Of a DNA stretch of 64,000 nucleotides, positions 1 through 64,000 are shown in pieces. The notes under the pieces were generated by a model. That model saw only the letters and a program-made list of their open reading frames with translations. It was not told the origin of the DNA and did not search any database. Within the stretch, counting starts at the first letter, position 1, and every line of letters begins with the position of its first letter. A program made the translations under genes and the position numbers. The DNA lies in the NCBI RefSeq assembly GCF_018332695.1, contig NZ_BOQN01000021.1, forward strand, positions 1 through 64,000. Reading direction: 5' to 3'. Source of the DNA: Paractinoplanes toevensis (GTDB lineage: Bacteria > Actinomycetota > Actinomycetes > Mycobacteriales > Micromonosporaceae).

Positions 1-493
1 CGGCGACGCGCGGCTCGAGCAGTAGGACCACGGTGTTCACCTGGGCGGGTAGGTCGACCTCGCCCCGGATGACGGCGACGTCGGCGGTGCCGTGGTCGAG
101 TCCGGCGGTGCGATCGTCGACGCGCAGGAGCCGCAAGGGCGTGTCCGGGTGTTCCTGCTTCCAGCGTCGCAGTAGTGGCGTGGTGTGTTCGCCCAGTGCT
201 GACCAGGCGTGGCCGAGGCGTAAGGGCCATGTTCCGGCGCGTGCGGGGTCGAGTGCCTCGTCGACGGCCGTGACCGCGGCGGCGGCCCGCGTCTGGAACG
301 CGTGTCCGGCGGCGGTGAGCTGTAGATGATGGGTGGACCGGTCGATCAGGCGGGCACCGAGGTGCTCCTCCAGCTGGCGCAGTGTGCGGGAGAGCGCGGG
401 TTGCGTCACATGCAGCCGGGCCGCAGCCCGGGTGATGCTGCCTTCGGCGGCGATGGCGAGGAAGGCGCGCAAATGCCGCAGCTCTACGGTCAT
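1..493 (-). CDS. LysR-family transcriptional regulator (3' end outside window)
   Basis: The reading frame begins at an ATG (complement of 491-493) and stays open to the window edge, giving 164 visible residues. The N-terminus (MTVELRHLRAFLAIAAEGS, then TQPALSRTLRQLEEHLGARL) is the classic LysR winged helix-turn-helix, followed by the linker helix and the start of the periplasmic-binding-protein-like effector domain. LysR proteins are about 300 residues, so roughly half is missing beyond base 1. It is divergent from the DMT exporter with a very short spacer, the usual arrangement for a LysR that senses a small molecule and controls its neighbour's export. The effector is unknown. Confidence 0.88.
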   Translation of the reverse strand, partial: MTVELRHLRAFLAIAAEGSITRAAARLHVTQPALSRTLRQLEEHLGARLIDRSTHHLQLTAAGHAFQTRAAAAVTAVDEALDPARAGTWPLRLGHAWSALGEHTTPLLRRWKQEHPDTPLRLLRVDDRTAGLDHGTADVAVIRGEVDLPAQVNTVVLLLEPRVA

Positions 494-562
494 AACCACA
501 GAGCATAACCGCAGCCAAATCGGCATTTCCCGCGCCGAAAGGTGACTCTTAACGTCGAGCGC

Positions 563-1477
563 ATGGCCCACGCTCTCAACTCCACCCCTGCTGATGTGGC
601 GGTGCCCTCGCCCCGGCGCGCCGGGGCGGTAACGCTGGTACTGGGAGCCCTGCTGTCCGGTCCGTTCGGCGGCGCGATCGCCGCGCTGCTGTTCCCCCGG
701 GTTGGGGTGGACGGAGTCGTGACGTTGCGGCTGACGATCGCGGCGCTCCTGCTGCTGGCGGTGTGCCGGCCCAGCGTGCGGGGATATCGGCGAGCCGACT
801 GGTTGTTGATCGGCGGATTCGGTGCGGCGCTCGCCGGCATGAACACGCTGGCCTACCAAGCGATCGCGCTGATCCCGCTCGGTCCCGTGGTGATGCTGGA
901 GGTGCTGGGGCCGCTCGTGCTGTCGGTGGTGACCGCCCGCCGCGCGGCGAGTTGGCTGTGGGCCGGCCTGGCCGCCGCCGGGGTCGCGCTGCTGAGCAGC
1001 ACCGGATCCGATCGGTTCAACCCGGCCGGGATCGGCTTCGCGGCCGCAGCAGGCGCTGTGTGGGCCGGATACATCATGGCCAGTGCGCGGGTCGGGCAGC
1101 GTTTTCCCAAGGCTGACGGCCTGGCCCTGGCCATGACCGCCGCCGCGGTCCTCACTCTTCCCTTCGGCGCCGGCACGGCAGGAACCACGCTGTTGAACCC
1201 TTACATCCTGGCGATGGGCGCCGCAGTGGCGCTGTTGTCCTCCGTGCTGCCCTACACCCTGGAGTTGCTGGCACTACGCCGCATGCCCACCTCGACCTTC
1301 GCCGTCCTCATGAGTCTCGGGCCCGCCGTCGCTGCGATCGCCGGCTATGTCGTCCTGCACCAGCAACTCACCCCTCTCGAAGGGCTGGCCATCGCGCTGG
1401 TCATCGCCGCCAACGTCGGCGCCGTACGGACGCCGCCCCGGTACCAGGTGAGGTGGTTGGCTGACGGCCAGACCTGA
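563..1477 (+). CDS. EamA/DMT-family exporter (RhtA-like)
   Basis: Ten hydrophobic helices with two EamA-type repeats identify a drug/metabolite transporter of the inner membrane. RhtA relatives export threonine/homoserine and related amino acids, and the motif PLGPVVMLEVLGPL after helix 3 is typical of that subgroup. The substrate here is not deducible. I chose the ATG at 563 (304 aa). An in-frame GTG at 542 would add seven residues and directly follows GAAAG, so the start is uncertain. The gene is divergent from a LysR regulator with about 70 bp between the starts, so it is probably under LysR control. Confidence 0.85.
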   Translation: MAHALNSTPADVAVPSPRRAGAVTLVLGALLSGPFGGAIAALLFPRVGVDGVVTLRLTIAALLLLAVCRPSVRGYRRADWLLIGGFGAALAGMNTLAYQAIALIPLGPVVMLEVLGPLVLSVVTARRAASWLWAGLAAAGVALLSSTGSDRFNPAGIGFAAAAGAVWAGYIMASARVGQRFPKADGLALAMTAAAVLTLPFGAGTAGTTLLNPYILAMGAAVALLSSVLPYTLELLALRRMPTSTFAVLMSLGPAVAAIAGYVVLHQQLTPLEGLAIALVIAANVGAVRTPPRYQVRWLADGQT

Positions 1478-1563
1478 AGCCGGACCGACCGGATCGAAAC
1501 TGGCATGGACGGGTGCGGCCCCAACGCATACGGTCCGAGTGACCGGGTTCGAGGAGGCACCTT

Positions 1564-3072
1564 ATGACGCGCCGTCCGTTGCTCGCCGCGATGTGTGTTC
1601 TCTGCCTGCTGCTCGCCGGCTGCGTCGGCTGGTCGACCGCCCCGACCGCGGTTTCCGCGACATCGGCGACCCTGCACGCGCAGGCGTCCTGCCGGGCCGA
1701 CAACGCCGCCAACCCGTGCACCTACTGGTTCCAGTATTGGGTGGACGGCTCCGCGACGGTGCTGAGCACCCCGCACCGCGACGGCAACACCAACACCGGC
1801 GGAGCCTTCTACGACGTGGCCGAGACGATCACCGGTCTGACGCCGAACACCCTGTACCGCAGCCAGTTCTGTGGTTACGGCGACACCGACGTCGCGCAGC
1901 CGGGCGCCTGCATCGGCCAACCCAGCAACCCGATCACCCAGCCCGGCTGGCAGCCCGACCCGGGCGAGTTCAGCGCCACCCAGAATTTCCGCACCGCCGG
2001 CCCGGGGACACTGGCCACGGTGGACCTGGGCCGCCCACTGTCGGTCGCGGACACCGCCGCCAACCGCATCCCGCGCGACGCCGGTCTGAGCGCCGCCTGG
2101 TCGGGCAGCCAGGCGCTGTGGTTGTTCGGCGACACCGTGCAGAAGAACGGACCGGCATTCCTGCCCGGCACCACGGCGGCGGCCGGCCCGTACACGCGCG
2201 GCCAGGTCCCCACGACGCTGCAGGAGCTGCCCACCCCGCCGGCACCACCGGCGTCCGGCCGGACCAGCCCCGCGCTTTTCCTGCCGGTCCCCCAGGGCCT
2301 GCAGATGCCGTCCGGCGCCCCACCCGGCCAGCCGGCCGAAACGCCGTGCGGGACCGGCGGCACGACCTACGCAGCATCCTGGCCCTCCGGCGTGACCGCC
2401 ATCCCCGGCACGGCGACCCTGCTCATCACGTACGCCGAGACGTGCGTGATCTCCGCGGGGCAGCTGCCGGAGGAACGCTTCTCGATGGTCCGCTACGACC
2501 CGGCCACCAACCGGTTCCTCGGCACCGCCACCCCGTTCGTCGCGTCACCGCTGTCGGCGGGCATCCCTGCGGCCGAGCGCCTGGGTTCCCCGGTCTTCGG
2601 CGGCGACGGCTACCTCTACCTGTACGCCACCGACGTCACCACCAACCGCATCATCGCCGCACGCGTGTCCGCCACCCCGTCGGCGTGGGGCAACCGCGGC
2701 AACTACCGCTGGTGGAACGGCTCCTGGCAGAGCAACCCGGCACTGGCCACCTCGGTGGCGTCCGTGCCGTTCGCCGGCTCGGTGCACGTGGCCGACTACG
2801 CCGGCGCCGGCTCGCACCGCTCCGCCATGATCGTGCAGACCGGCTTCGGCAGCGCCGAGTTCCAGGTGCTGCAGGCCACCACCCCGGCCGGCCCGTGGAC
2901 GCTGAGCGCCTCCGGCCGGGTCCCGGACCCGTGCACCCAGGGCGTCTACGCCTGCTACGCGCTCAGCGGCCACGCCGAGCTGAGCACCGCCGGTCAGTTC
3001 TGGTATTCGTGGTACAGCCCGGAGGACGCCAATGGCGCCGGCCACATCCGCCTGGCCGCCATCGCGTGGTGA
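1564..3072 (+). CDS. Secreted lipoprotein, DUF4185-like beta-propeller
   Basis: A strong GAGGAGG ribosome site precedes the ATG. The product (502 aa) starts with a lipoprotein signal, basic n-region and hydrophobic stretch ending LLLAGC with Cys20 as the lipidation site. Residues about 25-140 look like a fibronectin-III-type beta sandwich (TGLTPNTLYRSQFCGYGDT). The remainder has WLFGDTV and several blade-like segments (YDPATNRF, GGDGYLYLYATDV) resembling DUF4185 and glycoside-hydrolase-like propellers. Numerous Cys pairs suit an extracytoplasmic location. No catalytic residues can be assigned. It stands alone, with an 86-bp leader after the exporter gene. Domain assignment is by eye and moderate. 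Confidence 0.75.
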   Translation: MTRRPLLAAMCVLCLLLAGCVGWSTAPTAVSATSATLHAQASCRADNAANPCTYWFQYWVDGSATVLSTPHRDGNTNTGGAFYDVAETITGLTPNTLYRSQFCGYGDTDVAQPGACIGQPSNPITQPGWQPDPGEFSATQNFRTAGPGTLATVDLGRPLSVADTAANRIPRDAGLSAAWSGSQALWLFGDTVQKNGPAFLPGTTAAAGPYTRGQVPTTLQELPTPPAPPASGRTSPALFLPVPQGLQMPSGAPPGQPAETPCGTGGTTYAASWPSGVTAIPGTATLLITYAETCVISAGQLPEERFSMVRYDPATNRFLGTATPFVASPLSAGIPAAERLGSPVFGGDGYLYLYATDVTTNRIIAARVSATPSAWGNRGNYRWWNGSWQSNPALATSVASVPFAGSVHVADYAGAGSHRSAMIVQTGFGSAEFQVLQATTPAGPWTLSASGRVPDPCTQGVYACYALSGHAELSTAGQFWYSWYSPEDANGAGHIRLAAIAW

Positions 3073-3093
3073 GCTGTTTCCTGGATTGCCCTC

Positions 3094-3234
3094 TCAGTTC
3101 CGGGTGCCGGCCATCTGGCGCAGCCCGTCCTCCACGGTGACCTGCGGCTGGTATCCCAGGCGGGTCACCGGCGAATTCGAGACCGACAAGTGGCGTACTT
3201 CCGCCGAGGAGCTCATCGACACCCTCGTCACCAT
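3094..3234 (-). pseudogene. Remnant: C-terminal end of an NAD-dependent epimerase/dehydratase
   Basis: A 46-codon reading frame on the minus strand ends with VTRLGYQPQVTVEDGLRQM and a stop at 3094-3096. This matches the C-terminal helix region of short-chain NDP-sugar epimerases (typically S..ARxxLGWxPxxxLExGL). No Rossmann domain or upstream coding sequence remains, so only the last ~35 residues of a ~320-residue family survive. It lies tail to tail with the lipoprotein gene. I read it as a decayed gene end rather than a functional small protein. The match is by pattern only. Confidence 0.5.
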
Positions 3235-3286
3235 GATTGCGAGAGACGCCACGGCCCCGGCCGCCAATTGAATGTCCGGGTCGGTA

Positions 3287-3329
3287 TTGACACCTGTTCG
3301 CGGCCATATTTAGCCTTCCGTACTCGGAA
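3287..3329 (+). promoter_or_regulatory. Candidate promoter and inverted repeat before the esterase gene
   Basis: TTGACA at 3287-3292 and TAGCCT at 3311-3316 are separated by 18 bp, a plausible sigma-70-type promoter. It is immediately followed by the inverted repeat TTCCG-N4-CGGAA (3316-3329), which would overlap the transcription start and could be an operator. The stretch is AT-richer than its surroundings. No regulator can be named. Confidence 0.4.
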
Positions 3330-3415
3330 GTTTGTTTTCCGTATTCGTTTCACGGGGTCGCCGGTAACACGCGAGGTTCCGACCACGCGTACGTCAGGAA
3401 ACGGTGAGGACAGGC

Positions 3416-5188
3416 ATGCGCGCTCATGGATGGGACGGGACACCGGGACGCGCCATCCGCACCGTCAGAGTCCGGGCACTACCGGCCGTACTCTCCGTCC
3501 TGGCCGTCCTGGTGATGGCCGGCGGGGGCCAATCCGCGCCCCCTACGGCCGCAGCCGTGGTGCTCGCCGAGGCTGACGGTTCGTCCACCAGCCCTCCCGT
3601 GGTACTGCCGAAAATCGACTGCGCGGCCCTCGCCGGGCAGGACCTGTCGGGCACGCCCGGCGCTGCGGCGGTCATCGGGTCCGCGACCGCGGCGACCTCG
3701 CCGGACGGCTCGGCGGCCTGCGAGGTCAAGGGAATCGTGGCGCCGCAGATCCAGTTCGACGTGTTCCTCCCCACCACGACGTGGCGACAGCGCTATCTGC
3801 AGCTCGGGTGCGCGTCGCTCTGCGGAAACATCGACTTCTACGCCGACGCGACGGACGGGTGCGTGCCGCTGAACCGCGGCGACTTCGTCCTGGCCACCAA
3901 CAACCAGGGGCACGTCGGCGTCTCCGGCTTCGACGGCACCTTCGGTGCCGACCCGCAGCTCCGGGTCGACTTCGGCTACCGGGCCGACCACGTCGTGGCA
4001 CTCGTCGCCAAGCGGCTCATCGCGCTCTACTACGGACAAGGCCCGCGCTATTCCTATTTCGACGGCTGCTCGCAGGGCGGCCACGAGGGACTCACCGAGG
4101 CGCAGCGCTACCCGCACGACTTCGACGGCATCGTCGCCGGCGCCCCGGCGTCGTTGTTTTCCTCGCTCATCGTGTGGTCCACGGGCTGGCACGCCACGGC
4201 GAACACCGACGCGCAGGGCCGGCCCATCCTGACCGCCGCCAAGCTTCCCGCGCTGCACGCCGCCGTCCTGCGCGAGTGCGACGCCCGGGACGGCCTGGCC
4301 GACGGCCAGATCGACGACCCGCGGGCCTGCTCGTTCGATCCGCGGAGCCTGCGCTGCCCGACGGGAACCGACAGCGCGAGCTGCCTCACCGACGCGCAGG
4401 CCGATGCCGTACGCAAGCTGTACGCCGGGCCACGCGACGAGCGGGGCCGGCTGATGTACCCGGGCGGTGAGCCCTTGGGCTCGGAAGCGAATTGGGCCCG
4501 CTGGGTCACCCCGACCGCCGCCGGCAACCCGGCCGTGGCCGAGGGCAACGCGACGAACGCTCTGAAGTACCTCGCGTACCCGTCCGTCCGGCCGTCGGCG
4601 ACACTGCGCGACCTGCACTACGACTCGGCGACCTTCCGCGAGATCTCCCAGCAGGCCGGCATCTACGACGCGAGCGACCCCGACCTGACGGCCTTCCGTG
4701 CCGCGGGCGGGAAGCTCCTGCTCTGGCACGGCTGGGCCGACCCGGCGATCTCGCCCTACGGGACGATCGCCTACTACCGCGCCCTCACCGAGCGCATGGG
4801 CGGAACGGCCGCCACGCAGCGGTTCGCCCGTCTGTTCATGCTGCCAGGCGTCTCCCACTGCGGTGACGGTCAGGGGCCGGATGCGATCGACGCGCTCACC
4901 CCCACCCTCGCGTGGGTCGAGAACGGCGTCGCACCCGATCGGCTCGTGGCCACCAAGCGCCAGGACGACACCGTCGTACGGACCCGGCCGGTCTACCCCT
5001 ATCCGACCGTCGCACGCTACGACGGCAGCGGCAGCGTCGACGACGCGACGAACTTCGCACCGGCACCGCCGCCCACGCGCTACCAGGACGACATCGCCTG
5101 GCTCGGGTCCTTCCGCTCCGGCTACGAGCAGACCTGCAGCTGGCACGACGGCCACTGGACCTGCACCCCGGCGCGACGGCCGAGCTAG
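3416..5188 (+). CDS. Secreted tannase/feruloyl esterase family protein
   Basis: The 590-residue product has a twin-Arg-free Sec signal (hydrophobic ALPAVLSVLAVLVMAGGG) and the tannase/feruloyl esterase fold. Ser219 lies in GCSQGG, Asp442 in HGWADP and His481 in GVSHCGD, forming the triad. Cys218 and Cys482 flank the triad like the family's conserved disulfide. DGLADGQIDDPRAC resembles the calcium-binding lid segment. The enzyme should hydrolyse gallate or hydroxycinnamate esters of plant polymers outside the cell; the exact substrate is unknown. ATG 3416 is preferred because GAGGA ends five bases upstream; a GTG at 3404 is possible. A pectate lyase follows, consistent with plant cell-wall use. 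Confidence 0.9.
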   Translation: MRAHGWDGTPGRAIRTVRVRALPAVLSVLAVLVMAGGGQSAPPTAAAVVLAEADGSSTSPPVVLPKIDCAALAGQDLSGTPGAAAVIGSATAATSPDGSAACEVKGIVAPQIQFDVFLPTTTWRQRYLQLGCASLCGNIDFYADATDGCVPLNRGDFVLATNNQGHVGVSGFDGTFGADPQLRVDFGYRADHVVALVAKRLIALYYGQGPRYSYFDGCSQGGHEGLTEAQRYPHDFDGIVAGAPASLFSSLIVWSTGWHATANTDAQGRPILTAAKLPALHAAVLRECDARDGLADGQIDDPRACSFDPRSLRCPTGTDSASCLTDAQADAVRKLYAGPRDERGRLMYPGGEPLGSEANWARWVTPTAAGNPAVAEGNATNALKYLAYPSVRPSATLRDLHYDSATFREISQQAGIYDASDPDLTAFRAAGGKLLLWHGWADPAISPYGTIAYYRALTERMGGTAATQRFARLFMLPGVSHCGDGQGPDAIDALTPTLAWVENGVAPDRLVATKRQDDTVVRTRPVYPYPTVARYDGSGSVDDATNFAPAPPPTRYQDDIAWLGSFRSGYEQTCSWHDGHWTCTPARRPS

Positions 5189-5273
5189 CTTGCCTGATGA
5201 CTCATTCTGACTTCTTGCCGTCGGCCTCGGCGACTTCTGCAACAAAGCTGCACACGCCGAGCCTTGAAGGCAG

Positions 5274-5286
5274 GTAAGCGCTTTCC
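5274..5286. promoter_or_regulatory. LacI-family-type operator before pectate lyase
   Basis: The near-perfect palindrome GGTAAGCGCTTTCC spans about 5273-5286, with the central AAGCGCTT at 5276-5283. CG-centred palindromes of this kind are bound by LacI/GalR-family repressors that control sugar-polymer utilisation genes in actinomycetes. It lies about 130 bp before the pectate lyase start. No LacI gene occurs in the window. Confidence 0.55.
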
Positions 5287-5412
5287 CTAACATCGCAATT
5301 AATCGATGTATTGGCTCAGGCCCGCTCCCGGCCTCACAACACGGGTAAAAGCGACATCTCGTGGGTGGCATCCCGGGGCCGCCCCGCCGTCGCCGCACCC
5401 CTGGAGACAGTG

Positions 5413-6630
5413 ATGAAACTCAAGCCCTTCGCGGTGATCACGGGCAGTGCGGTGCTGTTGGCCGCCGCCGGCATCGTGACCACCACCAACGCCTCCGCCT
5501 CGACCGCCGCCGACGCCTCGACCGCCGCCGCCGACCTGGGCTGGGCCACCCAGTCGGGCGGAACGACCGGCGGCTCGCAGGCGGCCACCGCGCAGATCTA
5601 TACCGTCTCCACCAAGGCGGACCTGGTGAAGGCACTGGACGGCACCGATCCGGTGACAGGCAAGACCAACAAGACCGCGCCAAAGATCATCAAGTGGCTC
5701 GGCACGATCGACATGACCGAGGGTACGCCCTTCGCCAACCACAGCGACCAGGCGAAACGAGCCGAGATCAAGGTCCGCCCGAACACCACCATCATCGGTG
5801 TCGGCTCGACCGCGTACCTGCCGAACGGCTTTTTCAAGCTGTCCTCGGTGGACAACGTCATCATCCGCAATATCAAGGTGAGCAACCCGTGCGACCTGGA
5901 GCCGAAGTGGGACTCCGGCGACGGGGCGGGCAACTACAACTCCGAGTTCGACGGCATGACGGTAGACCACTCCACCCACGTGTGGATCGATCACATGTGG
6001 TTTACCGACGCCCCCTACACCGACGACATGGAACCGCTCGGCAACACCGACAAGAACGGCGTCGTCAAGCACATCCAATGCCACGACGGTTCGCTGGACA
6101 TCAAGAAAGCATCGGACTACGTCACCGTTTCGAACAGCATCTTCGCGCAACACGACAAGAACACCCTGGTGGGATCGTCGGACTCCAACACGGGCGACGA
6201 GGGCCACCAGACGATCAGCTTCATCGGCAACCTGTTCGACAACATCGGCCAGCGGGCGCCCCGAGTTCGCTTCGGCATGGTGCATATGGCCGGCAACTAC
6301 TTCAAGGGCAGTAAGACCGACCCCGCCTACCCGCACCTGTACAGCATCGGCACCGGGCTCAAATCCAAGATTATTTCGGAGAACAACGTCTTCGAGATCA
6401 CCGGAGCCAAGGCCGGAGCCTGCACCGACGTCGTGCGCAACCCGAACATGGACAACCCCGAGGGCAACTTCACCGACAGCGGCTCGCTCATCAACGGCGC
6501 CCCTCTGACCGGCTGCACCGCACCCACCGCGGTCGGCTGGACCCTACCGAGCGGTTACCCGTTCCCGAAGCTCCCGGCGTCGCAGGTAAAGGCATCCGTC
6601 CTCGCAAACGCCGGCACCGGCAAAATCTGA
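5413..6630 (+). CDS. Secreted pectate lyase (polysaccharide lyase family 1)
   Basis: The ATG at 5413 follows GGAGA. The 405-residue protein has a signal peptide (KLKPFAVITGSAVLLAAAG...ASAS) and the right-handed beta-helix of the Amb_all/PL1 family. Characteristic segments are IIVGVGS-like TTIIGVGSTAYLP, the calcium region WIDHMWFTDAP with nearby Asp residues, and APRVRFGMVH, which carries the catalytic arginine. It cleaves de-esterified polygalacturonate by beta-elimination outside the cell. The length is normal for a single-domain enzyme and there is no carbohydrate-binding module. A LacI-type palindrome upstream suggests catabolite or pectin-oligomer control, and a terminator hairpin follows. 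Confidence 0.95.
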   Translation: MKLKPFAVITGSAVLLAAAGIVTTTNASASTAADASTAAADLGWATQSGGTTGGSQAATAQIYTVSTKADLVKALDGTDPVTGKTNKTAPKIIKWLGTIDMTEGTPFANHSDQAKRAEIKVRPNTTIIGVGSTAYLPNGFFKLSSVDNVIIRNIKVSNPCDLEPKWDSGDGAGNYNSEFDGMTVDHSTHVWIDHMWFTDAPYTDDMEPLGNTDKNGVVKHIQCHDGSLDIKKASDYVTVSNSIFAQHDKNTLVGSSDSNTGDEGHQTISFIGNLFDNIGQRAPRVRFGMVHMAGNYFKGSKTDPAYPHLYSIGTGLKSKIISENNVFEITGAKAGACTDVVRNPNMDNPEGNFTDSGSLINGAPLTGCTAPTAVGWTLPSGYPFPKLPASQVKASVLANAGTGKI

Positions 6631-6662
6631 TCCCGATGGGATCGGGGAGGCAGGCTTCCCCG
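6630..6662. terminator. Bidirectional terminator hairpins
   Basis: ATCCCGATGGGAT (6630-6642) is a small hairpin overlapping the pectate lyase stop. It is followed by CGGGGA-N8-TCCCCG (6643-6662). They sit between two convergent genes, the pectate lyase and the M48 protease, and probably stop transcription from both sides. There is no U-tract, as is common in actinomycetes. Confidence 0.55.
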
Positions 6663-6702
6663 GTCCCATGGCCCCCTTTCGAGACCGGTCAGGATGCTCT
6701 GC

Positions 6703-9363
6703 TCAGTCCGGGCCGATGCGCGACGTATGCCGCAGCGCCTGGTCCAACTGCTCGATCAGACGGCCGGCGTGCGCGATGCTGCTCTCGAACTTCGCCACCA
6801 TAAGATCCGACCCGATACCTGAACGCATAGCCCGTACGCATTCCGACGCGGCGATCGCCGTGTCGTCGATTTCCGCGGTCCACGTATCGCGGACCTCGGG
6901 CGCCGGCGGGAGCGGGAACCCCGCCGCGTCGCCCACCACCGTCTGCAGCTGCTTGCAGGCAGCTTCGATGGCCGAGGTGTCAGCGGTGCCGAAGGCGCGC
7001 ACCGCCTTGTCTCGGGCGATGTCCACGGTCTGCGCAGTGTCCCAGCCGCCGCCGTAGATCCAGATGGTGACGGCCTGGTTCAGGTCGTACGACCCGGCCT
7101 GGGCCGGAGGCAGTAGCGGGACCACGGTGGGTGCGTGCGGCCACCACACCACCCCGGCAGCCGAAACGGCGAGCAGCCCGGCGACGACGGGGGCGACGAC
7201 GCGAGGAGAGCGCGTCGTATCGGTCGCCGCCGGCGTGGCCCGAGGTGACCGGCGAACTGTCAGGGCGACGAGCGTCATGGCGGTGCCGAGGATCGGCAGG
7301 ACCTGCAACGGACGGGTCGCGAGCGCGCTGTCGACGTGACCGTGCTGCCAATGCGTGATCCACACGCCGGCGCCGGCGCAGACACTCAGTATCCAGACGG
7401 CGATGGCCGCCGTGATCCCGTCCGCCCGCCGCACCACCAGGCAGGCCACGACGAATTGGACGACACCGGCGGCGGCGATCTCCCAGGCGGTCAGTACGAG
7501 AGCGAACGCCGCGCCGTCGTGTCCGGTCGCGGCTACCCGCAGTCCGGCGACCGTCATCGCCCACCCGGCGGCTCCGGCGGCGCCGGCGAGCAGGCCACAC
7601 CGCAGGCGCCGGCCGGCGTCGGGCGCGAGCAGCAGCGGGACGAGCCACACCACGGCCAGCGCCATGGCGGTGACGACGCGGTGGGTGTTGAGTACGAACA
7701 CGCCCACGACTACCGACAGGATCGGCCGATCCGCCGGACTCCACTGCGCTTCGCGCGCATAGGTGGCCAGAAACTCGAAGGCCGGGTGTAGCAGCTCGCG
7801 CCACACCTGCTCCGCCGCCGTGGAGTCAGCGAACCAGCTCAGGCCGCTGAAACAGACGAGCACGACGGCGGCGGCGGTCAGCAGCCCACGCCGGCCGAGG
7901 ACCTGCGGGCCGATCAGACGGGCGCAGTAGCCAGCCCACCCGCACACCGTCGCGCCGGCGACCACCACCGTCACCCCGAGCACGACCCGGGCCGGCGCGA
8001 TGCTCTGCGCCGCGGTCAGCCCGCTTTCCTGCAGGGTCATCAGCATGCTCAGGACCAGACCGAACCCGAGCGCACAACCGGGAAGGACGAACACCAGCGG
8101 CCGTCCGCCGCCGGCCCGGCGATAGGCCGCTCCACGGCGGGCGATGAGGCAGACCACGACACCGATCATGAACGCCAGAACGACCCGCATGATCGTCTGG
8201 GAGTGATTGCCTTCGCGGTACCAGGCGATCTTGGCCAGTCCGTACCCGAGATTGGACCAGGCCAGCTGAACCGCGGCACCGGCCAGCACGGATTCGGCAA
8301 CGCCGGGCCGCAACAGTTGCCGGGGCTCACGCATCGCCGCGGCGCGGGCCGACCGGCTGGGGTGGGTGGCGATCCAACTCGGAACGCGGAGGCGTTTCCG
8401 GTGGGCCAGGGACGAGTACGGATCGGTGTGTCCCGTCCACAGCACCACCATCGCGTCGGCGTACCGTTCGCGCGAGCGGAGCACCGCGGTTCGGGCCAGG
8501 TAGACCAGAGCCCCCATGGCGACCAGCCGGATCACCGCCCCCTCCTGCGTGGGTGACATCTCCGTCCACCGCAACGGCCAGCCCGACACCGGCAGAACGT
8601 AGACCATTGCGTACGGGGCGGCCGCTACCAGCAGGAACGACCGCCAAACGGAGAGAGTGGCGTAGGTGGTGGTCACGTCGTTGTTGCGGGCGTGGGCCAA
8701 CTCGTGCAGCACGACGGCGTCGAAGGCCCGGCGGTCCTGGTCGAGAAGCGCGACAAGCCCAGCGTCGAGGCACACCAACGGACGCCTTCGCCGCCCGAAC
8801 GCGAAGCCGCCGGCCCGGGTGCTGCTCGCGTCGAGCAGGAAGGTCGGCGCACGGCGGAGTCCTGCGGTGGCTACGAGGTCCGCGAGCGGACCTCTCAGCC
8901 GGGCTTCGAGCGTCGGAACCTCGTCGAGGCGAAGCAGCCGGGATCGGCGGACGCGCCAGATCGGCTGCACGTAGTAGATGATCGTGGCGACCGCGGCCAG
9001 GAGCAGCAAACCCGACACGAGCCAGCCCAGCCGGGGCAGGAAGACCCCGGACATGCATCCCCGGTACGCCGCCCATTTCGACTCGTTCGGATCGGTTATG
9101 CCGTCACTCGTCAGGTACAGGCCGGCCCGGACCTGGCAGCGTTCGTCGCCGTAACTGGTCGAACCCGGCCAGATGGCCCCGATCTCGGTGTAGACGAACA
9201 CGGTGGAGGCGACCGCGAGCGTGACCACGGTGCCGAAGCGCAGGGTGGTCCCCGACGGCACTGCGAGAATCTCGGCGGCGCCGGAGGACGGCACCTCGGT
9301 GCTCTGCCGGTCGGGCGGTGGAGCACCGGCCACGGGCCGCGACCCCGACCCGGCGGCGATCAC
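6703..9363 (-). CDS. Large polytopic membrane M48-family zinc metalloprotease
   Basis: The 886-residue protein has the zinc-protease motif HELAH at residues 220-224, in a segment like HtpX/M48 proteases (CLDAGLVALL, then VVLHELAHARNNDV). About two transmembrane helices precede the protease domain and many follow, making it much longer than HtpX (~290 aa). The C-terminal ~150 residues form a soluble-looking, probably extracytoplasmic domain. I chose GTG 9363 because it overlaps the upstream stop as GTGA (9363-9360), implying translational coupling; a longer start at 9402 is less likely. Substrates are unknown, and membrane-protein quality control is only one possibility. Confidence 0.82.
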   Translation of the reverse strand: MIAAGSGSRPVAGAPPPDRQSTEVPSSGAAEILAVPSGTTLRFGTVVTLAVASTVFVYTEIGAIWPGSTSYGDERCQVRAGLYLTSDGITDPNESKWAAYRGCMSGVFLPRLGWLVSGLLLLAAVATIIYYVQPIWRVRRSRLLRLDEVPTLEARLRGPLADLVATAGLRRAPTFLLDASSTRAGGFAFGRRRRPLVCLDAGLVALLDQDRRAFDAVVLHELAHARNNDVTTTYATLSVWRSFLLVAAAPYAMVYVLPVSGWPLRWTEMSPTQEGAVIRLVAMGALVYLARTAVLRSRERYADAMVVLWTGHTDPYSSLAHRKRLRVPSWIATHPSRSARAAAMREPRQLLRPGVAESVLAGAAVQLAWSNLGYGLAKIAWYREGNHSQTIMRVVLAFMIGVVVCLIARRGAAYRRAGGGRPLVFVLPGCALGFGLVLSMLMTLQESGLTAAQSIAPARVVLGVTVVVAGATVCGWAGYCARLIGPQVLGRRGLLTAAAVVLVCFSGLSWFADSTAAEQVWRELLHPAFEFLATYAREAQWSPADRPILSVVVGVFVLNTHRVVTAMALAVVWLVPLLLAPDAGRRLRCGLLAGAAGAAGWAMTVAGLRVAATGHDGAAFALVLTAWEIAAAGVVQFVVACLVVRRADGITAAIAVWILSVCAGAGVWITHWQHGHVDSALATRPLQVLPILGTAMTLVALTVRRSPRATPAATDTTRSPRVVAPVVAGLLAVSAAGVVWWPHAPTVVPLLPPAQAGSYDLNQAVTIWIYGGGWDTAQTVDIARDKAVRAFGTADTSAIEAACKQLQTVVGDAAGFPLPPAPEVRDTWTAEIDDTAIAASECVRAMRSGIGSDLMVAKFESSIAHAGRLIEQLDQALRHTSRIGPD

Positions 9364-9821
9364 CGGCGGCGATCGAGCAGCACCCGGACCACGTCGGCGC
9401 ACTGCCGGGCCAGGTCAGGATCCTCGGTCAGGTTCTCGACGAGCGTACGGGTTCCCTCTGCCGCGGTGTCCCGCACCTCCGCGGTGATCTCCGGCAGCGG
9501 CTCCGGCTGCTTGCCGCGCCGTAGCCGGTTCACCATCCGGACGGCATGCTTCACCGTGGACTCGGCGGTCTTGTCGACGAGTTGCTGGTAGACCGCCGTA
9601 GCCACGGCCAGGGCCACGGGCGACACGGTCAGCACCACAACGTCGATGCCGGACCCGAGCACCACACCAGGACCGGAACGCCGGCTCAGCACCCGCTTGG
9701 GATCTCGCAGAAAGGCGGCGCTCACGGCCTCGAACACCGACAGCTCGGCCGGGGCCAGTTCGGCGACGATATCGCGTCCGAAGCCGACCACGAACTCCGT
9801 GCCGCTGACAGGCTGCGTCAT
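9360..9821 (-). CDS. Small protein coupled to the M48 protease, unknown function
   Basis: This 153-residue protein has a GGAGGAG-type ribosome site. Residues ~53-78 (SGIDVVVLTVSPVALAVATA) form one hydrophobic segment; the rest is helical and charged, and the C-terminal region is rich in Glu, Asp and Arg. I do not recognise a named domain. Its stop codon overlaps the protease start by GTGA, so the two are made together and the product may be a regulator, adaptor or substrate of the protease. The 148 bp upstream show no further gene. Confidence 0.7.
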   Translation of the reverse strand: MTQPVSGTEFVVGFGRDIVAELAPAELSVFEAVSAAFLRDPKRVLSRRSGPGVVLGSGIDVVVLTVSPVALAVATAVYQQLVDKTAESTVKHAVRMVNRLRRGKQPEPLPEITAEVRDTAAEGTRTLVENLTEDPDLARQCADVVRVLLDRRR

Positions 9822-9969
9822 GCCGTCTCCTCCCCCGTGGGTGGCGCGGTATCACGAGATCGCCCGCACATGAACCGTCATCTCCACCGGTTGGACCATG
9901 GTAGGTCCGCGCACGGCGGGCGGGCCGAAGATTCCCCCGATATGGAATCCACAGCGGACCGTCACCGCG

Positions 9970-10596
9970 TCACCTGAAGGCGGCCACGTGGTCCACGACG
10001 AATTGGCGGAAGGTGCCCGCCGGCCGGCCGAGTATCGCGGGCACGTCGTCCGTGACCCAGTCCGAGTCGCCCTCGGCGAACAGTCTGATGGCCTGAGCAT
10101 TCATCTCCGCGATGCGCTCCGGAACGCCGGCATCGACCATGTCCTGTTTCTGCTCCTCGAAGGTGAGCGAGCGGAAGGTGATGGGCCGGCCGAGCACCGC
10201 GGAGAGCTCCTCGGCCGCCTCGGCGTAGGAGAGGCTCGCCGGACCGGTCGGCCAGTAGGTCTTGCCCGCGTGCCCTGCGGGTGAGGGTGAGTCGGACGAC
10301 ACCTTGCTGGTGACCTTCACGACGTGCGACACGCCCGCGGCGACGGCGCTGTCGATGACGGTGATCTCCTGGGCCGGGATCGCCGGACTCACCAGGATCA
10401 CGGCCGAGACGTCGCGCATCGCCGCGTCGACGGTGTCCCGATCATCAAGGTCACCGATGACGACGTCCACGCCGGCCTGCGCCGGCGCGGCGGCTTTCCG
10501 CGGGTCGCGCACCAGGACGCGGGCCGGCGTTTCGTGCTGGGCCAGCGACCGCGCCGCCTCGGCGCCCACCTTGCCGGCTGTCGTCATGAGGATCAT
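9970..10596 (-). CDS. NmrA-like NAD(P)-binding protein with internal deletion
   Basis: The 208-residue product begins MILMTTAGKVGAEAARSLAQ, a Rossmann start, although the usual TGATG.G glycine motif is altered to TTAGKVG. It continues VLVRDPRKA and DLDDRDTVDAAMRDVSAVILVSP, as in NmrA/QorB quinone-reductase-like proteins. After KVTSKVSSDSPSP it jumps straight to GHAGKTYWPTGPASLSYAEA, a segment normally found some 70-80 residues later. The family is about 285 residues, so the central substrate region appears deleted in frame near 10275-10290. The start overlaps the upstream SDR stop by ATGA. It may be inactive. MarR control is likely. Confidence 0.75.
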   Translation of the reverse strand: MILMTTAGKVGAEAARSLAQHETPARVLVRDPRKAAAPAQAGVDVVIGDLDDRDTVDAAMRDVSAVILVSPAIPAQEITVIDSAVAAGVSHVVKVTSKVSSDSPSPAGHAGKTYWPTGPASLSYAEAAEELSAVLGRPITFRSLTFEEQKQDMVDAGVPERIAEMNAQAIRLFAEGDSDWVTDDVPAILGRPAGTFRQFVVDHVAAFR

Positions 10597-11309
10597 GCGA
10601 GCCTCGCCAGGATCAGCTCGGCGTCGGCGCCGGTACGCAGTGACACTTCGCGACTCGACTCGCCGGGTGACCGGGAGAGCGCGACAGCGACGGCGCCGAC
10701 CTGCTCGGCACTGACCCAGGAGGCCTCGCCCGCCACCAGACGGGTCCGGACCGGGCCGAGCACGAGCGCGTGGATCCGCTTCTCGTCCCCGGCCTCGGCG
10801 GCGAGAACCCGCTGCATCATCAGTACGGCGGCCTGCTCCATGCTGACCAGCCCGCTGCCGGGAACGGGGTAGGCCGCGGACTCGCCCACGACGATCGCGT
10901 ACGCGCCGCGCCCGCTCAGCCGTGGCATGACGGCCCGGGCGACCGCCATGTGGGTCGTGGCAAGCCCGGTGAAAGCGTCGTCCCAGTCGGCGGCGTCAAT
11001 CTCCCACAGTCGCTTGCCGGCCCACCAGCCGCCGATGGGCGCTACCACGTCGTCGATGCCGCCGAGCCGGTCCTGCATCGTCACGGCGAGCGCCTCGGCG
11101 CCCTCGAAGGTCGAGTAGTCGTGGGCGAACAGGTGCAGGTGGCCGGTCGCCGCGTCGCCGAGCAGCTCGCGGAACTCGTCCGCGCGCTGCTCGGTCCGGG
11201 TCGGCACGACGACCTCGGCGCCGGTTGCGAGATAGGCGCGGACCGCGCCCTCGCCCACTGCGCCGTTGCCGCCAGGGATGAGGACCCGCCGAGCCGCTTG
11301 GTTCGTCAT
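10593..11309 (-). CDS. Short-chain dehydrogenase/reductase family protein
   Basis: The 238-residue product has the SDR nucleotide-binding loop GGNGAVGEG near the N-terminus. AYAIVVGESAAY occupies the catalytic Ser region and VSMEQAAVLMM the position of YxxxK. The Tyr and Lys of the canonical motif are not present there (MEQAA instead of YxxxK), so it may be an atypical or non-catalytic SDR. It leads a two-gene operon with the NmrA-like gene (4-base overlap) and is divergent from a MarR regulator across three copies of one palindrome, implying repression by that MarR and induction by a small phenolic or electrophile. Confidence 0.82.
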   Translation of the reverse strand: MTNQAARRVLIPGGNGAVGEGAVRAYLATGAEVVVPTRTEQRADEFRELLGDAATGHLHLFAHDYSTFEGAEALAVTMQDRLGGIDDVVAPIGGWWAGKRLWEIDAADWDDAFTGLATTHMAVARAVMPRLSGRGAYAIVVGESAAYPVPGSGLVSMEQAAVLMMQRVLAAEAGDEKRIHALVLGPVRTRLVAGEASWVSAEQVGAVAVALSRSPGESSREVSLRTGADAELILARLA

Positions 11310-11318
11310 CGAAACTCC

Positions 11319-11374
11319 TTGGTGAAACCAATGTTGGTCTCACCAACGTATCACGACTCTGTTGGCCGTACCAA
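11319..11374. promoter_or_regulatory. Three-copy MarR operator TTGGT-N3-ACCAA
   Basis: Three 13-bp palindromes lie in the 86-bp divergent spacer: TTGGTGAAACCAA (11319-11331), TTGGTCTCACCAA (11334-11346) and TTGGCCGTACCAA (11362-11374). The half sites TTGG/CCAA are conserved and the spacers vary. Position between the SDR start (11309) and the MarR start (11396) makes autoregulation plus repression of the enzyme operon the obvious reading. Confidence 0.8.
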
Positions 11375-11395
11375 CAAATCGGTTAGGATGACGAC

Positions 11396-11842
11396 ATGAC
11401 CGACCCTGGAGCGCCGGCCCTCCTGCGCAATCTGGCCAGCTGGCAGGCGGGGCGGGTCTCGACCCTCGGGGCCCGATTCACCGCGGCGCGGATGCCGCTC
11501 GAAGCGCGCTCCGACTTCGCCGTCCTCGCCACCCTGCGGGAGTACGGCGAGCTCAGCCAGACCGAACTGGGCCGGCGGCTGGGACTGGACCGCAACAACG
11601 TCAACGGCATCGTCACGCGCCTGGAGAACAACGGACACGTCGAACGGCGCACCGACCCGGCCGACCGGCGGCGCAACATCGTCGCCTCCACCGCAGCCGG
11701 CCTGCAGCACCTGGACGACCTGCACGCGCTCGCCCTCGACGTACAAAATGAATTGCTCGTCGCCCTTGATCCTGACGAACGTCACCAGTTGCGCGTCCTG
11801 CTGGAAAAGGTCCTGACCAGCCATCCGGCCCAGCCGGCCTGA
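11396..11842 (+). CDS. MarR-family transcriptional regulator
   Basis: This 148-residue protein has the MarR winged helix: YGELSQTELGRRLGLDRNNVNGIVTRLENNGHVERR places the recognition helix at LDRNNVNGIVTRLE, and DPADRRRNIVASTAAG is the wing (family consensus DxRD.R...T..G). Such dimers bind palindromes and release them on binding small phenolics or on oxidation. It is divergent from the SDR/NmrA operon with three operator copies between them. Length is typical. Confidence 0.92.
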   Translation: MTDPGAPALLRNLASWQAGRVSTLGARFTAARMPLEARSDFAVLATLREYGELSQTELGRRLGLDRNNVNGIVTRLENNGHVERRTDPADRRRNIVASTAAGLQHLDDLHALALDVQNELLVALDPDERHQLRVLLEKVLTSHPAQPA

Positions 11843-11951
11843 CAAAGGTCAGTCGCCGACCACACTTGGTTCCGGGCCTGCGCCGAAAGCCGCGACCGCG
11901 TGGCCCGCCGGCTCACCGGGCGGAGCCGCCGGCACCGGCGAACGCCGCGCA
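11843..11951. other. Spacer between convergent genes with weak hairpins
   Basis: The short hairpin CTGAC-AAAG-GTCAG (11839-11852) overlaps the MarR stop codon, and GGCGG-AG-CCGCC lies further on near 11929. They may end transcription from the MarR and CBS-BON genes, which converge here. No gene is seen. Confidence 0.35.
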
Positions 11952-12620
11952 TCAGGGCCGGAACGGTTCGGCGCTGAACGGATGCGTCTTGTGGATCCGT
12001 GAGCGGGCCAGTGCGGTGTCGTCGAAGCTGTCACGGATCTCGTTCACGACGCGGACGACTCCGGGTATCTGTGCGGTCAGCCGTGTCGCGATGGCGGCGG
12101 TGGTTCGGCGGCCGACGGTGCCGGTGAGCGTGACCACCCCCGCGTAGACGTCGGCCCGCACCTGGCTGCTGTCGATCCACAGGGTGCGTCGTAGGACGCG
12201 ATCGGTCACGTCCTGGCGGATGGCCGCGTCGGAGCGGGAGTAGGGGCGCAACAGGTCGGCGCGGGAGACGATGCCGACCAGCCGGCCGGACCCGTCGGTG
12301 ACCAGCAACCGTTTCACGTTCTTGGCTCGCATCTTCGTCGCCGCTTCGGACAGCGGTGCGTCCGGCGCGATGCTCAGCACGGGTTTGCTCATCACGTCCA
12401 CAGCTGCGGCGGCCCTGGTCGCCCGGGTCTTGCGGGGGGCGAGGGTCGCCAGCAGATCGGCTTCCGACACCAGACCCACCGGCCGCTCGTCGTGACCAAC
12501 GATCGGCACGGCACTCAGCCGGCGGCTGGTGAGGATGCCGGCGAGTTCCCTGAGCGGCGTGTCCTCGGCAGTAGTGATCACGGGGGCGGTCATGACGTCG
12601 CTGACCCGCCACGGTTGCAT
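11952..12620 (-). CDS. CBS-CBS-BON domain protein
   Basis: Two CBS domains fill residues ~5-120 (VSDVMTAPVITTAEDTPL; DVMSKPVLSIAPDAPL, VKRLLVTDGSGRLVGIVSRADLL). A BON domain follows at ~140-205 (VRADVYAGVVTLTGTVGRRTT, VPGVVRVVNEI). CBS pairs bind adenine nucleotides; BON domains associate with membranes or other proteins. Cytosolic sensing of energy state is the usual inference. I chose ATG 12620 (222 aa), which has GAGGTG seven bases upstream and aligns with the paralogue at 14475; an ATG at 12635 adds five residues. A 17-bp palindrome shared with the PucR region lies about 110 bp upstream. Confidence 0.87.
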   Translation of the reverse strand: MQPWRVSDVMTAPVITTAEDTPLRELAGILTSRRLSAVPIVGHDERPVGLVSEADLLATLAPRKTRATRAAAAVDVMSKPVLSIAPDAPLSEAATKMRAKNVKRLLVTDGSGRLVGIVSRADLLRPYSRSDAAIRQDVTDRVLRRTLWIDSSQVRADVYAGVVTLTGTVGRRTTAAIATRLTAQIPGVVRVVNEIRDSFDDTALARSRIHKTHPFSAEPFRP

Positions 12621-12728
12621 GGTCGTACACCTCATCTTCCCTGTCGATGGCCTGATCTGACCTGTCCATCGTGGCCGGGTGAGGCGTGAACCGTCAGGGT
12701 CGGCGACGGCGAGCTTGCGAGCGGCTGT

Positions 12729-12745
12729 TTGCCGACGGTCGGCAA
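12729..12745. promoter_or_regulatory. 17-bp palindrome, copy 1 (before CBS-BON gene)
   Basis: TTGCCGACGGTCGGCAA is a perfect inverted repeat around a central G. It lies in the 129-bp spacer upstream of the CBS-BON gene and just after the PucR stop. A near copy sits upstream of the PucR gene (14055-14071), making both candidate sites for that regulator. A terminator role is possible for this copy but does not explain the second one. Confidence 0.6.
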
Positions 12746-12764
12746 GCCGTGCCGGCGATGACCG

Positions 12765-14009
12765 TCATGCCGGGCCCGGCATCGGTTCCTGCGGCCAGTT
12801 GAGCATCTTGGCGCCGAGCACCGCCGCCTGCAGGGTGAACCGGTGCGCGGGGTCGGCCGGGTCGTAACCGGTCAGCGTCTTGATCCGGTCCAACCGGTAG
12901 GTGACCGTGCGCACCGAGACGTGCAGCCGTTTCGCCGACTCGGTGGCCACGGTGCCGGTGGCGAAGTAGGCGTCCAGCGTGTCCAGCAGCGGCCCGGCGC
13001 CGCCGCGCGCCTGGCTCAGCGGGCTGAGCACCGCTTGGACGAGGTCCACGATGGCGGGCTGGTCGCGCAGCAGGACCCGGTAGACGAGCAAGTCGTGAGC
13101 GTTGAGGACGGCCGTGTCGGTGTGGATCCGGCCGGCCATGGTGAGCGCCTCACGAGCCTCCTCGTAGGAGCGGGCGATGCCGTACAGACCGGGGTGGGCG
13201 CGCCCGACCGCCACCCGCCACGGTCGTCCGCGGGGCAGGCGGTCGAGCTCCTGATGCACGAGCCGGCCCAGCTCGTTGCCGGCGTCCATCGACGGCGACA
13301 GCCGGCCTGCCGCCGGGGAATCGGCCGGTGCCAGCACCACGAGTAGGCCGTCCTTGGTCGCGACGAGAACGTCGCGGTCGCCGAGCCGGTCGAAGATGAC
13401 CGCCTCGAGTGCGCTGATCGCCGCGTCGGCGTCCGGCAGCCGCCGGCTGGGGGCAGCCAATGCCACCTGATGGACCCGGGCGAGGTCGAGCCCGAACGGT
13501 TCGGCCCGTTCCACCAGCGTTCCCAGGTCGGAGTCGCCGCGCAGCAGGTCGTCGATCAGTTCCCGGCGCAGGGCCTCCTCCCGCCGGACCAGGTCACGAC
13601 GTGCCACCGCATAGCCTTCGGCAAGGGTCGCCACCGCCTTGTCGACGACCTGCAGCACCGCGGCGGCAGCCGCGCGGACCTCCTCACGGTCACGGGAGCG
13701 CACCACCATCGGCAGGTCCTGCCAGAGCCGACGCGCCGCCGACAGGTAGAGCTGCACCACCCGTCCCGCGGAGATGCCCTGCTCGGCCGCCTGCCGGCCG
13801 AGCAGACCGACCGCGTCCAACTCGCGGCGTTTGGCCGTACGCCCGTAGGTGGCCGCGTCGGCGAGCAACGTCAAGTAGTCACCGAGCAACTCGACCGGAA
13901 CGCCGCCGGCGTCCCGGCTAGCCCCTTCGGCGACCCCTACGAGCCAGGCATCGTCCGGCTCGGGTGCCGCCGGCCGGCGCCCGCCGCGTTGCCGGGAGCT
14001 GTCAGGCAT
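12765..14009 (-). CDS. PucR-family transcriptional regulator
   Basis: The 414-residue protein has an N-terminal helical sensor part, a GGDEF-like central region of the CdaR/PucR type (VHQVALAAPSRRL...VGRAHPGLYGIARSYEEAREAL, residues ~150-300) and a C-terminal PucR helix-turn-helix (FATGTVATESAKRLHVSVRTVTYRLDRI, about 345-385). Such proteins usually activate their targets. The gene lies between two CBS-BON genes and is flanked by two copies of a TTGCCGA-type palindrome, so it probably controls both CBS-BON transcription units. The inducer is unknown. Confidence 0.88.
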   Translation of the reverse strand: MPDSSRQRGGRRPAAPEPDDAWLVGVAEGASRDAGGVPVELLGDYLTLLADAATYGRTAKRRELDAVGLLGRQAAEQGISAGRVVQLYLSAARRLWQDLPMVVRSRDREEVRAAAAAVLQVVDKAVATLAEGYAVARRDLVRREEALRRELIDDLLRGDSDLGTLVERAEPFGLDLARVHQVALAAPSRRLPDADAAISALEAVIFDRLGDRDVLVATKDGLLVVLAPADSPAAGRLSPSMDAGNELGRLVHQELDRLPRGRPWRVAVGRAHPGLYGIARSYEEAREALTMAGRIHTDTAVLNAHDLLVYRVLLRDQPAIVDLVQAVLSPLSQARGGAGPLLDTLDAYFATGTVATESAKRLHVSVRTVTYRLDRIKTLTGYDPADPAHRFTLQAAVLGAKMLNWPQEPMPGPA

Positions 14010-14054
14010 CTGCCTCCCCCATCGTTCGGCACCACGGCCGCCCGTACACGTTCT

Positions 14055-14071
14055 TTGCCGATGGTCGGCAG
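14055..14071. promoter_or_regulatory. 17-bp palindrome, copy 2 (PucR / membrane-CBS-DksA spacer)
   Basis: TTGCCGATGGTCGGCAG matches copy 1 at 15 of 17 positions. It lies in the 151-bp divergent spacer between the PucR gene (start 14009) and the 14161 operon, well placed to control both. Together with copy 1 it defines a likely small regulon. Confidence 0.6.
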
Positions 14072-14160
14072 TGTAGACCCGCCAACTTCGTCCACCGCGC
14101 CCCTGTCACGGTCCGGTCGCGCCGGGTGAGCATTGAGGTCGATCGGATGGGAGGAAAGAC

Positions 14161-14409
14161 ATGCGATTCCGCAATCTCCGAGTGTCATGGGCGCTCGCCG
14201 CGGGCGCCGCCGTCGTCCTGTCGGCGGTGACGCTGCTGGTGAGTCGGGGCGTGATCGAGGCGCTGGTGTTCGTTCTGGTCGTCGCCGCGTTGGCCGGCAT
14301 GTACCGGCTGCGCCGGTATGCCCGGGCCGAACTGATCTACCGCCACCGCGCCGAACCGCGGGGGCCGACGTCGCCGGCCGGCGACCGTTCCGAGCGGGTC
14401 AGATCATGA
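14161..14409 (+). CDS. Small two-helix membrane protein
   Basis: The 82-residue protein has two hydrophobic segments, WALAAGAAVVLSAVTLLVS (about 10-28) and VIEALVFVLVVAALAGMY (about 31-48), followed by a basic cytosolic tail. I do not recognise a named family. It is the first gene of an operon, with a GGGAGGAAAG site upstream. Its stop region precedes the CBS-BON gene, and it may anchor or report to that protein at the membrane, which is inference from position only. Confidence 0.7.
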   Translation: MRFRNLRVSWALAAGAAVVLSAVTLLVSRGVIEALVFVLVVAALAGMYRLRRYARAELIYRHRAEPRGPTSPAGDRSERVRS

Positions 14410-14474
14410 CCGCTGTCACCGCCGACCGGCTGCCGTTCCACGGTGCGACCCGGTCGCTGCAGGAGAGGAGCACC

Positions 14475-15239
14475 ATGCCCCAGTGGCGCGTACGCGACGT
14501 GATGACCACCGAGGTGACCACCGCCCCCGTCGACGCCTCGGTCGCGGAAATCGTCACCCTGCTCGCCGAGCGCGAGATCAGCGCCGTGCCGATCGTCGAC
14601 ACCTTCGACGTCGTGCTCGGCGTGGTCTCGTGGACCGACCTGCACAAGAAGATCGAGATCGGTACGCCGGAAGCCTCGCCCCGCAGCGCTCGGTGGCGCC
14701 GGTGGGTGCCACCGAGCGTGCGCTGGCCGGAGGGCACCGCGGCCGAGGTGATGAGCGGCCCACCGCTGACCATCGCCGTCGACGCGTCGCTGCCCGCGGC
14801 GGCCAGAATGATGTACCGCGGCGACGTCGGCCGGCTGCTGGTGGTCGACGGCAACCATCGGCTGCGGGGCATCATCACCCGATCGGACCTTCTGAAGATC
14901 CACGCCCGGCTCGACGCCGTCATCCGTGATGAGGTGATGCACCGCGTCCTCGGTCACACGCTGACGATCCCACCCGGCACGGTCCAGGCCACCGTCGACG
15001 ACGGTGTCGTCATGCTCACCGGGCGGGTCGCAGACAGGACGACGGCCGTCGCGGCCGCCCGGTTGACCGAGGCGGTCCCCGGTGTCACCGGCATCGTCGA
15101 CCGGCTGGTTGTAATTCCGGACCACACCGTCCGGGACGCGGCCCCGGCGACCCGGCGCGACCCGGCGCACGGCCGGTGGATCGGGCGCCGGCCGGTCCAC
15201 GCCGAACAGAGCACCGCGAGGTCGGCGGCGCTGCGATGA
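14475..15239 (+). CDS. CBS-CBS-BON domain protein (paralogue)
   Basis: The domain order and sequence match the protein at 11952: MPQWRVRDVMTTEVTTAPVD starts CBS1, VMSGPPLTIAVDASLPAAARMM starts CBS2, and VQATVDDGVVMLTGRVADRTT marks the BON domain (~170-240). The 254-residue form starts at ATG 14475 behind AGGAGAGGAG. Another ATG at 14406 forms an ATGA overlap with the upstream gene but lacks such a site and does not align with the paralogue. Adenine-nucleotide sensing is the family expectation. It is in an operon with a small membrane protein and a DksA/TraR zinc-finger protein, which suggests a starvation or energy-stress role. Confidence 0.86.
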   Translation: MPQWRVRDVMTTEVTTAPVDASVAEIVTLLAEREISAVPIVDTFDVVLGVVSWTDLHKKIEIGTPEASPRSARWRRWVPPSVRWPEGTAAEVMSGPPLTIAVDASLPAAARMMYRGDVGRLLVVDGNHRLRGIITRSDLLKIHARLDAVIRDEVMHRVLGHTLTIPPGTVQATVDDGVVMLTGRVADRTTAVAAARLTEAVPGVTGIVDRLVVIPDHTVRDAAPATRRDPAHGRWIGRRPVHAEQSTARSAALR

Positions 15240-15271
15240 ACCCGGCGTCAAACCGTGAAAGGACCCGTCAC

Positions 15272-15592
15272 ATGACCAGCACCGTCCACGACCCGCTGGA
15301 CCGCCTCCGGGTCAGCCTGGAAGAGCAGTTCCTGCTGCACACCCAGGAACTCACCCAACTCACCGTCTCCAGCCGACAGCCGGACCTGGGCGGCCACGAC
15401 CGCGACACCATGACGGCACGGATCGAATCAACCCGCCGAGCGGTGGCCGAAACCGCTCAGGCGCTACGGCGCATCGCCGAGGGCAGCTACGGGACGTGCC
15501 AACGCTGTGGCGCCGGCATCCCGCTGGAACGGCTGGAGATCCGGCCGTACGCCCAGTTCTGCGTGCCGTGCCAGCGTCAGCAGACCGGATGA
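15272..15592 (+). CDS. TraR/DksA-type C4 zinc-finger protein
   Basis: The 106-residue protein has an N-terminal coiled-coil-like helix pair (LRVSLEEQFLLHTQELTQL, RIESTRRAVAETAQALRRI) and a C-terminal zinc finger CQRCG...CVPCQ, where GSYGTCQRCGAGIPLERLE is the signature of the TraR/DksA family. Such proteins enter the RNA polymerase secondary channel and tune transcription with ppGpp. ATG 15272 follows GAAAGGA; an upstream ATG at 15236 overlaps the CBS-BON stop as ATGA and is an alternative. The basic DxxDxA tip motif of true DksA is not obvious, so function may differ. Confidence 0.85.
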   Translation: MTSTVHDPLDRLRVSLEEQFLLHTQELTQLTVSSRQPDLGGHDRDTMTARIESTRRAVAETAQALRRIAEGSYGTCQRCGAGIPLERLEIRPYAQFCVPCQRQQTG

Positions 15593-15753
15593 CGCAGCGC
15601 CCGTATCAGACCCGCGTGCAGGTTGCCGCCGGGCGTCAGGCCGTCGTCATAGTTGTCCGGGCGACGCAGGATGCGGCTGCTCGCGGTCTCGGTGGTGCGC
15701 GGTCGAAGCCCATCGAGGACGCGGAATCCTCGCGGCATGGTGCCCCTTCGGAG

Positions 15754-15784
15754 GCCGGGATCCCGGCGTGGGCCGGGATCCCGG
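15754..15784. terminator. Tandem hairpins between convergent genes
   Basis: GCCGGGATCCCGGC (15754-15767) is repeated as GCCGGGATCCCGG (15772-15784) after a 4-base spacer. Each copy is self-complementary, and the two can also pair with one another to make a longer stem. Placed between the DksA/TraR gene and the oppositely oriented cellulase, it is a likely bidirectional terminator. The rest of 15593-15791 shows nothing. Confidence 0.55.
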
Positions 15785-15791
15785 TTGACCG

Positions 15792-17327
15792 TTACGGGTG
15801 GACGGTGAGCAGGTGCGCCTTGAAGCCCGAGCCGTACGTCTCGGTCGGGGTGCCGGTGTAGTCCTGGATCAGGACGTTGCCGCCGGTGCAGCCCCATGGG
15901 TTCCACGTCCAGGCGGTGTAGCCGACGCCGTTCGCGTCCGCCCAGGCCATCACCTTGTCGATGTAGTCGTGGGCGCAGGTGTCCTGGCCGATCTCACCGG
16001 CCTGCACCGGAACCTGCGCGGCCACCGAGCCGATCTGGCTGTCCCAGCAGGCCGTGGTGACGCAGGCGTTGAAGTTGTACGAGTGCCAGGACGCCACGAT
16101 GTTGTTCTTCGGGTCGACCGGCTTGTAGGCCAGCCACTGGGTCAGATCGTTGGTCCAGGTGAGACCGGGAACCAGCAGCACGTTCGTGGCGCCGGTGGCG
16201 CGGACGGCGTCGACCAGGTCCTGCATGCCGGCCACCTCGTAGGTGATGCCGGTGCAGGTGCCGCCGTCACGCAGGCACGTCCACGCCGCGGTCATGTCCG
16301 ACCAGTTGTTGGCCGCGTCCGGGTAGGGCTCGTTGAACAGGTCGAACAGCACCGCGTCATTGCCCTTGAACATGGTCGCCACGCTGGACCAGAACTTCGG
16401 CGCGTACTGGGCGTCGGGCATCGGCTTCTGGCAGGTCGCGTTGACATCGGCACACGCGCTGGTGGTGCCGGTGTAGGCGCCGTGACTCCAGTGCAGGTCC
16501 AGGATCACGTTGATCCCGTTGGCCACCAGCAGGTTGACGTAGTCCTGCACGGCCGTCTGGTATTCGGCGCCGCTCGGGGTGCCGTAGGTGCCGAGCCAGC
16601 AGTCCTCGTTGAGCGGGATCCGGACCGCGTGGATGTTCCACGCCTTCATGGCGTCGACCGTGGCCTGGTCGGGCTGCGGGCTGTCGAAGACGCCCTTGCC
16701 CTGGACACAGGCGAACTCGGCGCTGGACCGGTTGACGCCCAGCAGCCGGTAGGTCGCGCCGGCGGCGGTGACGAGTTTGTTGCCGTTCACGTGCAGGGCC
16801 GGTGCGGCACCGCCGGGCGGTGCGGTGGTGGGCGGCGTGGTCGGCGCGGTGGTGGGCGGCGTCGTCGGCGCGGTGGTGGGCGGCGTGGTCGGTGCGGTCG
16901 TCGGCGGCGTGGTCGTGGAGCTGCCGGTGCAGGCGATGCCGTTGACGCTGAACGCGGTGGGCGACGAGTTGCTGCCGCTGAACGAGCCGATGAAACCGAC
17001 CGAGACGGAGCCGCCGGTGGCGACCGCACCGTTCCAGCTCATGTTCGAGGCGGTGACATGGGCGCCGGACTGGGCAAAGGTCGCGTTCCAGCCCTGGCCG
17101 ACCGATTGACCGGCGGCGGGGAAGTCGAACTCGAGCTTCCAGTTGCTCAGCGGATCGCCCAGATTGGTGAAGGACACACCGCCCTGGAATCCGCCCGGCC
17201 ACTGACTGGCCACCGTGTAGGTCGCCGAACAGCCGGCAGCGGCGGCCGATGCGGTGGACACCGCGGCCACCCCGCAGGCGAGAAGCAGGCCGGAGGCCGC
17301 CGCCACTATTGCGATGCGGTGTCTCAT
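15792..17327 (-). CDS. Secreted GH5 endoglucanase with N-terminal CBM2
   Basis: The 511-residue protein has a signal peptide (MRHRIAIVAAASGLLLACG...ASAAAA), a family 2 cellulose-binding module at ~33-135 (TYTVASQWPGGFQGGVSFTN, WNGAVATGGSVSVGF), a Pro/Thr linker made of a fourfold repeat, and a GH5 catalytic domain from ~180. Glu333 in LFDLFNEP is the acid/base and Glu445 in VQAGEIGQ the nucleophile. It hydrolyses beta-1,4-glucan outside the cell. ATG 17327 follows AAAGGG; the longer frame to 17384 has no signal-like start. A perfect CebR box lies 31 bp upstream, so induction by cello-oligosaccharides is likely. Confidence 0.95.
   Translation of the reverse strand: MRHRIAIVAAASGLLLACGVAAVSTASAAAAGCSATYTVASQWPGGFQGGVSFTNLGDPLSNWKLEFDFPAAGQSVGQGWNATFAQSGAHVTASNMSWNGAVATGGSVSVGFIGSFSGSNSSPTAFSVNGIACTGSSTTTPPTTAPTTPPTTAPTTPPTTAPTTPPTTAPPGGAAPALHVNGNKLVTAAGATYRLLGVNRSSAEFACVQGKGVFDSPQPDQATVDAMKAWNIHAVRIPLNEDCWLGTYGTPSGAEYQTAVQDYVNLLVANGINVILDLHWSHGAYTGTTSACADVNATCQKPMPDAQYAPKFWSSVATMFKGNDAVLFDLFNEPYPDAANNWSDMTAAWTCLRDGGTCTGITYEVAGMQDLVDAVRATGATNVLLVPGLTWTNDLTQWLAYKPVDPKNNIVASWHSYNFNACVTTACWDSQIGSVAAQVPVQAGEIGQDTCAHDYIDKVMAWADANGVGYTAWTWNPWGCTGGNVLIQDYTGTPTETYGSGFKAHLLTVHP
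16822..16917. repeat. Four 24-bp tandem repeats encoding the Pro/Thr linker
   Basis: Four units of 24 bp (16822-16845, 16846-16869, 16870-16893, 16894-16917) differ at only a few bases and encode PTTAPTTP-type linker units of the cellulase. The perfect period makes slippage, and hence linker-length variation, likely. Confidence 0.85.
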
Positions 17328-17357
17328 GGCAACAACCCTTTCAAGAGCGTCAATGTC

Positions 17358-17371
17358 TGGGAGCGCTCCCA
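17358..17371. promoter_or_regulatory. CebR operator
   Basis: TGGGAGCGCTCCCA is an exact copy of the palindrome bound by the cellobiose repressor CebR in Streptomyces and relatives. It lies 31 bp before the cellulase start. Repression would be relieved by cellobiose or cellotriose. The cebR gene itself is not in this window. Confidence 0.88.
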
Positions 17372-17499
17372 CATGGTTAGCCACGGTCTTTGTGAAGTCA
17401 AGATGTCAAAGACGTCGCAGGCAGCCGAATGTCCTCGGTGGCCGGATGCCGGCCGGAGACACGGGTGATCACCGAGGGGCTGTCACTTGGATAGACCTC

Positions 17500-17898
17500 C
17501 TAGTCCTTGCGGCGTAGATGCGCATGGGCGGCTCGTTGAATGTCGATCTGCCGGTCGGCCCCTGCCGGTCGGAGCTGATCGACGATGCCCCACGCTTCGT
17601 CGAGTGCTTGGCGAAGCTCAGCGGTCCGGGCGGCGTGCTGACCCCTCAGGTCGTGCCGGACCTTCTCGAGTCGCTGCAGCCACCCGGCGGCGTTGCCGGC
17701 AGCAGGGTCCGGCTCGTCGCGCCGGGGATCAAGGAGGTCCACGGGGACGATGGCGGCCACCGCCTGCCCCTGCTCGACAATCACCGTGACCTGGCGATTC
17801 AGGCGGGTCAGCCGCACCAGCTGAACGAACCTGGAACGCGCTTCGTTGATCGCCAAGTCAATGCGGGCGGGTGCTGGAGTCGCGGCCGAGGCTGCCAT
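17500..17898 (-). CDS. Phd/YefM-like antitoxin-fold protein without toxin
   Basis: Residues ~10-60 (LAINEARSRFVQLVRLTR, then VTVIVEQGQAVAAIVPVDLL) match the Phd/YefM antitoxin DNA-binding fold (NEAR...F..LV, ..V.I...G.PVA.LVP). The 132-residue length is longer than usual, with a helical Arg/Glu-rich tail that would be the toxin-neutralising arm. No Doc, RelE or YoeB-like toxin frame is adjacent: upstream is a chemoreceptor and downstream the cellulase promoter. It may be a solitary regulator or a relic of a toxin-antitoxin pair. Confidence 0.62.
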   Translation of the reverse strand: MAASAATPAPARIDLAINEARSRFVQLVRLTRLNRQVTVIVEQGQAVAAIVPVDLLDPRRDEPDPAAGNAAGWLQRLEKVRHDLRGQHAARTAELRQALDEAWGIVDQLRPAGADRQIDIQRAAHAHLRRKD

Positions 17899-17936
17899 GA
17901 ATCCAGGATGACGGCCGCGTATGACATTTTCCGCGC

Positions 17937-19574
17937 TCAGACCCGGAAGGTGGCGACCAGGCTGCTCAGCTCGGTGGACATGCGGGCGAGTTCGGTGGTG
18001 GCCTGCTGGGTTTCGGTGACGCCCTGGCTGGTCATCCGGGCAGCCTCGGCCACCCCGGTAATATTCTGCGCGATCTCCCCCGCCCCGCCGGCCGCTTCGG
18101 CGACGCTGCGGTTCATCTCCGCGGTGGTAGCCGTCTGTTCCTCCACGGCCGACGCGATCGTGGTCTGGAACTCGCTGATCCGCTCGATCACCGTCGAGAT
18201 CTCATCGATCGCGGCCACCGCGCCGCTGGTATCGGACTGGATCGCCTGCACCCGCCGCGAGATGTCCTCGGTGGCCCGGGCGGTCTCCTGAGCCAGATCC
18301 TTGACCTCGGAAGCGACCACCGCGAAGCCTTTACCCATCTCCCCGGCACGAGCCGCTTCGATAGTGGCGTTCAAAGCCAGCAGGTTGGTCTGCTCGGCGA
18401 TCGCGGTGATCACCTTGATGACGTTGCCGATCTCCGCCGACGAATCACCGAGTTTGTTCATCGTGGCCGACGTGTTCGCGGTGATCGTGACCGCCTCCGA
18501 GGCGACCCGGGCGGCCTCGGCGGCGTTCTGGGAGATCTCCCGGATCGACGCCCCCATCTGCTCACTGCCCGAGGACACCGTTTCGACGCTGCGGGAAACC
18601 TCTTCCGCGGCAGCCGAGACCGCGAGGGCCTGCGCCGAGGTTTGCTCCGCCGAGGCGGCGATGTTCGCCGCGGTGCTACTCATCTGCTCCGATGCGCCGG
18701 CCAGTGAGGTAGCTGATCCCTCGATGGTGGCGATCGTCTGCCGCAGCCGGCTCAGGGCGGTGTCCAGGGCACGGGCCATCCGGCCGGGCTCGTCGTCGGT
18801 GTCGAGGCCGGTATGGCGGGTCAGGTCACCGTCAGCGAGCCCGTCACACACGTAGGTGACCTTGGTCAGCGACTGCACGATCTTACGGGCAACGATGACA
18901 CCGATCGCCAGCGCGAGAACGAGGCCGACGGTCAGGGTGATGATCGAGGTGGTCCGGCTGGACTCGTACCCGGACTTCGCGGCGGCGGCGTTCTTCGCCG
19001 CGTCCGCGGTCTCCAGACCGTCCATGGTGGCGAGCTTGTCGAACAGTCTCGTCAAGATCGGCAACACGGAAGAGTCGCGGACCTTGGCCCATCCGGCCAG
19101 ATCGCTGCGGTTGCCGGCCGGGATCAGCTTGTTGGTGGCGATGTCGGCGTAGGCGTCCCAGTCGGTTTGCAGCTCGTCGATCAGGGCGGCGTCCGACGCC
19201 GGGTGGCTGGCCCGGTAGGCGGCCATCGCGGTGGTGAAGTTCTGCAGGTCGGCGGTGAAGGCGTCGGTGAACTTCTTCGTCGAAGCCGCATCCACGGACA
19301 ATGCCTGGTTCGCGGTGTCCACCCGGGCCTGCAAGATGACCGCCTTCACCTGACCGACCGCCTTGATGCTGGCGACGTTGCTGCTGTAGATCAGCTCGGC
19401 CGAGTTGCTGGCCTTGCTCAACGCTGTCAGTCCGAGAATTCCAATGATCAACGCGACCAGAGCGGCGGTTCCGACCGCGGCGACAACCTTCACGCTGACA
19501 CTCAGATCAGCGAGAGATCGCCGCCGGGAACCTGCCCCGGTCTCGGCCTGTGCAGAAAGAGTCATCGCTGCCAT
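17937..19574 (-). CDS. Methyl-accepting chemotaxis protein
   Basis: The 545-residue chemoreceptor has a transmembrane helix at ~28-52, a four-helix-bundle periplasmic sensor (about 55-205), a second helix at ~210-232 ([21 protein letters not shown]), a HAMP domain and a long signalling coiled coil. The hairpin tip reads [33 protein letters not shown]. It relays ligand binding to CheA/CheW. No che genes are in the window, so it must use a system encoded elsewhere, suggesting the organism is motile at some stage, as Actinoplanes zoospores are. AGAGGGA precedes the first ATG. Confidence 0.95.
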
Positions 19575-19696
19575 AACAGTCCCTCTTTTCGACTAAAAGT
19601 CAGAGTTTCTGCCCCCGCCGGGCGTCCTCTTACCGCCCATCACTATCCGAGCATCTGGCGGTTGATGTGTTCCGTTTCGATCGATTCCACTGAACT

Positions 19697-20650
19697 TCAG
19701 GAGCTTGCGATCTGCACGATCTGCCGACCCTGGGCGCCGCCTTTCCCGAAGGCGCGGTGCGCCGAGGCGATGTCGGCGAGCGGGTAGACGCCGTCGATCA
19801 CCGGTACGACCGCGCCGGCAGCGAACTGTTCGGCGAGTTCGGCGAGCTGCGCAGTCCGTGGATCCGCACTGAAGGTGCGGATGCGGCGGGAACCGAAGAC
19901 CGTGGACGCGGCGATCGCGGCGATGGCGGGGCCGGACAGCCCCACCGTGACCATCCGGCCGCTCTTGGTGAGTCGGCGGCGGTAGCGGGCGAGGTCGGTG
20001 CCGACGGTGTCGACGATGACGTCGAACAGGCCGATCTCGTCCGGCGCGGTGTGCCGGTAGTCGTGGACGCGTTCGGCGCCCCGATCGGTGAGTGCGGCGG
20101 CGTGCCGGTCTCGGGCCAGGGCGGTGACCCGGCCGCCGAACGCGTGAGCAAGTTGGACCGCGGCCATGCCGACCCCGCCGGCCGCACCACGCACGAGGAC
20201 ACTTTCGCCGGCTTTCAGGTGAGTGGCACCGCGAAGCGCGGTCAAGGCGGTGATGCCGGGCACGACCAGCGCCGCGGCCTGCACCGATGACATCCCGGCG
20301 GGGATGGGGCCGACGCGGTCCGCCGCGACGACGACGTACTCGGCGGCGCCCGCGATGGTGTGCTTCTCCCTCGGGTGCACGGTGCCCCACACCGGATCGC
20401 CGGCCCGAACGCTGTCGACGCCCGGGCCGGTGGCGGCGACGGAACCGGCGAAGTCCAGACCGACACCGACCGGGAACCGGCGACCCGAGATTATCTTCGC
20501 GGCACCCGCGCGGACCAGTGCGTCGTGCCCGTTCACGCTGGACGCCGCGACGGCGACCAGCACCTGACCCGGGCCCGGCTCGGGCCGCTCGACGTCGGTC
20601 ACCGCGAGAACGTCCGGTGTGCCGTACGAAAAGATCTGGGCGGCTTTCAT
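19697..20650 (-). CDS. Zinc-independent quinone-oxidoreductase-like MDR enzyme
   Basis: The 317-residue protein has the MDR GroES-like N-domain (PEPGPGQVLVAVAASSVNGHD) and a Rossmann domain with GAAGGVGMAAVQLA (~145-160), followed by DVIVDTVG. It lacks structural zinc cysteines, so it is the NADPH:quinone reductase type. ATG 20650 has AGAGGA upstream; the longer in-frame start is not supported. It is divergent from an XRE regulator with a 133-bp spacer and is probably its target. The natural substrate is unknown. Confidence 0.88.
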   Translation of the reverse strand: MKAAQIFSYGTPDVLAVTDVERPEPGPGQVLVAVAASSVNGHDALVRAGAAKIISGRRFPVGVGLDFAGSVAATGPGVDSVRAGDPVWGTVHPREKHTIAGAAEYVVVAADRVGPIPAGMSSVQAAALVVPGITALTALRGATHLKAGESVLVRGAAGGVGMAAVQLAHAFGGRVTALARDRHAAALTDRGAERVHDYRHTAPDEIGLFDVIVDTVGTDLARYRRRLTKSGRMVTVGLSGPAIAAIAASTVFGSRRIRTFSADPRTAQLAELAEQFAAGAVVPVIDGVYPLADIASAHRAFGKGGAQGRQIVQIASS

Positions 20651-20783
20651 GGTTCTGGTCCTCTCGGTCGTCAACGTCTGCCGCACCGAGCTTGACGGGC
20701 CGCGCCGCGAACATGGTCGGCCGGTGTTTCCTGGGACAACGGGACCCACCTTCCGGCCGGCAACCGGATGCATACTGGCCGGC

Positions 20784-21659
20784 ATGGACGACGATCCCCG
20801 CCGCGAGCTTGCGGAGTTCCTGAAGGCCAGGCGGACCCGGATACGACCGGAGGACGTGGGACTGGAACCCGGGCCGCGCCGCCGGGTCTCCGGACTGCGG
20901 CGGGAGGAGATCGCCCTGCTGGCCGGCGTCAGCTCCGACTACTACCAGCGGATGGAGCAGGGTCGCGACGTGCGGCCCTCCGAGCAGGTGCTCGAGGCGC
21001 TCGCGCGGGCCCTGAACTTCTCCGCCGAGGAAACCCGGCATCTGCACACGCTCGCCGCCGCCGCCCGCAGACCGGTCAACCGACGCCGGCGTCGCACGCC
21101 CGAGGTGGTGCCCGCCACTACCCTGCGGCTGCTGCGCACGATGACCGCACCGACGCTGGTCGTCGGCCGGCACCTCGACGTGCTGGCCTGGAATCCGCTG
21201 GCCGGTGCCCTGCTCGGCGAGCTCACCGCGCTGCCGGCGCCGGCACGGAACATGCTGTGGTTGCTCCTGCAGCCGGGCGCCGACTTGACCTGTCCCGACC
21301 GCGCGGCGACCGTCGGTGAGCTGACCGCGATGCTGCGTACCGCGGTGGCCTCCGACCCCAACCACCCGCGAGCCCTGGAGCTGGTCGGCGAACTCGCGGT
21401 GAACAGCGACGAGTTCCGTACGCTCTGGGGCCGGCACGACATCGAGGAGACCACCCGCGGCCGGATGCGCATCATTCACCCGCTCGTCGGCGAACTCAGC
21501 CTGGACTGGGACGCCTACCGGCTGCCCGGCGCGTCACCCGGGCCGATGATCGTCGCCTACACCGCCGAGGAGGACAGCCCCGACAGTGAACGCCTCCAAC
21601 TGCTCGCCCGGCTGATCGACACTCCCTCCCCGGTAGCGGTGCCCGTCGGGCAATCCTGA
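20784..21659 (+). CDS. XRE-family regulator with MmyB-like ligand domain
   Basis: The 291-residue protein has an N-terminal Cro/C1-type helix-turn-helix (RVSGLRREEIALLAGVSSDY, YQRMEQGRDVRPSEQVLEAL) and an MmyB-like PAS-fold domain from ~110 (VVGRHLDVLAWNPLAGALLGE), which in relatives binds fatty-acid-like ligands. This architecture is very common in actinomycetes next to one oxidoreductase gene, as here. A CATACT hexamer sits just before the ATG, so the mRNA may be leaderless. Confidence 0.9.
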   Translation: MDDDPRRELAEFLKARRTRIRPEDVGLEPGPRRRVSGLRREEIALLAGVSSDYYQRMEQGRDVRPSEQVLEALARALNFSAEETRHLHTLAAAARRPVNRRRRRTPEVVPATTLRLLRTMTAPTLVVGRHLDVLAWNPLAGALLGELTALPAPARNMLWLLLQPGADLTCPDRAATVGELTAMLRTAVASDPNHPRALELVGELAVNSDEFRTLWGRHDIEETTRGRMRIIHPLVGELSLDWDAYRLPGASPGPMIVAYTAEEDSPDSERLQLLARLIDTPSPVAVPVGQS

Positions 21660-21685
21660 CTCTTCCCCCCGAAGGGTGCTGTGGT

Positions 21686-23545
21686 TCAGATGCGGCGTCG
21701 GTCGCCGGGGCGGCGGAACGCGGAGGGGCTGTAGTAACGGGCGACGGTGCCGTCGGCGGCGATCTCTCGGCTGTAGTGCTTGAGGAAGTCCCAGAGCAAG
21801 GGTGGCTCCTCGGCGGTCGTGTTGTGCGACCGGTAGACGTTTCTGGTCAGCTTGAGGATCGGTGCGTGAGTGTTCTTGTCGTACCAGGTCCAGGTCTGGA
21901 AACGGTCGCGGAATCCGCTGCGCCGGCCGGCGACCGTGTCGACATCGGCGAGGGTGAGGCCGTCCACGCCCAGGTGGTACTGCGCCCAGCTGTCCGTCTG
22001 GTTCTGCGTGTCGTCCCAGAGGGTGCCGACGAAGCCTTGGATGTCGCCGTACCCGTAGATCAGGTAGTTGGGAATCTTCTGCCTGCGGGCGGGGTAGGCC
22101 ACGCCGTCAAGGGTGACCGTGCCCGCGGCATTCGGGGCGGCGGGGAAGGAACTGGACGCGACCGCGGCGAAGTACTCGGGAAACGCGATGGCGAGGTTCT
22201 GCGTGACGCCACTGCCGGCGGACTGTCCGGTGGAGTAGAAGCGGGTGGTGTCAACGTCGTGGCGGGCCGCGATCACGTCGCGGAGTTGGCGGTAGAAGGC
22301 CAGCGAGTCACGGTGACTGACCACCACCGACGTGCGGCTGTACTGCTCGCAGACGATGACGAGGATGATTCCTTCGCGGTCGGCGACCTTCCACCATTGG
22401 GTGGCGTCCACGAAGACCTTGTCGGTCTGGCTGTCGCCGGGCCACACGAACACGACGGGCGCCTTGCGACGCGCGGAGCGGGGCCGGTAGACAAGGTACT
22501 CCCGGACGAAGCCGGCCACCTGCATGGTGTGGACCTCGATGCCGAGGCGGCGGAAGTCGGCCCTCGGGTAGAGCTGGTTGCCGTACGCGAAGGAGTTCTC
22601 GTAGCGGGTGTACGCGGTGAGGAACTCGACGATCCGGCGGGTGGAAGCCCGGTCCTTCCGGACGGCGACCTTCGAGATCGGACCGGCGTGTGAGGTCATC
22701 CATCGGTCCGAGCCGCGGCGCTGCCGATACACGGTGCCGAGGACGTCGTCGTGGTGTCCGGACGGCACGGTGTCGTTGGAACGTTTCCAATAGGCGAGGC
22801 TGGCCGCGGCTCGGCGCGTGTCGGGGCGGATGTACCAGGTCGGCAGGACGGTCTCGTCGTACCGGATGAGCCGGAAGCCGGCGGGGAAGTCGACCGGTGA
22901 GTACTGCGTCCGGCCGTCGTATTCACGCGACCCGTACGACTCGAGGTAGGCGGCACTGAGGCCGGCGGAGTCCACGTACACCTGCGCGATGACCTTGAGG
23001 GGGTTGGCGACCGCCCACGCCTCGAGCGCGGGGGCGCCGCCGCCGTATCCGACGAGGTAGTTCTCTCCGAAGATCGAGAAGTAGTTGTTGCTCTGGTAGA
23101 AGCCCAGCGCGGCGGCGAGGTAGTCGGCTTCCGCCTCGGCAGCGGTCCACCCGGCGGGGCCGGGTTCCAGGACGAACAGGCCCTCCTGCCGTTGGTCGGC
23201 GACGTCTCGCCAGCCCGACGACTGAAGGAAATCGGCGGTGTCGGTGCCGTCGGGCACCGCGATCACCGTGTAGTAGGCGCGGATGGGGGTCGCGGGAGAG
23301 ATGTACACCTTGGCGGTCCGGGTCGTGCCGCCGACGTCGAACGACTTGGTCCAGTAGCCGGTCATCTCGCGCGGCAGCTTGTTCGCGCGGGTGTAGTCGT
23401 AGGCCGGGAAAGGGCGGCCGTCGAGGGGTTGAGCCTCGCCGAGCGGAGCCATCGCGTACGCCGGGCTGCTCAGCGGCGTGAGCGCGGCTGCACCAGCGAG
23501 CGCGACACTGCCCCGCAGAAGACGACGTCGATCGATGTGAGTCAT
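21686..23545 (-). CDS. Tat-exported alpha/beta hydrolase (PHB-depolymerase/esterase-like)
   Basis: The 619-residue protein starts MTHIDRRRLLRGSVALAGAAAL, a twin-arginine signal with SPAYA as the likely cleavage region. The C-terminal half is an alpha/beta hydrolase with the nucleophile Ser in STGQSAGSG (~415) and a lid similar to secreted poly(3-hydroxybutyrate) depolymerase or acetylxylan-esterase-like enzymes (GIILVIVCEQYSR, VDTTRFYSTGQSAG). The N-terminal ~270 residues resemble a second, probably non-catalytic hydrolase-like unit (ENYLVGYGGGAPALEAW). ATG 23545 is chosen because the Tat motif follows it directly. The substrate cannot be named. Confidence 0.8.
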   Translation of the reverse strand: MTHIDRRRLLRGSVALAGAAALTPLSSPAYAMAPLGEAQPLDGRPFPAYDYTRANKLPREMTGYWTKSFDVGGTTRTAKVYISPATPIRAYYTVIAVPDGTDTADFLQSSGWRDVADQRQEGLFVLEPGPAGWTAAEAEADYLAAALGFYQSNNYFSIFGENYLVGYGGGAPALEAWAVANPLKVIAQVYVDSAGLSAAYLESYGSREYDGRTQYSPVDFPAGFRLIRYDETVLPTWYIRPDTRRAAASLAYWKRSNDTVPSGHHDDVLGTVYRQRRGSDRWMTSHAGPISKVAVRKDRASTRRIVEFLTAYTRYENSFAYGNQLYPRADFRRLGIEVHTMQVAGFVREYLVYRPRSARRKAPVVFVWPGDSQTDKVFVDATQWWKVADREGIILVIVCEQYSRTSVVVSHRDSLAFYRQLRDVIAARHDVDTTRFYSTGQSAGSGVTQNLAIAFPEYFAAVASSSFPAAPNAAGTVTLDGVAYPARRQKIPNYLIYGYGDIQGFVGTLWDDTQNQTDSWAQYHLGVDGLTLADVDTVAGRRSGFRDRFQTWTWYDKNTHAPILKLTRNVYRSHNTTAEEPPLLWDFLKHYSREIAADGTVARYYSPSAFRRPGDRRRI

Positions 23546-23644
23546 GACGCGACCGTAAATGTGGCCCACTGCACGGTCCATGAGAACCGCCTGATGGGGC
23601 GTCAGGCAGAAAAGTCAACCCTTGTGCTTACGGAAACGAAGTTT

Positions 23645-23815
23645 TTACATGGACAGTGGACCTACAGGCGGTCCCGCAGGTCCGCCTGGTGGACCACCAG
23701 TTCGTAGCAGCTTGCCCCGCAGGTACCGACGCACCACCGGATCAGCCTGGGACGTCAGGAAGTCGGCCAGGTCGCTGACGGCGAACCGGCGGATGATCAA
23801 TCGTGCGCTCCGCAC
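23645..23815 (-). pseudogene. Remnant: N-terminus of a GNAT acetyltransferase
   Basis: A 56-codon frame opens at GTG 23815 behind AGGGGAGGG and reads VRSARLIIRRFAVSDLADFL, then QADPVVRRYL, the typical start of a RimJ/RimL-like GNAT N-acetyltransferase (RLxLRRFxxxDLxxFL..xxDPEVxRY). It then runs into a Gly/Pro-rich tail (GGPPGGPAGPPVG) with no acetyl-CoA motif and stops. The tail corresponds to an imperfect inverted repeat at 23656-23693. A GNAT is ~170 residues, so this is a truncated gene whose end has been replaced or lost. The rest of 23546-23964 shows no gene. Confidence 0.5.
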
Positions 23816-23964
23816 TCGCCCTCCCCTCGCCCGACGGGGCCGCCGATCATGTCACACCGCCGAGCGTTCCCGAGGCTTCCGGCCGGCACCGCAACCCGTG
23901 CCAGCGATGGTTGCGGTTACGGGATTGGGCTGCGGTTATGGTCGGGCCGGTTGATGGTTGAGGG

Positions 23965-26058
23965 ATGCGGATTGGCTGGCTGCCGCGGGTGTGGTGGCGG
24001 TTCGTGGCCGCTCCGCTGGCGATCTGGTTGCTGCTGACCGCCGGCGGCGCGGCGGCGCTGCTGTGGGCGCAGAATCGGGGCCGGGCCGCCGTGGTGCAGC
24101 GGTTCGACCTGCGGCTGGACCTGATGGCGGACTTCGTGGCCAGCTACGTCGCGGATCTGATCGACCGTGAGCGGGTTCAGGCGCAGGCTCTGCTGGCCGA
24201 TTCCGTGGTGAGCCAGCGGGACTTCACCCGCTCGGTGGCCGGGTTCGGCTACCCCGCCGCCGTGCTGCTGGATGCCCGCGGCCGGCTGCTGCACGCCGTG
24301 CCGCCCGATCCGTCGCAGCGCGGGCGAGACCTGACCGGCCGCTACGCGCACCTGCGGACCGCCGTGTACGACGGGCGGCCGGCGGTGTCGCAGGTGGTCC
24401 GGTCGGCGGTACGGAAAGACTTCGTCGTGGCGTTCGCCGTCCCCTTCGACACGACCTCGGGACGGCGGGTGTTCTCCGGCGCGGTCACGATCGCCCGCAG
24501 CCCGCTGTCGGCGTATCTGTCCAGCGCCTGGACGCTGGCCGGCATCCAGGTGCAGCTGACCGACTCCGCCGGGGCGGTCGCGGCCAGCAACCACACCATC
24601 CGGACCAGCACACCGTCGCTGTCCGCCGACAACCCGGACCTGGCCCGCGCGCTGACCCACCATGACCGTGGCCGGTATCAGGCCGGTGGACGGTGGTGGC
24701 GGTACGTGTCACTGCCCATTCCCGCAACACCGTGGCGGCTGTCGGCGACCGTCCCGGAGGACGTCCTGTTCGCCTCCGTGCGCGGCAACGAGATCGCCGG
24801 GCAAGCCGCGCTGGCTACCGCCGCCGGGGTGGGGCTGCTGGTCGTCGCGGCCGCCGCCCGTGCCCGACGGCACCGCCGCGAGCTGCAGATCAGCGAACAG
24901 CGCTTCCGCAAGGTGTTCGACCACTCCCGGATCGGCATGATCATCACCGACCCGCGCGGTCGGTTCCTGCGGATCAACCCGGCATTCGCGCAGATGCTCG
25001 GCCGCCCGGTCGACGAACTCGTCGGCAAACACTTCGCCGACATCACCCATCCCGACGACAAAGACACCGGCCTGGAAGTGCTGCGTGACTGCCTCGCCGG
25101 CCGGCTCGACAGCTTCGAACTCCACAAACGCTATCGGCACGCCGACGGGCACCTGATCGAAGCCGTGGTGACCAGTGCCCTGCTCCGCGAGCCGGGTGGC
25201 AGCCCGCAGTTCTTCGCGACCCAGATCATCGACGTGACCGAACGCCACGCGCTGCAACGCGCCCGCGACCGCCAGCAGGCCGAACTCACCGAACGCGCCG
25301 AACAGCTGCAGCAGGTCAACGCTCAGATGGCCGACTTCATGGCCATGCTGACCCACGACGTACGCCAGCCGCTGACCGGCATCATCGGCCGGGGCGAGCT
25401 GCTGATCGAGGAGTGGGCCGACCTGTCCGACGACGACCGGATCCGGTACGTGCGGCAGATGACCGCCGCCGGGCACCGCGCCGACCAACTCGTCGACGAA
25501 ATCCTCACCCTCGCCCAACTCGACGCCGGCGCCCTCATCGCCCGCCCCAAACCGGTCGACCTCAGCCACCTTGTCGCCGAAGCCGCCACCGCGCACGCCG
25601 CGGGCTCCGCTCAGCCCATCAAGGTGTTGGCCCCCGACCAGGCAATCGCCCTCGCGGACCCGGCCCATCTCCAGCTGATCCTCGCCAACCTGCTCGGCAA
25701 CGCGCTCAAGTACGGCGCCCCACCGGTCACCGTCACCGCCACCCACCACCGCGGCCACGTCGAGATTCGGGTCACCGACAACGGCGAAGGCGTGCCACCC
25801 GCGTTCGTAGCGCACCTGTTCGAAAGGTTCGCCCGCGCCGACACCGGTGTCGCTCTCACCAAGCGAGGCACCGGCCTCGGCCTCTATCTCGTCCAGCGAC
25901 TCGCCCAGGCCGGCGGGATCACCGTCGCCTACCGGCCGCACCGCCCGCACGGCTCCACCTTCGTACTCACCGTTCCGCGCACCGCCGCACCCAACACCAT
26001 CAGCGGCACCACGACACTGCACCGGGATCGGATCGACCCCGCCACGACGAAGGGCTGA
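23965..26058 (+). CDS. Orphan PAS-domain sensor histidine kinase
   Basis: The 697-residue kinase has a helix at ~10-32, an extracytoplasmic sensor (~33-275, dCache-like in length), a second helix (~277-297), a PAS domain at ~310-425 (FRKVFDHSRIGMIITDPRGRFL, ITHPDDKDTGLEVL), a HisKA domain with phospho-acceptor His464 in MLTHDVRQPL, and HATPase_c with the N box LANLLGNALKYG, G1 DNGEGVP and G2 GTGLGLYLV. No response regulator is adjacent: the next gene converges on its stop with only 7 bp between. It must signal to a distant partner. An AGGG site precedes the ATG. Confidence 0.92.
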   Translation: MRIGWLPRVWWRFVAAPLAIWLLLTAGGAAALLWAQNRGRAAVVQRFDLRLDLMADFVASYVADLIDRERVQAQALLADSVVSQRDFTRSVAGFGYPAAVLLDARGRLLHAVPPDPSQRGRDLTGRYAHLRTAVYDGRPAVSQVVRSAVRKDFVVAFAVPFDTTSGRRVFSGAVTIARSPLSAYLSSAWTLAGIQVQLTDSAGAVAASNHTIRTSTPSLSADNPDLARALTHHDRGRYQAGGRWWRYVSLPIPATPWRLSATVPEDVLFASVRGNEIAGQAALATAAGVGLLVVAAAARARRHRRELQISEQRFRKVFDHSRIGMIITDPRGRFLRINPAFAQMLGRPVDELVGKHFADITHPDDKDTGLEVLRDCLAGRLDSFELHKRYRHADGHLIEAVVTSALLREPGGSPQFFATQIIDVTERHALQRARDRQQAELTERAEQLQQVNAQMADFMAMLTHDVRQPLTGIIGRGELLIEEWADLSDDDRIRYVRQMTAAGHRADQLVDEILTLAQLDAGALIARPKPVDLSHLVAEAATAHAAGSAQPIKVLAPDQAIALADPAHLQLILANLLGNALKYGAPPVTVTATHHRGHVEIRVTDNGEGVPPAFVAHLFERFARADTGVALTKRGTGLGLYLVQRLAQAGGITVAYRPHRPHGSTFVLTVPRTAAPNTISGTTTLHRDRIDPATTKG

Positions 26059-26065
26059 CGGCTCC

Positions 26066-27085
26066 TCAACGCCTCCGGATGGTCCGGGTCAGCATCCAGA
26101 GGGACGCCAGGGTGGCGGGGAAGGCCAGCAGCCAGGTTGCCCACCAGGGGCCGTCACCGAGCCACTGCACGAAGGCGCCGCCGCAGATCAGTACGCTCAC
26201 GGCGCCGCCGAGGATCCGGCCCGGGCGGGTGCGGTAGAACGGCTCCTTGCGGATCGGCTCGTGCCGGGAGACCGCGAGCGCGTAGTCCTCGACCGGGCCG
26301 AACTCCTCCTCCGGTGTGCGGCCCGACTCGGCCACATGTGCGCGGGCCTCGCGGGCGAGGTCACCGGCGCGCTCCGGGGCGAGGTCGTAGCGGCCGATCA
26401 GCAGGCCGGTCAGGCGGGTCAGCCACGCCTCGGCGCCGGTCGGCCGAGCCGTCCGCGGGGTGGGTGCGACGTGCGGCACGAGCTCGGTGGGCTTTTTCGG
26501 GGCGCGCGTCAGCAGATAAAGACCGACCAGCGCGACCGCGACGATCGCCGGTGCCGGGACGGGGAAGAGGTGTTCGCGGGACAGCCCCGTGTAGGCCGCT
26601 GCCGCACCCGCCCCGAAGACCACGGCCGCGATGTAGCTGAACTTCGCCAGGTGGGGCCGGCCGGACGCACGCAGGGCCTGCGGGACACCCCGGACCGCGA
26701 ACAACGCCACGATCAGCAGTGCGGTGCCGGTGAGGGCCGCGGCGGTGGCCGGGAACGACCAGGTGTGTTCCTTTGCGGCGAAGAACAGCGGCAGCACGGT
26801 GGCGGCCAGCGACAGCACGAACAGCTGGCCGGTCAGGTGGCCCATCGGGGTCAGGCCGTCGCGGTCGACCTTCTCCAGCAGCTCCGGCGGCTGCTCGGCG
26901 GCCGTCGTCGCGGCGAACTCCTTCGGGTCACCGAACGCTTCGTACGGGGACTCGCCGGTGTATTCGCAGTGGGCGCGCACGTCCGCGATGATCGGGTTTG
27001 CGGCGTGGTAGCCCAGGCCCTCGTCACCCAGAGCTATCCGTGCCTTCAGTTCCCAGCCCTCGAACGGCTCGGTCTTGGCCATCAT
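26066..27085 (-). CDS. Polytopic membrane protein co-transcribed with PadR regulator
   Basis: The 339-residue protein has a soluble N-terminal ~75 residues, four hydrophobic helices at ~80-205, a soluble loop with a helical segment like a small permease-associated domain, and a final helix pair (ILGGAVSVLICGGAFVQWL, WWATWLLAFPATLASLWML). ATG 27085 overlaps the PadR stop as ATGA and has GAGGAGAG upstream. Such PadR-linked membrane proteins (some annotated permease prefix domain proteins) are widespread in actinomycetes. No enzymatic motif was seen. Confidence 0.78.
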   Translation of the reverse strand: MMAKTEPFEGWELKARIALGDEGLGYHAANPIIADVRAHCEYTGESPYEAFGDPKEFAATTAAEQPPELLEKVDRDGLTPMGHLTGQLFVLSLAATVLPLFFAAKEHTWSFPATAAALTGTALLIVALFAVRGVPQALRASGRPHLAKFSYIAAVVFGAGAAAAYTGLSREHLFPVPAPAIVAVALVGLYLLTRAPKKPTELVPHVAPTPRTARPTGAEAWLTRLTGLLIGRYDLAPERAGDLAREARAHVAESGRTPEEEFGPVEDYALAVSRHEPIRKEPFYRTRPGRILGGAVSVLICGGAFVQWLGDGPWWATWLLAFPATLASLWMLTRTIRRR

Positions 27086-27429
27086 GAGCTCTCCTCGGTC
27101 GACGTGGTGAGCATGCGATCGAACGCGGCGGCGAAGGCGCGCCACCGGTCGCGCTCGGCGGTGAGGCGGTCGCGGCCGGCGGGGGTGATGGCGTAGACCT
27201 TCCGGCCCGGGCCGCCCTCGCCCGGCTGCCAGTCGGCGGCCACCGCCCCGGCCGCCTCGAGCCGGCCGAGCACCGGGTAGAGCGCGCCGCCCTTGATCTG
27301 ACCGACTCCGTGCTCGGCCAGGCGCTGGGCCAGTGCGTACCCGTGGCGGTCGCCCTCGGACAGGACGGCCAGGATCGCGAGGTCCAGTGCCCCGCGCAGC
27401 CATCCCCCGGCCGGATCAGCCTCCACCAC
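27082..27429 (-). CDS. PadR-family transcriptional regulator
   Basis: The 115-residue protein has the PadR winged helix: LRGALDLAILAVLSEGDRHGYALAQRL, then IKGGALYPVLGRLEAAGAV and RKVYAITPAGRDRL. PadR dimers repress membrane-protein or detoxification genes until a ligand binds. GTG 27429 follows GGGAGGAG. It is translationally coupled (ATGA) to the membrane-protein gene, which is its obvious target. Confidence 0.92.
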   Translation of the reverse strand: MVEADPAGGWLRGALDLAILAVLSEGDRHGYALAQRLAEHGVGQIKGGALYPVLGRLEAAGAVAADWQPGEGGPGRKVYAITPAGRDRLTAERDRWRAFAAAFDRMLTTSTEESS

Positions 27430-27451
27430 CGCTCAGCTCCTCCCGGTCCCG

Positions 27452-27489
27452 ACTAGTCGCCATCGGTTACTAGTCCGAATCCAGACTAG
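27452..27489. promoter_or_regulatory. Three ACTAG repeats upstream of padR
   Basis: ACTAGT at 27452-27457, ACTAGT at 27469-27474 and ACTAG at 27485-27489 are spaced 16-17 bp apart, just upstream of the padR start. CTAG is rare in such GC-rich DNA, so three copies in 38 bp are conspicuous. They may be PadR binding sites. Confidence 0.45.
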
Positions 27490-27496
27490 CAGGCGC

Positions 27497-28288
27497 CTAC
27501 AGGTGTGCGAGCAGCGCCCGCGGGCGATCCAGCGGCACGATGTGACCGCACCCCGGAATGAGATGCCCGTCGAGGTCGTCGGCGATCGGCTGCAGCTGGC
27601 GGTGCAACGCGTCGCCGACCGGCCGGGCGCCGATCGCCGTCACCGGCATCGGCAGGCGCCGCGGCGCCTCCGACGCGATCTGGCCGGCGGTCACGCTCAT
27701 CGCGCGATAGTGCGCGAAGGCGCAGCGCAGGCTTTCCATCCCGGTGTACGCCGTGACGAACGCATCCCGCAGGTCGCCGCCGACACCTGACCCGTCGAAC
27801 GTGCCGGCGCGCAGGAAGAAGTCGAGGTACTCCCCCTCGCGGCCGGCCAGAACCTGTTCGGCCAGGCCCGGGACCTGGTGGAAGCCGAACCACCACGGCG
27901 GGGTGAAGCCTTCGGCCCCCGGCAGCCCGCCGAGCACCGCCTCCATCACCACCAGCCGGGTGACCCGTTCGGGATGGCGCAGAGCGAGCAGCACCGCCGG
28001 CGGCGCCCCCAGGTCGAGGGCCATCACCTCGGCGGCGGGGATGTCCAGGGCGTCGAGCAGTGCCCGGGCGTCCTCCGCGAGCGTGCCCGCGTCGTACCCG
28101 CCGGATGCCCGCGTGGTGCCGCCGAGCCCGCGCAGATCCGGCGCGATCACCCGCCGGGTGCGGGCCAGCTCGGGGATGACCGCGGACCAGACCTGCCAGG
28201 TGTGCGGAAACCCGTGCAGCAGAAGGATCGCCGGGCCGTCACCGGCGACCGTCACGTTGATCTCGATGCCGTTGGCCGCGACGCGCAT
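27497..28288 (-). CDS. Alpha/beta hydrolase with Asp nucleophile (epoxide-hydrolase-like)
   Basis: The 263-residue protein has the oxyanion segment LLHGFPHTWQVW, a nucleophile elbow VMALDLGAPPA in which Asp replaces Ser, and a catalytic His in GCGHIVP. An Asp nucleophile is typical of epoxide hydrolases and haloalkane or haloacetate dehalogenases. ATG 28288 is chosen at the start of the fold. It is divergent from an HxlR regulator with a 95-bp spacer carrying a perfect inverted repeat, so it is likely induced by the electrophile that HxlR senses. Confidence 0.88.
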   Translation of the reverse strand: MRVAANGIEINVTVAGDGPAILLLHGFPHTWQVWSAVIPELARTRRVIAPDLRGLGGTTRASGGYDAGTLAEDARALLDALDIPAAEVMALDLGAPPAVLLALRHPERVTRLVVMEAVLGGLPGAEGFTPPWWFGFHQVPGLAEQVLAGREGEYLDFFLRAGTFDGSGVGGDLRDAFVTAYTGMESLRCAFAHYRAMSVTAGQIASEAPRRLPMPVTAIGARPVGDALHRQLQPIADDLDGHLIPGCGHIVPLDRPRALLAHL

Positions 28289-28302
28289 GTCACTCCCGGG
28301 TT

Positions 28303-28319
28303 GGTAACCATCAGTTACC
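28303..28319. promoter_or_regulatory. HxlR-type operator GGTAAC-N5-GTTACC
   Basis: GGTAACCATCAGTTACC is a perfect inverted repeat with a 5-bp spacer in the divergent region between the hydrolase and hxlR-type genes. A second partial copy (GGTAACTCC) overlaps the hxlR-type start region. This suggests autoregulation and control of the hydrolase. Confidence 0.65.
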
Positions 28320-28383
28320 TGATTACCGTAAGGACGGCTAGGATCGGGCGGAAGAACGCACTTCGCCGGAAGGTGGTAACTCC

Positions 28384-28761
28384 GTGGTGCCTGCCCGCCG
28401 GGGTGACCTGTTCGATCCGGCCTGCCCCACCCGGCGTCTGCTCGACCGGGTCGGCGGCAAGTGGGTCGCCATGATCGTGAAGGTGCTGGCCGAGGCCGAG
28501 CCGGACGAGTTGGGCTTCGCCGAGCTCCGGCGCCGCGTCCCCGGCATCTCGCACAAGATGCTGGCCCAGACCCTGCGATCGCTGACCGCCGACGGCCTGG
28601 CCGATCGGCGGGTGGAGCCCTCCACCCCACCCCGGGTGCATTACCGGCTCACCGACCTGGGCCGCTCGCTCGACGAGCCGCTCGCCGCCCTGCGCGAGTG
28701 GGCCGAACGCCACATGCCGGACATCGATGACTTCGCCCGGCGGGGCGGCACATCTCCGTAG
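28384..28761 (+). CDS. HxlR-family transcriptional regulator
   Basis: The 125-residue protein has the HxlR winged helix (CPTRRLLDRVGGKWVAMIVKVL, FAELRRRVPGISHKMLAQTLRSL). The conserved Cys14 at the helix start (FDPACPT) is the residue that senses reactive electrophiles in relatives such as HypR and QorR. The start is GTG 28384 (or 28387) behind GGAAGGTGG. It is divergent from the Asp-nucleophile hydrolase. Confidence 0.92.
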   Translation: MVPARRGDLFDPACPTRRLLDRVGGKWVAMIVKVLAEAEPDELGFAELRRRVPGISHKMLAQTLRSLTADGLADRRVEPSTPPRVHYRLTDLGRSLDEPLAALREWAERHMPDIDDFARRGGTSP

Positions 28762-28782
28762 CGGCAATATCTATTTCACCTA

Positions 28783-28796
28783 TAGGATTACTATTC
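28783..28796 (+). promoter_or_regulatory. Candidate -10 box for a leaderless transcript
   Basis: TAGGAT (28783-28788) ends 8 bases before the ATG of the next gene, within an AT-rich 30-base patch unlike the surroundings. That spacing fits a leaderless mRNA, common in actinobacteria. AGGA in the same place could instead act as a ribosome site. Confidence 0.4.
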
Positions 28797-30119
28797 ATGA
28801 GTGTGCTCGATGCCGTTGGCAACACACCGCTGATCCGGCTCACCCGCGTCACCGCCGGCATCGACGCCGCCGTGCACCTCAAGGCCGAGTTCCTCAACCC
28901 GGGCGGCAGCGTCAAGGACCGGGCCGCGCTCTCGATGGTCGACGCCGCCGAGGCCACCGGCGAGCTTCGTCCCGGTGGGGTGATCGTCGAGGGCACGTCC
29001 GGCAACACCGGCATCGGGCTGGCGATGATCGCCGCGCAGCGCGGCTACCGGGCGCTGGTCGTGGTGCCCGACAAGAGCAGCGGCGAGAAACTCGCGGCAC
29101 TTCGGGCGTACGGCGCCGAGGTGATCGTCACCACCGGCGGGGTCACCCGCGAGGACCCTCGGCACGTCTCGCAGATCGCCGCGCGGCTCGCCGCCGAGAC
29201 TCCGGGCGGATGGCTGGCCGGGCAGTACGACAATCCCGCCAACCCCGGCGCCCATTACGCCACCACCGGCCCGGAGATCTGGCGGCAGACCGGCGGCCGG
29301 GTCACCCACTTCGTGGCCGGGGTCGGCACCGGCGGCACGATCAGCGGCGCGGGCGCCTACCTGCGGGAGACCGGCGCGGTGACCGTCGTCGGCGCCGATC
29401 CGGAGAACTCGGTGTACGGCGGCGGCGACGGCAGTCCGTACTACGTGGAGAGCATCGGGCACTACGTCCACCCGGACACCACCGAGGACGTGTGGCCGCA
29501 GTCCTACGACCCGAAGGTGGCCGACCGCATCGAGCGGGTCGGCGACCGGGAGTCGATCGAGATGACCCGCCGGCTGGCCCGCGAGGAGGGGATCCTGGTG
29601 GGCGCCTCCACCGGGACGGCGGTGGTGGCGGCGCTGCGGGTGGCTCGCGAGCTCGGGCCGGACGGGCTCGTGGTCGTCCTCGCGCCGGACTCCGGGCGGG
29701 CCTACCTGTCGAAATACTTCGACGACGGCTGGCTGCGCCGGACCGGTTTTCCCGCGCCGGCGGTGCCGGGGCCGCTGATCGGGGACGGCCCGGTGCGGCC
29801 GGCGGTCCTCGCGCCGATCACCGGCCGGGCGGGCGACCTGCCCGCCGGACCGGGGGTCGCGCTGTTGCTGCTGCCCCGCACGCAGCGGGCGGGCACCGGC
29901 CCGGCGCCCGGTGACGTGGCCGGCTCGGTGCCGCTCGGCGGGGCCGCGGCGGCGGACACTCCGCTCGCGGCCCTGGCCGAGCCCGCGCCGCCGACGGCCG
30001 GGGTGCACGAGCCGGTGGCGGACGCTCTCGCCCGCACACCGGCCGATGCCCGGTGGCTCGCCGTCCTCACCGACGGGCGGATCACCGGCGTGATCGCCCG
30101 CGCCGACTACTTCAGATAG
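28797..30119 (+). CDS. Cystathionine beta-synthase/cysteine synthase-like PLP enzyme
   Basis: Residues ~1-320 form a fold-type II PLP enzyme: GNTPLIRL, the Schiff-base Lys in NPGGSVKDR (~Lys43), the substrate loop EGTSGNTGIGLA and the phosphate loop GVGTGGTISG. FDDGWLRR ends the catalytic core as in cystathionine beta-synthases. The C-terminal ~110 residues sit where a CBS pair would be but are degenerate and Ala/Pro-rich; only the end (WLAVLTDGRITGVIARADYF) looks like a CBS half. It condenses serine or O-acetylserine with homocysteine or sulfide. It follows the HxlR gene with its own AT-rich promoter. Confidence 0.88.
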   Translation: MSVLDAVGNTPLIRLTRVTAGIDAAVHLKAEFLNPGGSVKDRAALSMVDAAEATGELRPGGVIVEGTSGNTGIGLAMIAAQRGYRALVVVPDKSSGEKLAALRAYGAEVIVTTGGVTREDPRHVSQIAARLAAETPGGWLAGQYDNPANPGAHYATTGPEIWRQTGGRVTHFVAGVGTGGTISGAGAYLRETGAVTVVGADPENSVYGGGDGSPYYVESIGHYVHPDTTEDVWPQSYDPKVADRIERVGDRESIEMTRRLAREEGILVGASTGTAVVAALRVARELGPDGLVVVLAPDSGRAYLSKYFDDGWLRRTGFPAPAVPGPLIGDGPVRPAVLAPITGRAGDLPAGPGVALLLLPRTQRAGTGPAPGDVAGSVPLGGAAAADTPLAALAEPAPPTAGVHEPVADALARTPADARWLAVLTDGRITGVIARADYFR

Positions 30120-31016
30120 CCGACCTCGGCGTACCGCCGGTCGCTTCTCGCACGGCTGGGACGATCTCGTTCGACCAGCGGTCCAGCGCGGCGGGCTCCG
30201 GCGTGCCGCCGCTGGGTGAGAAGAGCATGAAGCCGCCCGCGCCGTGCTCCAGCACGGCTCCGGTCAGTTCCTCGACCCACTGGGCGGCGGAACCTCCGAT
30301 CCACCGGCCGTCGTGGTCCCGGGTTTTCGCCGGCGGCTGGGTGGTCATGCGGCCAGGCAGGTTGAAGATCGTACGGATATCGCCGGGATCGCGGCCGGCG
30401 GCCGCCGCTGCCTCGTCGATGACCGGGCGCGATTCCTGGTATCGCCGGCTCTGCCAGTCCGCGGCGTGGCCGGGGATCCAGCCGTCAGCCACCCGGCCGG
30501 TGGCGGCCAGCGACTTCCGCCCGACGGATCCGGTCCACACGGGAGGGGTGGGCGCAGCGGCCGGCTCGATCTCTCGCACCTGGAAACGGCGCCCCTGGTG
30601 CGTCACCGGCGGGCCGCCGCCGGACAGCAGCCGAACCAGCCGGATCGCCTCTTCGAAGGCCTCGACGGCCGCCCCGGGAGTGAGCCCTGGTACGCCCATG
30701 TCGGCGATGCGGTCCCACCGCCCGCCGGCGCCGACACCCAGCACCACGCGGCCGCCGGACAGTGCGACAGCGTCGTCACCGTGCGCGCCAGCATGGGTGC
30801 GGGCCGCAGCGGCAGGTTCGTGACGTTGGCAAAACCCGACAGTCGGGACGTGCGGCCGAGGATGAGGGCGATGGCGGCGTACGCGTCCAGACGCTCGCCG
30901 AGATAGGGATGGTCGGAGAGCGAGATCAGGTCGAGGCCGTCCTGGTCGGCCTGCTGCGCCATGCGCAGCAGCTCCGGGCCGTCGTCGACGACGGAGTGAG
31001 CACCAAAACTAAAGTG
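30112..31016 (-). pseudogene. LLM-class F420/flavin-dependent oxidoreductase, frameshifted
   Basis: Two frames join into one luciferase-like monooxygenase-family protein. The first part reads FSFGAHSVVDDGPELLRMAQ and FANVTNLPLRPAPMLARTVTTLS. The second frame resumes with LSGGRVVLGVGAGGRWDRI and runs to a stop at 30112. One base is missing near 30766-30768. The N-terminal frame also lacks an in-frame ATG/GTG at the expected place; the first is an ATG ~17 codons in. Two lesions suggest a true pseudogene, although the rest is well conserved. It overlaps the PLP-enzyme stop by 8 bp and follows dinB by about 20 bp. Confidence 0.78.
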
Positions 31017-31038
31017 GCCGGGACACGATCGTGGTGGC

Positions 31039-32400
31039 TCAGCTGCCGCGCGCCGCTGCGGCTCGATCCCAGTCGGGTGGGTCGGCCGGGTGCAGGGCCG
31101 GGTCGTCGGCCGCGAAGGTGTGGACCGGGCCGGGTGGGGTGCCCGGGCCCTCGAAGCGGACGGTCACCCGCCCGTGGCCGCTGCCCCAGACCCAGCCCGC
31201 ACCGTGGTGGTCGTGCCGCAGATCCTGGCCCGGCCGCCAGGCGGTCGGCGGGGCCTCGGGTGGCCCGGCCGTTGCGACCGCCGCCGGGCTGACCGGCGGA
31301 TCGTCGGCGGGAGGGCTGTCGATCATCGAGCCGAACAGGTCGTCCTGGACGAAGCCGGCCAGTGTCGTGGCTCCGACGCCGAGCAGCCGGATGCCGGCGG
31401 AGGTGTCGACCTCGGCCAGCAATCGCCGGGCGAACTGCGCGACCAGCCGGGGGTCGTCGGTGGGCTGGGCGCGCGTCGCCGAGCGGGTGATGGTGGTGAA
31501 GTCGTGGTGGCGGACCTTGATGGTGATGGTGCGGGCCGACAGTCCACCGGAGCGCAGCCGGCCGCCGACCCGGGTCGCGAGCAGATCGATCTCGGTGTTG
31601 AGGCGGGTGCGGTCGGTCAGGTCGACGTCGAAGGTCTCCTCGGCGGAGACGGATTTCGCTTCGCGTTCGCCGACGATCGGCCGGTCGTCGTCGGCTCGGG
31701 CGAGCCGGTAGAGGCCGGCCCCGTGCGCCTGCCCGAACCAGTCGATCAGCTCCGGCAGCTCGACCCGGGCGAGCTCACCGATGGTGTGCAACCCGGCGCG
31801 GCGTAGTCGTTCGGCGGTGGCGGGGCCGACACCGGGGAGCCGGGTGACCGGCAGCGGGTGCAGCAGCGCCCGTTCCTGTCCGGGAGCGCACACGGTCAGC
31901 CCGTCCGGTTTGTGCAGGTCCGAGCCGATCTTCGCGACGAGCTTGGAGGTGGCCACGCCGATCGACGCGGTGACCCCGCCGGTAGCCGCGGCGATGGCCG
32001 TTCTGATCTGTTCGGCCAGCGCGGTGACCCCGGGCACGGACAGGTCGTGGCGGCCCGCGGCGGCCAGGTCGAGGTAGGCCTCGTCGATCGAGACCTGCTC
32101 CATCAGCGGCGACACGTCGGCGAGCAACGCCATCACGACCTCGCTGGTCTTGCGGTAGGCCGCGAACCTCGGGGCGAGAAACGCGGTGCCGGGCGGGCAG
32201 CGCCGTCTCGCCTCGGCGGTCGGCATCGCCGACCGTGCCCCGTACGCGCGTGCCTCGTACGATGCGGTCGCGACGACACCTCGGCCGGCCACCCCGCCGA
32301 CGATGACCGGCCGGCCGCGCAGCGACACCTTGTCGCGCTGCTCGACCGCGGCGAACATCGCGTCGAGGTCAACATGGGCGATGCTCGCCGCCGGTCTCAT
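31039..32400 (-). CDS. dinB: DNA polymerase IV (Y-family translesion polymerase)
   Basis: The 453-residue protein has HVDLDAMFAAVEQRD with the first metal Asp, SYEARAYGARSAMPTAEA, the catalytic SIDEAYLDL, a helix-hairpin-helix (LPGVGPATAERLRRAG) and the little-finger domain with VRHHDFTT. QDDLF near residue 365 resembles a beta-clamp-binding motif. A ~90-residue tail rich in Pro and Asp extends beyond the usual length. It performs error-prone synthesis past lesions. No LexA box was identified in the 72-bp upstream spacer. Confidence 0.95.
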   Translation of the reverse strand: MRPAASIAHVDLDAMFAAVEQRDKVSLRGRPVIVGGVAGRGVVATASYEARAYGARSAMPTAEARRRCPPGTAFLAPRFAAYRKTSEVVMALLADVSPLMEQVSIDEAYLDLAAAGRHDLSVPGVTALAEQIRTAIAAATGGVTASIGVATSKLVAKIGSDLHKPDGLTVCAPGQERALLHPLPVTRLPGVGPATAERLRRAGLHTIGELARVELPELIDWFGQAHGAGLYRLARADDDRPIVGEREAKSVSAEETFDVDLTDRTRLNTEIDLLATRVGGRLRSGGLSARTITIKVRHHDFTTITRSATRAQPTDDPRLVAQFARRLLAEVDTSAGIRLLGVGATTLAGFVQDDLFGSMIDSPPADDPPVSPAAVATAGPPEAPPTAWRPGQDLRHDHHGAGWVWGSGHGRVTVRFEGPGTPPGPVHTFAADDPALHPADPPDWDRAAAARGS

Positions 32401-32472
32401 CGATGCCCCCGCTTCACGGACTCCAGTGTCCGCCAGGGGTACGACAAAAATGCCGCGCCGGAACCCGGGGTG

Positions 32473-33153
32473 TCAGGGCAGTTCCTCCGCGGTGTCCTTC
32501 AGCGAGGTCAGCATGCGGCGGGTCTGCGGCGTGTCCGGGAGCAGCGCGAGAAGCAGCGGAGCGGACGAGAACGCCGACTGGTGGGTCATCATGCGGCGCA
32601 CCCATTCCATGCCCGCCGCCAGTTCGGCTTCGGGATCGGTCGCGCCGCCCTCGCGTACCCAGTTGCCGAGCGCCGATCGGTGGATCGCGTCGATGAGGGC
32701 GGCGAGGGCCATCGGCTGGAACGGGGGCGCGTCGGGCGGGAGGTGATCGCGCAGGTACGACCGGGTCAGTGCCACGTACCGCTCGTGTTCGACGACCTCC
32801 CGCTTGCGCAGTTCCGGCACGATGCGGGTCAGTTTGTAGCGCCGGAGGACGAGTTCGGGCCGGCTGATGAATTCGCGGAGCGACTCCTCGGTGGCGGTGA
32901 TGACGGCATCGACCGGATCGGTGCCGGGCGGAGCCGCCGCGAGACACCGCTCGACCAGCCCGAGGCGTTCGGTGTGGTCCGGGAATACCAGTTCGTCCTT
33001 GCTTTCGAAGTGCCGGAAGACGGTGCGGCGGGACACGCTGGACGCCTCGGCGACGGCTTCGACCGTGACGTTCGCGTACCCGTCCTTGAGGAACAGGGCC
33101 ATCGCCGTTTCCGAGATCCGGTACTTGGTGTCGAGTATTTTCCGCGATGTCAC
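32473..33153 (-). CDS. TetR-family regulator at the end of the importer operon
   Basis: The 226-residue protein has a TetR helix-turn-helix (AMALFLKDGYANVTVEAVAEAS, then SRRTVFRHFESKDEL) and an all-helical ligand domain. It lies 57 bp downstream of the LIV-type permease gene in the same direction, so it is probably part of, or controls, that operon. Its ligand may be the imported aromatic or amino acid, which is inference from position. Confidence 0.9.
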   Translation of the reverse strand: MTSRKILDTKYRISETAMALFLKDGYANVTVEAVAEASSVSRRTVFRHFESKDELVFPDHTERLGLVERCLAAAPPGTDPVDAVITATEESLREFISRPELVLRRYKLTRIVPELRKREVVEHERYVALTRSYLRDHLPPDAPPFQPMALAALIDAIHRSALGNWVREGGATDPEAELAAGMEWVRRMMTHQSAFSSAPLLLALLPDTPQTRRMLTSLKDTAEELP

Positions 33154-33210
33154 CGACCGGTGCCCTCTCCTGACGTGGTGTGGCGCAAGCTGCGGTCTGG
33201 CGAACTGTAA

Positions 33211-34230
33211 TCACCGGCGGCGCTGCGACGCACGTCGCAGCCGCCGGACATGCCACCGGTGGCGGACGGTTCCCCAGACTCCGCGGCGGAACAGCAGCAC
33301 CACGAGGATGAAGACCGAGCCGGTGATCAGGTCGATGCCGTGGAAGCCGGAGGAGGCGAGGTAATCGGCGAGCGTCACGTTCAGGAACGCGCCCACGACT
33401 CCGCCCCACAGCGTGCCGATGCCGCCGAGAACCGTCATCAGCACGACGTCGCCCGAGGTGGTCCAGTGCAGTTCGGTCAGTGCGACGAATCCGTGGCTGA
33501 TCGCGAACACCCCACCGGCCAGGCCGGTCAGCCCGGCGGAGAGCACGAAGGCGACGGCCTTGTATTTGTCGACGTCATAGCCGAGCGCCCGGGCGCGCGG
33601 TGTGTTGTCGCGGATCGACACCAGAACCCGCCCGAACGGCGAGTGCACGATCCGCCACGCCGCCCACATGCCGAACAGCAGGATCGGCAGGGCCGCGTAA
33701 TAGAAGTAGAACGACTCGGTCTCCACCGGTTCGAGGCCGAAGAACGACCGGGGTACGCCCTGCAGCCCGTTCTCGCCGCCGGTCAGGTCGCTCCACTGAT
33801 AGCCGATGAAGTAGACCATCTGCGCGAAGGCGAGGGTGACCATCGCGAAGTAGATCCCGGAGCGGCGCACCGACACGTACCCGATGGGAAGCGCGAGAAT
33901 CATCGCGAAGACCGCGCCGCCGGCGACGGCCACCGGGAACGGCACGCCGTAGTGCGTGGCGATCAGGCCGGTCACGTAGGCCGAACTCCCCCAGAACGCC
34001 GCGTGCCCGAAGGAGAGCAGGCCGGTGTAGCCGAGCAGGATGTCCACGGCGATGGCGAACAGTGCCAGCGCCACGATGTCCATCGCCACCGGCGGATAGA
34101 CGAACCAGGGCAGGGCGAGCGCCGCCACCAGGCCGGCGGCCAGCAGGATCCACCGCAGCCTCGGATTGTTCGCGGCCACCGGGATGTCGGCCCCGGCCGG
34201 CGGGGCCTCGGTGATCACGGACTGAGTCAT
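33211..34230 (-). CDS. LIV-type ABC importer permease (LivM family)
   Basis: The 339-residue membrane protein has about nine helices and the LivM signature GYTGLLSFGHAAFWGSSAYV, plus RGVWGT in the basic cytosolic tail. It pairs with the LivH-type permease (4-bp ATGA overlap, 34227-34230). The family imports branched-chain amino acids, but related systems move amides, urea and aromatic acids. The context here (tannase-family esterase, CoA ligase nearby) favours an aromatic or other organic acid. Confidence 0.92.
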   Translation of the reverse strand: MTQSVITEAPPAGADIPVAANNPRLRWILLAAGLVAALALPWFVYPPVAMDIVALALFAIAVDILLGYTGLLSFGHAAFWGSSAYVTGLIATHYGVPFPVAVAGGAVFAMILALPIGYVSVRRSGIYFAMVTLAFAQMVYFIGYQWSDLTGGENGLQGVPRSFFGLEPVETESFYFYYAALPILLFGMWAAWRIVHSPFGRVLVSIRDNTPRARALGYDVDKYKAVAFVLSAGLTGLAGGVFAISHGFVALTELHWTTSGDVVLMTVLGGIGTLWGGVVGAFLNVTLADYLASSGFHGIDLITGSVFILVVLLFRRGVWGTVRHRWHVRRLRRASQRRR

Positions 34231-35099
34231 GCCGTCGCCTCCTGACGTCCGAACAGCCCGGCCGGCCTGATCAGAATGACCAGGGCCATCAGGACGAAGA
34301 TGAGGATCTGCGCGAACGTCGGGGCGTACGCCTGGCCGAAGGCCTCGACCAGACCGACCAGGAAGCCCGCGACCACCGCGCCGACGATCGACCCGAGGCC
34401 GCCGATGACCACGACCGCGAACAGAATGATCGCGAAGTTGTTGCCCATCTCGGCGGTGATCGCCCGGAACGGCGCGGCGAGCACACCGGCGAGGCCGGCG
34501 AGCGCGACGCCGAAGCCGAAGACCGGCGTCACCCAGCGTCCCACGTTGATGCCCAGGGCTCGGGCGAGCTCAGGTTTCTCCGTCGCCGCCCGGACGATCA
34601 TGCCGATCCGGGTGCGCGTCATCACCAGCCAGACGAGCACGCACACCGCGACCGAGAACAGCAGGACGAACAGCTGGTAGCGCGGCAGCACCACGCCGGC
34701 CAGGTCGACCCGTCCCCGCAGGCCGCCGGGCAGTCGGTACGGCAGTCCGGAGACGCCGTACCGCTGCTTGACCAGCTCGACCAGGACCAGGGTGAGGCCG
34801 AAGGTGAGCAGAAGGTTGTAGAGCGGATCAAGGCGGAGCAGCCACTGGACGAGCAGCCGCTCCACCACGACGCCGAAACCGAACATCAGCACCGGCACCA
34901 CCAGCAGCGACCACCACAGCGGGAGATCGAGGGTGTCGAGCAGGACCGCAGTGGCGACCGCGCCGAGCATGTAGAACGCGCCGTGGGCGAAATTGACCAC
35001 GCCCAGGACCCCGAAGATGACCGCCAGCCCCAGCGCCGCCAGCGCGTAGAAGCTGCCGGCCGCCAATCCCTGGACGGCGTACTGGAGGACCGCGCTCAT
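34227..35099 (-). CDS. LIV-type ABC importer permease (LivH family)
   Basis: The 290-residue protein has eight helices and the LivH signature FYALAALGLAVIFGVLGVVNFAHG at its N-terminus (quoted in part: LGVVNFAHGAFYMLG). The start overlaps the substrate-binding gene by ATGA. It forms the transmembrane heterodimer with the 33211 product. Confidence 0.93.
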   Translation of the reverse strand: MSAVLQYAVQGLAAGSFYALAALGLAVIFGVLGVVNFAHGAFYMLGAVATAVLLDTLDLPLWWSLLVVPVLMFGFGVVVERLLVQWLLRLDPLYNLLLTFGLTLVLVELVKQRYGVSGLPYRLPGGLRGRVDLAGVVLPRYQLFVLLFSVAVCVLVWLVMTRTRIGMIVRAATEKPELARALGINVGRWVTPVFGFGVALAGLAGVLAAPFRAITAEMGNNFAIILFAVVVIGGLGSIVGAVVAGFLVGLVEAFGQAYAPTFAQILIFVLMALVILIRPAGLFGRQEATA

Positions 35100-36346
35100 G
35101 GCTTCATCGAGCAGCCGGACGCCTCGGCCGGTGGGAACCCTTCGGCCGCCGGGATCTTGGCCACGATCTCCTCGTAGTCCCAGTCCTCCTTCACGTCGGC
35201 CGGCTTCTTGACCCGGGCGAGGTTGGCGTCGTGGACGACCGAGTGGTCCTGGGCGCGAATCTCGCCGTTGCGCAGGAACACGTCGTTGACCTTCTTGCCC
35301 TCGAGTTTCGCGACCACCGCGTCGGCGTCGTCGGTGCCGGCCGCCTGAACCGCGTCCAGATATTGCAGCGCGGCGGAGTAGTTGCCGGCGTGCTCGAAAC
35401 TCGGGCGGGCCCCGGTCTCGGCCAGGAACCGGTCGGCCCAGGCGCGGGCCTCGGCGTCCATGTTCCAGTACCAGGGGTCGGTGAACAGCGTGCCGGCGAA
35501 CTGCTCCACGCCCAGCGAGTGGATGTCGTTGATGAGCATCAGCCCGACAGCCAGCTCGACGCCCTTCTCCTTCAGCCCCGACTCGTTGAACTGCTTGACC
35601 AGGTTGATCAGGTCACCGCCGGCCTGCATCGTGCCGATCACATCGGGATTGCTGCTGCCGGCCTTGGTGAGGAAGGTCGCGAAGTTCTCGTTCGGGAACG
35701 GCGTGGGGATGGTCTCCTGAACCGTGCCACCCGCCTTCGTGACCGCCGTGGTGAAGGACTTGGTCATGTTCTGCCCGAACTCGTAGTCGGGGAAGATGAT
35801 CGTCCATTTCTTGCCGCCGTTGCGGGTGACCGTTGCGCCGGTGCCGGTGGCGAGCAGGTGGGTGTTGTACGCCCACTGGAAGGTGTACTTGTTGCACTGG
35901 GCACCGGTCAGCGCGGTGGTCGCCGCGCTGACGTCGAGGAACAGCTTCTTGTGGTTCTTCGCCTGGGTGGCGACGGCCAGCGCGGCGGACGAGGTCGGCA
36001 CGTCCAGGATGACGTCCGCGCCGCCCCGCTCGTACAGCTCGGAGGCCTTGGTGTTGGCGATGTCCGGCTTGTTCTGGTGGTCGGTCGAGGTCACCTCGAT
36101 CTTCTTGACGACCGCCTGGTCGCCGTACTTCGTCCGGTAGTCGGCGACGGCCATCTCGACCGCCTTGACGGAGTTCGGCCCGGACGCGTCCTTGTAGATC
36201 CCGGACTGGTCGTTGAGGACCGCCAGCACCAGCTTGTCCCCCGAGAAGTCACCGCCCGAACTGGCGGGCCCGCCGCCACCGCAGGCGCTCAGCAGCAGTG
36301 TCACCGTGATGGCCGAGGCGCCGGCCCACTTTCGCTTGCTCTCCAT
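35096..36346 (-). CDS. LIV-type substrate-binding lipoprotein
   Basis: The 416-residue protein has a lipoprotein signal ending LLLSACGGGG (Cys ~22) and the type I periplasmic-binding fold of the LivK family (LVLAVLNDQSGIYKDASG, GGADVILDVPTSSAALAVATQ, FNESGLKEKGVELAVG). In the PF13458 family, members of this length with a NDQSG... start include aromatic-acid and amide binders. GGGAGAGAAC precedes the ATG. The residues contacting ligand cannot be assigned by eye. Confidence 0.9.
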   Translation of the reverse strand: MESKRKWAGASAITVTLLLSACGGGGPASSGGDFSGDKLVLAVLNDQSGIYKDASGPNSVKAVEMAVADYRTKYGDQAVVKKIEVTSTDHQNKPDIANTKASELYERGGADVILDVPTSSAALAVATQAKNHKKLFLDVSAATTALTGAQCNKYTFQWAYNTHLLATGTGATVTRNGGKKWTIIFPDYEFGQNMTKSFTTAVTKAGGTVQETIPTPFPNENFATFLTKAGSSNPDVIGTMQAGGDLINLVKQFNESGLKEKGVELAVGLMLINDIHSLGVEQFAGTLFTDPWYWNMDAEARAWADRFLAETGARPSFEHAGNYSAALQYLDAVQAAGTDDADAVVAKLEGKKVNDVFLRNGEIRAQDHSVVHDANLARVKKPADVKEDWDYEEIVAKIPAAEGFPPAEASGCSMKP

Positions 36347-36365
36347 GGTGTTCTCTCCCAGTCGG

Positions 36366-37058
36366 TCAGATGCCGAGGTGTTTGAGCAGGTCGCCCTCGC
36401 GGCGCCGGAACTCGTCGTTGTCGAGGGTCTCGACGATGCGGCCCTGGCTGAGCAGGTAGTGCCGGTCGGCCACGGTCGCCGCGAACTTGACGTTCTGCTC
36501 GATCAGCAGCACGCCGGCGCCGGTCGCCTTGACGTCGCGGATGATCGCCCCGATCCGGGCCACGATCACCGGGGCCAGGCCTTCGGAGGGCTCGTCCATG
36601 AGCAGCAGACGGGCGCCGGTGCGCAGCACCCGGGCGATGGCCAGCATCTGCTGCTCACCGCCGGAGAGCGTGGTGCCGGGCGCCTTGCGGCGCTCGGCGA
36701 GCACCGGGAAGGCCTGGTAGACCTGCTCCAGCGCCCAGGCCCGGTCGGAGACCGTGGGCGGCAGCAGCAGGTTCTCCTCCACCGTGAGGCTCGCGTAGAT
36801 GCCGCGGTCGTCCTGGACCCAGCCCATGCCGGCCCGGGCCCGGCGGTGCGCCGGCAGGCCGGTGATGTCGCGGCCGTGCAGGCGTACGGTGCCGCCGGCC
36901 TGCTGGTGCAGGCCGATCAGGCACCGCACCAGGGTGGTCTTGCCGGCGCCGTTGCGGCCGGCCAGCGAGACGACCTCGCCCGCGTTCACCCGGACGTCCA
37001 CTCCGTGCAGCGCCTGCGCCTGGCCGTACCACGCCGTCAGGCCGGTGACCTCAAGCAT
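36366..37058 (-). CDS. LIV-type ABC importer ATPase (LivF family)
   Basis: The 230-residue ATPase has Walker A GRNGAGKTT, the signature LSGGEQQMLAIARVL and Walker B LLMDEPSEGL. LivF proteins are typically ~235 residues. ATG 37058, behind GGTGAGG, overlaps the end of the LivG-type gene; an ATG at 37070 adds four residues. It energises the importer with the 37051 product. Confidence 0.93.
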   Translation of the reverse strand: MLEVTGLTAWYGQAQALHGVDVRVNAGEVVSLAGRNGAGKTTLVRCLIGLHQQAGGTVRLHGRDITGLPAHRRARAGMGWVQDDRGIYASLTVEENLLLPPTVSDRAWALEQVYQAFPVLAERRKAPGTTLSGGEQQMLAIARVLRTGARLLLMDEPSEGLAPVIVARIGAIIRDVKATGAGVLLIEQNVKFAATVADRHYLLSQGRIVETLDNDEFRRREGDLLKHLGI

Positions 37059-37815
37059 GGTCGGCCTCACCCAGGTACGCGGTGATCACCCGGTCGTCGT
37101 TGCGGACCTCGTCGTAGCCGCCCTCGGCCAGGATCCGGCCCTGCTGCAGCACCGTCACCCGGTCGGCCAGGCTGCCGACGACGTGCATGTTGTGGTCGAC
37201 GAACACCACGGTGCGACCGGCGGCGAGGCGGCGGACCAGCTCGATGGTGCGGTCGACGTCCTCGATCCCCATCCCGGCCGTCGGCTCGTCGAGGAGCATC
37301 ACCGGCGGGTCCAGGGCCAGCACCAGGGCCAGTTCCAGCGCGCGCTTCTGCCCGTACGCCAGAAGTCCGGCCGGCTTGTCGGCCAGTGGCATCAGTCCGA
37401 CCTGCGTGAGCAGGTCGTCCACCCGGGCGCGAGGCCGGCCGAGCAGTTTCTCCGACCGCCAGAACCGGAACCCCTGCCGGCTGTGGCCCTGCAGGGCCAG
37501 TTCGACGTGCTCGCGGCTCGTGAGGGTGTCGAAGAGGCTGGTGATCTGGAACGACCGGGCCACGCCCCGGCGTGCGACCCGCTCGGGCGGCAGACCGGTG
37601 ACGTCCTCGCCGAACACCGTGATCGTCCCGGAGGTGGGGGCCAGGAAGCCGGTCAGCAGGTTGAACAACGTGGTCTTGCCGGCACCGTTGGGACCGACCA
37701 GCGCGTGCACGCTGCCCTCGCGAACCTCCAGGTCGACCGCGTCGACCGCCCGGAAACCCCGGAAGACCTTGGTCAGAGCCCGGGTACGGATCGCCACCCG
37801 GCCGCCCGCCGTCAC
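37051..37815 (-). CDS. LIV-type ABC importer ATPase (LivG family)
   Basis: The 254-residue ATPase has Walker A GPNGAGKTT, the LivG-type signature (LLAYGQKRALELALVLAL) and Walker B VMLLDEPTAGM. GTG 37815 overlaps the stop of the upstream tannase-family gene as GTGA (37815-37812), which implies translational coupling of a secreted esterase with an importer. A more upstream GTG at 37833 is possible. The first ATP subunit pairs with the 36366 product. Confidence 0.92.
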   Translation of the reverse strand: MTAGGRVAIRTRALTKVFRGFRAVDAVDLEVREGSVHALVGPNGAGKTTLFNLLTGFLAPTSGTITVFGEDVTGLPPERVARRGVARSFQITSLFDTLTSREHVELALQGHSRQGFRFWRSEKLLGRPRARVDDLLTQVGLMPLADKPAGLLAYGQKRALELALVLALDPPVMLLDEPTAGMGIEDVDRTIELVRRLAAGRTVVFVDHNMHVVGSLADRVTVLQQGRILAEGGYDEVRNDDRVITAYLGEADHA

Positions 37816-39443
37816 GCGGTCCCCCGCGCACACACGAAGCTCTGGGCGCGGGCGGGATCACCGGAGCGGTATCTCGGCCAGCCCGGGTACTCGCAGAGCG
37901 GGCGGGTCCGGCCGTCCCTGGGGTCCTGCACCACGGGCCGGGCCGGCGGCTGCCCGTCCCGCACCCAGCGTTCCAGGGCGGAGAGCGAGTCCCAGGTGGC
38001 GGCGAACGCGGGCGCACCGAAGTTGGCGTGATTCGCGCCCGGCGCGACGTAGTACCGCAGGAACGCATCGGTCCGCCGGGGGCCGACCGTGGCCCGCACG
38101 CGCCGGTAGTAGTCGTTCGTGGACCGGTGCGAGACGAGCTCGTCGGCGGAGCCGTGCATCAGGATCAGTCGTCCGCCGGACCGCGCGAAGGGACGGAGGT
38201 CTGCGTCGTTGCGGTCCTGGATGGTGGAGAGGTAGCTGATCCGGGAGAGCCACTTCCCGGGTCGCCGCGGGTCCACCGCCATCCAGTTGTGGGCGGGGTC
38301 CCGGGTCAGGAAGTACTTCACCCACTGATCCCAGTACTGGAATCCGTACCCGCTGGTGGTCGGCATGGGATCGGCGGGCGCGGTGGTGCCGAACCCGAGA
38401 TACGGCGTCCGCATGTCAGCGCCCGACAGGAACGGGAATCCCGGGTAGTACCGCTCACCGCTGGCGATGCGGTACGGCCACCGGAACGGTGTGGACGCCA
38501 CCGTCACGGAGGCGATCTGCGGGTCGGAGAGGCAGGTCGGCCCGGTGTCGGCGCCGGCCGGGCAGCGGAGCACCCGGGGGTCGAAGTGGCAGCCGCCGAC
38601 ATCCGAGATGATCCGGTCCTCGACGCCGTCGCGCCCGTCGCAGGCCGCCATGACGCTGTTGTAGAGCAGAGTCTGCTCAGCCGGCCCGGGGAACGCGCCG
38701 GGCCGGGACATCACCTGTGCCAGGTACCCCAGGTCCAGGGCTTCGGCCATGTTGTTCCAGGCGGGGTAGGCGGAGATGACGCCGTCGAACGCGTCCGGCC
38801 ACCGCTGCGCGACGACCAGAGCCTCGCGGCCGCCGGTCGAGCCGCCCGCGAAGTACGTCCGGCCGGGTCCGGTGCCGTAGCCACGGCGGACGAGGTACAG
38901 GGCGGCGTCGTGGGTCTTCCGGAGCGCATCGCCGGCGGCGAAGTTCCGCAGGGCCTCGTCGTTCTGGCCGAAGGACCCGTCCAGGGACCCGGCGGGCCCG
39001 GCCTGATGGCCGGAATCGCTGGCGTACGTCGCATATCCCCGAGCCAGCGGCGCCGGCGAGTCGGGACGGCCGAACGGCACGTTCTGGGTGATGTCGGGGA
39101 TCGTCCCGTTGTAGCCGCCGCCACCGAACATCATCGTGTCGCGGTTCCAGCCGGTGGGCATCCCGAGCTGCAGCCGGATGTCCGGGGCGGACGGGTCCTT
39201 CGGGAAGAGCGACGCGCGGACACTGCAGTACTCCACGGTCCGGCCGCTCACCACCTGCGTCAGCCGGGATGCCGACTCGACCCGGCCGCCCCGGGTCGGC
39301 AGGCTGATCGCCGAGGCCGGAATCGTCGTTCCGGCCAGCTCCGCGCATCTCGGGGCGGTGCTCACCGCGGCTGCGGCCGGACCAGGCCCGAAGACCACCC
39401 CCGCACTCACCAACGCGGTCGCGAACGCCAGTATTCGACCCAT
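37812..39443 (-). CDS. Secreted tannase/feruloyl esterase family protein, importer-linked
   Basis: The 543-residue protein has a Sec signal (MGRILAFATALVSAGVVFG...AAAA) and the tannase fold: Ser202 in FAGGSTGGRE, Asp in HGSADELVS and His in PGANHANFG. CDGRDGVEDRIISDVGGCHFDP matches the calcium lid segment. The Cys residues that flank the triad in typical family members are absent (GGSTGG instead of GCSxGG), so it belongs to a different subgroup from the 3416 enzyme. ATG 39443 follows CTGGAGG. Its GTGA overlap with the LIV-type importer suggests that it releases the imported acid. Confidence 0.88.
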   Translation of the reverse strand: MGRILAFATALVSAGVVFGPGPAAAAVSTAPRCAELAGTTIPASAISLPTRGGRVESASRLTQVVSGRTVEYCSVRASLFPKDPSAPDIRLQLGMPTGWNRDTMMFGGGGYNGTIPDITQNVPFGRPDSPAPLARGYATYASDSGHQAGPAGSLDGSFGQNDEALRNFAAGDALRKTHDAALYLVRRGYGTGPGRTYFAGGSTGGREALVVAQRWPDAFDGVISAYPAWNNMAEALDLGYLAQVMSRPGAFPGPAEQTLLYNSVMAACDGRDGVEDRIISDVGGCHFDPRVLRCPAGADTGPTCLSDPQIASVTVASTPFRWPYRIASGERYYPGFPFLSGADMRTPYLGFGTTAPADPMPTTSGYGFQYWDQWVKYFLTRDPAHNWMAVDPRRPGKWLSRISYLSTIQDRNDADLRPFARSGGRLILMHGSADELVSHRSTNDYYRRVRATVGPRRTDAFLRYYVAPGANHANFGAPAFAATWDSLSALERWVRDGQPPARPVVQDPRDGRTRPLCEYPGWPRYRSGDPARAQSFVCARGTA

Positions 39444-39601
39444 TTGCGAACCTCCAGACGAGCACGCTGTGCCACCAAGAGATTGATGAGCGGCACTGAG
39501 TGCCACCGACTGTGCCATGGGTCACAATGGACTCGCAAGGGAAACGCCAAGGAAATGTCCGCAATGGACAGACGATCTTGGCCAACCGCCGGGGACCTGG
39601 A

Positions 39602-40147
39602 CTAGCCGGCGGTGCGTGCGGCTCCGATCTGCACGTAACACATCAGCGCCGGCTGATCGGACCGGTTCTTCCACGCGTGCCGGGTGCCGAGCTGCACCAC
39701 GCACGTGCCGGGCGTCAGGGTCACCTCCGCCCCGTTGTCGAGCTCGAGGCACAGCTCGCCTTCCAGACAGATGGCGTAGTCGACGGTGTCCGTCGTGTGC
39801 ATGCCGTCCCCCTTTTCCTCGAACGGGTCGGTCAGCCCGGGCAGCTTCTCAGCGACCTCATCGGCGACGCGGACGGGGTCCGGCATCGGCTGCGGCTCGG
39901 ACGAGTGTGCCGCCCATCGGAGGAACAGGGCCCGGCTGCCGCCGAGGCCGGGAAAGTAGGGCCGCAGGACGGGCTCGGCGTCCCGCTCGCCGACCCTCGC
40001 CTCCCCGTCCGGGGTTCCCCAGAGGAGATAGAAGTCGGCTCCCGGCAGAGCCTGGACGTTCACCGGGTCCGGGTGGCGGTCCTCGACGAAGACCGCCTCG
40101 CCGGCGCGGTTGTGGCCCGTCACGATCAGGCGCGGTTCGATGGGCAT
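39602..40147 (-). CDS. Cupin-domain protein
   Basis: The 181-residue protein ends in a cupin barrel: HTTDTVDYAICLEGELCLELDNG and LTPGTCVVQLGTRHAWKNRSD carry the usual His/Glu metal-ligand positions. The N-terminal ~100 residues (VNVQALPGADFYLLWGTPDGE) form a second, less clear beta-rich part with a PGADF pattern. It may be a small dioxygenase, isomerase or decarboxylase acting on an aromatic acid. It is 19 bp downstream of the CoA ligase gene in the same direction. Confidence 0.82.
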   Translation of the reverse strand: MPIEPRLIVTGHNRAGEAVFVEDRHPDPVNVQALPGADFYLLWGTPDGEARVGERDAEPVLRPYFPGLGGSRALFLRWAAHSSEPQPMPDPVRVADEVAEKLPGLTDPFEEKGDGMHTTDTVDYAICLEGELCLELDNGAEVTLTPGTCVVQLGTRHAWKNRSDQPALMCYVQIGAARTAG

Positions 40148-40166
40148 CGCGGATCCTTTCGATGGT

Positions 40167-41789
40167 TCAGTCCTCTTCGGTCGCCGTGTCGGCGAACCGT
40201 TGACGGAGCTTCTGTTTCGACCACTTGCCGGTGGCGGTCTTGGGGATCTCGGTCATCATTTCGACGCGTTCGGGGATCCACCACGACGCGACACGGCCGC
40301 GCAGATAGGCCCGTACGTCGTCCGGGGTCAGATTCACTCCTTCGGACGGCACGACGCAGGCCACCGGCCGCTCCCCCCACCGTGGGTGGGTCACGCCGAT
40401 CACGGCCGCCTCCCTGACCCGCGGGTCGGACAGGACCGCGTTCTCGAGCGCGACCGAGGAGATCCACTCACCGCCGGACTTCACCAGGTCCTTGGAGCGA
40501 TCCACGATCCGCAGGTAGCCCCAGGCGTCGATCGTCGCCACGTCTCCGGTCCGCAGCCACCCGTCCGCGGTGAACGCGTCCGCCCCGGCGTCCGAGCCCA
40601 CGTAGGCACTGGCGATCGTCGGCCCGGCGACCTGGAGCTCGCCCTGGCTCTGCCCGTCCCGGGGCTGCTCCACGCCGTCGTCGGCGACGACCCGGATCTC
40701 GGTCAGCGGCACGGCCGGGCCCGGGCTGCCGAGCAACAGCCGGCGCGCCTCACCGTCGAGCCCGTCGTGGTGGGTCGCCAGCCGGGAGGTGGTGACGACG
40801 GGACTGGTCTCGGTCATCCCCCACGCGTTGATCAGCGGTATCCCGACCGCTCGCTGGTAGGCGCCGGACAGCGCGTCGTCGACCGCGCCGCCCCCGCACG
40901 CGATGTGGCGCAGGCTGCTGAGGTCGTGGCCGCCCAGCACCGGGACCAGATCGCGCCACACGGTCGCGACGCCCGCGCTGAACGTGACCCGGTGCCGGGA
41001 CAGGAGCGAGACCAATTCCTCCGGAGCCCGCAGCGGTCCGGGCAGCACCAGGTCGGAACCGCTCTGCATGGCGGCGTACGGAAGTCCCCACGCGTTCACG
41101 TGGAACATCGGCACGATCGGCGCCACCACGTCCCGTTCGCTCAGCGCGAAGACGTCCGCGCCGAGCAGCAGCAGGCTGTGCAGCACGATCGAACGGTGGC
41201 TGTAGAGGACGCCCTTGGGATCACCCGTCGTTCCCGAGGTGTAGCAGAGCGAGGCGGCGAGGTTCTCGTCCTCGATCACCGTCTCCAGCGGGCCGTCGGC
41301 CTGCCCGGCCAGGAGTTCCTCGTAGTCGAGCACGCGCGGGTCGTCCGGCAGCGGCATGTCGCCGCCGTCGTCCATGACGATGACGTGCCGCACCGAGTCG
41401 AACGACGCGACCAACGGCCAGATCACCGGCAGGATCGTCCGGTCGACGAACAGCACGTCGTCGGCGGCGTCATTGACGATGAACCTGATCTGCTCGCGGT
41501 AGAGCCGGTGGTTGACCGTGTGCAGGATCCGTCCCGAGCTGGGAATCCCCAGGTAGAGCTCGACGTGACGCTGGCTGTTCCAGGCGAAGGTGCCGACGCA
41601 CGCCCCGGCCGGCACCCCCAGGCTCTCCAGGGCTCGCACCAGCCGGCGGACGCGCGGCGCCACCGCACGCCACGTCGCCACCGTCTCGGTGGTGCCGCCG
41701 GTGATGATCCGCTTGTGGCCGAACTGGGTCTCGACCCGCGACAGCAGCGTCGGGATGGTCAGTGGGCGATCCTGCATCAGCCCGCGCAT
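40167..41789 (-). CDS. Acyl/aryl-CoA ligase (AMP-binding family)
   Basis: The 540-residue enzyme has A3 YTSGTTGDPKGV, A5 WGMTETSP, A7 LRTGDVATID, A8 (DRSKDLVKSGGEWIS) and A10 catalytic Lys in PKTATGKWSKQ. It activates a carboxylic acid via an acyl-adenylate to a CoA thioester. The subgroup resembles medium/long-chain-fatty-acid ligases (PF00501 with VPMFHVNAWG), so specificity is open. ATG 41789 overlaps the SMP-30 stop by one base (TGATG). In this operon it would trap the imported acid. Confidence 0.92.
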   Translation of the reverse strand: MRGLMQDRPLTIPTLLSRVETQFGHKRIITGGTTETVATWRAVAPRVRRLVRALESLGVPAGACVGTFAWNSQRHVELYLGIPSSGRILHTVNHRLYREQIRFIVNDAADDVLFVDRTILPVIWPLVASFDSVRHVIVMDDGGDMPLPDDPRVLDYEELLAGQADGPLETVIEDENLAASLCYTSGTTGDPKGVLYSHRSIVLHSLLLLGADVFALSERDVVAPIVPMFHVNAWGLPYAAMQSGSDLVLPGPLRAPEELVSLLSRHRVTFSAGVATVWRDLVPVLGGHDLSSLRHIACGGGAVDDALSGAYQRAVGIPLINAWGMTETSPVVTTSRLATHHDGLDGEARRLLLGSPGPAVPLTEIRVVADDGVEQPRDGQSQGELQVAGPTIASAYVGSDAGADAFTADGWLRTGDVATIDAWGYLRIVDRSKDLVKSGGEWISSVALENAVLSDPRVREAAVIGVTHPRWGERPVACVVPSEGVNLTPDDVRAYLRGRVASWWIPERVEMMTEIPKTATGKWSKQKLRQRFADTATEED

Positions 41790-42631
41790 CAGGAAAGCTC
41801 CCCGCCGGTCTCGACCGCCTCGATCCGCCCCGCCCGCCCGGTGGTCTCGGACGGTTGCCAGCTGTTCGAGGTGAGGAGGAAGAGCGTCGTCCCGTCCGGT
41901 CCGCCGAGCACGCAGTCGGTGGCGCACCGCCCCCCGACGTCGATCGTCCGGGTGACCCGGCCGCCCGCCTCGACCCGCAGGAACTGCGCGGTCGCGATGG
42001 AGGAGACCCAGATCGCCCCGGTCCGGTCCACGCAGATCCCGTCGGGTGTCGACCCGGGCGGCAGGTCGGCCCACGTGCGTTTGCCGGTCAGCTCGCCGTG
42101 CTCGCCGACGTCGAACGCGGTCAGCCGGGCCGCCCAGGTCTCGGCCACCACCAGGGTCGAGGTGCCCGGCAGAACGACCATGCCGTTCGGGAAGACCATG
42201 TCGTTCTCGACCCGGGTCACTCGGCCGCCGGCGTCGATCCGGAAGATCGGACCGGGTCGCTGCAGCGCGTCGCCGTAGAGGTCGTACCCGAAGCCGCCCA
42301 GAAAGGTGCGGCCCCGGTCGTCGGTGACCAGATCGTTGACGGGTGCGTCGGTGAGATCCGAGACGTCGGCGAAGACGCTGAGCTTCCCGTCCGGGTCCAG
42401 CCGGCGGACCTTGCGGTCGATCATGCAGCTCACCAGCAGGGAGCCGTCCGGTAACCAGCCGAGCCCGGAGGGCTGGTCCGCGACGACCGTCACCTCCTCG
42501 AGCGTCCGCGCGGCCGGGTCGGCCCGGAAGACCTGCCCGGTGTGCATGTCGGAGAACCAGAGGCGGCCGTCGTGCCAGCGGGCGCCCTCGGGGAACCGTA
42601 GGTCGGAGTAGAGCAGGGTGAGTTCGGACAT
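41789..42631 (-). CDS. SMP-30/gluconolactonase family lactonase
   Basis: The 280-residue protein is a six-bladed propeller of the SMP-30/LRE family. Metal ligands are Glu in FPEGARW, Asn in PVNDLVTD and Asp in STPDGICVD. Members hydrolyse sugar lactones or lactones of aromatic catabolism. It sits between a sugar-type importer and a CoA ligase in a co-directional operon. The start at 42631 has only a weak AGAG site. Confidence 0.92.
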   Translation of the reverse strand: MSELTLLYSDLRFPEGARWHDGRLWFSDMHTGQVFRADPAARTLEEVTVVADQPSGLGWLPDGSLLVSCMIDRKVRRLDPDGKLSVFADVSDLTDAPVNDLVTDDRGRTFLGGFGYDLYGDALQRPGPIFRIDAGGRVTRVENDMVFPNGMVVLPGTSTLVVAETWAARLTAFDVGEHGELTGKRTWADLPPGSTPDGICVDRTGAIWVSSIATAQFLRVEAGGRVTRTIDVGGRCATDCVLGGPDGTTLFLLTSNSWQPSETTGRAGRIEAVETGGELS

Positions 42632-42641
42632 CGGCGCTCTC

Positions 42642-43640
42642 TTAGATCGAGGTACGAGGGTGGTGGGACGGCCGCAGGCGGGTTCGTTGCCGGACGAGCG
42701 CGCTGTGCAGATCAGGGGCGTCGATGACGACGATGATCCCGAGCAGGCCCGCGAAGAAGAGCTGCGATACGTACTGCGGTACAGCGGCGACCGCCACGAT
42801 CTCGGCGAGCAACGCGACGGCCAGGATCCCGCCGAGCAGTCCCAGCGGGTGGCCCCGGCCACCGGCCAGGGAGACGCCGCCGAGCAGGGCCGCGGCGGCC
42901 GCCACGATCAGTGGCTGGACGCCGGGATCGGGGTTCGCCGATCCGAGGCTGAAGCTCAGCAGCGACCCGCCGAGCGCGGACAACACGCCGGAGGCCGCGA
43001 AGGTGCCCACGATCAGCCGGTCGACCCGGACCCCGGCGACGCGACCGGCCCGCCGGTCGCCGCCGATCGCGCGCAGTTCGCGGCCCCAGCGGCTCAGCGA
43101 CAGGACGGCCGCCGCGGCGGCGAACAGGCCCAGCGTGATCAGGCTCCGCGGCGAGAAGTACGTGAGGACGGGCTGGTCGACCCAGAGGGTCACCGTCACG
43201 TTGGCGTAGGTCTTGGTGAGTCCGCCGGACAGGGCGCTGGTGAGCCCCAGCAGCGCGATGTAGGTCGCCAGCGTCACCGGCATCGACGGGATCTTCAGGC
43301 GTGCGATCAACCCGCCCTGGAGCAGGCCGACGGCCGCGCCGGCACCCAGCGCCGCCAGCAGCCCCCACGCCCAGTGCTGCTGGCCCGCCTGCACGGTCAG
43401 CATCCCGCCGAGCGCGTACGTTCCGACCACCGACAGGTCGAACTCGCCGGCGATCATCGTCAGCCCCAGCGCGAGGGTGAGCAGGCCCAGCCGGGCGAAG
43501 ATCTGCAGTGTGTTGTAGACGTCGAACGAGCTGAGGGCCGTGTCGGTGTACGTCGGGATCAGCACGAACGCGATGATCGTGAGGACCAGCGCGGCCACCG
43601 GCAGCGAGGCCTCGGGCCGCCGGAAGGACGGTGGTTTCAT
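42642..43640 (-). CDS. Sugar-type ABC importer permease 2 (RbsC family)
   Basis: The 332-residue permease has about nine helices and typical RbsC segments (LTLALGLTMIAGEFDLSVVG, GRELRAIGGDRRAGRVAGV). ATG 43640 overlaps the first permease stop by ATGA. Together with the 43637 product it forms a heterodimeric channel, an arrangement seen in AI-2 and erythritol/rhamnose-type importers. Confidence 0.92.
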   Translation of the reverse strand: MKPPSFRRPEASLPVAALVLTIIAFVLIPTYTDTALSSFDVYNTLQIFARLGLLTLALGLTMIAGEFDLSVVGTYALGGMLTVQAGQQHWAWGLLAALGAGAAVGLLQGGLIARLKIPSMPVTLATYIALLGLTSALSGGLTKTYANVTVTLWVDQPVLTYFSPRSLITLGLFAAAAAVLSLSRWGRELRAIGGDRRAGRVAGVRVDRLIVGTFAASGVLSALGGSLLSFSLGSANPDPGVQPLIVAAAAALLGGVSLAGGRGHPLGLLGGILAVALLAEIVAVAAVPQYVSQLFFAGLLGIIVVIDAPDLHSALVRQRTRLRPSHHPRTSI

Positions 43641-44626
43641 GCGCGACTCCCTTCGGTACGCAGGTGCACGAGGACGACCACGACCAGGACGATGACTCCC
43701 TTGACCAGGATCTGGACGCCGGTCGAAGAGCCGCGCAGCAGCAGGATGTCGGACGCGGCGGCGATGAGGACCGCGCCCGCGAGCGTGCGCAGCGCGGAGC
43801 CACGCCCACCGGCGATCGGCGTACCGCCGGCCAGGACCGCCGCGATGGCGTCGAAGGTGAGCGTGCCGCCGAGGTTCACGTTCGCGGAGGTGTTGAAGGC
43901 GGCGGTGAACGCCGCGGTGACGGCGAACAACGCACCCGCGGCGAGCCAGGCCACCGCGGTCGTCCGGCCGACCGGCAGGCCGGCGGCCCGGGCGGCGCGG
44001 CGGTTCTCCCCGATGAGGTAGAGCGATCGCCCGAAGCCGGTCCGCCGCAGCGTCCACTGCACGATCAGGGCCAGCCCGATCAGGACGTAGACGCTGAGCG
44101 CCACGCCGCCGGGCGTCGCGTTCAGCCGGTCGTACCCGCCTCCGGTGGGCGAGACCGTCGAGCCGCCGCTGACGCCGGTCGCGATGCCGGTGATGGCGAA
44201 GCTGGCCGCGATGGTCAGCACCACCGGGTTCGCCGCGGCGTAGCCGACGATGGCGCCCTGGACGCCGGTGATCAGAATTCCGCACAGCACGGCGAGGGCC
44301 AGGGCCGGAACCAGGCCGAACGACTGCGCCGACAGGAAGATCATCCCGACGGCGGCCACGCTGGGCGAGATGGCCAGCGAGACCGCGGATCCGCCGATGG
44401 TGATCAGGGTCAGCCCGAGTGCCGCGATGCCGACCAGGCTGGCCGAGGTGAGGATGGCCTTGGCGTTGGCCACCGTCGCGAACCGGTGGGTGGTCAGGGC
44501 CAGCACGATCGCCGCCAGCACGGCGAGGAGAAGGACCGCGTCGATGACGAGCTCGGCCCGCGACCGGGACCGTCCGGGCCGGCGGATCGGCGCATCGGAA
44601 CGGGGCGGGGCGGACATGACGTTCAC
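43637..44626 (-). CDS. Sugar-type ABC importer permease 1 (RbsC family)
   Basis: The 329-residue permease has about nine helices, LVGIAALGLTLITIGGSAVSL near helix 3 and GRSLYLIGENRRAARAAGL in the EAA-like loop. GTG 44626 overlaps the ATPase stop as GTGA. It is the upstream partner of the second permease. Confidence 0.92.
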   Translation of the reverse strand: MNVMSAPPRSDAPIRRPGRSRSRAELVIDAVLLLAVLAAIVLALTTHRFATVANAKAILTSASLVGIAALGLTLITIGGSAVSLAISPSVAAVGMIFLSAQSFGLVPALALAVLCGILITGVQGAIVGYAAANPVVLTIAASFAITGIATGVSGGSTVSPTGGGYDRLNATPGGVALSVYVLIGLALIVQWTLRRTGFGRSLYLIGENRRAARAAGLPVGRTTAVAWLAAGALFAVTAAFTAAFNTSANVNLGGTLTFDAIAAVLAGGTPIAGGRGSALRTLAGAVLIAAASDILLLRGSSTGVQILVKGVIVLVVVVLVHLRTEGSRA

Positions 44627-46149
44627 CGTCGTTCCTCGGCCGGGGTCGCGGCGCCGTGCGTCATCTCCCGCAGCAGGACGGGGCCGGCCACGTCGCCGTC
44701 GTGCCGCCGCACGACCACGCCCTTGTGCATGGTGATCACGACGTCGGCGAGGTCGAGCAGCTCCTCCAGCTCGGTCGAGCTGAACAGCACGGTCATGCCC
44801 CGGTCGGCGGCGTCACGCAGCAGCACGTGGATCGCGGCGCGGCCGCCGACGTCGACGCCGCGGGTCGGGTCGTCGAGCAGCAGCACGCGGACGTCGGAGC
44901 GGCCGAGACCGCGCCCGACGAAGACCTTCTGCTGGTTGCCGCCGCTCAACGAACGCACGCTGTCGGCGGACCGCTTGCCGTCGAGACCGCACAGACCGAC
45001 GAGACGGGTCAGTGCGGTCGACCATCGTTGCCGGTCGATCACGCCCCACCGGGTCACCGCCGGCAAGCGGGTGGCGAGCAGGTTCCAGCTGATCGGTTTG
45101 TCGAGGAACAGCCCTTCGGACTTGCGGTCGTTGGAGACGAACGCGATGCCGGCCCGGGTCGCGGCGATCGGGTGGCCGGGACGAACCGTGACCCCGTCGA
45201 CCTCGATGTCGCCGGTCGCCGCCGGGACGAGGCCCGCGATCGCGCGCAGCACCTCGGAGGCTCCGGACCCGAGCTGGCCGGCCAGGGCGTACACCCGGCC
45301 CGGCCGGAGCCCGATGCTGAAGTCGTCGACCCGGCCGGCAACCGACAACCCGCTGACGTTCAGCACCTCGGCCGGCCCCTCGGCCTCCCGTCCGGTTCGC
45401 TTGCGGAGGCGGTGCGGCGCTTCGCCGAGCATCTGGACGATGAGGGAGTCGATGGTCAGGCCGGCCACCGCGGTGGTCGCCACCACCGCGCCGTCGCGCA
45501 TGACGGTGACCCGGTCGCAGAGACCGAGCACCTCGCCGAGCCGGTGCGAGACGAAGAGGATGGCGCGGCCGGTAGCGGCCACGGCGCGGACCGCCGCGTA
45601 GACGTACTCACTCTCGACGTCGCTGAGCGTGGCCGTCGGTTCGTCGAGGATGAGCAGCCGGGCGTCCTGGCCGAGCGCCCGGGCGATCTCGACGAGCTGG
45701 CGCTCGCCGATGCCGAGCTCGGACAGTGGCTGATCGAGGTCGACGTGGCCCAGCCCGACGTTGTCGAGCAGCGCGCGCAACCGGGGGCCGGCGGCACGCC
45801 GCCGGTTGAGCCAGCCCGCCCGGAGGTCTCCGAGCATGAGGTTCTCGGCGACGGTGAGCGACGCCACGACGCTCAGTTCCTGGTCGACCAGGGCGACTCC
45901 GCTGCGCTGCGCCACCTGCCGGCTGTGCAGGTCGAGCCGGTCGCCTCCGATCCGGATCGCCCCCGCGTCCGGCGTCTCCTGGCCGGACAGCATCTTGACG
46001 ACCGTGCTCTTGCCGGCGCCGTTGTGCCCGCACAGCGCGTGGATCTCGCCGGCGGCGATGCCGAACGACGCCCCGTGCACGGCCCGCGTGCTGCCGAAGC
46101 TCTTGGTGAGGTCGTCCACGCGGACCAGCTCCTCGCCGGTCGCACTCAT
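44623..46149 (-). CDS. Sugar-type ABC importer ATPase, two ABC domains (RbsA family)
   Basis: The 508-residue protein has two fused ABC domains. The first has Walker A GHNGAGKST and signature LGIGERQLVEIARAL; the second has the degenerate P-loop GQLGSGASEV typical of RbsA-type C-halves and signature LSGGNQQKVFVGRGL. ATG 46149 overlaps the binding-protein stop by ATGA. It drives import of a sugar, polyol or similar small molecule. Confidence 0.94.
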   Translation of the reverse strand: MSATGEELVRVDDLTKSFGSTRAVHGASFGIAAGEIHALCGHNGAGKSTVVKMLSGQETPDAGAIRIGGDRLDLHSRQVAQRSGVALVDQELSVVASLTVAENLMLGDLRAGWLNRRRAAGPRLRALLDNVGLGHVDLDQPLSELGIGERQLVEIARALGQDARLLILDEPTATLSDVESEYVYAAVRAVAATGRAILFVSHRLGEVLGLCDRVTVMRDGAVVATTAVAGLTIDSLIVQMLGEAPHRLRKRTGREAEGPAEVLNVSGLSVAGRVDDFSIGLRPGRVYALAGQLGSGASEVLRAIAGLVPAATGDIEVDGVTVRPGHPIAATRAGIAFVSNDRKSEGLFLDKPISWNLLATRLPAVTRWGVIDRQRWSTALTRLVGLCGLDGKRSADSVRSLSGGNQQKVFVGRGLGRSDVRVLLLDDPTRGVDVGGRAAIHVLLRDAADRGMTVLFSSTELEELLDLADVVITMHKGVVVRRHDGDVAGPVLLREMTHGAATPAEERR

Positions 46150-47180
46150 GCCTTGCTGCACTGTTCCGCGAACTGCGCGACGTTCTCGGCGGTCACCCGC
46201 TCCTCCTTGACGAGTTCCTTCGCGGGAGGGTTCTGCTGGTTGAAGTACCGGATCACGTAGTCGGCGGTCTGCTCGGCGATGGTGCCCGGGTCCTCGGTCG
46301 CGGTGCCGTAGAGCGTGCCGGCCTTGATCGCGTCGATGCCGACCTTGAAGCAGTTGCTGCCGGTGACGACGAGGCCGGTCTTGCCGCCCACCGGGCAGCC
46401 GGCCTGCTTGGCCGCCGCGACGATCGGAAGCGCCTGGTAGTCCGCCATGCCGTAGGCACCCTGGATGCCCGAGCAGCCGTACTTGGCGAAGAGCTGCGTG
46501 GCGATCTTGCCGGACAGCGTCGGGTCCCAGTTGCCGTCCTGGATGTCCACCACCTTGTATTCCGGCGTCTTCGCCAACTCGGCGTCGAAGCCCTTCATCC
46601 GGTCCTGGGCCGCGAAGCCGGACTTGGTGCCGGTGATCGCGATGAGGTTGCCGGAGTTCCGGCCCTGCGCTTTCAGACCCTCGACCAGGTTCTGCGCGGC
46701 GGCCGTGCCGAGCGCCTCGCTGTCCGAGAGGACCTGCATGACGTCCGCGTCGACCGAGGGGTCCGGACGCCCGTCGAAGACGAGCACCGGAATGCCGGCC
46801 TGCTTGGCCTTCTTGATCGGCACCACCGTCGACGACGTGTCGAGGAGAGCGGCGACGATCAGGTCGGGCTTGTTGGAGATGGCCTGGTTGAAGTTGGTCA
46901 CCGCGGTGCCGGGGTCCATCGTCGTGAGGTCGACGACCTTCACGCCCTGGGACTCGAGCTTGGGGACGAACACGCCGTTGAAATAGGCGCCCCAGGGGTT
47001 GTCCTTGCCGTAGCCGACGAAGTTGACGGTCTTGCCCTCGAGCCCCGCCGCTCCGGCGGTGTCGCCGCCGCCGGAGGAGCTGCCGCCGCCGCAGGCAGCG
47101 GTGACGAGCAGGACAACGGCCAGAGCCGCGGCGAGCTTCATCGAGGCCGGCAGGCGACGTATCAAATCTGAATGAATCAT
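46146..47180 (-). CDS. Sugar-type substrate-binding lipoprotein (RbsB family)
   Basis: The 344-residue protein has a lipobox LLVTAACGGG and a type I periplasmic-binding fold (VNFVGYGKDNPWGAYFNGV, FNQAISNKPDLIVAALLD, IPVLVFDGRPDP). It is the first gene of the long minus-strand run and is divergent from the GAF-PucR regulator. The ligand may be a sugar, polyol or quinate-like cyclitol; this is not resolvable by eye. GGGAGTCG precedes the ATG. Confidence 0.92.
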   Translation of the reverse strand: MIHSDLIRRLPASMKLAAALAVVLLVTAACGGGSSSGGGDTAGAAGLEGKTVNFVGYGKDNPWGAYFNGVFVPKLESQGVKVVDLTTMDPGTAVTNFNQAISNKPDLIVAALLDTSSTVVPIKKAKQAGIPVLVFDGRPDPSVDADVMQVLSDSEALGTAAAQNLVEGLKAQGRNSGNLIAITGTKSGFAAQDRMKGFDAELAKTPEYKVVDIQDGNWDPTLSGKIATQLFAKYGCSGIQGAYGMADYQALPIVAAAKQAGCPVGGKTGLVVTGSNCFKVGIDAIKAGTLYGTATEDPGTIAEQTADYVIRYFNQQNPPAKELVKEERVTAENVAQFAEQCSKA

Positions 47181-47335
47181 GAGCGACTCCCGATTCGCGC
47201 CTTACTTGTGAGGCCTGTCACACCTCCGTTCCGGGAACCTTAAGAGGGCGGCGACTCGCCAGTGAGGGAAGATCATCACACTGTTCGGAGCAAATCGGTG
47301 GGGTAGGCATCCACCCCAAGAGGGGAAGGCCGACG

Positions 47336-49075
47336 ATGAACGTCGATCTCACGTCCTACCGGATCCGCCGGGAGCGCGAGCTCAGCTCGTTGTATGCGAC
47401 CGCCCGGTCACTGACCGCCCTCGGGGAACTGGACGCCGTCCTGGACTCGATCGTTCACCAGGCCCACGAGCTGATCGGCACCGATTTCACGTACCTCTCG
47501 CTGCTCGGGACGGACGGCGAGCTGACGCTGAAGGCGTCGGAGGGCACCATCTCCTCGGCGTTCAACCATGCCCGCGTCCCGTCCGGAACCGGCGTCGGCG
47601 GTCTGGTCATCGCCACCGGCGCCCCGGCCTGGGTCAGCAACTACCTCGAGGCCGGCGACGTACCGCACGACCGGACGTTCGACGGCCTGGTCATTCCGGA
47701 AGGCATGGTCGCGCTGCTCGGCGTACCCCTGCTGGTCGGTGAGGAGGTGATCGGCGTCCTGTTCGCCGCCGACCGCACCGAACGGCCCTTCGAACCCGAC
47801 GAGGTCGCGCTCTTCAGCGCCTTCGCCGACCACGCGGCCATCGCCTTGAACAACGCCCGGCTGTACGACGAGAGCCGGGCGGCGTTTCGCACCATCGAGC
47901 GCCAGGTGGCGATGATGGAGCGAGCCCAGGCCGTTCACGAATCGCTCACCCGGGTGGTGCTGACCGGGGGCGGCGCCGACGACATCGCCCGGCTGCTGGT
48001 CGACCACCTGCGGGGTGCGGTCACGGTCTTCGACCGGGCCGGCGCCGTCACCGCCCGATGCTCGCTCGACCCGGAAACCGGGAACACCGCGCAGCGGCCG
48101 TCACCGGACGCGGTCGAGCAGGCCCGTCAGTCCGGCCGGTGGGCGACCACCACCGACAGCACCGGCCTCTGGCACAGCGCGGCGGCGATCCAGGCCGGCG
48201 ACACCCACCTCGGCGCGCTCCTGCTCACCCGGCGCCAGGAGCCCAGCCCGGTCGACACCCGCACCCTCGAGCGCGCGGCTCAGATCATGGGCCTGCTCAT
48301 CCTCAAGGAGACCGCCGTCGCGGAAGCCGAGGAACGGGTCAGCGGCGAGCTGCTGACCGAACTGCTCGTCTCCGCGCCACCGGTGACGCCCGCCCAGCGC
48401 GCCCGGGCGCACGCCCGCGGCATCGACCTCACCGCGCTGAACGTCATCGTCGTCGCGCAGTCCGAGACGAGGACCGTGCCGGAGGTCAGCCGTCGCCTCT
48501 ACGCCCTGTCCGCGGAATGGAAGGGGCTGGCCGGCGAACATCTCGGCCGCGCCGCACTGCTCGCCACGGCTTCGGATCCGGCCCGGCTCGCCGAAACGGT
48601 GCACGGTCGCCTTCGCCGGGAGCTCGGATCGCCGGTACGAGTCGTGGCCGAGGCGGTCACCGGCCACCATTGGGGACCGGCGTTCGACATCGCCGGCAAA
48701 TGCTGTGACCTCATGCGGATCCTGGGCGTGACCGACCAGGGGGCCACGACCGAGTCGTACGCGATGTTCGCCCTGCTGTTCGACACCGAGCGCGCGACGG
48801 ACCTGCACCGGTTCCTCGACAACGCGCTGGAACCGCTCCTGACCCACGACACCCGACGGTCGACGCAACTGGTGGCCACCCTGTCGGCCTACTTCGGCAA
48901 CGCCGGCAACGTCACCCGGACCGCCGCCTCGCTCCACGTGCACGTGAACACCCTGCTCAAGAGACTCGACCGGGTCGACAACATCCTCGGAAAGGGCTGG
49001 CGCGATCCCGATCGGGCCCTGCAGCTGCAGGTGGCACTCCGGCTCCACGATCTGCGCGCTCAACTGGGCCAGTAA
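47336..49075 (+). CDS. GAF-domain PucR-family transcriptional regulator
   Basis: The 579-residue protein has a GAF domain at ~25-180 (LDSIVHQAHELIGTDFTYLSLL, VIPEGMVALLGVPLLVGEEVIGVLFAADR), a central region and a C-terminal PucR helix-turn-helix (YFGNAGNVTRTAASLHVHVN, ~525-550). GAF-PucR proteins sense small aromatic or catabolic intermediates and activate divergent operons. The 155-bp spacer to the binding-protein gene is where it should act. A strong AAGAGGGGAAGG site precedes the ATG. Confidence 0.9.
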   Translation: MNVDLTSYRIRRERELSSLYATARSLTALGELDAVLDSIVHQAHELIGTDFTYLSLLGTDGELTLKASEGTISSAFNHARVPSGTGVGGLVIATGAPAWVSNYLEAGDVPHDRTFDGLVIPEGMVALLGVPLLVGEEVIGVLFAADRTERPFEPDEVALFSAFADHAAIALNNARLYDESRAAFRTIERQVAMMERAQAVHESLTRVVLTGGGADDIARLLVDHLRGAVTVFDRAGAVTARCSLDPETGNTAQRPSPDAVEQARQSGRWATTTDSTGLWHSAAAIQAGDTHLGALLLTRRQEPSPVDTRTLERAAQIMGLLILKETAVAEAEERVSGELLTELLVSAPPVTPAQRARAHARGIDLTALNVIVVAQSETRTVPEVSRRLYALSAEWKGLAGEHLGRAALLATASDPARLAETVHGRLRRELGSPVRVVAEAVTGHHWGPAFDIAGKCCDLMRILGVTDQGATTESYAMFALLFDTERATDLHRFLDNALEPLLTHDTRRSTQLVATLSAYFGNAGNVTRTAASLHVHVNTLLKRLDRVDNILGKGWRDPDRALQLQVALRLHDLRAQLGQ

Positions 49076-49112
49076 GCGGGCTTTTGTTCCTCAGGGCAAA
49101 AGTTCTTACTGA

Positions 49113-49155
49113 ATCTTCAAAAGATATCGACAGCATGTGGCGTAGGTCATACGGT
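49113..49155 (+). promoter_or_regulatory. Candidate promoter with inverted repeat before the secreted dehydrogenase
   Basis: ATCTT-CAA-AAGAT (49113-49125) lies just upstream of TCGACA (49127-49132) and TACGGT (49150-49155), which are 17 bp apart as -35 and -10 elements. The block is AT-rich for this genome. The palindrome may bind a regulator of the secreted-protein pair that follows. Confidence 0.4.
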
Positions 49156-49274
49156 GTGCATACACCTTGGTCTATCCATCTCGGACTCGTCGCCGTGCGG
49201 TCCGGGGTGGAAGCGGGCGCGACGGCGCGCGCCCCGCCTGACTTCTCTCCCAGTCAGGAAGGGGTTCCACAATC

Positions 49275-52066
49275 GTGTTTGTCCTTCGAGAAGCCGTTGC
49301 CGCCACCGCGGCGGCGATCGTCACGATGTCGGTGTTCATGGCCGCCCCGGCGGCCGCCCACGAGATCAACGCCGGCGACTTTCAGCAGGTCACGCTGGCC
49401 AAAGGCGAGCCGGAGGTCGGCGAGCCGATGAGCCTCGCGGTGCTGCCCGACCGGTCGGTGCTGCACACCGCCCGCAACGGCACGCTGCGCCGCACCGACG
49501 CCGCCGGCACCACCGGCGTCGTCGGCACGCTCCCGGTCTACAACCACGACGAGGAGGGCCTGCAGGGCGTCGGGGTCGACCCCGGGTTCGCCACCAACCG
49601 GTTCATCTACCTCTATTACGCGCCGCCGCTGAGCACGCCGGCCGGTGACTCGCCGGACAGCGCCGCCGACTTCTCGGCCTGGCAGGGCGTCAACCGGCTG
49701 TCCCGCTTCACCCTGACCGCGGACTGGAAGCTCAGCGCCGAGAAGACCATCCTCGACGTGCCCGCCAGCCGCGGCATCTGCTGCCACGTCGGCGGCGACA
49801 TCGACTTCGACGCGGCCGGCAATCTGTACCTGTCCACCGGCGACGACAGCAACCCTTCCAGTCCGACGGGTACTCCCCGATCGACGAACGCACCGACCGC
49901 AACCCGGCCTTCGACGCCCAGCGCAGCGCAGGCAACACCAACGATCTGCGCGGCAAGATCCTCAGGATCAAAGTCGACACCGACGGAACGTACGCGGTGC
50001 CGGCCGGCAACCTGTTCGCGCCCGGCACCGCCCGGACCCGCCCCGAGATCTACGCCATGGGCTTCCGCAACCCGTTCCGGATGAGCGTCGACCGGGCGAC
50101 CGGCACCGTCTACGTCGGCGACTACGGCCCGGACGCGGGTGCGAGCTCCGGGCGCGGACCGTCCGGGCAGGTCGAGTTCAACCGGATCACCGCACCCGGC
50201 AACTTCGGCTGGCCCTACTGCACCGGCACCAACACCAGCGCCGAGACGTACGCCGAATGGAACTTCGCCGGCAACACCGCCGGCGCCAAGTACGACTGCG
50301 CGGGCGGCCCCACCAACAACTCGTTCCGCAACACCGGCCTGGCCACGCTCCCACCGGCCCAGCCCGCCTGGATCCGCTACGCCGGGGACGCCGGCAGCCC
50401 GCCCGAGTTCGGCGGCGGGTCGGAGTCGCCGATGGCCGGCCCGGTCTACCACTACGACGCCGCCAACCCGGCCGGCACCAAGTTCCCGCAGTCACTCGAC
50501 GGGCACTTCTTCGCCGGCGAGTTCGGCCGCGGCTGGATCAAGCCGATCCATCTGAACGCGAACGGCTCGATCCAGGAGATCGCCGACTTCCCGTGGAACG
50601 GCAAGCAGGTCATGGACATGGCGTTCGGACCGGACGGCTCGCTGTACGTGCTCGACTACGGCACCGGCTACTTCAACGGCGACGCCAACTCGGCGCTGTA
50701 CCGCTACGACTACGTCGGCGGCGGCAACCGCAGTCCGACCGCGGTGGCCGGTGCGAGCGTGACGTCCGGCCAGGCGCCGCTGACGGTGGCGTTCTCGTCC
50801 GCCGGGTCCAGCGACCCCGAGGGCGGGGCGCTGACCTACGCCTGGAACTTCGGCGACGGTTCGACGTCGACCGCGGCGAACCCGTCGCACACTTTCACCG
50901 CCGATGGGGCGTACACCGTGACCTTGACCGTGACCGACCCGCAGGGCGCGACCGGGACGGGCGGGGTGCAGATCGGTGTCGGCAACACCGCACCGACGGT
51001 ACGGATCACCACCCCCGGCAACGGCCGGCTGGTGAGCTTCGGCGACACCGTGCCCTACACGATCGTGGTGAGCGACCCGGAGGACACGACGATCGACTGC
51101 ACCCGGGTCAAGATGACCTACGTGCTCGGTCACGACCAGCACGGCCACCAGATCACCTCGGCCACCGGTTGCACCGGGTCGATCACCATCCCGGTCGACG
51201 GGGAGCACGACGCGGCCGCGAACATCTTCGCGATCTTCGACGCCGAGTACACCGATTCCGGCGGCCTGATCACCCACACCCAGCACACGTTGCAGCCGCG
51301 GCACCGGCAGGCCGAGCACTTCAAGGCTTCGTCCGGCATCGCCACCTTCGCCAAGGCGCCGGCCGAGGGCGGCCGGACGGTCGGCAACATCGACAACGGC
51401 GACTGGATCTCGTTCGATCCGTACCAGCTGGTCAACGCGACCGGGTTCAGTGCCCGCGTCTCCTCGGCCGGGGCCGGCGGCACCATCCAGATTCGCGCCG
51501 GCTCACCGACCGGCACCGTGCTCGGCTCGGCGACCGTGCCGGTGACCGGCTCGTGGGAGGTGTTCACCGACGTCAGCGGTGCGATGAGCGCGCCGCCCGG
51601 CGGCACCCAGACGCTGTACCTGACCTTCGCCGGCGGCGCCGGGGCACTGTTCGACGTGGACGCGTTCACGTTCACCACCACGGGCACCGGTTCCGTGGCC
51701 GGCTTCGCCGGTAAGTGCCTGGACATCGCCGGCGGCGGCGCCACCGACGGCACCAAGATCCAGCTGTACACCTGCAACAGCACGGCCGCGCAGAACTGGA
51801 CGATCAGCGGCCAGGTCTGGCGCAACCCCAGCTCCGGCAAGTGCCTGGACGTCGCCGGCGGCGGCACCGCCAACGGCACCAAGGCCCAGCTGTGGACCTG
51901 CAACGGCAGCGCCGCCCAGAACTGGGTGGCCCAGGCCGACGGCACGGTCAAGAACCCCCCATCCGGGCGATGCCTGGACGTCTCCGAGGTCAAATCCACC
52001 GACGGTCAGCAGATCCACATCTGGGACTGCCTGGGCGCCGCCAACCAAAAGTGGATCTTGCCGTGA
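49275..52066 (+). pseudogene. Secreted PQQ-type sugar dehydrogenase with PKD, CBM6-like and ricin lectin modules (frameshifted)
   Basis: A signal peptide starts at GTG 49275 behind GGAAGGGG. The first 194 codons and, after a missing base at ~49855, a further ~735 codons encode one protein: a glucose/sorbosone dehydrogenase propeller (LQGVGVDPGFATNRFIYLYY, YAMGFRNPFRMSVDRATG), a PKD domain (YAWNFGDGSTSTAANPSHTF), an Ig-like part, a CBM6-like domain (RQAEHFKASSGIATF, GDWISFDPYQL) and a C-terminal ricin B lectin. Restoring one base gives NP-FQSDGYSPIDERTDRNPAF without interruption. The protein would oxidise a sugar at a polysaccharide surface. All other parts look intact, so the lesion is recent or a sequence error. 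Confidence 0.85.
51818..51925 (+). repeat. Near-identical lectin segment, copy A
   Basis: These 108 bases, coding for the middle unit of the ricin B lectin, appear identical by eye to 53512-53619. Similarity continues to the end of both lectins with few changes. Such DNA identity across two genes points to recent duplication or gene conversion. Confidence 0.85.
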
Positions 52067-52086
52067 TCCCCCGTGAGGAGCGCCGC

Positions 52087-53778
52087 ATGCGCAAACTTCT
52101 GGGCACCGCTCTCATCGCCCTCGCCATGATCGTCCCCGCCACTCCCGCGTCGGCCGCCGACCAGGCCTACGACGTACTCGTCTTCAGCCGGACCGCCGGC
52201 TTCCGGCACGATTCGATCGCGGCCGGCATCCAGGCCGTACGCGAGCTCGGCGCCGCCGGCAACTTCACCGTGACCGCCACCGAGGACGCCGCCGCCTTCA
52301 CCACGGCCGGTCTGAACCAGTACGAGGCGGTCGTCTTCCTCAACACCACCGGCGACGTGCTCGACGCCACGCAGCAGACGGCCTTCGAGGCGTACATCCG
52401 GAATGGGGGTGGTTTTGCCGGTGTGCACGCCGCCGCCGACACCGAATACGACTGGCCGTTCTACGGCCAACTCGTCGGAGCGTGGTTCGCCTCGCATCCG
52501 GCCATCCAGCCGGCCGCGGTCCGGATCGAGGACCGGGCCACCGCGGCCACCGCCCATCTGCCACAGACCTGGAACCGCACCGACGAGTGGTACAACTTCC
52601 GCACCAACGTCCGCGACACCGCGCACGTGCTGGCCACCCTCGACGAGTCGTCGTACTCCGGCGGCGGCATGGGCACCGACCATCCGCACATCTGGTGCAA
52701 GACCCTGGACTCCGGCCGCTCCTTCTACACCGGCGCCGGTCACACCATCGAGTCGTACGCCGATGACGGTTTCCGCCGCATGCTGCTGGGCGGCATCCGG
52801 TACGCGGCCGGCCGCTCGCACGCCGACTGCCGGCCCGAGACCGGCTACGCACCGCTCTACAACGGCTCGACCGCGGGCTGGTCGCAGGCCGGTCCGGGCA
52901 GCTTCACCAACGCCGACGCCACCTTGTCCTCCACCGGCGGGATGGGCCTGTTCTGGTACAGCGCCCGGCAGTTCACCGACTACTCGCTCAAGCTGGACTG
53001 GAAGATGACCGGCGACGACAACTCGGGCGTCTACGTCGGCTTCCCCGCCTCTACCGATCCGTGGTCGGCGGTCGACAACGGCTACGAGATCCAGATCGAC
53101 GCGACCGACACCCCGGACCACACCACCGGTTCGATCTACGGGTTCCAGGCCGCCGACATCGCCGCCCGCGACGCCGCGCTCAATCCGCCCGGCGAGTGGA
53201 ACGCCTACGAGATCCGGGTCGAGGGCGAGCACTTGCAAGTTTTCCTCAACGGATCGAAGATCAACGATTTCACCAACCCCGATCCGGTACGCTCATTGGC
53301 CGGTTACGTGGGCCTCCAGAACCACGGCGACGCCGACCACGTGTCGTTCCGCAACGTGCGGATCAAGGAGCTGACCGGCGCCGGACCAGTGGTCGGTTTT
53401 GCCGGCAAGTGCCTGGACGTGAACGGGGCCGGCACCGCCGACGGCACCAAGATCCAGCTGTGGACCTGCAACAACACCGGCGCCCAGCGGTGGTCGGTCA
53501 GCGGGCAGGTGTGGCGCAACCCCAGCTCCGGCAAGTGCCTGGACGTCGCCGGCGGCGGCACCGCCAACGGCACCAAGGCCCAGCTGTGGACCTGCAACGG
53601 CAGCGCCGCCCAGAACTGGACCGCCCAAGCCGACGGCACCGTCCAGAACCCCCGCTCCGGACGATGCCTGGACGTCTCCGAGGTCAAATCCACCGACGGC
53701 CAGCAGATCCACATCTGGGACTGCCTGGGCGCCGCCAACCAGAAGTGGTCTCCACCACCGTCGGCGGTCAGACCGTAG
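52087..53778 (+). CDS. Secreted ThuA-DUF1080-ricin B lectin protein
   Basis: The 563-residue protein has a signal peptide (MRKLLGTALIALAMIVPATPASA), a ThuA glutamine-amidotransferase-like domain (~25-245; VLVFSRTAGFRHDSI, GGGFAGVHAAADTEYDW), a DUF1080/3-keto-disaccharide-hydrolase-like LamG-type domain (~255-425; LFWYSARQFTDYSLKLDW, NGYEIQIDATD) and a ricin B lectin. ThuA and DUF1080 proteins are linked in other bacteria with 3-keto-glycoside cleavage. GAGGAG precedes the ATG, and the gene starts 20 bp after the sugar dehydrogenase, as an operon. Confidence 0.9.
   Translation: MRKLLGTALIALAMIVPATPASAADQAYDVLVFSRTAGFRHDSIAAGIQAVRELGAAGNFTVTATEDAAAFTTAGLNQYEAVVFLNTTGDVLDATQQTAFEAYIRNGGGFAGVHAAADTEYDWPFYGQLVGAWFASHPAIQPAAVRIEDRATAATAHLPQTWNRTDEWYNFRTNVRDTAHVLATLDESSYSGGGMGTDHPHIWCKTLDSGRSFYTGAGHTIESYADDGFRRMLLGGIRYAAGRSHADCRPETGYAPLYNGSTAGWSQAGPGSFTNADATLSSTGGMGLFWYSARQFTDYSLKLDWKMTGDDNSGVYVGFPASTDPWSAVDNGYEIQIDATDTPDHTTGSIYGFQAADIAARDAALNPPGEWNAYEIRVEGEHLQVFLNGSKINDFTNPDPVRSLAGYVGLQNHGDADHVSFRNVRIKELTGAGPVVGFAGKCLDVNGAGTADGTKIQLWTCNNTGAQRWSVSGQVWRNPSSGKCLDVAGGGTANGTKAQLWTCNGSAAQNWTAQADGTVQNPRSGRCLDVSEVKSTDGQQIHIWDCLGAANQKWSPPPSAVRP
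53512..53619 (+). repeat. Near-identical lectin segment, copy B
   Basis: This is the second copy of the 108-bp lectin segment, in the ThuA-DUF1080 gene. The downstream ~125 bp also match copy A with scattered substitutions. Confidence 0.85.
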
Positions 53779-54616
53779 CGATCGTGTAGGCCACCTCGCC
53801 GACCAGTTCGCGGGCGAGGAAGCCGGTGCGGCCGAAACGGGGCGCCAGTCGCTGACCGCTGACGGCGTGCGTGTAGGCGCCCCAGCAGGCGGCCTGAGCC
53901 GGGTCGGCGCCGCGGCCGAGCAGGCCGGCGACGATGCCGGCCCTGGCGTCCCCGCTGCCCGAGGTGCCCAGCCCGGCGTCGCCGCTCTCCTCGCGCCAGG
54001 CCGAGCCGTCCGGGTCCGCGATGTGGCCGTAAAGCGAGACCACCGCCCGGTACCGACCGGCCAGCTCCCGGGCGGCCGCGGCCAGGTCGTCGCCGGGGTC
54101 GCGGCCGAGCAGGTGGGCCGCCTCGGTCACGTTCGGGGTGAGCACCGCCCGGCGCTGCCGGAGCAGGCCGGGCTCCTTGCTCAGGGCGCCGAGCGCGTAC
54201 GCGTCCAGCACGACCGCCGCGTCCTCCCCCGCCGCGCCCAGGATCGTCCGCATCAGTTCGGTGGTCTGCCCGATGTCGTCCAGGCCCGGACCGATCGCGA
54301 CGACGTCGGCGTCGCGGGCCAGCTCCAGCACCTCCTCGGGCGGCCCGTCGTCCTCGGCCGGCAGGCCGAGGACCCGGGCTTCCGGTACGGCGATGCTCAG
54401 CGGGACGGCGCTCTCGTCGGCCACCACGAGTTGCAGGCGGCCGGCGCCGGCCCGCAGTGCGGCCACCCCGGCCAGCAGGACGGCGCCCGGGTTGAACCGG
54501 GAGCCGCCCACCACCAGGACGGTGCCGCGGGACTGCTTGTCGCCGCCCGGCTCGGGCAGCGGCCAGCGCCGCAGCAGGTGCGGCGTGATCACCTGCTCGT
54601 CAGTGACGCCGGGCAT
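53768..54616 (-). CDS. nnrD: ADP-dependent NAD(P)H-hydrate dehydratase
   Basis: The 282-residue protein is of the YjeF C-terminal/ribokinase-like type: VLVVGGSRFNPGAVLLAGVAALRAGAG, VVAIGPGLDD, LTPNVTEAAHLLG and GTSGSGDARAGIVAGL (usual GSGDVLAG). It repairs hydrated NAD(P)H. No YjeF-N epimerase domain is fused. It converges on the ThuA gene with an 11-bp overlap of the 3' ends and overlaps the upstream phosphatase gene by 17 bp. GCAGGAGG precedes the ATG. Confidence 0.9.
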   Translation of the reverse strand: MPGVTDEQVITPHLLRRWPLPEPGGDKQSRGTVLVVGGSRFNPGAVLLAGVAALRAGAGRLQLVVADESAVPLSIAVPEARVLGLPAEDDGPPEEVLELARDADVVAIGPGLDDIGQTTELMRTILGAAGEDAAVVLDAYALGALSKEPGLLRQRRAVLTPNVTEAAHLLGRDPGDDLAAAARELAGRYRAVVSLYGHIADPDGSAWREESGDAGLGTSGSGDARAGIVAGLLGRGADPAQAACWGAYTHAVSGQRLAPRFGRTGFLARELVGEVAYTIATV

Positions 54617-55373
54617 CGACGGCCTCCTGCCGGGTCACCGGTGCGTCCTCGACGACCAGATGCCGGATGTCGTTGAAGGTCTCCGGCATCAGCTTGCCCT
54701 CGGTCCGCCGCCACGTGCTCACCGAGCAGTTGGCGATGGTGACCTCGCGGGCGATGGCCATCAGTGCGGCCTCGTCCAGATCCTCCACCAGGTATCTGGT
54801 CAGCATCACGAGCGCGTCGTGGGCGAACAGCACCACCCGGCCGTCCGGCTGATCCGCGCGCAGATCACGCAACAGCGAGCGGAGCCGCAGCAGCACATCG
54901 GACCAGGACTCGCCGCCCGGCGGCCGGTAGTAGAACTTGCCGAGCCGGGCCCGCCGCCGAGCCTCGTCCGGCAGCCGGGCCGCGACGCCGCGGGCCGTCA
55001 GCAGGTCGAGAACGCCGAGTTCCCGGTCGCGCAACCGCTCGTCGACGCGCACCTGGACCGGCAGGTCGGCCAGCGCGATCTGCGCGGTCTCGCGGGCCCG
55101 CAGGTAGGGCGACAGCACGGCGATGGTGGGGCGGCGGTCGGCCAGCATCCGGTCGAAGTAGCCCTTCAACGCCGTCGCCTGCTCGCGACCCGTGTCGGAC
55201 AGCGGCACGTCGGCGTCCCGCTCCGGGATGTCGATCAGCTCGGCGCCGGCGGCCTCCGCGGCCTCAGCGGCCACGTTTCCGGTGCTCTGCCCGTGCCGCA
55301 CCACGGCCAGCCACCTCAGCGGGTCCTGGATCGGAGCGCCCGCAAGCTTCTGATCAGGTCGCATGGCGATCAC
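54600..55373 (-). CDS. Histidine phosphatase family protein (phosphoglycerate mutase-like)
   Basis: The 257-residue protein has the phosphohistidine motif VVRHGQST (~residue 26), SPYLRARETA and the second catalytic His in LFAHDALV. It hydrolyses a phosphate monoester; the substrate is unknown. The start may be GTG 55373 or ATG 55364. It forms an overlapping pair with nnrD, so it is probably co-translated. Confidence 0.88.
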   Translation of the reverse strand: MIAMRPDQKLAGAPIQDPLRWLAVVRHGQSTGNVAAEAAEAAGAELIDIPERDADVPLSDTGREQATALKGYFDRMLADRRPTIAVLSPYLRARETAQIALADLPVQVRVDERLRDRELGVLDLLTARGVAARLPDEARRRARLGKFYYRPPGGESWSDVLLRLRSLLRDLRADQPDGRVVLFAHDALVMLTRYLVEDLDEAALMAIAREVTIANCSVSTWRRTEGKLMPETFNDIRHLVVEDAPVTRQEAVDARRH

Positions 55374-55573
55374 CGGTCCCGCGAATCATGGCAGCCACGG
55401 AAATTCACTCCTCACGAAGTAGGGTCCGCCAGACATTGCCCATCTCGTTTCCCCACAAACTGACCATGGCCCGTGACCCCGCCACGAAAGTGTTCGCTCG
55501 GGTGCTCGCCGCATCGATCGCCGGCCGCACCCCAGGACTGACAAGGGTCGTCCGGCCGTGCTTTCCTCAGCGC

Positions 55574-56851
55574 ATGACCCGTCCAACCATGAACGCGGAG
55601 GAATGGGAACGGCCCAGGCCGACGGCCGAGCAGCGCCGGGCGGACCTCTGGATCGGTCTCGGCGTGGTCGCCGTTGCCATGCTCAACGTCGTCGTCACCC
55701 GCAGCGCGGGCGTGCTGGCGACCGAGCGGGCTCCCGGCGTCGCCGAGCAGATCGCGTGGTCGATCGCCACCACCCTGCCGCTCGCCTGGCGCCGCAAACA
55801 CCCCGAGCTGGTGGCCGTCGTGGTCGCCCTCGCCTTCATCGGCGGGCAGCTCCGGCTGGCCCAGGAGCAGCAGATCGCCTCCGGTGCGCTCTTCGCCGCC
55901 ATCTACACCCTCGGCGCCTGGGGCCGGAACCGGCGCCGCTCCCGCGTCCTGCGCCTGGGGATCATCGCGGCGATGTTCCTCTGGCTCAACGTCGCGTTCG
56001 TGATGTCGCACGATGAGATCATGGCCGGCCGGCATCCGGGCGCCTCCGGTGAGCTGCCGGTCATCTGGTCGTTCCTGGTGTTCCTGACGATCGTCAACGT
56101 GGGCTTCTTCGGGTTCGGCTACCTGATGGGCGATGCGGTGTGGCAGAGCGCCCGGCGGCAGCACCGGCTGGAGACCCAGGCCGCCGAGTTACGTGCCGCG
56201 CAGGGCGTTGCCGAGGAGCGCGCGGTCATCGGCGAACGGGTCCGGATCGCCCGCGAGCTGCACGACGTCGTCGCCCACCACGTGTCGGTGATGGGCATCC
56301 AGGCCTCCGCCTGCCGCCGGGCGCTGGACCGCGACCCGGCCCGGGCCCGCAACGCGCTCTCCACCATCGAGGAGGGCGCCCGGACGGCGGTCGACGAGCT
56401 CCGGCGGATGCTCGGCGCGCTGCGCGCCCCGTCCGGCCCGGCCGAGGACGCCGTGACCGGCGTCGACCTCGACCACGCCGCTGATCTGGTCGAGAGCGCA
56501 CGGCAGGCGGGCGTCCGAACCCAATTCGGGGTGTACGGCGAGCCGGTGCCCGTGCCGGAATCGGTGTCCCGGGCCGCGTACCGGATCGTGCAGGAGGCCG
56601 TGACCAACACGCTCAAGCACGCCGGCGCCGCCGCCCTCGACGTCCGGATCCGTTACCTCGCCCGGGAGCTGGAGATCGACGTCTCGGACGACGGCCGGGG
56701 CGGCCCGGCGACGATCGGCGGGATGGGCCTGATCGGCATGCGGGAGCGGGTGGCCATCCACGGCGGCACGCTGGAGTACGGCCCACGCTCCGGCGGCGGC
56801 TTCCGGGTGCGCGCCCGCATCCCGTACGCGCGAGAGCTGGCCAGCAAATGA
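55574..56851 (+). CDS. NarL-type sensor histidine kinase
   Basis: The 425-residue kinase has five or six transmembrane helices in the first ~185 residues, a dimerisation domain with phospho-acceptor His230 in ARELHDVVAHHVSVMG and an HATPase_c domain (VQEAVTNTLKHAG, DDGRGG, GMGLIGMRERV). The long in-frame extension upstream is antisense to the phosphatase gene and is not used; starts at 55574 or 55589 are possible, both with weak sites. It pairs with the response regulator (ATGA overlap) and probably controls the Nat-type ABC genes downstream. Confidence 0.88.
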   Translation: MTRPTMNAEEWERPRPTAEQRRADLWIGLGVVAVAMLNVVVTRSAGVLATERAPGVAEQIAWSIATTLPLAWRRKHPELVAVVVALAFIGGQLRLAQEQQIASGALFAAIYTLGAWGRNRRRSRVLRLGIIAAMFLWLNVAFVMSHDEIMAGRHPGASGELPVIWSFLVFLTIVNVGFFGFGYLMGDAVWQSARRQHRLETQAAELRAAQGVAEERAVIGERVRIARELHDVVAHHVSVMGIQASACRRALDRDPARARNALSTIEEGARTAVDELRRMLGALRAPSGPAEDAVTGVDLDHAADLVESARQAGVRTQFGVYGEPVPVPESVSRAAYRIVQEAVTNTLKHAGAAALDVRIRYLARELEIDVSDDGRGGPATIGGMGLIGMRERVAIHGGTLEYGPRSGGGFRVRARIPYARELASK

Positions 56852-57501
56852 TCCGGGTCCTTCTCGCGGACGACCATCAACTGGTACGCACCGGTTTCCG
56901 GGTGATCCTGGAGATGGAGCCCGACATGACGGTGGTGGGCGAGGCCGCCGACGGCGAGGCCGCGGTGGAGCTGGCTCTCCGGCTGCGCCCCGACGTCGTG
57001 CTGATGGACGTGGAGATGCCGGAGGTCAACGGGCTGGAGGCCACCCGCCGGATCGCCGCGGAGGGCGGCCCGTCGGTGCTCATCCTCACCACGTTCGACC
57101 ACGACGACTACCTGTTCGAGGCGCTTCAGGCCGGTGCGAGCGGGTTCCTGCTCAAGAACGGCACTCCGGAGGCGCTGATCGAGGCGGTACGGGTGATCGC
57201 CGCGGGGGACGCGCTGCTCGCCCCGGCGATCACCCGGCGCGTGATCGCCGCGTTCTCCGCGCCCCGGCCCCGCGTCCCGGAGCCGGGTGTGCGGCTCGAC
57301 GAGCTGACCCCGCGCGAGCACGAGGTGCTGGTGCTGCTGGCCGGGGGTGCCACTAACGCCTAGATCGCGGCCGGCCTGCACCTCGGCGAGACCACCGTGA
57401 AGACGCACGTGAGCCGGGTGCTGATGAAGCTCGGCGCCCGGGACCGGACTCGGGCCGTCGTGCTCGCGTACGAGCTGGGGGTGGTCCGCCCCGGGACGTG
57501 A
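56848..57501 (+). pseudogene. NarL-type response regulator with in-frame TAG codon
   Basis: The receiver domain is intact: LLADDHQLVRTGF, phospho-acceptor Asp54 in LMDVEMPEV, and TTFDHDDYLFEAL. The LuxR helix-turn-helix begins LTPREHEVLVLLAGGATNA, then meets TAG at 57361-57363. Reading through restores IAAGLHLGETTVKTHVSRVL to a TGA at 57501, a normal 217-residue NarL protein. The codon at that position is GAG (Glu, GATNAEIA) in this family, so one G-to-T change explains it. If real, the product is a receiver without DNA-binding domain. A sequencing error is also possible. Confidence 0.8.
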
Positions 57502-57580
57502 GGTCATCCGCGAGGAGGACCCCGCCGGGTCCTCCCCCGGCCGGACGACGCACCCGGTCCGTCCCGCCTACGTTGATCCC

Positions 57581-58477
57581 ATGACCACCACCGTGCTCGA
57601 AGTCGGGGCCGTCGACCGGTCGTTCGGTGACCGGCAGGTCCTCAAGGACGTGTCCTTCTCCGTGGCGGCCGGGCGCCTCACCGGCTTCGTCGGCGCGAAC
57701 GGCGCCGGCAAGACCACCACCATGCGCATCATCCTGGGCGTGCTCGCCGCCGACTCGGGCACCGTGACCTGGCGCGGCGTGCCGGTCACCCGGCAGGCCC
57801 GGCAGCGCTTCGGCTACATGCCGGAGGAACGCGGGCTCTACCCCAAGATGACCGTCGCCGACCAGGTGGTCTACCTGGCCCGCCTGCACGGCCTGACCGC
57901 CGCTGACGCGCGCCGGCGCACCACCGCCCTGCTGGACCGCCTGGAGCTGGGCCCGCGGGCCGGTGACCCGGTGGAGAAGCTGTCGCTCGGTAACCAGCAG
58001 CGGGTGCAGATCGCCGCGGCGCTGGTGCACGACCCGGAGCTGCTCGTGCTCGACGAGCCGTTCTCCGGCCTGGACCCGCTCGCCGCCGACTCCGTGGTCG
58101 CGGTGCTGCGGGAGCGGGCCGCCGCCGGGGCCGCGGTGCTCTTCTCCAGCCACCAGCTGGAACTCGTCGAGCGCCTCTGCGACGACCTGGTGATCATCGC
58201 GGACGGCAACATCCGGGCCGCCGGCTCCCGCGACGAGCTGCGCGGCCGGCACACCCTTCCCCGGTACGCGATCGAGGTCGATGCCGACGCCGGCTGGCTG
58301 CGCGATGAGCCCGGCGTCACGATCGTCGACCTGGACGGCGCACACGCGGTCGTGGAGCTTGCTTCGGGCACCGACGACCAGCATGTACTCCGGGCCGCGC
58401 TGGCCCACGGCCAGGTCCGGTCGTTCGGGCCGGTACGCCCCTCGCTCGCCGAAATCTTCCGAGAGGTGATCAAGTGA
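57581..58477 (+). CDS. ABC exporter ATPase (NatA-like)
   Basis: The 298-residue ATPase has Walker A GANGAGKTT, the signature LSLGNQQRVQIAAAL and Walker B LLVLDEPFSGLDPL. The C-terminal domain (~220-298) has the DUF4162 form found in NatA/ABC-2-type exporters. It overlaps the permease gene by ATGA. It is 79 bp after the response regulator, in the same direction. Confidence 0.93.
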   Translation: MTTTVLEVGAVDRSFGDRQVLKDVSFSVAAGRLTGFVGANGAGKTTTMRIILGVLAADSGTVTWRGVPVTRQARQRFGYMPEERGLYPKMTVADQVVYLARLHGLTAADARRRTTALLDRLELGPRAGDPVEKLSLGNQQRVQIAAALVHDPELLVLDEPFSGLDPLAADSVVAVLRERAAAGAAVLFSSHQLELVERLCDDLVIIADGNIRAAGSRDELRGRHTLPRYAIEVDADAGWLRDEPGVTIVDLDGAHAVVELASGTDDQHVLRAALAHGQVRSFGPVRPSLAEIFREVIK

Positions 58478-59541
58478 CCACGTTCGCCGCCGCCCGGCTG
58501 GTCCTCGGCCGCGAGATCCGGGCCAAGCTGCGGGACAAGGCGTTCCTGTTCAGCACCGTCTCCTTCCTCCTCATCATCATCGCGTCGATCGCCATTCCGA
58601 CCCTCCTCGACGGCGGTCCCACCAAGGTCGCGGTGGCCGACAGCGGCTCCGGCCAGGCGCTGCGGCAGGCCGGTTTCGCGATCGTGGAGGTCCCGGACGC
58701 GGCCGCCGCCGAACGGTTGGTCCGCGACGGCGACGTGGAGGCGGCCGTCGTGCCCGGGCCCGGCGTGATCGCCCTGGACGAGAGGCCGGACGAGGTGGTG
58801 GAGGCGCTCAGCACGGCGCCGGAGGTGCAGTTGCTCGACGAGCTCCCGTACAACCCGGCGCTGGCGATCCTCGTGCCGCTGGCGATCGCGATGCTCTGCT
58901 ACCTCACCTCGCTCCTCTTCGGTCTGCAGATCGCGCAGAGCGTGGTCGAGGAGAAAGCGACCCGGATCGTGGAGATCCTGGTCTCCAGCGTGTCGCCCCG
59001 GGCCCTGCTGGCCGGCAAGGTCGCCGCCATGTCCATCCTGGCCTTCGCCCAGATCGCGCTGCTGGCGGTGGTGACCGTGGTGGGGCTGAAAGTGACCGGC
59101 AGCGACGCGGGCCTGCTCGACGTCATCGCGCCGGCGCTCGGCTGGTTCCTGCCGTTCTTCGTGCTCGGCTTCGTCATGCTGGCCACGATCTGGGCCGGTG
59201 TGGGCGCGCTCGCCGCCCGGCAGGAGGACCTCGGCAGCACCTCCGGAACCGCGCAGATGGTCGTACTCATCCCGTTCTTCGCGGTGATCTTCCTGCGCGA
59301 CAACCCGGCCGCGCTGACGGTGCTCTCCTACGTCCCGCTCTCCTCGCCCATGGCCATGCCCATCCGGATCTTCCAGCAGGACGCGGCGGGCTGGGAGCCG
59401 TTCGTGGCGCTCGGGATCGTCGCCGTCACGGCGGCCCTGCTGCTCGCGGTCGGCGCCCGGATCTACGAGGGCTCGCTGCTCCGCACCAACACGCGGACCT
59501 CGATCGCGGCGGCCTGGAAGACTCGCTCGACGGCCGGCTGA
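58474..59541 (+). CDS. ABC-2 type permease (NatB-like)
   Basis: The 355-residue membrane protein has an N-terminal helix, a ~150-residue extracytoplasmic part and about five C-terminal helices with the segment VVEEKATRIVEILVSSVSPRALLAGK, quoted in part (EEKATRIVEILVSSV), which is typical of NatB. With the ATPase it probably exports sodium, a lipid or an antimicrobial compound. Substrate unknown. The cognate two-component system lies upstream. Confidence 0.9.
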   Translation: MTTFAAARLVLGREIRAKLRDKAFLFSTVSFLLIIIASIAIPTLLDGGPTKVAVADSGSGQALRQAGFAIVEVPDAAAAERLVRDGDVEAAVVPGPGVIALDERPDEVVEALSTAPEVQLLDELPYNPALAILVPLAIAMLCYLTSLLFGLQIAQSVVEEKATRIVEILVSSVSPRALLAGKVAAMSILAFAQIALLAVVTVVGLKVTGSDAGLLDVIAPALGWFLPFFVLGFVMLATIWAGVGALAARQEDLGSTSGTAQMVVLIPFFAVIFLRDNPAALTVLSYVPLSSPMAMPIRIFQQDAAGWEPFVALGIVAVTAALLLAVGARIYEGSLLRTNTRTSIAAAWKTRSTAG

Positions 59542-59672
59542 CCTCGACATATTCCCCAAAAGTACACACCCGCGACGCCCGTCACAATTACTGTATTTGC
59601 GACATTTGGTGCTGCGCAGTTGAGGATACTTTTCGCGACCGGACCAGCCGCCGTGAAGAGGAAGCCGCAGCG

Positions 59673-61025
59673 TTGCCCCAGTCGCTCGTCGAGTCCGCGA
59701 ACCCGATCACGATCGTCGCCGCGAGCCTCGTGCTCTGCGCGGTGCTCGCGGCGGTGCTGCGGCGCAAGGTCAAGCCGGTCGTCGAGGCCGCCGGCCGGGC
59801 CGTGCTCGACCGGATGGGACCGCGCCTACCGGCCGGCCTGCGCCGGGTGGCCGGCCGGTGGTACGAGCGGACCGACGCCGCCACCATTCGCTCCGTCCTG
59901 GTGGCGGCGATCGCCGCCGGCATCGCCTGGTTCGCGGCCGAGACGCTGCATCTGGTCGGCGCGGTCACCGCGTCGATCTCGGCGATCCTGTCGGTGCATC
60001 TCAGCTCGCACGCCTCGGTGCGGGAGGGCACCCGGCGACTGGTCGGCACCCTCGCCGGAGTCGGCTTCGCGGTAAGCGTCTGGGGTGCCTTCGGCCCGAG
60101 CCCGGTGTCGATCGCCATGATCGCCGGGTGCGGGCTGATCGTCGGCCGGCTGTTGCGCCTGGGCGACGGTGCGGTCACCGTGCCGGCGACCTCACTGGGC
60201 GTCCTGGTCGCCAGCAGCACCGTCACCGGTACGGTCGCCTGGGAGCGGGTCGCCGCGACGGGCCTGGGCATCGTGATCGGCATCATTCTGTCGCCGCTGG
60301 TCGGCGGGATGACGCCGCTGGAACGGGCGCACTGCAAGCTGGCGTACCTGTCCACCGAGATCGCGCGACTGCTCGGCGACCTCGGGGCCGGTGCGGCCCG
60401 CGGGTACGGCCGGGACCAGGCCACCCAGTGGCTGGCGCGGTCCCGGGCGCTCGGCGAGACCCTCGGCGAGGCGGTCGACGCCGTGGAGGATCTCGACCGG
60501 CAGGCCCGCTGGTCACTGACCACCCCGATCGCCGAGGTCGCCCCGGTGCACCACACATTCCGCGTCCTCGAGCACGGGGTGCACCAGGTCAACTCGGTGG
60601 CACGGTCGATGTTCGACGCCGCCGCGACACCGAACCACCCCGGCGTACCCGACGAGATCGGACCGCTGCTCGCGGCCGCCTCGGAGGCGTTCGCCGCCCA
60701 CGCCGCCCTGGAGACGGACCCGGACGCCAACCCCACCGAGGACGCCGACACCCTGGAAGACCTGCTCGACGGCCTGCGCGAGGTGCGCCGGCAGACGTTG
60801 CACAAGATGCGCACGCAGATCGACGACACCGGGGTGCTGGTCCTGACCGGCTCGATCATCACCGACATCGACCGGATGACGGGATCGCTGGAGCGGTCGG
60901 CGCCGGCGCTCACCGTCGGTACCCGGGAAACCGGCCCGGGCATCCCGGCGGTCTCGGAGGTCGTACCGGTCGTCCGGAGCTTCTGGGAGAAGGCAGTGGT
61001 CCCCAAGGCCGAGACCGACCGCTGA
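59673..61025 (+). CDS. FUSC/aromatic-acid-exporter-like membrane protein
   Basis: The 450-residue product has about six helices in residues ~10-210 (TIRSVLVAAIAAGIAWFAAE, LHLVGAVTASISAILSVHL, GFAVSVWGAFGPSPVSIAMIAG) and a long helical soluble region after. This resembles the FUSC/ArAE (aromatic acid exporter) group. The start is TTG 59673, after GAAGAGGAAG; no in-frame ATG lies near it. The C-terminal half (SIITDIDRMTGSLERSA) is predicted helical. Confidence 0.82.
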   Translation: MPQSLVESANPITIVAASLVLCAVLAAVLRRKVKPVVEAAGRAVLDRMGPRLPAGLRRVAGRWYERTDAATIRSVLVAAIAAGIAWFAAETLHLVGAVTASISAILSVHLSSHASVREGTRRLVGTLAGVGFAVSVWGAFGPSPVSIAMIAGCGLIVGRLLRLGDGAVTVPATSLGVLVASSTVTGTVAWERVAATGLGIVIGIILSPLVGGMTPLERAHCKLAYLSTEIARLLGDLGAGAARGYGRDQATQWLARSRALGETLGEAVDAVEDLDRQARWSLTTPIAEVAPVHHTFRVLEHGVHQVNSVARSMFDAAATPNHPGVPDEIGPLLAAASEAFAAHAALETDPDANPTEDADTLEDLLDGLREVRRQTLHKMRTQIDDTGVLVLTGSIITDIDRMTGSLERSAPALTVGTRETGPGIPAVSEVVPVVRSFWEKAVVPKAETDR

Positions 61026-61077
61026 GACCGTTCAGCCACCCACTCCACCTCCCACGCCGCCCTGCAGCTACTGGCCA

Positions 61078-61097
61078 GTGGGGCCGCGCGGCCCCAC
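61078..61097. terminator. 20-bp perfect palindrome terminator
   Basis: GTGGGGCCGCGCGGCCCCAC is a perfect 20-bp palindrome located 53 bp after the stop of the FUSC-like gene. Such GC-rich stems without a U-tract are typical actinomycete terminators. Confidence 0.6.
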
Positions 61098-61767
61098 GAA
61101 CAGGCCGGGGCGGAGCAGCACTAGAGATCTTCTCGGGTGGGGTCTCGCCGTTGTCCATAAAGGACAGAAACCCAGCCCCAACTTCGGTGCGCTTTCAAAC
61201 CTTTTTCCGTACGGGCCGGCTCAGTCCCGTGGCACACGGTCCCGGCCGGTGCAACTCACCCTCCGCGCGCCCGCTGCGGTCGGACCCGGCCCAAGCCCGC
61301 AACCCACCCCGCCCACCGGCCGGCAGCACTTCCACCCTGACCACCCAGTGATCAGAAGAACATGACATGCCGCCTACGCCCTACGCCGACAGCGCGATCA
61401 GACGCGATCTTGTGGACTTTCCGCGAGGACAGAGCGGCAACTCCACAAGATCTGCGATGCCGGGGCGCACGACGTGGCATCGATGGGTCGAACGCGTATA
61501 AAACACCCTTCCGGGCAGAGCGGCGCGCACGGGTGAGCAGCGCAAGGCGTTGCCGCGCGAGGGCTGAGTGCGTGGGTCATTGCGCGAAGGTCGCGGCACA
61601 TGCTGGTGTGGCACGCTGCTTGCGGGGTGGCGGCGGTCGGGGATGTTGCGGTTGGCGAGGGTGTCGCCCGTACCGGAAAGTGGGTTTGATTCTCGCGACC
61701 CCGACCTCTGTCTAGACATAGATCCTCTGCGCGACGCGGGGACCGGCCGATCCGGCCACCCCACCGG
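61098..61767. other. Gene-free intergenic stretch
   Basis: I see no convincing gene in these 670 bases. Short open frames on both strands lack recognisable motifs, ribosome sites or normal codon bias. The stretch holds one long inverted repeat (61406-61452) and a TGTCTAGACA palindrome (61710-61719). A tRNA-like T-arm pattern near 61680 does not complete a cloverleaf. Confidence 0.5.
61406..61452. repeat. Long inverted repeat GATCTTGTGGA / TCCACAAGATC
   Basis: Two perfect 11-bp arms (61406-61416 and 61442-61452) flank a 25-base loop; similarity extends a few bases beyond both arms. I recall related GATCTTGTGGAGTT patterns being frequent between genes in Micromonosporaceae, but cannot check this here. 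It may be a dispersed palindromic element. Confidence 0.5.
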
Positions 61768-62970
61768 TCAGTCCCGGACCAGACCGATCAGGCGGTCGAG
61801 GACGTGATCGCCCGCGATGCCCAGGCCGTTGTGCAGGTACTCATCGGTCAGCCACCGGCGCATGCCAGGTAGAAGGTCGGCCGTCTCCTCCGAGAACTGC
61901 CGGGTGACGTACGGGTCATCGGCGTAGATCACGGCGGCGCAGGGCACGTCGACGCCGGTCAGCACCTCAGCGTCGTAAAGACGCGGCCAGTCATGTTCGG
62001 CGATCGCCTCGGCGACTGCACGATAGGGACGTAGCCCGGCCACGTCCTCGAAGTGCCACGGGAACAGGTGCTCGGCGGTCAGCAGGAGCGATTCGCCGCG
62101 GAAATCCTCCGGTTGGACGCGTTCAGCCGACCACCGGGTCGCACCTCCGTCGGCATAGCTGGACTCGTGGACCACGGCGTACAGCGGGTTGCGGGCGTCG
62201 AACGGCATCATCGCGACGGCATCATGCCGGAAGGCGGGCGCGGCGAAATCGAGCTCCAGCAGGTGATGCAGCTTCTCCGCGCCACCGTTCATCCCCAGTA
62301 CGGCGCCGACGGTACGCATCAGACGCCGGGAGATCGGCTCGCCGTCGGGGCTGCGGATCTCACCGGCGTCGCACCGGTCGAGTAGTTCTGCGAGTCGGGC
62401 GGCATCCCGCGGGAACCTGCGGTGAAAGCGATGGTTCAGCACCCGGGTCATCTCGAAGGCCGCCGAGTAGACGCTGTCGGTGGCGAGCCCGACCGGTGGC
62501 AGGCCACCGGTGAAGAACACCTCCCGCAGACTGTCGGGTAACACCGACAGGTAGTGCAGGGCACAGTATCCGCCGAAGGACTGACCGAGCAGGGTCCAGC
62601 GCCGAGCGCCCAGGTGTTCGCGCAGGCATTCGGCGTCCCGCACGATCGCGTCGGCCCGGAAGTGGCGAAGGTATTCGGCGTCCGCGGTCGGGTCCGGACC
62701 GGGCGACCCGTACGGCGTGGAACGTCCGGTGCCGCGCTGATCGAGCATGACGACCCGGTAATCCCGCAGCGCCCGGCCCAGCCACGACGGGGACATCGGC
62801 CGGCTGGACGGACGCGGCGCTTCGTGTCCGGGGCCGCCCTGAAGATAAACCAGATACGGCCGGTCCGAGCCGTCGTCGGCCGCGATCTCCCGCGCGTACA
62901 CCTCGATGGTGGGCCCGTCGGCGCGGTCATGGTCGAGCGGAACCGTCATGACATGGTCGGTCAGCCGCAT
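61768..62970 (-). CDS. Proline-iminopeptidase-like alpha/beta hydrolase (S33)
   Basis: The 400-residue protein has LVYLQGGPGHEAPRP as the oxyanion strand, MLDQRGTGRSTPY, the nucleophile elbow LLGQSFGGYCAL with the catalytic Ser at ~145, and a cap domain of the S33 family (FHRRFPRDAARL). It removes N-terminal proline or acts as a related amino-esterase. ATG 62970 is chosen; the longer frame upstream is antisense to the neighbouring gene. The divergent 107-bp spacer leads to the quinone oxidoreductase gene. Confidence 0.9.
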   Translation of the reverse strand: MRLTDHVMTVPLDHDRADGPTIEVYAREIAADDGSDRPYLVYLQGGPGHEAPRPSSRPMSPSWLGRALRDYRVVMLDQRGTGRSTPYGSPGPDPTADAEYLRHFRADAIVRDAECLREHLGARRWTLLGQSFGGYCALHYLSVLPDSLREVFFTGGLPPVGLATDSVYSAAFEMTRVLNHRFHRRFPRDAARLAELLDRCDAGEIRSPDGEPISRRLMRTVGAVLGMNGGAEKLHHLLELDFAAPAFRHDAVAMMPFDARNPLYAVVHESSYADGGATRWSAERVQPEDFRGESLLLTAEHLFPWHFEDVAGLRPYRAVAEAIAEHDWPRLYDAEVLTGVDVPCAAVIYADDPYVTRQFSEETADLLPGMRRWLTDEYLHNGLGIAGDHVLDRLIGLVRD

Positions 62971-63077
62971 CCCGGGATCGTACGGCGGCGATGACGATCT
63001 CGCTGCCCAGCCGGCGCACCTGCGGGCAAAGGGGCGGCCGATCCAGATGCGACGCAGCGCGGGTCTAGAGTGGACGG

Positions 63078-64000
63078 ATGTTGGGTGTCGTCGCGATCGC
63101 GCTCGGTGGGCCCGAAGTGTTGCGAGTGACCGAGTTGCCCGAGCCTGCGGCCGGGCCCGGGCAGGTGCTCGTGCGGGTCCGCGCGGTGTGTGTGCACCCG
63201 GCCGACGTGGCGGCCACCACCGGGAAGATCCCCGGCGGGCCGGTGTCGCCGCCGTTTCTGCCGGGCTGGGACATCGCCGGTGAGGTGGCCTCGGTCGGCC
63301 CCGGCGCGGAGCAGTTCCAGGTCGGTGATCGCGTCGTCGGGATGATCCCGTGGTATCTGACACGGGGCGCGCCCGGCGGCTACGCCGAATTCGTGGCGGC
63401 CGACGTGGGCTGGCTGGTGCCGTTGCCGGACGGGCTCGACTTCGCAGCCGCGGCCACGGTGCCGCTGAACGCACAGACCGCGCACCAAGGGCTGGCACTG
63501 GTGTCGGCGGGCGGGTCCCCGGTCGGCAGCATTCTGGTCACCGGGGCCGGCGGTGGTGTCGGCGGCTTCGTCACCCAGCTGGCCGTTCGGGGCGGCTACC
63601 GCGTCCTGGCCCAGGCCGGCGACGGGGATGAGGAATGGGTGCGCGGTCTCGGCGCCCACCAAGTCGTTTCCCGCTCGGCCGATCCGGCGGAGGCCGGGCC
63701 GGTGGCCGCGGTGTTCGACGCGGTTCCGGTCGGCGCGGCGGCGGCCGCCGCCGTCGAGGACGGCGGGGTCGTGGTCACCACCCGGCCCACGCCGCCGATC
63801 GTTCCCGCCCGTGGTGTGCGCCAGGAGGTGCAACTCATCCGGCTCGACCGCGAACTGCTGGCCGACCTGGTGGGACAGGTGGCGGCGGGGCTGCTACGCA
63901 CCCGCGTGGCGGCCACCATGCCGTTGACCGAGGCGGCCGAGGCGCACCGGCGCGTGCTGGCCGGCGGCCTGCGCGGCAAGCTCGTGCTGACCCTGGGCTG
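63078..64000 (+). CDS. NADPH:quinone-oxidoreductase-like MDR enzyme (reaches window end)
   Basis: The MDR N-domain (PEPAAGPGQVLVRVRAVCVHPAD, quoted in part: GPGQVLVRVRAVCVHPAD) and the Rossmann motif VTGAGGGVGGFVTQLA identify a zinc-free quinone oxidoreductase. The frame is open for 307 codons; the last bases TG at the window end are probably the start of its stop codon, since GKLVLTLG is a normal family C-terminus. GTGGACGG precedes the ATG. It is divergent from the S33 hydrolase. Confidence 0.88.
   Translation, partial: MLGVVAIALGGPEVLRVTELPEPAAGPGQVLVRVRAVCVHPADVAATTGKIPGGPVSPPFLPGWDIAGEVASVGPGAEQFQVGDRVVGMIPWYLTRGAPGGYAEFVAADVGWLVPLPDGLDFAAAATVPLNAQTAHQGLALVSAGGSPVGSILVTGAGGGVGGFVTQLAVRGGYRVLAQAGDGDEEWVRGLGAHQVVSRSADPAEAGPVAAVFDAVPVGAAAAAAVEDGGVVVTTRPTPPIVPARGVRQEVQLIRLDRELLADLVGQVAAGLLRTRVAATMPLTEAAEAHRRVLAGGLRGKLVLTLG

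What the first reader, a model, noticed from the sequence alone, without database searches (positions are those of the whole stretch)
33211..49075. Possible dedicated system for extracellular ester cleavage and two-way uptake of the products
From 47180 down to 32473, about fourteen minus-strand genes are tightly packed, most with 1-4 bp overlaps: an RbsABC-type importer, SMP-30 lactonase, CoA ligase, cupin, secreted tannase-family esterase, a LIV-type importer and TetR, with a divergent GAF-PucR regulator. Seen directly: the gene order and overlaps. Known: LIV-type systems can carry aromatic acids (as in coumarate uptake in Rhodopseudomonas), SMP-30 enzymes open lactones, and GAF-PucR regulators sense catabolic intermediates. 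Inference: an ester of an acid with a sugar or cyclitol (for example a chlorogenate-like compound or a gallate ester) is split outside, each half enters by its own importer, and the acid becomes a CoA thioester. I do not recall this exact combination as a described system.
Basis: partly seen in the sequence, partly recalled or inferred. Interest (0 to 1): 0.72.

Follow-up and report, generated by a model that had tools for sequence, protein, structure and literature searches.

The report
Paired ester-catabolism operons with two importers
An actinobacterium carries two neighbouring, separately switched gene sets that together look like a kit for cutting ester compounds outside the cell, importing the acid pieces and burning them as fuel, built around a tannase-like enzyme that lacks that family's hallmark active-site bridge.

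Summary
The 14 minus-strand genes and the divergent GAF-PucR gene are real. They look like two transcription units, not one. Unit 1 (Rbs-type importer, SMP-30, CoA ligase, cupin) faces the PucR gene across a 155-bp gap holding GGTGG-N9-CCACC. Unit 2 (tannase-family esterase with a signal-peptide-like start, LIV importer, TetR) follows a 158-bp gap holding GGCACTCAGTGCC, a palindrome that tracks the TetR gene. Each gap holds a CRP-like site.

Units 1 and 2 belong together. Their genes co-occur across 300 family genomes, are adjacent in two arrangements in Micromonosporaceae and a third in Actinomadura, and one genome keeps a deletion scar. In 30 of 80 actinobacterial loci, PucR, ligase and esterase relatives sit together with an MFS symporter in place of LIV.

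The ligase is closest to fatty-acyl-type CoA ligases. Some relatives carry SDR, thiolase, 3-oxoacid CoA-transferase or 3-hydroxyacyl-CoA dehydrogenase genes nearby. This points to an ester-linked (3-)hydroxy acid rather than an aromatic acid plus a sugar, but it is inference.

The esterase clade lacks the tannase family's active-site disulfide in 80 of 80 loci, although fold and triad are kept. New variant of a known kind.

The parts
47336..49075 (+). GAF-PucR transcriptional regulator (divergent)
   Evidence: PF01590, PF13556; homologues at >=48% identity near the esterase in 46 of 80 loci; one paralogue at 42% in own genome
47181..47335 (.). divergent promoter region with GGTGG-N9-CCACC (47297-47315) and CRP-like TGTGA-N6-TCACA (47207-47222)
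46146..47180 (-). Rbs/CUT2-type substrate-binding lipoprotein (lipobox read by eye)
   Evidence: PF13407; orthologues in 16 of 300 genomes, own included
44623..46149 (-). RbsA/AraG-like double ATPase
   Evidence: PF00005, two stretches
43637..44626 (-). RbsC/AraH-like permease 1
   Evidence: PF02653
42642..43640 (-). RbsC/AraH-like permease 2
   Evidence: PF02653
41789..42631 (-). SMP-30/gluconolactonase-type hydrolase, no signal peptide seen by eye
   Evidence: PF08450, 154 bits
40167..41789 (-). AMP-forming acyl-CoA ligase (alternative start 41777)
   Evidence: PF00501/PF13193; best solved kin 6ihk 438 bits and 1ult 432 bits; no other match at E<=1e-60 in own genome
39602..40147 (-). small cupin protein
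   Evidence: PF07883; 3es1
39444..39601 (.). esterase promoter region with GGCACTCAGTGCC (39492-39504) and CRP-like site (39511-39526)
37812..39443 (-). tannase-family esterase with signal-peptide-like start, triad S202/D434/H472, no CS-D-HC disulfide
   Evidence: PF07519, 332 bits
37051..37815 (-). LivG-type ATPase
   Evidence: ORF and order; conserved in 16 of 16 orthologous loci
36366..37058 (-). LivF-type ATPase
   Evidence: ORF and order; 16 of 16
35096..36346 (-). LIV-type substrate-binding lipoprotein (lipobox read by eye)
   Evidence: PF13458, 281 bits; 3i09 300 bits
34227..35099 (-). LivH-type permease
   Evidence: ORF and order; 16 of 16
33211..34230 (-). LivM-type permease
   Evidence: ORF and order; 16 of 16
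32473..33153 (-). TetR-family regulator, likely reader of GGCACTCAGTGCC (inferred)
   Evidence: PF00440; palindrome tracks this gene

Best explanation
Two adjacent, separately regulated operons of one carbon-source pathway for ester-linked hydroxy acids. Unit 2 (TetR-controlled): an exported tannase-fold esterase splits an ester or oligo-ester outside the cell, and the LIV-type ABC importer takes up the freed acid. Unit 1 (PucR-controlled): a second, Rbs-type importer of unknown ligand brings in a related compound, which the SMP-30 hydrolase opens inside (lactone or ester). The CoA ligase activates the acids, and a dehydrogenase and thiolase encoded elsewhere finish them. The likeliest acid class is a 3-hydroxy acid such as 3-hydroxybutyrate. 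Shown here: genes, two promoter regions, conserved operator-like motifs, co-occurrence, fold and triad. Inferred: all ligands, export, the reaction order, the regulator-operator assignments and the chemistry.
For: Linkage: esterase-ligase 13 shared genomes of 17 and 23 carriers in 300 (p 1e-13; with five weaker ligase genomes kept, 28 carriers, p 4e-12); within the own genus, 67 genomes, 7 shared of 8 and 10 (p 1e-6) (hypergeometric, relatedness not corrected). Deletion scar in G246: a 120-bp PucR piece (90%) and a 69-bp piece of the ligase 3' end (86%) lie directly before the esterase, while a full PucR-Rbs-SMP30-ligase-cupin module sits elsewhere in that genome. In 80 loci exactly one of four importer types is found near the esterase in 67, and one of three CoA-activating types in 47. 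Hydroxy-acid chemistry: FabG-type SDR next to tetR in 9 of 16 loci, with a thiolase after it in 1; SCOT in 6 and a 3-hydroxyacyl-CoA dehydrogenase in 7 of 80 loci; SDR plus thiolase near the esterase in 2 of 12 annotated plasmid loci; a PHA-depolymerase-type esterase, and about 8 kb away a 3-hydroxybutyrate dehydrogenase, in 1 of 12. One crotonase query found 0 of 80 and one acyl-CoA dehydrogenase query 2 weak of 80. Ligase: 438 and 432 bits to acyl-CoA ligases 6ihk and 1ult, against 190 bits to a feruloyl-CoA synthetase.
Against: No ligand is shown for either binding protein. The PHA-depolymerase model NF050058 passes its cut-off in 272 of 300 family genomes, so that neighbour is weak evidence. 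33 of 80 loci show none of the three CoA activators and 13 of 80 none of the four importers within the stretch held. Among loci that have one, importer types change only 3 times and activator types twice on the esterase tree, so there are few independent events. One proteobacterial locus has an enoyl-CoA hydratase, one a 4-oxalomesaconate tautomerase, and 9 of 12 annotated plasmid loci show no 3-hydroxy-acid set. The window itself has no SDR or thiolase beside the operons. The ligase search and the crotonase search used one query each. The SMP-30 gene is missing between permease and ligase in G055, G075 and G130 (a 38-40% homologue lies beyond the cupin in the first two). The CRP-like site scores 9 of 10 in only 2 of 37 MFS-type promoters.
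Confidence: 0.42

Rival explanations
1. One reading: an ester of an aromatic acid (hydroxycinnamate or gallate) with a sugar or cyclitol is split outside; the acid enters by LIV and becomes a CoA thioester; the sugar part enters by Rbs and is handled through the SMP-30 lactonase.
For: The fold is nearest to MHETase and feruloyl esterases. A 37% homologue in Agrobacterium vaccinii lies in a run with 4-oxalomesaconate tautomerase and an ABC importer (that this enzyme belongs to gallate breakdown is recalled), and a 44% homologue in Variovorax follows an AMP-binding protein and an enoyl-CoA hydratase.
Against: The ligase is far from feruloyl-, coumarate- and benzoate-CoA ligases (190, 150 and 121 bits against 438). 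In 80 loci the one crotonase query found nothing. SCOT, SDR and thiolase neighbours fit 3-hydroxy acids better. None of 51 MFS-type loci has an Rbs module in the stretch held. The Rbs-type binding protein departs from ribose-binding proteins in the segments aligned to ND and GFDG (the role of those residues is recalled).
Confidence: 0.17
2. The PucR operon degrades a lactone that enters intact by the Rbs-type importer (a terpenoid, Baeyer-Villiger or signalling lactone); SMP-30 opens it and the ligase activates the hydroxy acid. The esterase-LIV operon handles a different ester of the same acid family.
For: Nine type-B modules (61-68% binding protein) hold Rbs importer, a 37-42% SMP-30 gene and a 60-66% ligase with no esterase beside them; 7 of the 9 also hold an SDR (3) or a thiolase (4). 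A luciferase-like oxidoreductase lies by the modules of G055, G075 and Actinomadura sp. NBRC 104412.
Against: No ligand evidence. SMP-30 genes at these sites differ strongly (about 40% identity between types) or are absent.
Confidence: 0.18
3. Two unrelated catabolic operons that happen to lie side by side.
For: Separate promoter regions and regulators; adjacent in only 4 of 17 Micromonosporaceae loci counting the window.
Against: Strong co-occurrence also within one genus; PucR, ligase and esterase relatives lie together with an MFS symporter in 30 of 80 loci; the Actinomadura locus and the G246 scar.
Confidence: 0.12

Closest known systems
Tannase / feruloyl esterase family (PF07519), including MHETase
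   Same: Fold with lid, Ser-Asp-His triad, signal-peptide-like start, eight conserved cysteines besides the active site (pairing not tested)
   Different: The active-site disulfide (CS-D-HC) is absent in the window protein, in 80 of 80 loci and in 12 of 12 plasmid homologues; identity to solved members about 21-25%
PETase/MHETase two-enzyme polyester systems (literature; PMC7568301, passages seen)
   Same: An MHETase-fold enzyme; in 4 of 80 loci (three Streptomyces, one Lentzea) a PETase-like protein with a signal-peptide-like start lies nearby (PF12740 shown for one of them)
   Different: No PETase-like gene in the window operons; CoA ligase and two ABC importers instead of terephthalate genes
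LIV (HAAT) aromatic- or hydroxy-acid ABC importers
   Same: Gene set GFKHM and a Peripla_BP_6 binding protein
   Different: Paired with a tannase-family esterase and a TetR; ligand unknown
CUT2 (Rbs/Ara) sugar importers with SMP-30 lactonase
   Same: Double ATPase, two permeases, Peripla_BP_4 protein, SMP-30 gene
   Different: Followed by a CoA ligase and a cupin; binding-protein segments differ from ribose-binding proteins

Membership tests
Tannase family PF07519 | Profile match over the curated cut-off along the whole enzyme | tested here: met
   332 bits against 29.8, residues 78-539
Tannase family PF07519 | Fold with lid domain | tested here: met
   AlphaFold model pLDDT 84; the top 28 Foldseek hits are MHETase, feruloyl esterases and tannase, TM 0.66-0.74 on the query
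Tannase family PF07519 | Ser-Asp-His triad | tested here: met
   S202, D434, H472 align with the MHETase triad and are present in 80 of 80 loci and 12 of 12 plasmid homologues
Tannase family PF07519 | CS-D-HC active-site disulfide, reported as completely conserved among biochemically distinct members (PMC7070470, passage seen) | tested here: not met
   By alignment: Gly before Ser in 80 of 80 loci; after His Ala 71, Val 8, gap 1; neither Cys in 12 of 12 plasmid homologues; the paralogue at 3404-5188 has both
3-(methylthio)propionyl-CoA ligase NF005426 | Score over the equivalog cut-off | tested here: not met
   544 against 822 bits
CUT2 sugar importer | SBP, double ATPase and permeases of the family | tested here: met
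CUT2 sugar importer | Binds a sugar | not testable with these tools
   No named subfamily cut-off reached; the model of this protein was poor, pLDDT 54
SMP-30/gluconolactonase PF08450 | Profile match | tested here: met
   154 bits
PHA/3-hydroxybutyrate utilisation system | Depolymerase or oligomer hydrolase, 3-hydroxybutyrate dehydrogenase, CoA activation, thiolase together | tested here: inconclusive
   Parts occur with relatives; I saw no locus with all of them, and the window operons lack the dehydrogenase and thiolase

The most novel reading that the evidence does not exclude
A disulfide-free clade of the tannase fold, found in Actinobacteria and Proteobacteria, serves as the oligomer hydrolase of natural hydroxy-acid polyester use. 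In this lineage it is coupled to a two-route scheme: cleave outside and import monomer (LIV), or import an intact ester or lactone and open it inside (Rbs plus SMP-30). Both routes meet at one CoA ligase and are gated by two regulators and a shared CRP-like site.
Probability: 0.17. Interest if true: 0.72.

Novelty: new variant of a known kind. Interest (0 to 1): 0.5.

Why it matters
It ties an orphan group of 'tannase/feruloyl esterase' annotations to a defined set of partners (importer, CoA activator, PucR or TetR regulator with operator-like motifs). [quoted passage not shown] If the substrate is a hydroxy-acid ester, a large group of actinobacterial enzymes would gain a testable role in natural polyester turnover.

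Tried and rejected
Rejected: one 14-gene operon (158-bp gap with conserved promoter elements). Rejected as proof: the PHA-depolymerase neighbour in Rhodococcus qingshengii, because NF050058 passes in 272 of 300 family genomes. Rejected: a PucR operator in the esterase promoter of LIV-type loci; best scores there are 6-8 of 10, as in shuffles. A phylum-wide search with the Rhodococcus esterase (396 genomes) gave only the window's genome and two genomes at 39-41%, so it added no neighbourhoods. The Rbs-type binding protein was modelled from 4 rows, pLDDT 54, and the model was not used. The own-genome SCOT homologue lies by a LysR-like gene and a thiolase-like gene and may be the beta-ketoadipate set (my reading of ORFs, not scanned), so it is not evidence. 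A first motif tally by text pattern picked wrong sites after the His in a few rows; the alignment tally replaces it. Literature: no paper describing this combination appeared in the listings; only open-licence PMC papers are held, the listings were capped, and passages were read in two papers.

The 80 are the best of 202 relatives found by peptide patterns. G078 (41%) was fetched (L052) but is not among the 16 orthologous loci and lacks the LIV set.
Full report
What is there. The window lies on contig C21 of a 10.9-Mb genome. Fourteen minus-strand genes run from 47180 to 32473: Rbs-type binding protein, double ATPase, two permeases, SMP-30 hydrolase, acyl-CoA ligase, cupin, tannase-family esterase with a signal-peptide-like start, LIV-type ATPases G and F, binding protein K, permeases H and M, and a TetR regulator. 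A GAF-PucR regulator is divergent at 47336-49075. Eight of 13 junctions overlap by 1-8 bp; the largest gap, 158 bp, separates cupin and esterase. Export and lipobox statements are read by eye; no signal predictor was run.

Two units, not one. In the 158-bp gap the minus strand carries GGCACTCAGTGCC at 39492-39504, the only GGCACTNAGTGCC in the whole genome (one copy is about what 12 fixed bases would give by chance, so uniqueness alone says little), and a CRP-like site at 39511-39526. In the 155-bp PucR-Rbs gap there is GGTGG-N9-CCACC at 47297-47315 and a perfect TGTGA-N6-TCACA at 47207-47222. These are the only two CRP-like sites with at most one mismatch in the 64-kb window; 0.79 are expected, and 16 of 100 shuffles have at least two, so the number is unremarkable and the placement is what counts. 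The name CRP is recalled.

The palindrome tracks the TetR gene. Among 80 loci it scores at least 11 of 12 upstream of the esterase in 17 of 18 that have the TetR orthologue, and in 0 of 62 that do not. Two of the 18 show no LIV genes: L120, whose contig ends after the esterase, scores 11, and L113 scores 10. In the Micromonosporaceae set it scores at least 11 in 17 of 17 with the window. CRP-like scores of at least 9 of 10 occur in 17 of 17 esterase promoters of that set and 10 of 10 PucR-Rbs gaps, but in only 2 of 37 PucR-MFS gaps.

The PucR motif is shared by two kinds of promoter. It scores at least 9 of 10 in 34 of 37 PucR-MFS-esterase gaps and in 10 of 10 PucR-Rbs gaps; letter shuffles reach that in about 1.2% and 0.6%. 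The ten gaps are eight distinct genomes (L037/L104 and L072/L118 are seen twice). The related sequences are not independent, so these are conservation statements, not probabilities. In the window as a whole the motif is not rare: 14 matches with at most one mismatch against 6.9 expected, two of them perfect.

Conservation of the two units. A search of 300 family genomes found 16 orthologous esterases (78-90%) besides the window's own; the next hit is at 41%. All 16 loci keep esterase-livGFKHM-tetR together. The Rbs-SMP30-ligase-cupin-PucR module adjoins in the window's arrangement in 1 of 16 (G170). In 2 more (G055, G075) it adjoins on the other side, beyond tetR. It lies elsewhere in others (G246, G024, G212, G130). 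In Actinomadura sp. NBRC 104412 the order Rbs-SMP30-ligase-cupin-esterase-LIV recurs at about 60-79% identity (SMP-30 42%), with tetR and two other genes inserted.

G246 carries a scar directly before its esterase: a 120-bp PucR piece and a 69-bp ligase-end piece, side by side, with a full module elsewhere in the genome. The simplest reading is former adjacency followed by deletion.

Co-occurrence. Esterase 17 and ligase 23 carriers (at least 56% identity) share 13 of 300. Five genomes with a ligase at 52-54% were dropped before this count; none has the esterase orthologue, and with them the figure is 13 shared of 17 and 28, p 4e-12. Esterase 17 and Rbs-binding-protein 16 carriers share 10 of 300. 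Within the own genus (67 genomes) 7 are shared of 8 and 10, and 7 of 8 and 8. The ligase has no other match at E<=1e-60 in the own genome.

Wider distribution. The best 80 of 202 relatives in named genomes are actinobacterial by their record titles, at 59-90% identity. With my thresholds, the importer within the held stretch is LIV in 16, an MHS-type symporter in 38, a second MHS-type in 7, an ACS-type symporter in 6 and none of these in 13, never two. The CoA activator is the ligase in 36, another AMP-ligase in 5, SCOT in 6 and none of these in 33. PucR homologues at >=48% lie in 46 and weaker ones in 7. MHS symporter, PucR and ligase stand together with the esterase in 30. On a quick tree of the esterase the four importer types need 3 changes and the three activator types 2, rows without one left out, so the replacements are few events.

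The esterase. It matches PF07519. Its AlphaFold model (pLDDT 84) hits MHETase, feruloyl esterases and tannase as the top 28 solved structures. The triad is S202, D434, H472. The cysteines next to Ser and His in MHETase are Gly201 and Ala473 here. By alignment, 80 of 80 loci have Gly before the Ser, and after the His Ala in 71, Val in 8 and a gap in 1; 12 of 12 plasmid homologues lack both cysteines. Eight other cysteines remain in the window protein; all eight are invariant in a 13-row alignment, and in a 27-row alignment seven are invariant and the eighth is at least 90% conserved. The paralogue at 3404-5188 has Cys at both places. Published passages describe the disulfide as completely conserved in biochemically distinct members (PMC7070470), and the ten MHETase cysteine positions as highly conserved in 6,671 sequences, with MHETase disulfide mutants in inclusion bodies or not expressed (PMC7568301).

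Substrate. The ligase is nearest to acyl-CoA ligases 6ihk (438 bits) and 1ult (432 bits), against 190 for a feruloyl-CoA synthetase; that 6ihk is a DmdB-type enzyme is recalled. Around relatives there is an FabG-type SDR next to tetR in 9 of 16 family loci (one of the other seven, G006, is cut by its contig end), followed by a thiolase in one, and SCOT with a 3-hydroxyacyl-CoA dehydrogenase in 6 of 80 loci.

Of 12 annotated plasmid neighbourhoods read, two have SDR plus thiolase (the first also an acyl-CoA synthetase and an MFS transporter). One has a PHA-depolymerase-type esterase next door and, about 8 kb away across transposase genes, 3-hydroxybutyrate dehydrogenase and an MFS transporter. 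One has an AMP-binding protein and an enoyl-CoA hydratase, and one a 4-oxalomesaconate tautomerase and an ABC importer. The other seven show no clear acid pathway; searches show ABC importers, an MFS transporter within 2 kb, and a 3-hydroxybutyryl-CoA dehydrogenase about 3 kb away. Four more plasmid stretches had no annotation.

The balance favours a 3-hydroxy acid over an aromatic acid for the near relatives, but the substrate is not shown.

The Rbs-SMP30 module. In nine 'type B' modules (binding protein 61-68%) the Rbs genes stand with a 37-42% SMP-30 gene and a 60-66% ligase, with no esterase beside them; an SDR was seen in 3 and a thiolase in 4 of the nine. This suggests that the Rbs-type importer feeds the same acid chemistry. 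The binding proteins have MADY and NCF where ribose-binding proteins have ND and FDG, so a plain sugar ligand is doubtful; which residues bind sugar is recalled.

Verdict.

Noticed in passing
window 3404-5188 (+) and 5311-6630 (+): A second tannase-family esterase (PF07519, 423 bits) with the normal CS and HC motif lies next to a pectate lyase gene; possibly a plant cell-wall feruloyl esterase.
   Followed up: partly
window 49275-50084 and 51715-53778 (+): A glucose/sorbosone-dehydrogenase-like gene and a ThuA / 3-keto-disaccharide hydrolase / ricin-lectin fusion lie just beyond the PucR gene.
   Followed up: no
L040 11156-11336 (G246): Pieces of the PucR gene and of the ligase gene end lie side by side directly upstream of the esterase, a deletion scar, while the full module is elsewhere in that genome.
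   Followed up: yes
L046, L048, L050 (G032, G120, G113): Upstream of the esterase, divergent: a carboxylesterase-like gene (my reading; weak LipP1 match) and a 59-61% ligase; in L046 and L048 also a second SMP-30 gene with a signal-peptide-like start.
   Followed up: partly
L174, L175, L177, L178, L180: A lipase-like gene (my reading) and a 3-hydroxyacyl-CoA dehydrogenase near the esterase, with 3-oxoacid CoA-transferase genes in 4 of these 5 and a PETase-like protein in 3 of these 5.
   Followed up: partly
G000:C85:47504-49231: A 42% PucR paralogue in the own genome lies by an alpha/beta-hydrolase-like gene (my reading of the ORFs).
   Followed up: no
L133, L135, L156, L159: The esterase match in these four of 80 loci contains one in-frame stop each, so these copies may be decayed or the records may hold errors.
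   Followed up: no
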